DNA of 16,579 nucleotides from Anaerolineae bacterium. Its GTDB lineage: Bacteria > Chloroflexota > Anaerolineae > B4-G1. Positions within the stretch are counted from its first letter, which is position 1, and each line of letters starts with the position of its first letter. The DNA lies in NCBI GenBank assembly GCA_030612585.1, contig JAUWNP010000095.1:1-16579 (forward strand), read 5' to 3'. A model generated the notes under the pieces. That model did not search any database and was not told the DNA's origin. It saw only the letters and a list, made by a program, of their open reading frames with translations. Position numbers and translations under genes: made by a program. Shown piece by piece: positions 1-16,579 of this stretch.

Positions 1-71
1 GGGTTGGGCTCGCTGCCCACGCGTAAGGCCCCAACCCCGGGCCCGGCCCCAACCCTTTGGCGTGCGTGCGG
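1..71. repeat. GC-rich non-coding end with direct and inverted repeats
   Basis: Downstream of gene 1. GGCCCCAACCC occurs twice (27-37 and 45-55), separated by the perfect palindrome CCGGGCCCGG (37-46). GGGTTGGGC at 1-9 is an imperfect inverted match to these copies, so a hairpin could form in the transcript, but no T-run follows and a terminator call would be weak. No gene is seen in this stretch. Confidence 0.5.
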
Positions 72-1391
72 TCAAGGGCGTGGGGAGGGGAGTCCTTCCC
101 TCTCCCTTCCCCCCCAGGATTGGGGGGGACTGAGGAGGGGCGGGGGGACCGAGGGGGGGCGGGAGGTGAAAAGTCTGACCAGCCCACGTGCCCAGGCGAC
201 TATACCAGCCGCCGCCAGCACATCCAGCGCCAGCAGTGCCGGGAGGACGTAGCGGGGCATCTTCTTGGCCCCCAGGCACATCCCGACCAGGAAGAAGACG
301 GCGTAGGCCAGAAGCAAGAGGGCATCCACCCCGGTTTCAGAGAGCCGCCTGCGGCGTAGCAGATGAGCCGCCCCCAGCACCGCCGCCACGACCAGGAAGG
401 TCAGTTCCACTTCACCGGTGCGGAACAGCAGCGCCACTACATAGAAGAGCGAGCCAGGGTCCTCCCATAGCATCTGCCCCAGGAAGAAGGTCGGTGTGTC
501 GTGGGCGGCGCTGACGTGATGGGTCAGGCCCCACTTCACCGCCGCCAGCCCCCGTCCTGGCTCCACCCACATCACCGGCCAGAGGGCCACGTAGACCAGG
601 GCAGCGACGAGGAGCCAGAGGAGGAGATTGGAGATTAGAGATTGGAGACTAGAGATTAGAGACTGGAGATTAGAGATTGGAGATTGCAGATTGCGTGTTG
701 CGTTTGCCAGGAGGACGAGGGTGGTGAAGGGGAGAAGGAAGAGGGCCGTGGTCTTGACCAGGAGGGCGAGCCCGCCCAGCGCGCCGGAGAGGAGCAGCCA
801 GCGGGCGCGGGGCTCGCGGCGATGGAGGAGCAATGCCAGGGCAGAGAGGAGCATCAGCGTCGCCATCCAGGCGTCCAGGTGGAGGACCTTGGACTGGGTC
901 AGGTAGTAGGGGCTGATGGCCAGCAGAATGGCGGCGACGGCGGCTGTCGCTTCGCCGAAGAGACGGCGCAGCAGGAGGTAAATGCCGAGGATGCCCAGAG
1001 CGATCAGCAACGCCAGTGGCATCAGGGCAGCGGCGATCTCCGCCACAGGCACCGGCCCGAAGAAGTGGATGGGCTCGAAATCAGGGGGGACGGAGTGGGC
1101 AGCCGGGGTGATGCCGGAGATAGCCCAATAGATCTTCAGGCCAATCCCCGCTGGCCACATCAGCGCCACGCCAGGATGCTCCGAGTAGACGGTGTCCGCC
1201 CAGTTCCCCGTCAGCACCGCCTCGATGAAGCGGGCCGAGCGCAGGTACCAGACCAGCGGCCGGGAGACGGGCTGGATGGCACGGGGGAGGAAGGCGAGGA
1301 GGAAGAGAAGAATGGAGAATAGAGAATGCAGAATGGAGAATTGCGAGTTGCGAATTGCGAATGGCGAATGGCGGAGGGTGAAGCGGGTCAT
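72..1391 (-). CDS. Gene 1: short GT39-like membrane glycosyltransferase, paralog of gene 6, lacking the C-terminal module
   Basis: A 439-residue polytopic membrane protein with roughly nine to ten hydrophobic helices. It aligns with gene 6 almost throughout: the first helix ends LLAFLPRA, then PVSRPL, SEHPGV (70-75, first outer loop), SKVLHLDA (167-174), LLWLLVAA, WVEPG and a late K-x-x-RYxLP motif (377-383). These fit the GT-C/GT39 group, which transfers sugars from polyprenyl-phosphate carriers outside the membrane. Gene 6 continues for about 300 more residues with a beta-sandwich; this protein instead ends in a Pro/Gly/Arg-rich tail (about 411-439) encoded by a GC-rich palindromic repeat, so it may be truncated. 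Residues 7-27 and 234-257 are encoded by heptamer arrays. The ATG overlaps the gene 2 stop (ATGA), with GGAGG 7 bases upstream. The exact sugar and acceptor cannot be read. Confidence 0.85.
   Translation of the reverse strand: MTRFTLRHSPFAIRNSQFSILHSLFSILLFLLAFLPRAIQPVSRPLVWYLRSARFIEAVLTGNWADTVYSEHPGVALMWPAGIGLKIYWAISGITPAAHSVPPDFEPIHFFGPVPVAEIAAALMPLALLIALGILGIYLLLRRLFGEATAAVAAILLAISPYYLTQSKVLHLDAWMATLMLLSALALLLHRREPRARWLLLSGALGGLALLVKTTALFLLPFTTLVLLANATRNLQSPISNLQSLISSLQSLISNLLLWLLVAALVYVALWPVMWVEPGRGLAAVKWGLTHHVSAAHDTPTFFLGQMLWEDPGSLFYVVALLFRTGEVELTFLVVAAVLGAAHLLRRRRLSETGVDALLLLAYAVFFLVGMCLGAKKMPRYVLPALLALDVLAAAGIVAWARGLVRLFTSRPPSVPPPLLSPPQSWGGREREGLPSPRP
108..129. repeat. C7/G7 palindrome encoding the tail of gene 1
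   Basis: An 8-bp perfect stem (108-115 with 122-129, seven of the pairs C-G) encloses the loop AGGATT. It is translated as part of SPPQSWGG near the C-terminus of gene 1 and lies in a pyrimidine/purine-biased block (about 75-170). This looks like a small dispersed repeat that was captured as coding sequence. Confidence 0.55.
623..699. repeat. Heptamer array 1 (GGAGATT type, about 11 units) in gene 1
   Basis: Eleven consecutive 7-bp units in perfect register on the plus strand: GGAGATT, AGAGATT, GGAGACT and AGAGACT variants, then GCAGATT and GCGTGTT. Read on the coding strand it gives repeats of NLQS and LIS at residues about 232-257, a loop just before the helix that starts LLWLLVAA. The same site in gene 6 carries array 4. 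Confidence 0.9.
1311..1373. repeat. Heptamer array 2 (AATGGAG to AATTGCG type, 9 units) at the gene 1 N-terminus
   Basis: Nine 7-bp units in register: AATGGAG, AATAGAG, AATGCAG, AATGGAG, AATTGCG, AGTTGCG, AATTGCG, AATGGCG, AATGGCG. They encode residues 7-27 of gene 1 (FAIRNSQF, SILHSLFS) and supply the first part of its first membrane helix. Gene 6 has unrelated, non-repetitive sequence at this position. Confidence 0.88.
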
Positions 1392-3646
1392 CGCCCTACC
1401 TCCACTGCTCCCAGTGGGATCGCGTCGGTGGGGAGCCGCGCTCCATGCTCATCGAAGGCCGGCAGCCGCTCCCCCGTCTGGAGGTTGTAGAGCCCCACCA
1501 GCAGGGTGTAACGGCCCGGCGGGAGGTCGGCCGGCAACGGTACTGCCCGCCCATCGGCAATCACCTCTCCAGCAGCCCACAGGTCGGTGGGGTAGCCACC
1601 GCCCAGCGGCGGTCCGTCCCCTTGAGCCAGTGGTTGTCGCTCTTCCCCCACCAGGTGGACGAATACGCTGAGCGGCTGACCAGGGGGCGCGTCGCAGGCC
1701 CAGTATAAGGTGAAGCGAAGCATCTGCCCAGGCTGAACTGTGCCGCCCCACTCAGGATCCCAGGCTACCAGCCGCACTCCTTCCCCCAGCCGGTAAGCCA
1801 GGACCGTGCCAGTGGAGACCGCTGGCTCCCGCGCCGCCAGCCGGACCGGCCCCAGGCTGATCGTGTCCCGCCCATCGGCGGTGGTCAGCCGGGGGCCATC
1901 CGGCGCATAGAGCCCCAGGTCCAGCCGCAGCGCAGCCGGAGCCAGAGCATCCGCCGCCAGCGGCACCGGGACTGTGTCGGCGATGATCTCGCCAGGCCGC
2001 CAACGGCTGGTGGGACGGCGGCCCAGGCCGGGGTGGGTATCCCGCTCCCCGATCTTGTCTCTCTCCCGCCCGAATACCTGCAGGAAAAAGACGTAGTCCT
2101 GCTCTGTCTCCCCCAGTACCTGCCAGTAGAGGGTCACCTCCAGCACGTCGCCAGGGTAGAGAGTGTCGGTGGTAATGTCGTACCCCAGGAGGCGGGTCAG
2201 GCCGGGGTAGGTCGCATCCACCGGGTGCTGCGGGGCGACATCCTCAGGCGAGGTATAACAAGGCAGGGGCGCGTAGGCCGGAGACAACACGCCTACCAGC
2301 CCGTAGACTGCCAACGCCAGCATCCCGCAAGCCAGGACGACTGTCAGCCCAACCCGCCGGCGGGGCGGGACCCACTCACGCAGCCCCAGGATGTACAGAG
2401 GGGCCAGGGTTGCCAGCGCCACGAAGAGATAGCGGCCAAAATCGGCAGCCGCACTCACGGTCATCCGGGCGAAGTTGACCGCGAAGGCTACCAGCGGGGC
2501 ACTGCCCAGAATCAGCAGCACGGCAGGTGGGCACTCCCAGGGAATCCGCCCGGACCGGCGACGGGCCCAAAAGAGGGCCAGTCCCCCCGCCGCCGCCAGC
2601 CCCAGCAGCCGGGCCAGCCCGTAGACCAGGCGAGGCATTGGGATCTGCCCGTAGCCGAAGACTCCCCAAAGAGTGTCGTGCAGGAAGCCCAACTCCCCCG
2701 CTGCCGCCGCCAGGTCAGGCGCGTTCTCTCGCACTCCCCACACCCCTGTCTGGCGCACCATGCTCGTCGGCTCCCCGTAGAGGAGAATATTGCGGGCGAA
2801 CCACCATCCGCCGACCAGGAGCGCCAGCACCAGGACTATCCCACCCAGCCGAACTGTCTCCCGCCATACGGCGCGTCCCCGGTCGGTGAGGGGCCGCCAC
2901 AGGAGCGCCAACCCCACCGTAGGCGCTATCAGTAGGCAGGTCAACTTGGTCAGGAAGCCCAGCCCCACCAGCAACCCCAGCGCCGCGGCCCGACGCACCG
3001 TCGGGCCGCGTACCAGGAACCGGGCGGTCACGCACAGGGTGACCGCTGCTACCAGGTTTGCCAGTGCGTCGTCGTGGACCGAGGTGGTGATAAAGAGGAA
3101 CATCGGGTTGAAGGCCACCAGTGCCGCCGCCCCCAGCGCCAACGCCGGCCAGCGGGGGAAGAGTTCTCGTGCTGTCCCGTACACGCAGAGAATCGTGCCA
3201 GCCCCCATCAGCAGCGAGAGCCAGCGCACCAGGTGGACTCCCAGTGCCACGTCGTGGTAAGGGAAAGCCTCCAGACGGGGATCGTGCAAATATAGGCTCT
3301 TGTTGTCCACTCCCGGTTCCCACAGCCGGTAGGCCCAGAAGGGGTTGGGCCGCTCGACTATTGCCTCGAAGTGTTCGTTGGGCACCCAGAAAGTGAGTAG
3401 CGCCCCCAGGGCGTAGTAGAGGGGAGGATGGTGGGCCTTGGTTGGCTCTCCGGGCTCCAGTACCGGCAGCCGTCGCTCCTCAATCAGGAAGCGGATGTGG
3501 GCGTAGTTCAGCGCCTCGTCCGGGCTCTCGAAAAGAGGATTAACCAGGCTGTAGGCGAGGGCCAGGCTCAGATAGCCTGCCAGGATAAGCAGGATGCAGG
3601 AAACATGAAGCGGGAGGGGCCGATGGGGTTCCAGTCGTTCATACAT
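1388..3646 (-). CDS. Gene 2: DUF2142/GT-C-like membrane glycosyltransferase with two C-terminal beta-sandwich modules
   Basis: A 752-residue protein. After the first helix comes NPLFESPDE (36-44) and HHPPLYY (72-78), the acidic and His-Pro motifs of the first outer loop in GT39/DUF2142-type enzymes. RNILLYGEPT (285-294) matches the RNxxLYGD motif of DUF2142-like proteins. About 11 helices end near residue 465. Two soluble modules follow, about 481-602 and 620-750, each with an LTLYW- or FTLYW-like strand, a PT-x-W / GE-x-I-x-D segment and a GLY ending. The best paralog is gene 5, with the same two-module plan. The start is the ATG at 3646, giving an N-terminus like that of gene 5. A GTG at 3694 is in frame but lies inside a perfect hairpin. 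No good Shine-Dalgarno is visible before 3646, so the start is less certain. There are no heptamer arrays in this gene. Confidence 0.85.
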   Translation of the reverse strand: MYERLEPHRPLPLHVSCILLILAGYLSLALAYSLVNPLFESPDEALNYAHIRFLIEERRLPVLEPGEPTKAHHPPLYYALGALLTFWVPNEHFEAIVERPNPFWAYRLWEPGVDNKSLYLHDPRLEAFPYHDVALGVHLVRWLSLLMGAGTILCVYGTARELFPRWPALALGAAALVAFNPMFLFITTSVHDDALANLVAAVTLCVTARFLVRGPTVRRAAALGLLVGLGFLTKLTCLLIAPTVGLALLWRPLTDRGRAVWRETVRLGGIVLVLALLVGGWWFARNILLYGEPTSMVRQTGVWGVRENAPDLAAAAGELGFLHDTLWGVFGYGQIPMPRLVYGLARLLGLAAAGGLALFWARRRSGRIPWECPPAVLLILGSAPLVAFAVNFARMTVSAAADFGRYLFVALATLAPLYILGLREWVPPRRRVGLTVVLACGMLALAVYGLVGVLSPAYAPLPCYTSPEDVAPQHPVDATYPGLTRLLGYDITTDTLYPGDVLEVTLYWQVLGETEQDYVFFLQVFGRERDKIGERDTHPGLGRRPTSRWRPGEIIADTVPVPLAADALAPAALRLDLGLYAPDGPRLTTADGRDTISLGPVRLAAREPAVSTGTVLAYRLGEGVRLVAWDPEWGGTVQPGQMLRFTLYWACDAPPGQPLSVFVHLVGEERQPLAQGDGPPLGGGYPTDLWAAGEVIADGRAVPLPADLPPGRYTLLVGLYNLQTGERLPAFDEHGARLPTDAIPLGAVEVGR
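1399..1403 (-). promoter_or_regulatory. Ribosome binding site of gene 1
   Basis: GGAGG on the minus strand, 7 bases before the ATG at 1391 and inside the 3' end of gene 2. It supports the ATGA overlap start. Confidence 0.65.
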
Positions 3647-3663
3647 TGCAGCGTAGGCGAAGA

Positions 3664-3694
3664 GTGCCAGGTGCCGACCGGCGGCACCTGGCAC
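3664..3694. repeat. Perfect 13-bp inverted repeat between genes 3 and 2
   Basis: GTGCCAGGTGCCG (3664-3676) and its exact reverse complement (3682-3694) enclose the 5-base loop ACCGG. It lies 26 bases past the gene 3 stop and 17 bases before the gene 2 ATG. No T-run follows on the transcribed strand, so it fits a REP-like palindrome or an RNA-processing/attenuating hairpin better than a classical terminator. Confidence 0.75.
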
Positions 3695-3720
3695 CCAAGA
3701 GCGATCAGAGCACAGGGCCG

Positions 3721-5676
3721 TTAATTTGCTCTAGCGATCAACGGCAGGTAAACACGGCGCACGTCCATAGCCAAGGCGAAATCGCCAAAGAAACCCGTCG
3801 TCGCTACCAGTTGGTCGGTTGTTGCGTAAAGTGCAGAATCCACCAGTGTCCAAGAACCAGGAGTACCTGAGACCCAACGATACAACCTAAGTTGATGCTC
3901 GAAAGGCGGCAAATTGAGCACACCGGCAAAATAGTCACAGTCATAGGAGATGGTGATGGCGTAGGTGCCGCTGATCTCATTGATCGGTTGACCATCGCCG
4001 ACCGACCAGGCACTCAGGTTGAACCCCTGGTAGAGGAAAGTGTCTGTCAGACTGCTGTGAGGCAGGGTCAGCCAGGGGGTGTGGGTGATGGCCAACCCGT
4101 TGCTGATGACGTCCCCCCCCACAGTGTCGGTATGCACCGCGACCTGAACTGTTTGGTCAACAGAATCCAACGTGCCGCCACTGCCGGTGATCGTCACGGT
4201 CGTTGCTGGCGGGATGATGTCTACCGATTTGCGCAGCGTATCTGTCAGGTTGTCCGTGTCTTTCACGTAGAGAGTAGGCCAGTAGCGCCCCAGGTGTGGG
4301 TAGGTGTGGGTGGTGATCTTGAGGGTCGTGTAGGTAGTGTCTAGGTCACCGTCACCCTCATAGTCCCAGGCCACCTCCAGATCCGCGGAGGCATCTTCCG
4401 TATCGGTACTACCCGAGGCGTCAAAGGCCACCTGGGCCCAGGTTGGCTGGATGAAAGTGAAAGCAGCAATGGGTGGGTTGCCTACCTGGATGCCCTGTGT
4501 CGCCTCGTCGGTGTCATTGTCGGTATCGCGTACCACCAGACGCACTGTTTGCATGCCGCTGTCAGTAAGGCTATGCGTGGCGGTCTTGACCGTCGAGTAA
4601 GCGGTGTCGCACGTGCCGTCGTTGTCCCAGTCCCAGCAGACCTCGAGGGAGGCAGTGTAATCTTCGTCATCGGTGCTGGCCGAGGCGTCAAAGGTGTACA
4701 CGGTTCCTGGCGGCCGCGGAACGGTAGGATCGGGGTCCACAGTGAAGGAAGCATTGGGTGGTGTGGTGATGCCAACGCGATCCGCTTCAGCGGTGAGCCA
4801 GGGGGTATAGCTCACGCCAGCGGTCACCGCGCCCGCATGTGGTCCACTTGCCTGGCCCCACCAGTTGTTCTGGGCGTTGATGGAAACGCTGCCAGCCATT
4901 TCGTTATAGACGACAAATCTATTGCCATCGGATAGCATGTTGGAGTCGCTAATGGCAATCGTGGCCGGCCCCTCCCCTTTGTCACGCAGACGGACTGCGA
5001 TATGATCTGTTACGTCGAACGTACTGCCTGTGACGCCCACGTCGGCGCCGCTGTCAACCGCTAGCGACCAACGCCCATTGTCCTCAAAGAGCGTGCCAGC
5101 AACCGTCAAGTTGAGCGAGTCGCCCTGAGCAGTAATGCCTTGTAGCTTGCTGTCTCGAACTGTGCACATATTGAGCACGTGCGTGCCGGGCCCTTCGAAG
5201 TGCAGAATGGTGGATTCGTTACTCGACGCCCCACCGTAGGCGAAATCAACGTAACGGAAGTAAGAGGTCGAGTTCTGATGAAGATGGATCTTTTTCCAAC
5301 GTGGCGCTAAACCTGTGCTGGGATTCCGATAACGGTCAAAAGTGATAGGTTGGTCAGGGGTGCCCTTGGCAATGATGGTTGCGCCGCCCTCCGCGTGGAT
5401 TTTCAGGTCTTTCTCAACCCACACTGTCACACCTGGCTCGATGGTCAGCGTGACACCAGGTTTCACGTAAATCTCCTTTGTAACGCGGTAAGGGCTGCCG
5501 GCCAATGTCCAGGTCGTGTCGGTCGTGATGTCTGAAGCGATGATTGTTTCGGCTGGCGCCCCCATCTGTTCCTGGTAGACGGCTTGGCTGGACGTCGCCA
5601 TGAAGGCGCTTACGGCACAGAAGGCCAAAAGCAGAGCGCAGAGTCTTTTCGACGTGAGTGTGAGACGATGCAGCAT
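3721..5676 (-). CDS. Gene 3: secreted right-handed beta-helix protein with two PKD domains and a VYLPLI C-terminal tail
   Basis: A 651-residue exported protein. Residues 1-32 form a signal peptide (basic start, hydrophobic core, SQA cut site). Residues about 50-295 look like a right-handed parallel beta-helix: short Val/Ile/Thr strands, PGVTLTIEPGV near 73-83, and NNWWG (270-274) followed by SGP, a motif common at the end of such helices. Two PKD-like domains follow (about 305-398 and 402-488), with FDASxST and WDxDxDG or WDYEGDG signatures. A beta-rich region (490-640) precedes the tail VYLPLIARAN, a type of ending I associate with Chloroflexota exported proteins. The protein is rich in Thr, Ser and Asp and its DNA is less GC-rich than its neighbours. 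AGGAGGT 9 bases before the ATG fixes the start. No enzymatic function is evident; a surface, adhesive or glycan-binding role, or acceptance of the sugars made by its neighbours, is inference. Confidence 0.88.
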   Translation of the reverse strand: MLHRLTLTSKRLCALLLAFCAVSAFMATSSQAVYQEQMGAPAETIIASDITTDTTWTLAGSPYRVTKEIYVKPGVTLTIEPGVTVWVEKDLKIHAEGGATIIAKGTPDQPITFDRYRNPSTGLAPRWKKIHLHQNSTSYFRYVDFAYGGASSNESTILHFEGPGTHVLNMCTVRDSKLQGITAQGDSLNLTVAGTLFEDNGRWSLAVDSGADVGVTGSTFDVTDHIAVRLRDKGEGPATIAISDSNMLSDGNRFVVYNEMAGSVSINAQNNWWGQASGPHAGAVTAGVSYTPWLTAEADRVGITTPPNASFTVDPDPTVPRPPGTVYTFDASASTDDEDYTASLEVCWDWDNDGTCDTAYSTVKTATHSLTDSGMQTVRLVVRDTDNDTDEATQGIQVGNPPIAAFTFIQPTWAQVAFDASGSTDTEDASADLEVAWDYEGDGDLDTTYTTLKITTHTYPHLGRYWPTLYVKDTDNLTDTLRKSVDIIPPATTVTITGSGGTLDSVDQTVQVAVHTDTVGGDVISNGLAITHTPWLTLPHSSLTDTFLYQGFNLSAWSVGDGQPINEISGTYAITISYDCDYFAGVLNLPPFEHQLRLYRWVSGTPGSWTLVDSALYATTDQLVATTGFFGDFALAMDVRRVYLPLIARAN

Positions 5677-5692
5677 AGGTACAGTACCTCCT
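5677..5692 (-). promoter_or_regulatory. Ribosome binding site of gene 3 overlapping a palindrome
   Basis: AGGAGGT (5686-5692 on the minus strand) lies 9 bases before the gene 3 ATG. Its last four bases belong to a perfect 6-bp-arm palindrome AGGTAC-N-GTACCT (5677-5689) that reaches the start codon. The stem could mask the site or be an operator; either is inference. Confidence 0.55.
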
Positions 5693-5738
5693 AGCAGATT
5701 TTTCCTATGAAAGCGCAGCCCTGGCTGCCAACCGCGCT

Positions 5739-5766
5739 ATTCTACCTGACTTTGCCAGATGCGCAA
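5739..5766 (-). promoter_or_regulatory. Possible promoter for gene 3
   Basis: In the 97-base gap between gene 4 and the gene 3 ribosome binding region, the minus strand has TTGCGC (5761-5766), a 16-base spacer and TAGAAT (5739-5744), which matches five of six positions of the sigma-70 -10 box. The -35 match is weak. A start near 5732 would give a leader of about 55 bases containing a GCAGCC/GGCTGC hairpin (5715-5728). Confidence 0.3.
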
Positions 5767-5778
5767 GTTCCGAGACGA

Positions 5779-7491
5779 TCAGTCCAGGGAGGGCAAGGCC
5801 GTTCGATAGACAATCAGCCACTCGTCGGTGTAGTAGCGGACATCGGCAGTCGCCCGGTCGAGATAGGTCAGCACCGCTTCCAACTGCCCTTCATTCAGAT
5901 GGGCTGGGTGGACGACGACGTAGCGCACTCCGATGTCGGCCAGCGCTGCCAGTTCCGCCGCTGGGTCGCCGGTGGGGTCGGGCTGCCGGTCGTGCCACAT
6001 CGCCCGCAGCAGACCGTTGGCCTCGATAAAGTCGTATGCCCCCTCCGGTGGGCGGGAGACGTAGCCGGTGACGGTCGGCCGGCCGTGCACGGTCTGATAG
6101 TACATGTAGACTTTGGACAGATCCCTGGTGATGGGCAGGTCCACGATAGCGAAATCGCCGGGTTCGATGGCGAGTTGGCGGTAGAAGTCGGGGACGCCGG
6201 GCTGGGTGGTGGGAAATGGCCAGGCCCAGTACTCCAGCAGCACCAGCACACTCAGGACAACGGCGACGAGACCCGCCTGGCGCACAGGAAGACGGCGCAG
6301 AAGATCGCGCACTGCCACACCCACGACCATCGCCAGGCAGAGCCCTACTATGATATTAAACCGCCCCGGATTGCGCAGCGAGCGCACGGGCAGACTCCAC
6401 CCGATCAGCCGGTAAGGCAGCGATATCTGGGGATAGGGCACGCCGTTAATGCGCAAGAATGGTCCCAAGGCCAGCAGCCAGAACGCCAGCAGGCCCCCAA
6501 ACCAGAACCAGCCCCGGCGCGTATTGGCACGCCACCGCAGCAGCCCGTAGCCGATCAGGGCCAAGGGCAAGTAGCCCAGGGAGACAGCGTGATCCTTGTT
6601 GCGCAGGAAGCGTTGATGAACCGGTGCAGCCAAGCGGCCCCACAGCGGATGGTAGAGATTGGGGAGCGCACACGCGACCAGGTCGGTCTGCGTCTCTCCT
6701 TCCTTGCCCAGGTAGTGATCCTGTCCCGCCGGGTTCACGAACTGTTCCCAGGCCAGGGACGCAAGGAACGGGCCGGTGAGCAGGCCCAATGTGATCACCA
6801 TCACCAACAGGGCCTGCCAACTCGTCCCTGCCCACTCGTGGCGCTCTGTCAGCCAGGTGTGTAGGAGCCAGAGGCCACCCAGCATCCCACTCAACGTCAG
6901 CAGGTGCCAGCCGGAGAGCCCGGCGCAGGCGAAGAAGAGCCCGGCCAGGAAACCATCTAGCGCCCGTCCACGGCGCACCGCCCGCGTCAGGAAAAGCAGC
7001 GCGAAGGGAATCCACTGCACGCTGAGCAGGTTAGTGTGGTTGCGCTGCGCGAAGTGATAGGGGTAGAAGGCGTAGACTATGCCGGCGACAAAGGCCGCCC
7101 TCCGGTCACCGGTCACCTCGCGGGCTAGCAGATAGGCCCCGAACCCGGTCAACGGCCAACTCCACCAGACGGTGAAGTTGTAAGCGGCCACATTCCCCAT
7201 CAGCCCTCGCAGTAACCACCACACGAAGGTGTTCAGCCAGGAGAAACTGAGAAAGTAGAGATTGACGCCCTGAGGATAAAAGAGCATCCTGGTGTGGTAG
7301 GGCGACTGGCCCTGGCCCAAGGCGCGGGGGATCCACCAGTTGCCCCACTGGAAGACGTACATATCGAAGCCGTCGCCGGCTAACCGAGTGCCAAAGCGGG
7401 CGATGAGCGGCCAGGCGTAGGCCAGTGCCAGAAGAGTGTAGGCCACCAGTGCCAGGAGGTCTAACCAGCGGTCGCGGGACTTCTCTGTCAT
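5779..7491 (-). CDS. Gene 4: GT-C-like polytopic membrane protein without a beta-sandwich module
   Basis: A 570-residue membrane protein with about 11-12 helices. The first outer loop carries GDGFDMYVFQW (39-49), where the two Asp are candidate catalytic or metal-linked residues as in other GT-C enzymes. Later landmarks are YPQGVN (72-77), FYPYHFAQRNHTN (142-154) and NPGRFN (374-379). After the last helix (about 407-425) a soluble alpha/beta tail of about 145 residues contains a DxGVRYVVVHPAHL segment (519-532), like tails seen on YfhO-like or other large bacterial membrane glycosyltransferases; I cannot name the family exactly. Unlike genes 2 and 5-8 it has no beta-sandwich module and no heptamer array. 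The ATG at 7491 overlaps the gene 5 stop (ATGA). The frame stays open upstream to 7743, but that part overlaps the clearly coding end of gene 5 and reads as low-complexity Arg/Gly/Pro-rich sequence. Confidence 0.83.
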   Translation of the reverse strand: MTEKSRDRWLDLLALVAYTLLALAYAWPLIARFGTRLAGDGFDMYVFQWGNWWIPRALGQGQSPYHTRMLFYPQGVNLYFLSFSWLNTFVWWLLRGLMGNVAAYNFTVWWSWPLTGFGAYLLAREVTGDRRAAFVAGIVYAFYPYHFAQRNHTNLLSVQWIPFALLFLTRAVRRGRALDGFLAGLFFACAGLSGWHLLTLSGMLGGLWLLHTWLTERHEWAGTSWQALLVMVITLGLLTGPFLASLAWEQFVNPAGQDHYLGKEGETQTDLVACALPNLYHPLWGRLAAPVHQRFLRNKDHAVSLGYLPLALIGYGLLRWRANTRRGWFWFGGLLAFWLLALGPFLRINGVPYPQISLPYRLIGWSLPVRSLRNPGRFNIIVGLCLAMVVGVAVRDLLRRLPVRQAGLVAVVLSVLVLLEYWAWPFPTTQPGVPDFYRQLAIEPGDFAIVDLPITRDLSKVYMYYQTVHGRPTVTGYVSRPPEGAYDFIEANGLLRAMWHDRQPDPTGDPAAELAALADIGVRYVVVHPAHLNEGQLEAVLTYLDRATADVRYYTDEWLIVYRTALPSLD

Positions 7492-9788
7492 GGCACCACC
7501 CGCATCCGTGTCAGCACCACGTGCGTGGCCTGCATGCGACCACCCTCGGGGATAGTGGGCAGGGGGACGATGCTCCCCTCCTCGTCGAAGCGGTAGATGG
7601 TCAGGCGCACGTCGTAGACCCCAGGCGGTACGTCGAAGGTGGTCAGTTCGTAAATATCCTTTATCAACTCGTGGGTCTGCCAGGCGGAGGTGGGCGCTGT
7701 GCCGCCTACGGGCCAGGTGTCCTGCTGCGCCGCCTTGACCCAATCGCTGTCCACAAATTGTACTGAGACGGTGTAATTAACGTCCATCCGCCGCAGGCCC
7801 TGCCAGTAGAGTGTCAGGCGCACCGTCTCGCCCGGACGCGCGGCCCGCTGGTCGAGGTCGTACCCCACCAGCGCCATCCGGTCGCCGAAGTTGACGGAGA
7901 TGGGATTGGGATAGTCGCCCGGCTGGGTGCGCACCTCGACCTGCCCAAAGCGCACATGGTCGTCGCCACTGCTTGCGGTCAGGCGTGCCCCACTCGTAGC
8001 TTCGTATAGCCCCACCTCGATCTGGGCCATGTCGGGCGTGTAGGCGGTGGAGGGCACCTGTAGAACGTACCGGTCGGCCCAGCGGAAGCCCGGCTCCAAC
8101 CAGGTGGTGGAAAGCAGGCCTAGACCGGGGAAGGTATCTCGCTGCGCCACCAGCAGGTCGTGTTTGCCCAGCAGGTGCACGAAGACGGTGTAGTCCCGGT
8201 CGGTGGGGGCCAGCGCCTCCCAGTAGAGGGTCACCTCCACCTGCCCGCCCGGCTCTATTCCCCCCGCCCCTCCCGAGGCGGAGGAGAGTTCCGTCCCCAG
8301 GCTGTATCCCAGAAGCCGCATCGCCCCGCCGAAGTTGGCCTCTAGCCGGTGGGGAATGGCGGCAACCTGCGCGTCCGTCAGCGGTTCCGGCAGAGCGTAG
8401 GCCGGGCTGATCCAGAGCCAGGGAGCCAGCGCCGACAGGCACAGCAGGAAGAGAGCAAAGGCCGCCACCGCCCACCGCCCCCAGCGCCGGGGCAGCCAGC
8501 CGCTCAAACCCAACACCAGCAGCAGCGACCAGACCGAGAGGGCGGGAAAGACCAGCCGGCCCTGGGATGACCAGGTGGTGGAGGCCCAAAACGACCAGGG
8601 TATGACGACGCCCAGTGCCCAGAGGGTACAAATGGCGAATGACAAATGAGCAAATGACAAATGACAAATGGACGAATGGTCTCGCGCCCTGACGATTTGT
8701 TGGACCAGCAGGGCGACCAGGCCGAGGGCGGCGATTATGGTCAGTGCGTTGAGCGCGCTGTACACCCAGGCGGGCATCGGGACGTTGATGCCGCCGAAGT
8801 TGCCCCAGTAGCCAGCCGCAAAACTGTACCGCTCGCGCCACAACTGGGCCAGGTCGGCCGGCACGTCCCGCGTGCCCAGAATCTCGAAGAAGGCGTTAAA
8901 ACCGGTGAGGTCGCCGTAGAGCCGCAGGTTGCGCAGGTACCACCACCCGGCGACGAGCAGCAACGGCAACAACGTCGCCGCCCCGCCGGCGAAGAACTCG
9001 GCCCACGAGCGCCGCCGCACCGCCCGTACCACGACGACCAGTGCCGTGATGACGGTCAGCGCCAGCGAACTGGACTTGGTCAGTGCCGCTAGGCCGAGCA
9101 CCACACCCAGCGTCAGGTAGCGGCCCACAGGCACCCTCCGAGACCCTCCGGGTTTCGGAAAACCCGAAGGGTCTGGCAGCAGCCGCAGCAGCATCAGCAA
9201 CGCCAGGCTGCACAACGGCACGATCAAGTTGTCGTTGTTGACTGCACCGGAGATAAATACGACCATTGGGGTGAAGGCGTGAACGGCCGCAGCACCCAGG
9301 GCCAGGACAGGCCGATCGGGCAAGACCTCGCGCACGATGAGGTAGGTCAGGTAGACCGCTGCCGCCCCCATCAGGACGGACAGGAACCGCACGACGTGAA
9401 CTGCCAGCACTGTCCCTCGCCACGGGAACGATTCCAGCGGGGGGTTGTGGACGACCAAGTTGACGTTGCCGTCGGGTGTAGCGCCCGGGTCCACGTGGTG
9501 GTTGAGGTGACGGACGGTCTCCATATCGGACGTATCAACCCAACAGGTCGCCAACGCGCTGAGAAAGTAGTAGAGTGGTGCCTGGCTGCCCTCCTGTCGC
9601 CAGGTGGTTTCGACGCCTGGTTCTTGCACCGGTAGGCCCCAGTGGTCGGCGATGTATTTCACCATGGGATAGTGCCACTTCTCGTCGGAGACCTCGAAGG
9701 GTGGGACGATGATGCTGTAGGTCATCCCCAGCAGCACGAACAGTGCCAGAATCGCCGCCAGCAGTGCCCGTTCCGTTCGCTCGCTCAT
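7488..9788 (-). CDS. Gene 5: DUF2142/GT-C-like membrane glycosyltransferase with two C-terminal beta-sandwich modules
   Basis: A 766-residue paralog of gene 2. VPPFEVSDE (28-36) and QAPLYY (69-74) mark the first outer loop, and RNLRLYGD (286-293) matches the DUF2142-type motif. The membrane part ends near residue 468. Module 1 spans about 484-620 (VTLYWEAL, DYTVFVHLLG, AQRDT) and module 2 about 630-766 (LTLYWQGL, NYTVSVQF, AQQDT, PTSAW). Compared with gene 2 there is an 11-residue insertion at 206-216 encoded by a 32-bp palindrome, a heptamer array encodes 371-387, and module 1 has a Ser/Gly/Ala-rich loop insertion. The ATG at 9788 overlaps the gene 6 stop (ATGA) and has AGGAGG 5 bases upstream, which decides against the longer open frame to 9866. 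Probable role: an outer-face sugar transferase using a lipid-linked donor; sugar and acceptor unknown. Confidence 0.87.
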   Translation of the reverse strand: MSERTERALLAAILALFVLLGMTYSIIVPPFEVSDEKWHYPMVKYIADHWGLPVQEPGVETTWRQEGSQAPLYYFLSALATCWVDTSDMETVRHLNHHVDPGATPDGNVNLVVHNPPLESFPWRGTVLAVHVVRFLSVLMGAAAVYLTYLIVREVLPDRPVLALGAAAVHAFTPMVVFISGAVNNDNLIVPLCSLALLMLLRLLPDPSGFPKPGGSRRVPVGRYLTLGVVLGLAALTKSSSLALTVITALVVVVRAVRRRSWAEFFAGGAATLLPLLLVAGWWYLRNLRLYGDLTGFNAFFEILGTRDVPADLAQLWRERYSFAAGYWGNFGGINVPMPAWVYSALNALTIIAALGLVALLVQQIVRARDHSSICHLSFAHLSFAICTLWALGVVIPWSFWASTTWSSQGRLVFPALSVWSLLLVLGLSGWLPRRWGRWAVAAFALFLLCLSALAPWLWISPAYALPEPLTDAQVAAIPHRLEANFGGAMRLLGYSLGTELSSASGGAGGIEPGGQVEVTLYWEALAPTDRDYTVFVHLLGKHDLLVAQRDTFPGLGLLSTTWLEPGFRWADRYVLQVPSTAYTPDMAQIEVGLYEATSGARLTASSGDDHVRFGQVEVRTQPGDYPNPISVNFGDRMALVGYDLDQRAARPGETVRLTLYWQGLRRMDVNYTVSVQFVDSDWVKAAQQDTWPVGGTAPTSAWQTHELIKDIYELTTFDVPPGVYDVRLTIYRFDEEGSIVPLPTIPEGGRMQATHVVLTRMRVVP
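8628..8678. repeat. Heptamer array 3 (ACAAATG type) in gene 5
   Basis: Units on the plus strand: ACAAATG, GCGAATG, ACAAATG, an 8-bp AGCAAATG, ACAAATG, ACAAATG, then an 8-bp GACGAATG. They encode residues 371-387 of gene 5 (SICHLSFAHLSFAIC), a loop-to-helix stretch. Positions 8638-8660 are identical to part of array 9 in gene 8. Confidence 0.87.
9142..9173. repeat. In-frame palindromic element in gene 5
   Basis: Two 14-base arms (9142-9155 and 9160-9173) match at 13 of 14 positions around the loop CGGA. The element encodes DPSGFPKPGGS (residues 206-216). Gene 2 lacks these residues at the matching site: from the R(F/L)L motif to LTK there are 26 residues in gene 2 and 37 in gene 5. Confidence 0.75.
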
Positions 9789-11917
9789 TCTCGCCTCCTG
9801 ACCCACGGCCACACGATTCCGGCCGCGATGACCGCAAGCCACGTCCCTGAGAGCGCCCAACGCCACCAGGGGACCGCCGGCCGCACCTGCACCGTCGCCA
9901 GCACCACCCGGTCCTCTGGCAACCGCCCGGTATCGGCCCCGAACGCTGCCAACCGCTCCAGCGTTGCCGGGTCGTACATCCCCACGCTGAGCCGGTAGTC
10001 GCCAGAGGGGGCGTCCGGCGGTAGAGCCAATTCGTAGGGGTCCTCGACCAGCACACCGATCTCCCAGTCGCTCGTGGGCCGGGTGCCGCGCGCGGGGGGC
10101 GTGTCTTGTTGCGCCACCAGCCGCCCGTCCGGTCCCTGCAGGTGGACAAAAACCGTGTAATCCCCATCCACCGGCTCCTTCGCCTGCCAGTAAAGGGTCA
10201 GAAGCAGTACATCGCCTGGACCGGCCTCATCCTGTGCCAACCGGTAGCCCACCAGCCGGACCGCCTCCCCCAGATGGGCATCCAGCCGGTGTGGGATGAC
10301 CGGTTCCGCGCCTGGCCGGTACACCCAGGCGTAGGGCATACCGCCGAAGGAGGCGGCGAACTCAGGCTCACGGAACTTGTAGGTCTGCTCCCACAGCGCC
10401 CCCCAACGTGGGTGTTCTCGACCTCGTATCGTGTACTGCACGCCGAACACCAGATAGTCCACGTCCTCCCCTACCTGGGCAATGTCGTAGACCGGGGCGC
10501 GAACGTACTGGGCCAGCATCTCGTTGGCCAGGAATTGGGTGCCAACGACGAAGTCCTCCGCGCCAGGCCGACCGTCCACGTATTGTCCCGCTATGTCCAG
10601 CCCCTCCCCAAAGTCGGCGGGGGGAAGGGCGCGCACGGCTGCCCCTGTACCGCCTGGAAGGCCATTATAATGGGTGCCGAAGTAGGGAAAACAGGGCAAG
10701 ACGAGAAGCGCCTGCACAGCGAGCGCCAGAGGGATGGCATATCGAAGGCGCAATCTTGTGGAAGCGCGCACTCGTTTGACACACCAGACAAGCCCATACG
10801 CGCTGAGCACATCCAGCGCCAGCAGGATGGGCAACATATACCGGCCCTCCTTCCGGCTCCCCAAGGCCATCTGGGCAAAATAGAAAATGGCGAACGCACC
10901 TAACAAGAGAGCGGGCAACGACCGCTCTCTGCGCCGCGTCAGAGCCGAGCCTAGTCCCACGAGGCAAAAGGGTACGGTGAGAAAGGTCATACGGAACAAC
11001 AAAACGTCCACGTAGAAGGGTGCGCCGGGATCTCCCATCATCAACTCACCCCGGTGAAACCGGGGTAGGGAGTGCGCCTGATCCACATGGAGGATGATCC
11101 CCTGGCGAATGACCACGTCCAGCGTGTGCCCCGGCTGAACCCACATCGAGGGCCAGAACAAGAGGCAAACAGCAGCGGCAACAAGGAGCCAGAGGAGGAA
11201 ATTGCGAATCACGGATTGCGAACTGCGAATTATAGATTGCAGATTGCGGAGGGAGAGGAGCCAATCAGCCAGGAGGCAAAGACCCAGGAACGGAATCAGG
11301 AAAAGTGCCGTCACTTTCGTGAGTACCGCCAGACCGCCCAGGCCCGCTGAGATGACGATGTGCCGCGAGTGGCCTTCCCGCAGGTAGATCAGCATCCACA
11401 GGGCGGAGAGGAGCATCAGTGTCGAGAGTGCCGCATCCAGGTGGAGGACCTTCGAGTTGGCTAAGTAGAAGGGATCGAGAGCCCACAGGAGCGCCGCCAC
11501 CCACGCTACCCGGCGGTCGAACAGGCGGCATAGGAGTACCCAACCCCAGAGGATGCCTAGCGCGACGATCAATGCCAGTGGGAGTATCCCCACCGTTACC
11601 CGGTCAGCGAAGGCGTATCCCTCCGTCTCCAACGGCGCGGGTGGGTTCAGTCCGAGGGACGATTGCAGCGCATACCAGCCCCACAGCGCCGCTCCCGAAA
11701 GCCACATCACCGTCACGCCGGGGTGCTCGGAGAAGAGGGTGCCTGCCCAGTCGCCGTGCAGCACCGCCTGGAAGAATTGCGCCGAGCGGAAGTACCACTG
11801 GAGGGGTCGGGAGACCGGGTAGACAGCGCGAGGGATGAAGGCCAGCAGAAAGAGTCCCACCAGCGCCCACCGTTCCCAGCGGTTCACGTGCGCCTGAACG
11901 TTATCTCTACCGACCAT
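9785..11917 (-). CDS. Gene 6: GT39-like membrane glycosyltransferase with one beta-sandwich module and a final membrane helix
   Basis: A 710-residue protein, the full-length paralog of gene 1. The first helix (WALVGLFLLAFIPRA) leads to PVSRPL and SEHPGV (63-68) in the first outer loop; SKVLHLDAALSTLMLLSAL follows at 155-173, and K-x-GRYMLP (356-363) precedes a late helix, as in PMT/ArnT-type enzymes. A soluble region (about 410-535) leads into one beta-sandwich module (about 543-680: RLVGYRL, LTLYWQA, DYTVFVHLQG, AQQDT, PTSDW, YRLSVGMY). Uniquely here, another hydrophobic helix (about 684-706) follows the module and ends in WVRRRE, so both ends of the module would be tied to the membrane. Residues 223-240 come from a heptamer array at the same site as in gene 1. 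The ATG at 11917 lies inside the gene 7 end (11-base overlap), with AAGGA upstream. A GTG at codon 11 is a possible alternative start. Confidence 0.87.
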   Translation of the reverse strand: MVGRDNVQAHVNRWERWALVGLFLLAFIPRAVYPVSRPLQWYFRSAQFFQAVLHGDWAGTLFSEHPGVTVMWLSGAALWGWYALQSSLGLNPPAPLETEGYAFADRVTVGILPLALIVALGILWGWVLLCRLFDRRVAWVAALLWALDPFYLANSKVLHLDAALSTLMLLSALWMLIYLREGHSRHIVISAGLGGLAVLTKVTALFLIPFLGLCLLADWLLSLRNLQSIIRSSQSVIRNFLLWLLVAAAVCLLFWPSMWVQPGHTLDVVIRQGIILHVDQAHSLPRFHRGELMMGDPGAPFYVDVLLFRMTFLTVPFCLVGLGSALTRRRERSLPALLLGAFAIFYFAQMALGSRKEGRYMLPILLALDVLSAYGLVWCVKRVRASTRLRLRYAIPLALAVQALLVLPCFPYFGTHYNGLPGGTGAAVRALPPADFGEGLDIAGQYVDGRPGAEDFVVGTQFLANEMLAQYVRAPVYDIAQVGEDVDYLVFGVQYTIRGREHPRWGALWEQTYKFREPEFAASFGGMPYAWVYRPGAEPVIPHRLDAHLGEAVRLVGYRLAQDEAGPGDVLLLTLYWQAKEPVDGDYTVFVHLQGPDGRLVAQQDTPPARGTRPTSDWEIGVLVEDPYELALPPDAPSGDYRLSVGMYDPATLERLAAFGADTGRLPEDRVVLATVQVRPAVPWWRWALSGTWLAVIAAGIVWPWVRRRE
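9794..9799 (-). promoter_or_regulatory. Ribosome binding site of gene 5
   Basis: AGGAGG on the minus strand, 5 bases before the ATG at 9788. It selects this start over the longer open frame and supports ATGA coupling to gene 6. Confidence 0.7.
11197..11245. repeat. Heptamer array 4 (GCGAATT type, 7 units) in gene 6
   Basis: Units in register: GGAAATT, GCGAATC, ACGGATT, GCGAACT, GCGAATT, ATAGATT, GCAGATT, then GCG. They encode about residues 224-240 (RNLQSIIRSSQSVIRN) in the loop before LLWLLVAA, the same site as array 1 in gene 1. Confidence 0.85.
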
Positions 11918-14369
11918 CGCCCTGTTCCTTGATGGGTCCCAGGATCAGATGATCTGTCTCAGACCCGGCAGGCGGAATCCGCTCCATTGTGTCCAGGCGG
12001 TACAGGCCCACGTTGAGGGAATATGGAAGTGTGGGAGTATGGGAGGATGGAAGCGTGAAGACGTGCGTCTGGGCAAAGACGTCCCCTTTCTGCCAGTTTT
12101 CCATCGGGAAACTCAGCCCATCGGCAACTGCTACCAGTGTGCCCTGAGCGTCCACGAGATGAGCCATCACAGAGAGGGGAAAGTCGGGCCGGTTGAGCAC
12201 CTCCCAGTAAGTGTACAAGGTCAACGTGCCGTCCGGCGCTGGCCCGACCGGGTCTACCTCGTACCCCAGAAAGCGGGCCACGTCGGCAAATTGCGGCTGA
12301 TCGTCAGAACCCTCCAGCGTTGTCAGGTGAACAGGTTGGCTTCCGGCCCCCTCTCCCCAATAGACGGTCAGTCCCAGGCGCTTGCTGGTCCGGCGGCCGT
12401 GGAAAACGATTTGTGCGTCGTTGCCATAGGTGGACGCCACCGTCGGCCCATCGGTGTCATCTGGGATGACGTACCAGCCGGGGGCTGTGCCGGCCGGGTA
12501 GACCCAACTGGAGCGACAGTCGAAATATACCAGGCGCAGGTCCGGGTTCCCCAGCGCGTCTCGAATCTGGTCAGCCTCCAGTGCAGGTACGGGAGCGTAA
12601 CAGACGGCTGCCCACTGCCCTTCGAGTTGGTCTACCACGTCGTAGATGAATATCGAGTATCCAACTTTGGCCGTCGGCTGGCGACGCCGGAACCAATCGA
12701 AGACATCCGGGTCTTCCAGGAGTTGTAAATTGGACGCGCTGATGGCGTACACTCCTGGCTCCGGATTCAACGGACTGAAGTCTGAGGGTGACGAAGGAGG
12801 CGGCATGGGTAGCGGATCGTACTCAATGCCGTACCGCTCTGGCCTGGCTGTCCCAAAATAACTCAACTTGATCCGGTCAATCCCTCGTTCATCCAGATAC
12901 GCCCTCAGCCTTTTCAAATCCTGTCCCCAGTCCAGATTCGAATCCACCGCGTAGCGGTACCCCTGATCCGGCCCGCCGACCAGTTCGTTGAAGTAGGCCA
13001 GGTAGTATGGATGGGTCCACAGACTCGACAGCGTCATCCACAGAACCAGCAAGCAATGACCAATGACCAATGACCAATGACCAATGGGTGTATGCCACCA
13101 GGAGCGGCGCATACCGCCCCCGAGGGCGGGGGCTACGAGCAGGTAGTGGAAGGCAGTCGCAGCGCCCATCGCGACGAACGGGACCACCGGCAGGATATGG
13201 CGGTACCCGATGTTGATCCTGCTGGCTATGCTGACGGCGAAGTAAAATGCCGGAAAGATGATGATCAGAAACCTGAAATTTCCTATCTGAGCAAGCAGAT
13301 CGTTGCTTTTTGTGCCCCCTGGGGTGCGAGGAAGCATCTTGTCAGTCAAAAAAAACGGTTTCTTGGGCCAGGCCATCACAACGGCCACGACCAGCAATAT
13401 CAACAGAGGAAGCGGCGTCTTGATCACAAACAGAACCGGGAAGTAGTACCACCAGCCCTCGTCGGAGAGTTGGCCGAGGAAGAAGGCACGCTGGCCAGAG
13501 GCCTGATGTTGCCACAAACGTTGCAGGTTGTCCCAATGAGTCGGCATCGGCATCCACGTGCCAGCCGGTGACCACACGCCTGACTCGAAACGGTAGAGAG
13601 CCCACAGCACCAGGAGGCTTACGCTCAAGATCGCCACGAACCCGATCAGCAGGTTCCACAGGCTCGCCTTCCTCCGCCACGCATGCCACAAGAGCACCAG
13701 CCCCAGAACCGGCAGCAGGATCAGTGCCGATAACTTGGCCCCCCAGGCCAGTCCCAGCGTGAGTCCCGCCAGCAGAAGCCGCCCTGATGTCGGCCGGTCC
13801 AGCCAGCAAGAGAAAGTATAACACGCGGCGCACGCCAGGCAGGTGACTGCCATATCGGTGGTGATCAGGCTGGAGTGAGCCAGAATGTTCGGGTCGAAGG
13901 TGCATAGAAATAACGCTGCCAGCCCCGCCCAGCGCCCGAACAGTTCACCCGCCCACCGGCATACCAGGGCCGATAGCACCAGGCCCAGCGCCAGCATAGG
14001 CCAGCGGGCCAGGAACAGCACTCGCTCGATGGGCCATCCGGGCTCCAAGAGCAGGTGACGGGTGACGTCAATACAAGAGGCACGGTTCCAGCCTTTCAGG
14101 TCAGCCGGCGAGGGAATATCTGGCTCCAGCGCCAGAAACAGGCCACTCAAGGCGTGGCTCAAAGGAGGATGCTCATACTGCAGGCGCAGGTCGCCAGTCC
14201 GCCAGTATGCCACACCCCGGACCAGGTGAAACGGCTCATCCATAGTCGGCGACTGATCCCGGACGTTGACCAGCACCCGTCCCCAAAACAACAACAACAG
14301 AGCAACGAACAATGAACAATGAACAATGAACGATGACCGACGATTCACGCTGATACCTTCTGTGTTCAT
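11907..14369 (-). CDS. Gene 7: GT39 (PMT_2-type) phospholipid-carrier-dependent glycosyltransferase
   Basis: An 820-residue protein and the most canonical GT39 enzyme here. MDEPFHLVRG (43-52) and YEHPPL (65-70) form the first outer loop with the Asp-Glu pair typical of the family; ITTDMA (169-174), KTPLPLL (317-323), RINIGYRHILPV (384-395) and SNLDWGQDLKRL (477-488) are recognisable GT39 landmarks. About 10-12 helices are followed by a soluble region and a divergent beta-sandwich module (about 695-812: FLGYEV, LTLYTYWEVL, LNVGLYRLDTMER). Residues 10-23 and 428-440 are encoded by heptamer arrays and about 769-782 by an octamer array. Residues about 412-423 are encoded by a GC-rich palindrome, and about 337-365 look like an AT-richer loop insertion. 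The next Met lies past the first helix, so the N-terminal array must be translated. The ATG overlaps the gene 8 stop (ATGA). Confidence 0.9.
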   Translation of the reverse strand: MNTEGISVNRRSSFIVHCSLFVALLLLFWGRVLVNVRDQSPTMDEPFHLVRGVAYWRTGDLRLQYEHPPLSHALSGLFLALEPDIPSPADLKGWNRASCIDVTRHLLLEPGWPIERVLFLARWPMLALGLVLSALVCRWAGELFGRWAGLAALFLCTFDPNILAHSSLITTDMAVTCLACAACYTFSCWLDRPTSGRLLLAGLTLGLAWGAKLSALILLPVLGLVLLWHAWRRKASLWNLLIGFVAILSVSLLVLWALYRFESGVWSPAGTWMPMPTHWDNLQRLWQHQASGQRAFFLGQLSDEGWWYYFPVLFVIKTPLPLLILLVVAVVMAWPKKPFFLTDKMLPRTPGGTKSNDLLAQIGNFRFLIIIFPAFYFAVSIASRINIGYRHILPVVPFVAMGAATAFHYLLVAPALGGGMRRSWWHTPIGHWSLVIGHCLLVLWMTLSSLWTHPYYLAYFNELVGGPDQGYRYAVDSNLDWGQDLKRLRAYLDERGIDRIKLSYFGTARPERYGIEYDPLPMPPPSSPSDFSPLNPEPGVYAISASNLQLLEDPDVFDWFRRRQPTAKVGYSIFIYDVVDQLEGQWAAVCYAPVPALEADQIRDALGNPDLRLVYFDCRSSWVYPAGTAPGWYVIPDDTDGPTVASTYGNDAQIVFHGRRTSKRLGLTVYWGEGAGSQPVHLTTLEGSDDQPQFADVARFLGYEVDPVGPAPDGTLTLYTYWEVLNRPDFPLSVMAHLVDAQGTLVAVADGLSFPMENWQKGDVFAQTHVFTLPSSHTPTLPYSLNVGLYRLDTMERIPPAGSETDHLILGPIKEQGDGR
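12025..12064. repeat. Octamer-like array in the gene 7 C-terminal module
   Basis: Five degenerate 8-bp units on the plus strand: GGAAGTGT, GGGAGTAT, GGGAGGAT, GGAAGCGT, GAAGACGT. They encode about residues 769-782 (VFTLPSSHTPTLPYS), a loop of the beta-sandwich where the paralogous modules have a short LPPDAPSGDY-like turn. Confidence 0.55.
13053..13087. repeat. Heptamer array 5 (CCAATGA type, 5 units) in gene 7
   Basis: GCAATGA, three exact CCAATGA units, then CCAATGG. Encodes residues 428-440 (PIGHWSLVIGHCL) between two late membrane helices. A GC-rich palindrome lies 26 bases away. Confidence 0.9.
13114..13129. repeat. Small GC-rich hairpin sequence in gene 7
   Basis: CCGCCC-CCGA-GGGCGG, a 6-bp perfect stem, sits in a longer G/C block (13114-13133). 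It is translated as part of VAPALGGGMRR beside array 5 and may be a captured palindromic repeat. Confidence 0.45.
14302..14343. repeat. Heptamer array 6 (ACAATGA type, 6 units) at the gene 7 N-terminus
   Basis: GCAACGA, three exact ACAATGA units, ACGATGA, CCGACGA. Encodes residues 10-23 of gene 7 (RRSSFIVHCSLFVA), leading into the first membrane helix. Confidence 0.88.
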
Positions 14370-16570
14370 CGGACTGTCACCACCGCCAGAGGGATCGTGT
14401 CACCGATGGGCGCGCCGTCCGGGTCACAGACCGGCAGTCGCTCACCGGTGCCCAGACCATACATACCGACGAGCAACGGAATGTCTCCCGGGGGTGTCGA
14501 GGGGGCAACCGGAATGGTGTACTCGTCCCGCACGATCTGGCCTGGCTCCCAGAAGATGGTCGGTGATAGCGCGCACCCCGGTGTCCCGTCCTGCTGACCC
14601 CACATCGCTCCGTCGTAGAGTTGGTTAAAAACCTGATACCTGGTCTCTATCGGTCTGAGTGCCTTCCAGTAGAGCACCAGGTGGATGTTCCCCCCGGGCC
14701 GGGCATCGGCGACATCCAGACGGTAGCCCAGCAGTCGCACTGCCTCCCCTAGCGTGTAGCCTGCCGGGATATAATCGGTGGGCAGCGGTGGCATCACGCT
14801 CGCCGGAATGGTCCGAGCGTCAAAACGGGAAACGTAATCTTCAACGTGATAAATGTCAGGTGGAGCCGCTGCTGGACCTCGGTGGTAGATCAACAGTTTG
14901 GGCTCCCCTGCGACCCTAATCTCTCCCCAAAGGTGATAAATTGCCTCGATCTCATCCCGATTGATCGGCACCTCATCTTGAACATTCTGAGCAATTATGT
15001 ACCATTCGGGGTCAGGACAATACGTGCGCTCCGCCCCCCGGGTGTACCAGCCCGCGACCTCCTGCTCCTCGTTGCTGGCGTAGACGCCACTCAGGGCTCC
15101 TTCTTCGATCAGGAGACCGACGACCTTCCAGCCAGCCCGGTAAGGGAAACCGAAGTAGCCATCGTGAGGCAACTCAGCGTCGGGCCGCCAATAGAGGGCC
15201 GGGCGATGGGCAGGCCAGGTGCGCTTGATCTCATGGTCGTGCTGGACGAACATCAGGTAAGGATAATAAGCCAAAAGGACGAGAATGGCAAGGCTGGAGA
15301 GGAGTAATGCGTGAAACGTGAAACGTGAGACGTGAGATGTGGTGCGCAGTGCGTGGAAGTGTTGCCAGATGCGGGTGAGCGGGAGAGAGGCCAGGAGGCA
15401 GGCGCCAGGGAAGACGTTCAGGACATGAGTACGGGGGTCCCGGACCAGGAAGTAGTAAAAAAGGAACGGGGCGCCGAACCATAGCCAGGCGGCGCACGAT
15501 GGAGCCGGAGAACGGCGTGAGAGGAGAATCGCCGTCAGTAGACCGGCCAGCACAGGACCCACCCAAGTTGGAGATTGGAGATTGTAGATTGTAGATTGTA
15601 GGATCAAGAGAAGGTAGCAGGCGGTGGGGATCAGGAGGCCCAGGCGGCGGAAGGAGAGGAAAGAGGCCACGACGAGCAGGCCAATCATGCCGATGAGGTA
15701 GTACATGGAGTTATAAAACGTGGCGAGAGGTAGCGAGGAGAGCAGGTTGTTGTATAGCGGCCCTTTGGTGCCCACGCGAGCGCCGCTCAGGTACCCCAGG
15801 GTCTTGGCGAAGTTTGGATGACGAATGAACGGGAGGTAAAAAAGAGCAAAGATAGCGAAAGCCAACGCGCCTGCGGCCAAAACCTCCACCCAGAAGGTGC
15901 GCCTCTCAGATTGAGCCCGCCATAGACGTCGACCGACGATGTACGCAGCAGTTGGCAGCGCCAACCCCGCGTCATAGTGGGCCAGGAGGCCGAAGGCCAG
16001 CAACGCCGCGCCGACGATGAGCCACCGGCGTCCTTCTCCCTCCGACCAGCGCCAGAGAGCCAGCAATGCCAGTGTCGTCACCGCCAGCACGAGGCTCTGG
16101 TACTGCACGACGCGGCCAAAGCCAACGAAATACCCGTTGACCGCCAGAAGCAGCGCGGCGATCTGCCCGCTCCGCCCGTTGAACCAGCGCCGGCCCAGCA
16201 GGTAGAGGGCCACGACGCCCAAAAGACCGGCGAACGCGAAGGGCAGCCGGGCTTGCCATTCGTTGATCGTGCCAGAGAGTGTCCAGGTGGCCATGGGGAG
16301 CAGGACCTCAGCAGGACCTTTCTGGTGATAGAACAGTTGTGCATCGTCCCCCAGGATGGCACGGGCGGCCCGCATCATCACGACTCCCTCGTCGCCCTGG
16401 AATTCGCTGTAGCCCAGGTAGGGCAGGCGGAAAAGGACAGCGGCAGGAATGACCAATGACAAATGAGCAAATGACAAGTGACCAATGATCAATGACCAAT
16501 GACCAATGACCAATTTAAAATCCAAAAGCGGAGGACGGGGGGTGGCGAGGATGAGGACGAATATGAGCAT
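14366..16570 (-). CDS. Gene 8: ArnT/PMT-like GT39 membrane glycosyltransferase with one beta-sandwich module (5' end may be outside the window)
   Basis: 734 residues are visible from the ATG at 16570. The frame stays open for the three codons up to the window edge, so the true start may lie outside. FQGDEGVVMMRAARAI (57-72) gives the Asp-Glu pair of the first outer loop and HQKGP (82-86) the following motif, both typical of ArnT-like GT39 enzymes; RLPFAFAGLLGVVALYLLGR (108-127) is a well-conserved helix of this group. About 10-12 helices run to residue 443. A soluble stretch (about 450-600) is followed by one beta-sandwich module (about 605-734: VRLLGYRL, LVLYWKAL, FWEPGQIVRDEY, LLVGMYGLGTGERL). 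Three heptamer arrays are translated, at residues 19-40, 325-334 and 411-421. It heads the visible operon; any promoter lies to the right of the window. Confidence 0.87.
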   Translation of the reverse strand: MLIFVLILATPRPPLLDFKLVIGHWSLIIGHLSFAHLSLVIPAAVLFRLPYLGYSEFQGDEGVVMMRAARAILGDDAQLFYHQKGPAEVLLPMATWTLSGTINEWQARLPFAFAGLLGVVALYLLGRRWFNGRSGQIAALLLAVNGYFVGFGRVVQYQSLVLAVTTLALLALWRWSEGEGRRWLIVGAALLAFGLLAHYDAGLALPTAAYIVGRRLWRAQSERRTFWVEVLAAGALAFAIFALFYLPFIRHPNFAKTLGYLSGARVGTKGPLYNNLLSSLPLATFYNSMYYLIGMIGLLVVASFLSFRRLGLLIPTACYLLLILQSTIYNLQSPTWVGPVLAGLLTAILLSRRSPAPSCAAWLWFGAPFLFYYFLVRDPRTHVLNVFPGACLLASLPLTRIWQHFHALRTTSHVSRFTFHALLLSSLAILVLLAYYPYLMFVQHDHEIKRTWPAHRPALYWRPDAELPHDGYFGFPYRAGWKVVGLLIEEGALSGVYASNEEQEVAGWYTRGAERTYCPDPEWYIIAQNVQDEVPINRDEIEAIYHLWGEIRVAGEPKLLIYHRGPAAAPPDIYHVEDYVSRFDARTIPASVMPPLPTDYIPAGYTLGEAVRLLGYRLDVADARPGGNIHLVLYWKALRPIETRYQVFNQLYDGAMWGQQDGTPGCALSPTIFWEPGQIVRDEYTIPVAPSTPPGDIPLLVGMYGLGTGERLPVCDPDGAPIGDTIPLAVVTVR
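15311..15338. repeat. Heptamer array 7 (GTGAAAC type, 4 units) in gene 8
   Basis: GTGAAAC, GTGAAAC, GTGAGAC, GTGAGAT, with weaker units on either side. Encodes TSHVSRFTFHA (residues 411-421) just before a late membrane helix. Confidence 0.82.
15570..15597. repeat. Heptamer array 8 (GGAGATT/GTAGATT, 4 units) in gene 8
   Basis: Two GGAGATT units followed by two GTAGATT units in register. Encodes QSTIYNLQSPT (residues about 325-334) between two membrane helices. The GGAGATT unit is the same as in array 1 of gene 1. Confidence 0.85.
16452..16515. repeat. Heptamer array 9 (ACCAATG type, 9 units) near the gene 8 N-terminus
   Basis: ACCAATG, ACAAATG, an 8-bp AGCAAATG, ACAAGTG, ACCAATG, ATCAATG, ACCAATG, ACCAATG, ACCAATT. 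Encodes residues 19-40 (KLVIGHWSLIIGHLSFAHLSLV), most of the first hydrophobic segment. Confidence 0.9.
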
Positions 16571-16579
16571 ATTGACGGC

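Follow-up and report, generated by a model that had tools for sequence, protein, structure and literature searches.

The window, by which we mean the whole stretch of 16,579 nt analysed here, is 98.7% coding and carries eight genes, all on the minus strand (open frames and a codon-model gene caller). Genes 1, 2, 5, 6, 7 and 8 match the PMT_2 profile (PF13231) of Pfam above its curated cut-off, gene 3 matches PKD, and gene 4 matches nothing in Pfam at E 0.001. Eight clear tandem heptamer arrays and one degenerate array lie within genes 1, 5, 6, 7 and 8 (Table 1), which bears out the original prediction of nine arrays in these five genes. Genes 2, 3 and 4 are without arrays according to both Tandem Repeats Finder (TRF) and a lag-7 scan of the window. 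As gene 2 matches PMT_2, the window thus contains an array-free gene of the glycosyltransferase type. Tandem heptamers of cyanobacteria are known under the name STRR.

Table 1. Genes with PMT_2 matches and heptamer arrays in the window (positions in nt)
Feature	Position	Strand	Description
gene 1	72..1391	-	PMT_2/PMT glycosyltransferase; hosts arrays 1, 2
gene 2	1388..3694	-	PMT_2 protein, array-free; internal comparison
gene 5	7488..9788	-	PMT_2/DUF2142 protein; hosts array 3
gene 6	9785..11917	-	PMT_2/PMT glycosyltransferase; hosts array 4
gene 7	11907..14369	-	PMT_2/PMT glycosyltransferase; hosts arrays 5, 6
gene 8	14366..16579	-	PMT_2 glycosyltransferase; hosts arrays 7-9; start beyond window end
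array 1	623..694	-	AATCTCC family (NLQSPIS), about 10 imperfect units, gene 1 residues ~233-256
array 2	1310..1373	-	AATTCGC/CATTCTC-type units, about 9, gene 1 residues ~7-27
array 3	8629..8671	-	CATTTGC/CATTTGT-type units, gene 5, immediately ahead of a predicted helix
array 4	11199..11248	-	degenerate, mixed units, gene 6; by eye, site equals that of array 1 in the related gene 1
array 5	13052..13087	-	CATTGGT (HWSLVIG), 4.7 perfect units, gene 7, ahead of a predicted helix
array 6	14303..14336	-	TTCATTG (FIVHCSL), N-terminus of gene 7
array 7	15310..15337	-	TTTCACG (FHVSRFT), gene 8, ahead of a helix
array 8	15568..15602	-	TCTACAA/CAATCTC-type units (STIYNLQ), gene 8, helix end and next loop
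array 9	16448..16515	-	GTCATTG/CATTTGT-type units (SLVIGHW), gene 8, window-part residues ~19-41

The eight clear arrays (all but array 4) were delimited by TRF and the lag-7 scan at period 7. For the degenerate array in gene 6, TRF reports only a period of 21 with a 72% match, and the lag-7 scan does not see it at either setting. The strict lag-7 count is nine stretches, with array 1 counted as two. When periods from 4 to 30 were scanned, only 7, 14 and 21 were found in the window, plus 15 at one place. The arrays are real and far above chance: shuffling the whole window with dinucleotides kept left a mean of 0.01 stretches, shuffling the codon order within genes 0.0, and exchanging synonymous codons with the protein kept 0.11 (n=100 each), the highest number in any round being 1. 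Perfect runs are short, from 2.0 to 4.7 units; they exceed four units in only one of the nine strict stretches and stay below four in the other eight.

The window is probably a metagenome contig, which might raise the suspicion of an assembly artefact. We regard this as practically negligible, as the same sites are occupied by arrays in orthologues that come from a number of sources (ncbi, jgi, ena, lgn), the frames remain open, and another genome (G068, see below) has arrays on a contig of 3.99 Mb.

The heptanucleotides sit in open frames, where three units correspond to one heptad, and they would presumably be translated. That a heptamer array gives one peptide in all three frames, as had been pointed out for this locus, follows from arithmetic and holds for a perfect array free of stops; a single added unit still shifts the frame downstream. 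Both N-terminal arrays (2 and 6) are likely to be translated, judging from the gene coordinates, because start and stop codons overlap at these places, the ATG of gene 1 with the stop of gene 2, and the ATG of gene 7 with the stop of gene 8.

Structure models were used to place the arrays within two of the proteins. In the gene 1 model (pLDDT 84.4, pTM 0.87), array 1 (block pLDDT 85-98) is predicted to comprise a loop followed by the N-terminal half of helix 242-270, and array 2 to run from the N-terminus into the first part of helix 11-38 (block pLDDT 45, 67 and 95). In the gene 8 model (pLDDT 89.3, pTM 0.87), array 9 enters helix 26-48 within a passage of low confidence (residues 1-32, pLDDT <50), array 7 (412-420) adjoins helix 414-442, and in array 8 (323-333) helix 309-328 comes to its end and gives way to a loop, a pLDDT of 76-80 being given for the passage of the latter two. 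A fold search, which covered the gene 8 model alone, returned ArnT 5ezm as the best match (E 1.4e-8, probability 1.00, TM 0.38 by query and 0.49 by target) and also ArnT 5f15, both entries with TM 0.38-0.39 by query and 0.49 by target; on this model, gene 8 is predicted to have a GT-C fold. Over the window, six of the nine strict stretches lie at most 10 residues ahead of a predicted helix compared to 15% under the null, although two of the stretches belong to one array, and hydrophobic arrays may themselves be counted as helix.

The same sites are occupied by arrays in related proteins. Homologues were taken from the matches listed for gene 8 (120 of 463), gene 7 (120 of 6288) and gene 6 (120 of 270), and only proteins were compared; the alignments comprised the first 60 homologues for gene 8, 29 for gene 7 and 59 for gene 6. 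In the gene 8 alignment many of the nearer relatives carry arrays at the three sites seen in the window, with differing heptamer families, and more distant relatives have ordinary helix-edge sequence there; genes 7 and 6 gave the same pattern by eye. At the site of array 9, orthologues have peptides of the SLVIGHW, FGIWDLG, HSPFSIL, FIVHCSL or NTQYPIP type. Such exchanges separate close relatives: P0002, 89% identical to gene 8, has FGIWDLG where the window has SLVIGHW, and FIVHCSL of gene 7 is replaced by SLVIGHW in P0121 (96% identity), the two units differing by one base when back-translated from the repeat (P0121 being known as protein).

An unbiased search for words of seven residues that could stem from a perfect heptamer array found them in 42, 37 and 21 of the 120 listed homologues of genes 8, 7 and 6, respectively, and in 7, 5 and 0 after each protein had been shuffled. 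The words cluster at the array sites of the window, namely near positions 120-135, 420 and 510 of a full-length relative of gene 8 (the homologue P0001 has 830 aa), near 15 and 420-435 in gene 7, and near 225 in gene 6. They also cluster at sites that are array-free in the window (near 240 and 330 of gene 7, and near 495 of gene 8). The array of gene 6 is too degenerate for this search, as P0241, although 100% identical to gene 6, gave no word match. Among gene 7 homologues we also encountered RIANCEL, the reverse of AATTCGC, so that the other strand of a family open on both strands is used too.

Length differences between relatives have a tendency towards seven residues. In 92 nearest-neighbour pairs, 20 of 54 indels of at least 6 residues in array zones are multiples of 7 versus 6 of 50 elsewhere (Fisher p 0.0035), where the cut at 6 residues was chosen after the table had been seen; with indels of all lengths, the counts are 20 of 95 and 6 of 151 (p 6e-5). 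Most of the larger indels in array zones (34 of 54) have other lengths, a point that counts against the explanation favoured below, so the seven-residue step is a tendency and not a rule.

The genomic setting of such arrays was studied in five proxies (G242, G125, G068, G338 and G401), which are genomes other than the window's own. The main proxy, G242, was picked for its high array count; 516 kb of its 3.2 Mb were sampled, and genes were called with a custom caller. It has 102 period-7 places, of which 61 are intergenic, 31 coding and 10 partial. As just 16.1% of the sampled DNA is intergenic, this is a strong intergenic excess (p 6e-27, the 10 partial places left out), which persists when knowingly chosen stretches are removed (50 intergenic, 26 coding and 9 partial in 445 kb; p 1e-21). 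G068 has 24 places in 400 kb (19 intergenic, 1 coding, 4 partial), and G125 has 17 in 90 kb (9, 3 and 5, respectively), four of its contigs having been chosen for arrays. Single loci from 30 of 35 matching genomes, three of them being G242, G125 and G068, comprise 19 intergenic, 6 coding and 5 partial cases, with the partial ones outside the p value; 5 of the 6 coding cases are in an open orientation and one is at a gene end. A mainly intergenic dispersal is therefore seen in G242, G068 and the 30 single loci, and not in the few arrays of G338 (3 places in 143 kb, of which 2 are coding and 1 partial). The same scan found no arrays in 217 kb of G401.

Two circumstances count against the explanation that we favour below. 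The tests rest mainly on one array-rich proxy, G242, and the two nearest genomes found in protein searches, G401 and G338 with 56-57% identity over gene 8, have 0 and 3 arrays in their samples, none of the 3 intergenic. With so few arrays in these two, the array-rich G242 was taken as the main proxy.

By period, the sample from G242 contains 102 places of 7, 32 of 8, 3 of 6, 4 of 9, 8 of 12 and 9 of 15, so that period 7 dominates, with many unrelated units. A special role for the sequence TCATTNG itself is unsupported: three successive copies occur in 35 of 249 genomes, and the reversed control is equally common (39 of 249; p 0.71; class of one related genome contig, control counted by eye). 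Three copies of CATTCNC occur in 76 of 386 genomes versus 8 of 386 for the control (counted by eye), hence not all units are equal.

It had been noted that all arrays share one orientation relative to coding. This is true in the window, yet carries little weight as evidence: with genes on one strand only and 98.7% of the window coding, the position within genes and the shared orientation are partly forced and tell little by themselves. A fairer comparison comes from arrays between same-strand genes of G242, where families with stops on one strand have no preferred orientation (14 open vs 17 stop-bearing when read in the gene direction; p 0.72). Within coding regions of G242, only 2 of 31 arrays have a stop in the sense direction, and both are at gene ends. 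Given the even orientation between genes, stop codons alone would suffice to produce the one-sided orientation within genes.

It had further been proposed that the opposite orientation would be more hydrophilic. This does not hold for AATTCGC, which is less hydrophilic when reversed (KD 0.16 vs -0.46). In G242, 9 of 11 coding arrays of families open on both strands take the more hydrophilic of their two orientations (p 0.065), and peptide hydrophobicity is equal in membrane and other hosts (29 coding rows; p 0.86; arrays with a sense stop are left out of this test and of the helix-distance test). Among the 1170 strand-merged heptamers, those open on one strand encode a mean KD of 0.18 vs -0.51 for those open on both. 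One-strand-open heptamers are thus more hydrophobic by virtue of the genetic code, from which part of the membrane-like appearance of the arrays follows.

An association with membrane proteins exists nevertheless in G242. Proteins with at least 4 predicted helices host 17 of its 31 coding arrays while making up 18.8% of coding bases (p 8e-6); counted by host gene, they are 9 of 21 (p 0.0096). Without five match-informed stretches, the figures are 13 of 26 arrays (p 0.0006) and 8 of 19 genes (p 0.038) against 20.0%. In these membrane hosts, 6 of 17 stretches lie at most 10 residues ahead of a helix (null 14%, p 0.023), and 5 of 17 are remote from helices altogether (null 57%), with the same reservation that a hydrophobic array may itself be counted as helix. 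Elsewhere the samples are very small, with membrane hosts for 0 of 3 arrays in G125, 0 of 1 in G068 and 2 of 2 in G338; among the open coding cases of the single loci, again a small sample, 3 of 5 are in proteins with at least 8 helices. The enrichment in membrane genes and ahead of helices exceeds an even spread, which could hint at use.

Such use was at the heart of the original prediction, in which heptamers serve as ready-made coding spacers. On this reading, heptamers would be favoured as frame-independent, membrane-flanking modules that aid helix insertion or tune loop length, and the membrane-gene enrichment of G242, the position just ahead of helices and the repeated occupation of the same sites agree with this. 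The scan for tandem 7-mers that had been suggested as a check, run here in the proxies, gave a divided answer: coding arrays are enriched in membrane genes, but the arrays are in excess between genes and occur there in both orientations. Recruitment is also at odds with the hydrophilic orientation of most both-open coding cases, with a hydrophobicity that is independent of host type, and with the many homologues that are without any such peptide (those with matches being the 42, 37 and 21 of 120 given above). We hold recruited spacers to be quite unlikely. What stands of that reading is the membrane-gene enrichment and the helix-edge position; the enrichment in G242 can be explained by tolerance, with no need for recruitment, and a tolerated by-product fits the data better than a ready-made spacer.

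Phase variation deserves consideration, as the hosts are glycosyltransferase-type enzymes and length changes favour 7-residue steps. The arrays would then be contingency loci, in which a glycosyltransferase is switched off or on when its array becomes one 7-nt unit longer or shorter, and every third step restores the frame with seven residues more or fewer, which is how neuO of E. coli K1 works with its AAGACTC units, according to the accessible part of the account (PMC3046976). We think this unlikely for the present arrays, since eight of the nine strict stretches have perfect runs below four units, seven of the nine arrays are away from the N-terminus, and arrays in the proxies are in excess between genes. 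A search for split genes among 74 arrays flanked by same-strand genes (G242, G125 and G068), which has low power owing to a small comparison set, yielded candidates in 2 cases and no clear off allele; the aligned parts of these candidates are apart in fused homologues, so that separate versus fused domains are an equally likely reading. A bolder version, which we consider rather improbable, is that a process with a 7-nt step, nearly indifferent to the sequence of the unit, keeps planting and homogenising arrays at the membrane edges of glycosyltransferases, by which cells would vary their surface glycans (off/on, or in seven-residue steps) at several enzymes of a cluster at once.

The arrays might instead be parts of a small mobile or hairpin element, a pair of inverted heptamer arrays inserted as a unit in the manner of Rickettsia palindromic elements or the NEMIS of Neisseria. 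Three close inverted pairs do exist in 400 kb of G068 (10436/10482, 15040/15078 and 39414/39459; units by eye), and 5 of 18 close pairs in G242 have units that are reverse complements of each other with at most one mismatch, two of these pairs being exact. Direct pairs, again with one base allowed, are equally many among the 18, hence inverted pairs are not in excess, and no array of the window is part of an inverted repeat of at least 14 nt in a search within 300 nt. Such an element is a very improbable source of the arrays.

The explanation that we favour, and regard as probable, is that slippage makes heptamer arrays all over the genome, that stop codons act as a filter on them, and that the edges of transmembrane helices are places where they are tolerated. 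The window would then come from a metagenome genome of the Chloroflexota/Anaerolineae type that resembles the array-rich proxies, with tandem heptanucleotide arrays arising and being homogenised widely, most of them between genes and in either orientation. The generator is probably replication slippage with a 7-nt step. An array that arises within a gene would be retained only if it is in the stop-free reading orientation, if the number of copies does not disturb the frame downstream, so that net steps amount to three units or seven residues, and if the protein can accommodate an insert whose length varies at that place, typically the transmembrane-helix edge of a multi-pass glycosyltransferase. 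The need to keep the frame intact leads to an excess of three-unit steps. The arrays of the window may accordingly be seen as translated, nearly neutral passengers with a fast turnover of units.

Translated heptanucleotides and heptamer-rich bacterial genomes are already known, and oligomer repeats that can be read in all frames were reportedly discussed by Ohno. What is new here is the presence of several arrays per gene, their shared sites with family turnover, and their position at membrane edges. The case shows how a repeat class that is mostly non-coding can leak into proteins: as the length of the unit is not a multiple of three, the same peptide results in every frame, which leaves stop codons and the tolerance of the site to decide on retention. 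Because sites switch their heptamer family between orthologues that are 89-96% identical as proteins, the membrane glycosyltransferases of these bacteria offer a natural laboratory for the birth of repeats, their homogenisation and possibly phase switching.

A search of titles and abstracts among the papers listed, with most subscription journals outside its scope, gave no description of translated heptamer arrays in membrane enzymes of Chloroflexota. A taxonomic link is Chloroflexus aurantiacus, a member of the same phylum as the window and, among the bacteria tabulated in the available part of that survey, the one with most satellites (76); the satellite family highlighted there apparently has a unit of 14 nt, judging from what it is called, and that part makes no mention of coding sites in membrane enzymes (PMC6749651). 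Rickettsia palindromic elements and NEMIS, as portrayed in the portion of the source at hand, are found in frame inside proteins where they are open, and a NEMIS form with stops in all frames is kept outside of genes with one exception (PMC2229807); they are defined elements of about 105-155 bp, unlike the simple heptamer arrays described here. Frameshift motifs, as treated in the part of PMC3711429 available to us, are relevant only as a contrast.

The poly-psi repeat of neuO in E. coli K1 is a close parallel. Its AAGACTC heptanucleotides encode RLKTQDS heptads and change in copy number by slippage, so that, as in the present case, translated tandem heptanucleotides reside in the gene of a glycan-modifying enzyme with three units giving seven residues (PMC3046976, in the accessible part). 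Going by that part, neuO has one array of a single family at the gene start, with demonstrated phase variability, in an enzyme of the left-handed beta-helix family. By contrast, the arrays of the window are several, belong to many families and lie within membrane enzymes of the multi-pass type, where switching is hypothetical; there is no long perfect 5' array, just two of the nine arrays being N-terminal, with perfect runs of 2.4 and 3.6 units.

The dispersal of the arrays in the proxies, mostly between genes, recalls heptamer-rich genomes. In the available part of one such account, heptamers are over-represented with an intergenic preference (GGGAATC in Xanthomonas, GGGGA(C/T)T in Nostoc), and those of Nostoc PCC7120 are 68% intergenic with some intragenic copies (PMC4692102). 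For TAACTGA of Beggiatoaceae, stops in one orientation are said, in the part of the source at hand, to limit coding use, and the heptapeptide of the other strand is written out (PMC4679880). These accounts, so far as the available parts go, follow one family each (three for Calothrix) and deal with G-quadruplex or regulatory roles, whereas the arrays reported here belong to many families that replace one another at common coding sites.

Heptamer arrays were found as pairs in inverted orientation, with the partners tens of bases apart, in the samples of both G068 and the array-rich proxy genome G242, and hairpin formation is possible for such closely spaced pairs. In one G242 pair (stretch L138) both arrays lie within a single open frame, which encodes the hydrophilic heptad KDERRKT and then the more hydrophobic LRPSSFV, the latter directly adjoining the hydrophobic stretch that follows. 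Another G242 gene, on stretch L166, codes for a membrane protein of 797 residues and carries four heptamer arrays, each of a different family.

Among short periods in the G242 sample (L064-L083 and L128-L167), period 8 was the runner-up with 32 places, compared to 102 for period 7, 4 for period 9 and 3 for period 6; a unit of 8, like one of 7, is no multiple of three. Three other repeats, one of them also of 8 bp, lie in the window, in gene 7 or close to the 3' end of gene 1.

Repeats and array-bearing loci in the window and the comparison genomes
Feature	Source	Position	Remarks
Inverted array pairs	G068:C1 (L044-L045)	10436/10482, 15040/15078, 39414/39459	
Inverted array pair	G242, L076	8650/8696	
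Inverted array pair	G242, L138	8426-8498	
Four-array gene	G242, L166	506-2896	
G-rich 19-bp repeat	window	123-163	2.2 copies; close to gene 1 3' end
Inverted repeat	window	98-139	79% complementary; overlaps G-rich repeat, close to gene 1 3' end
Weak 8-bp repeat	window	12017-12050	4.2 copies, 76% match; C-terminal part of gene 7
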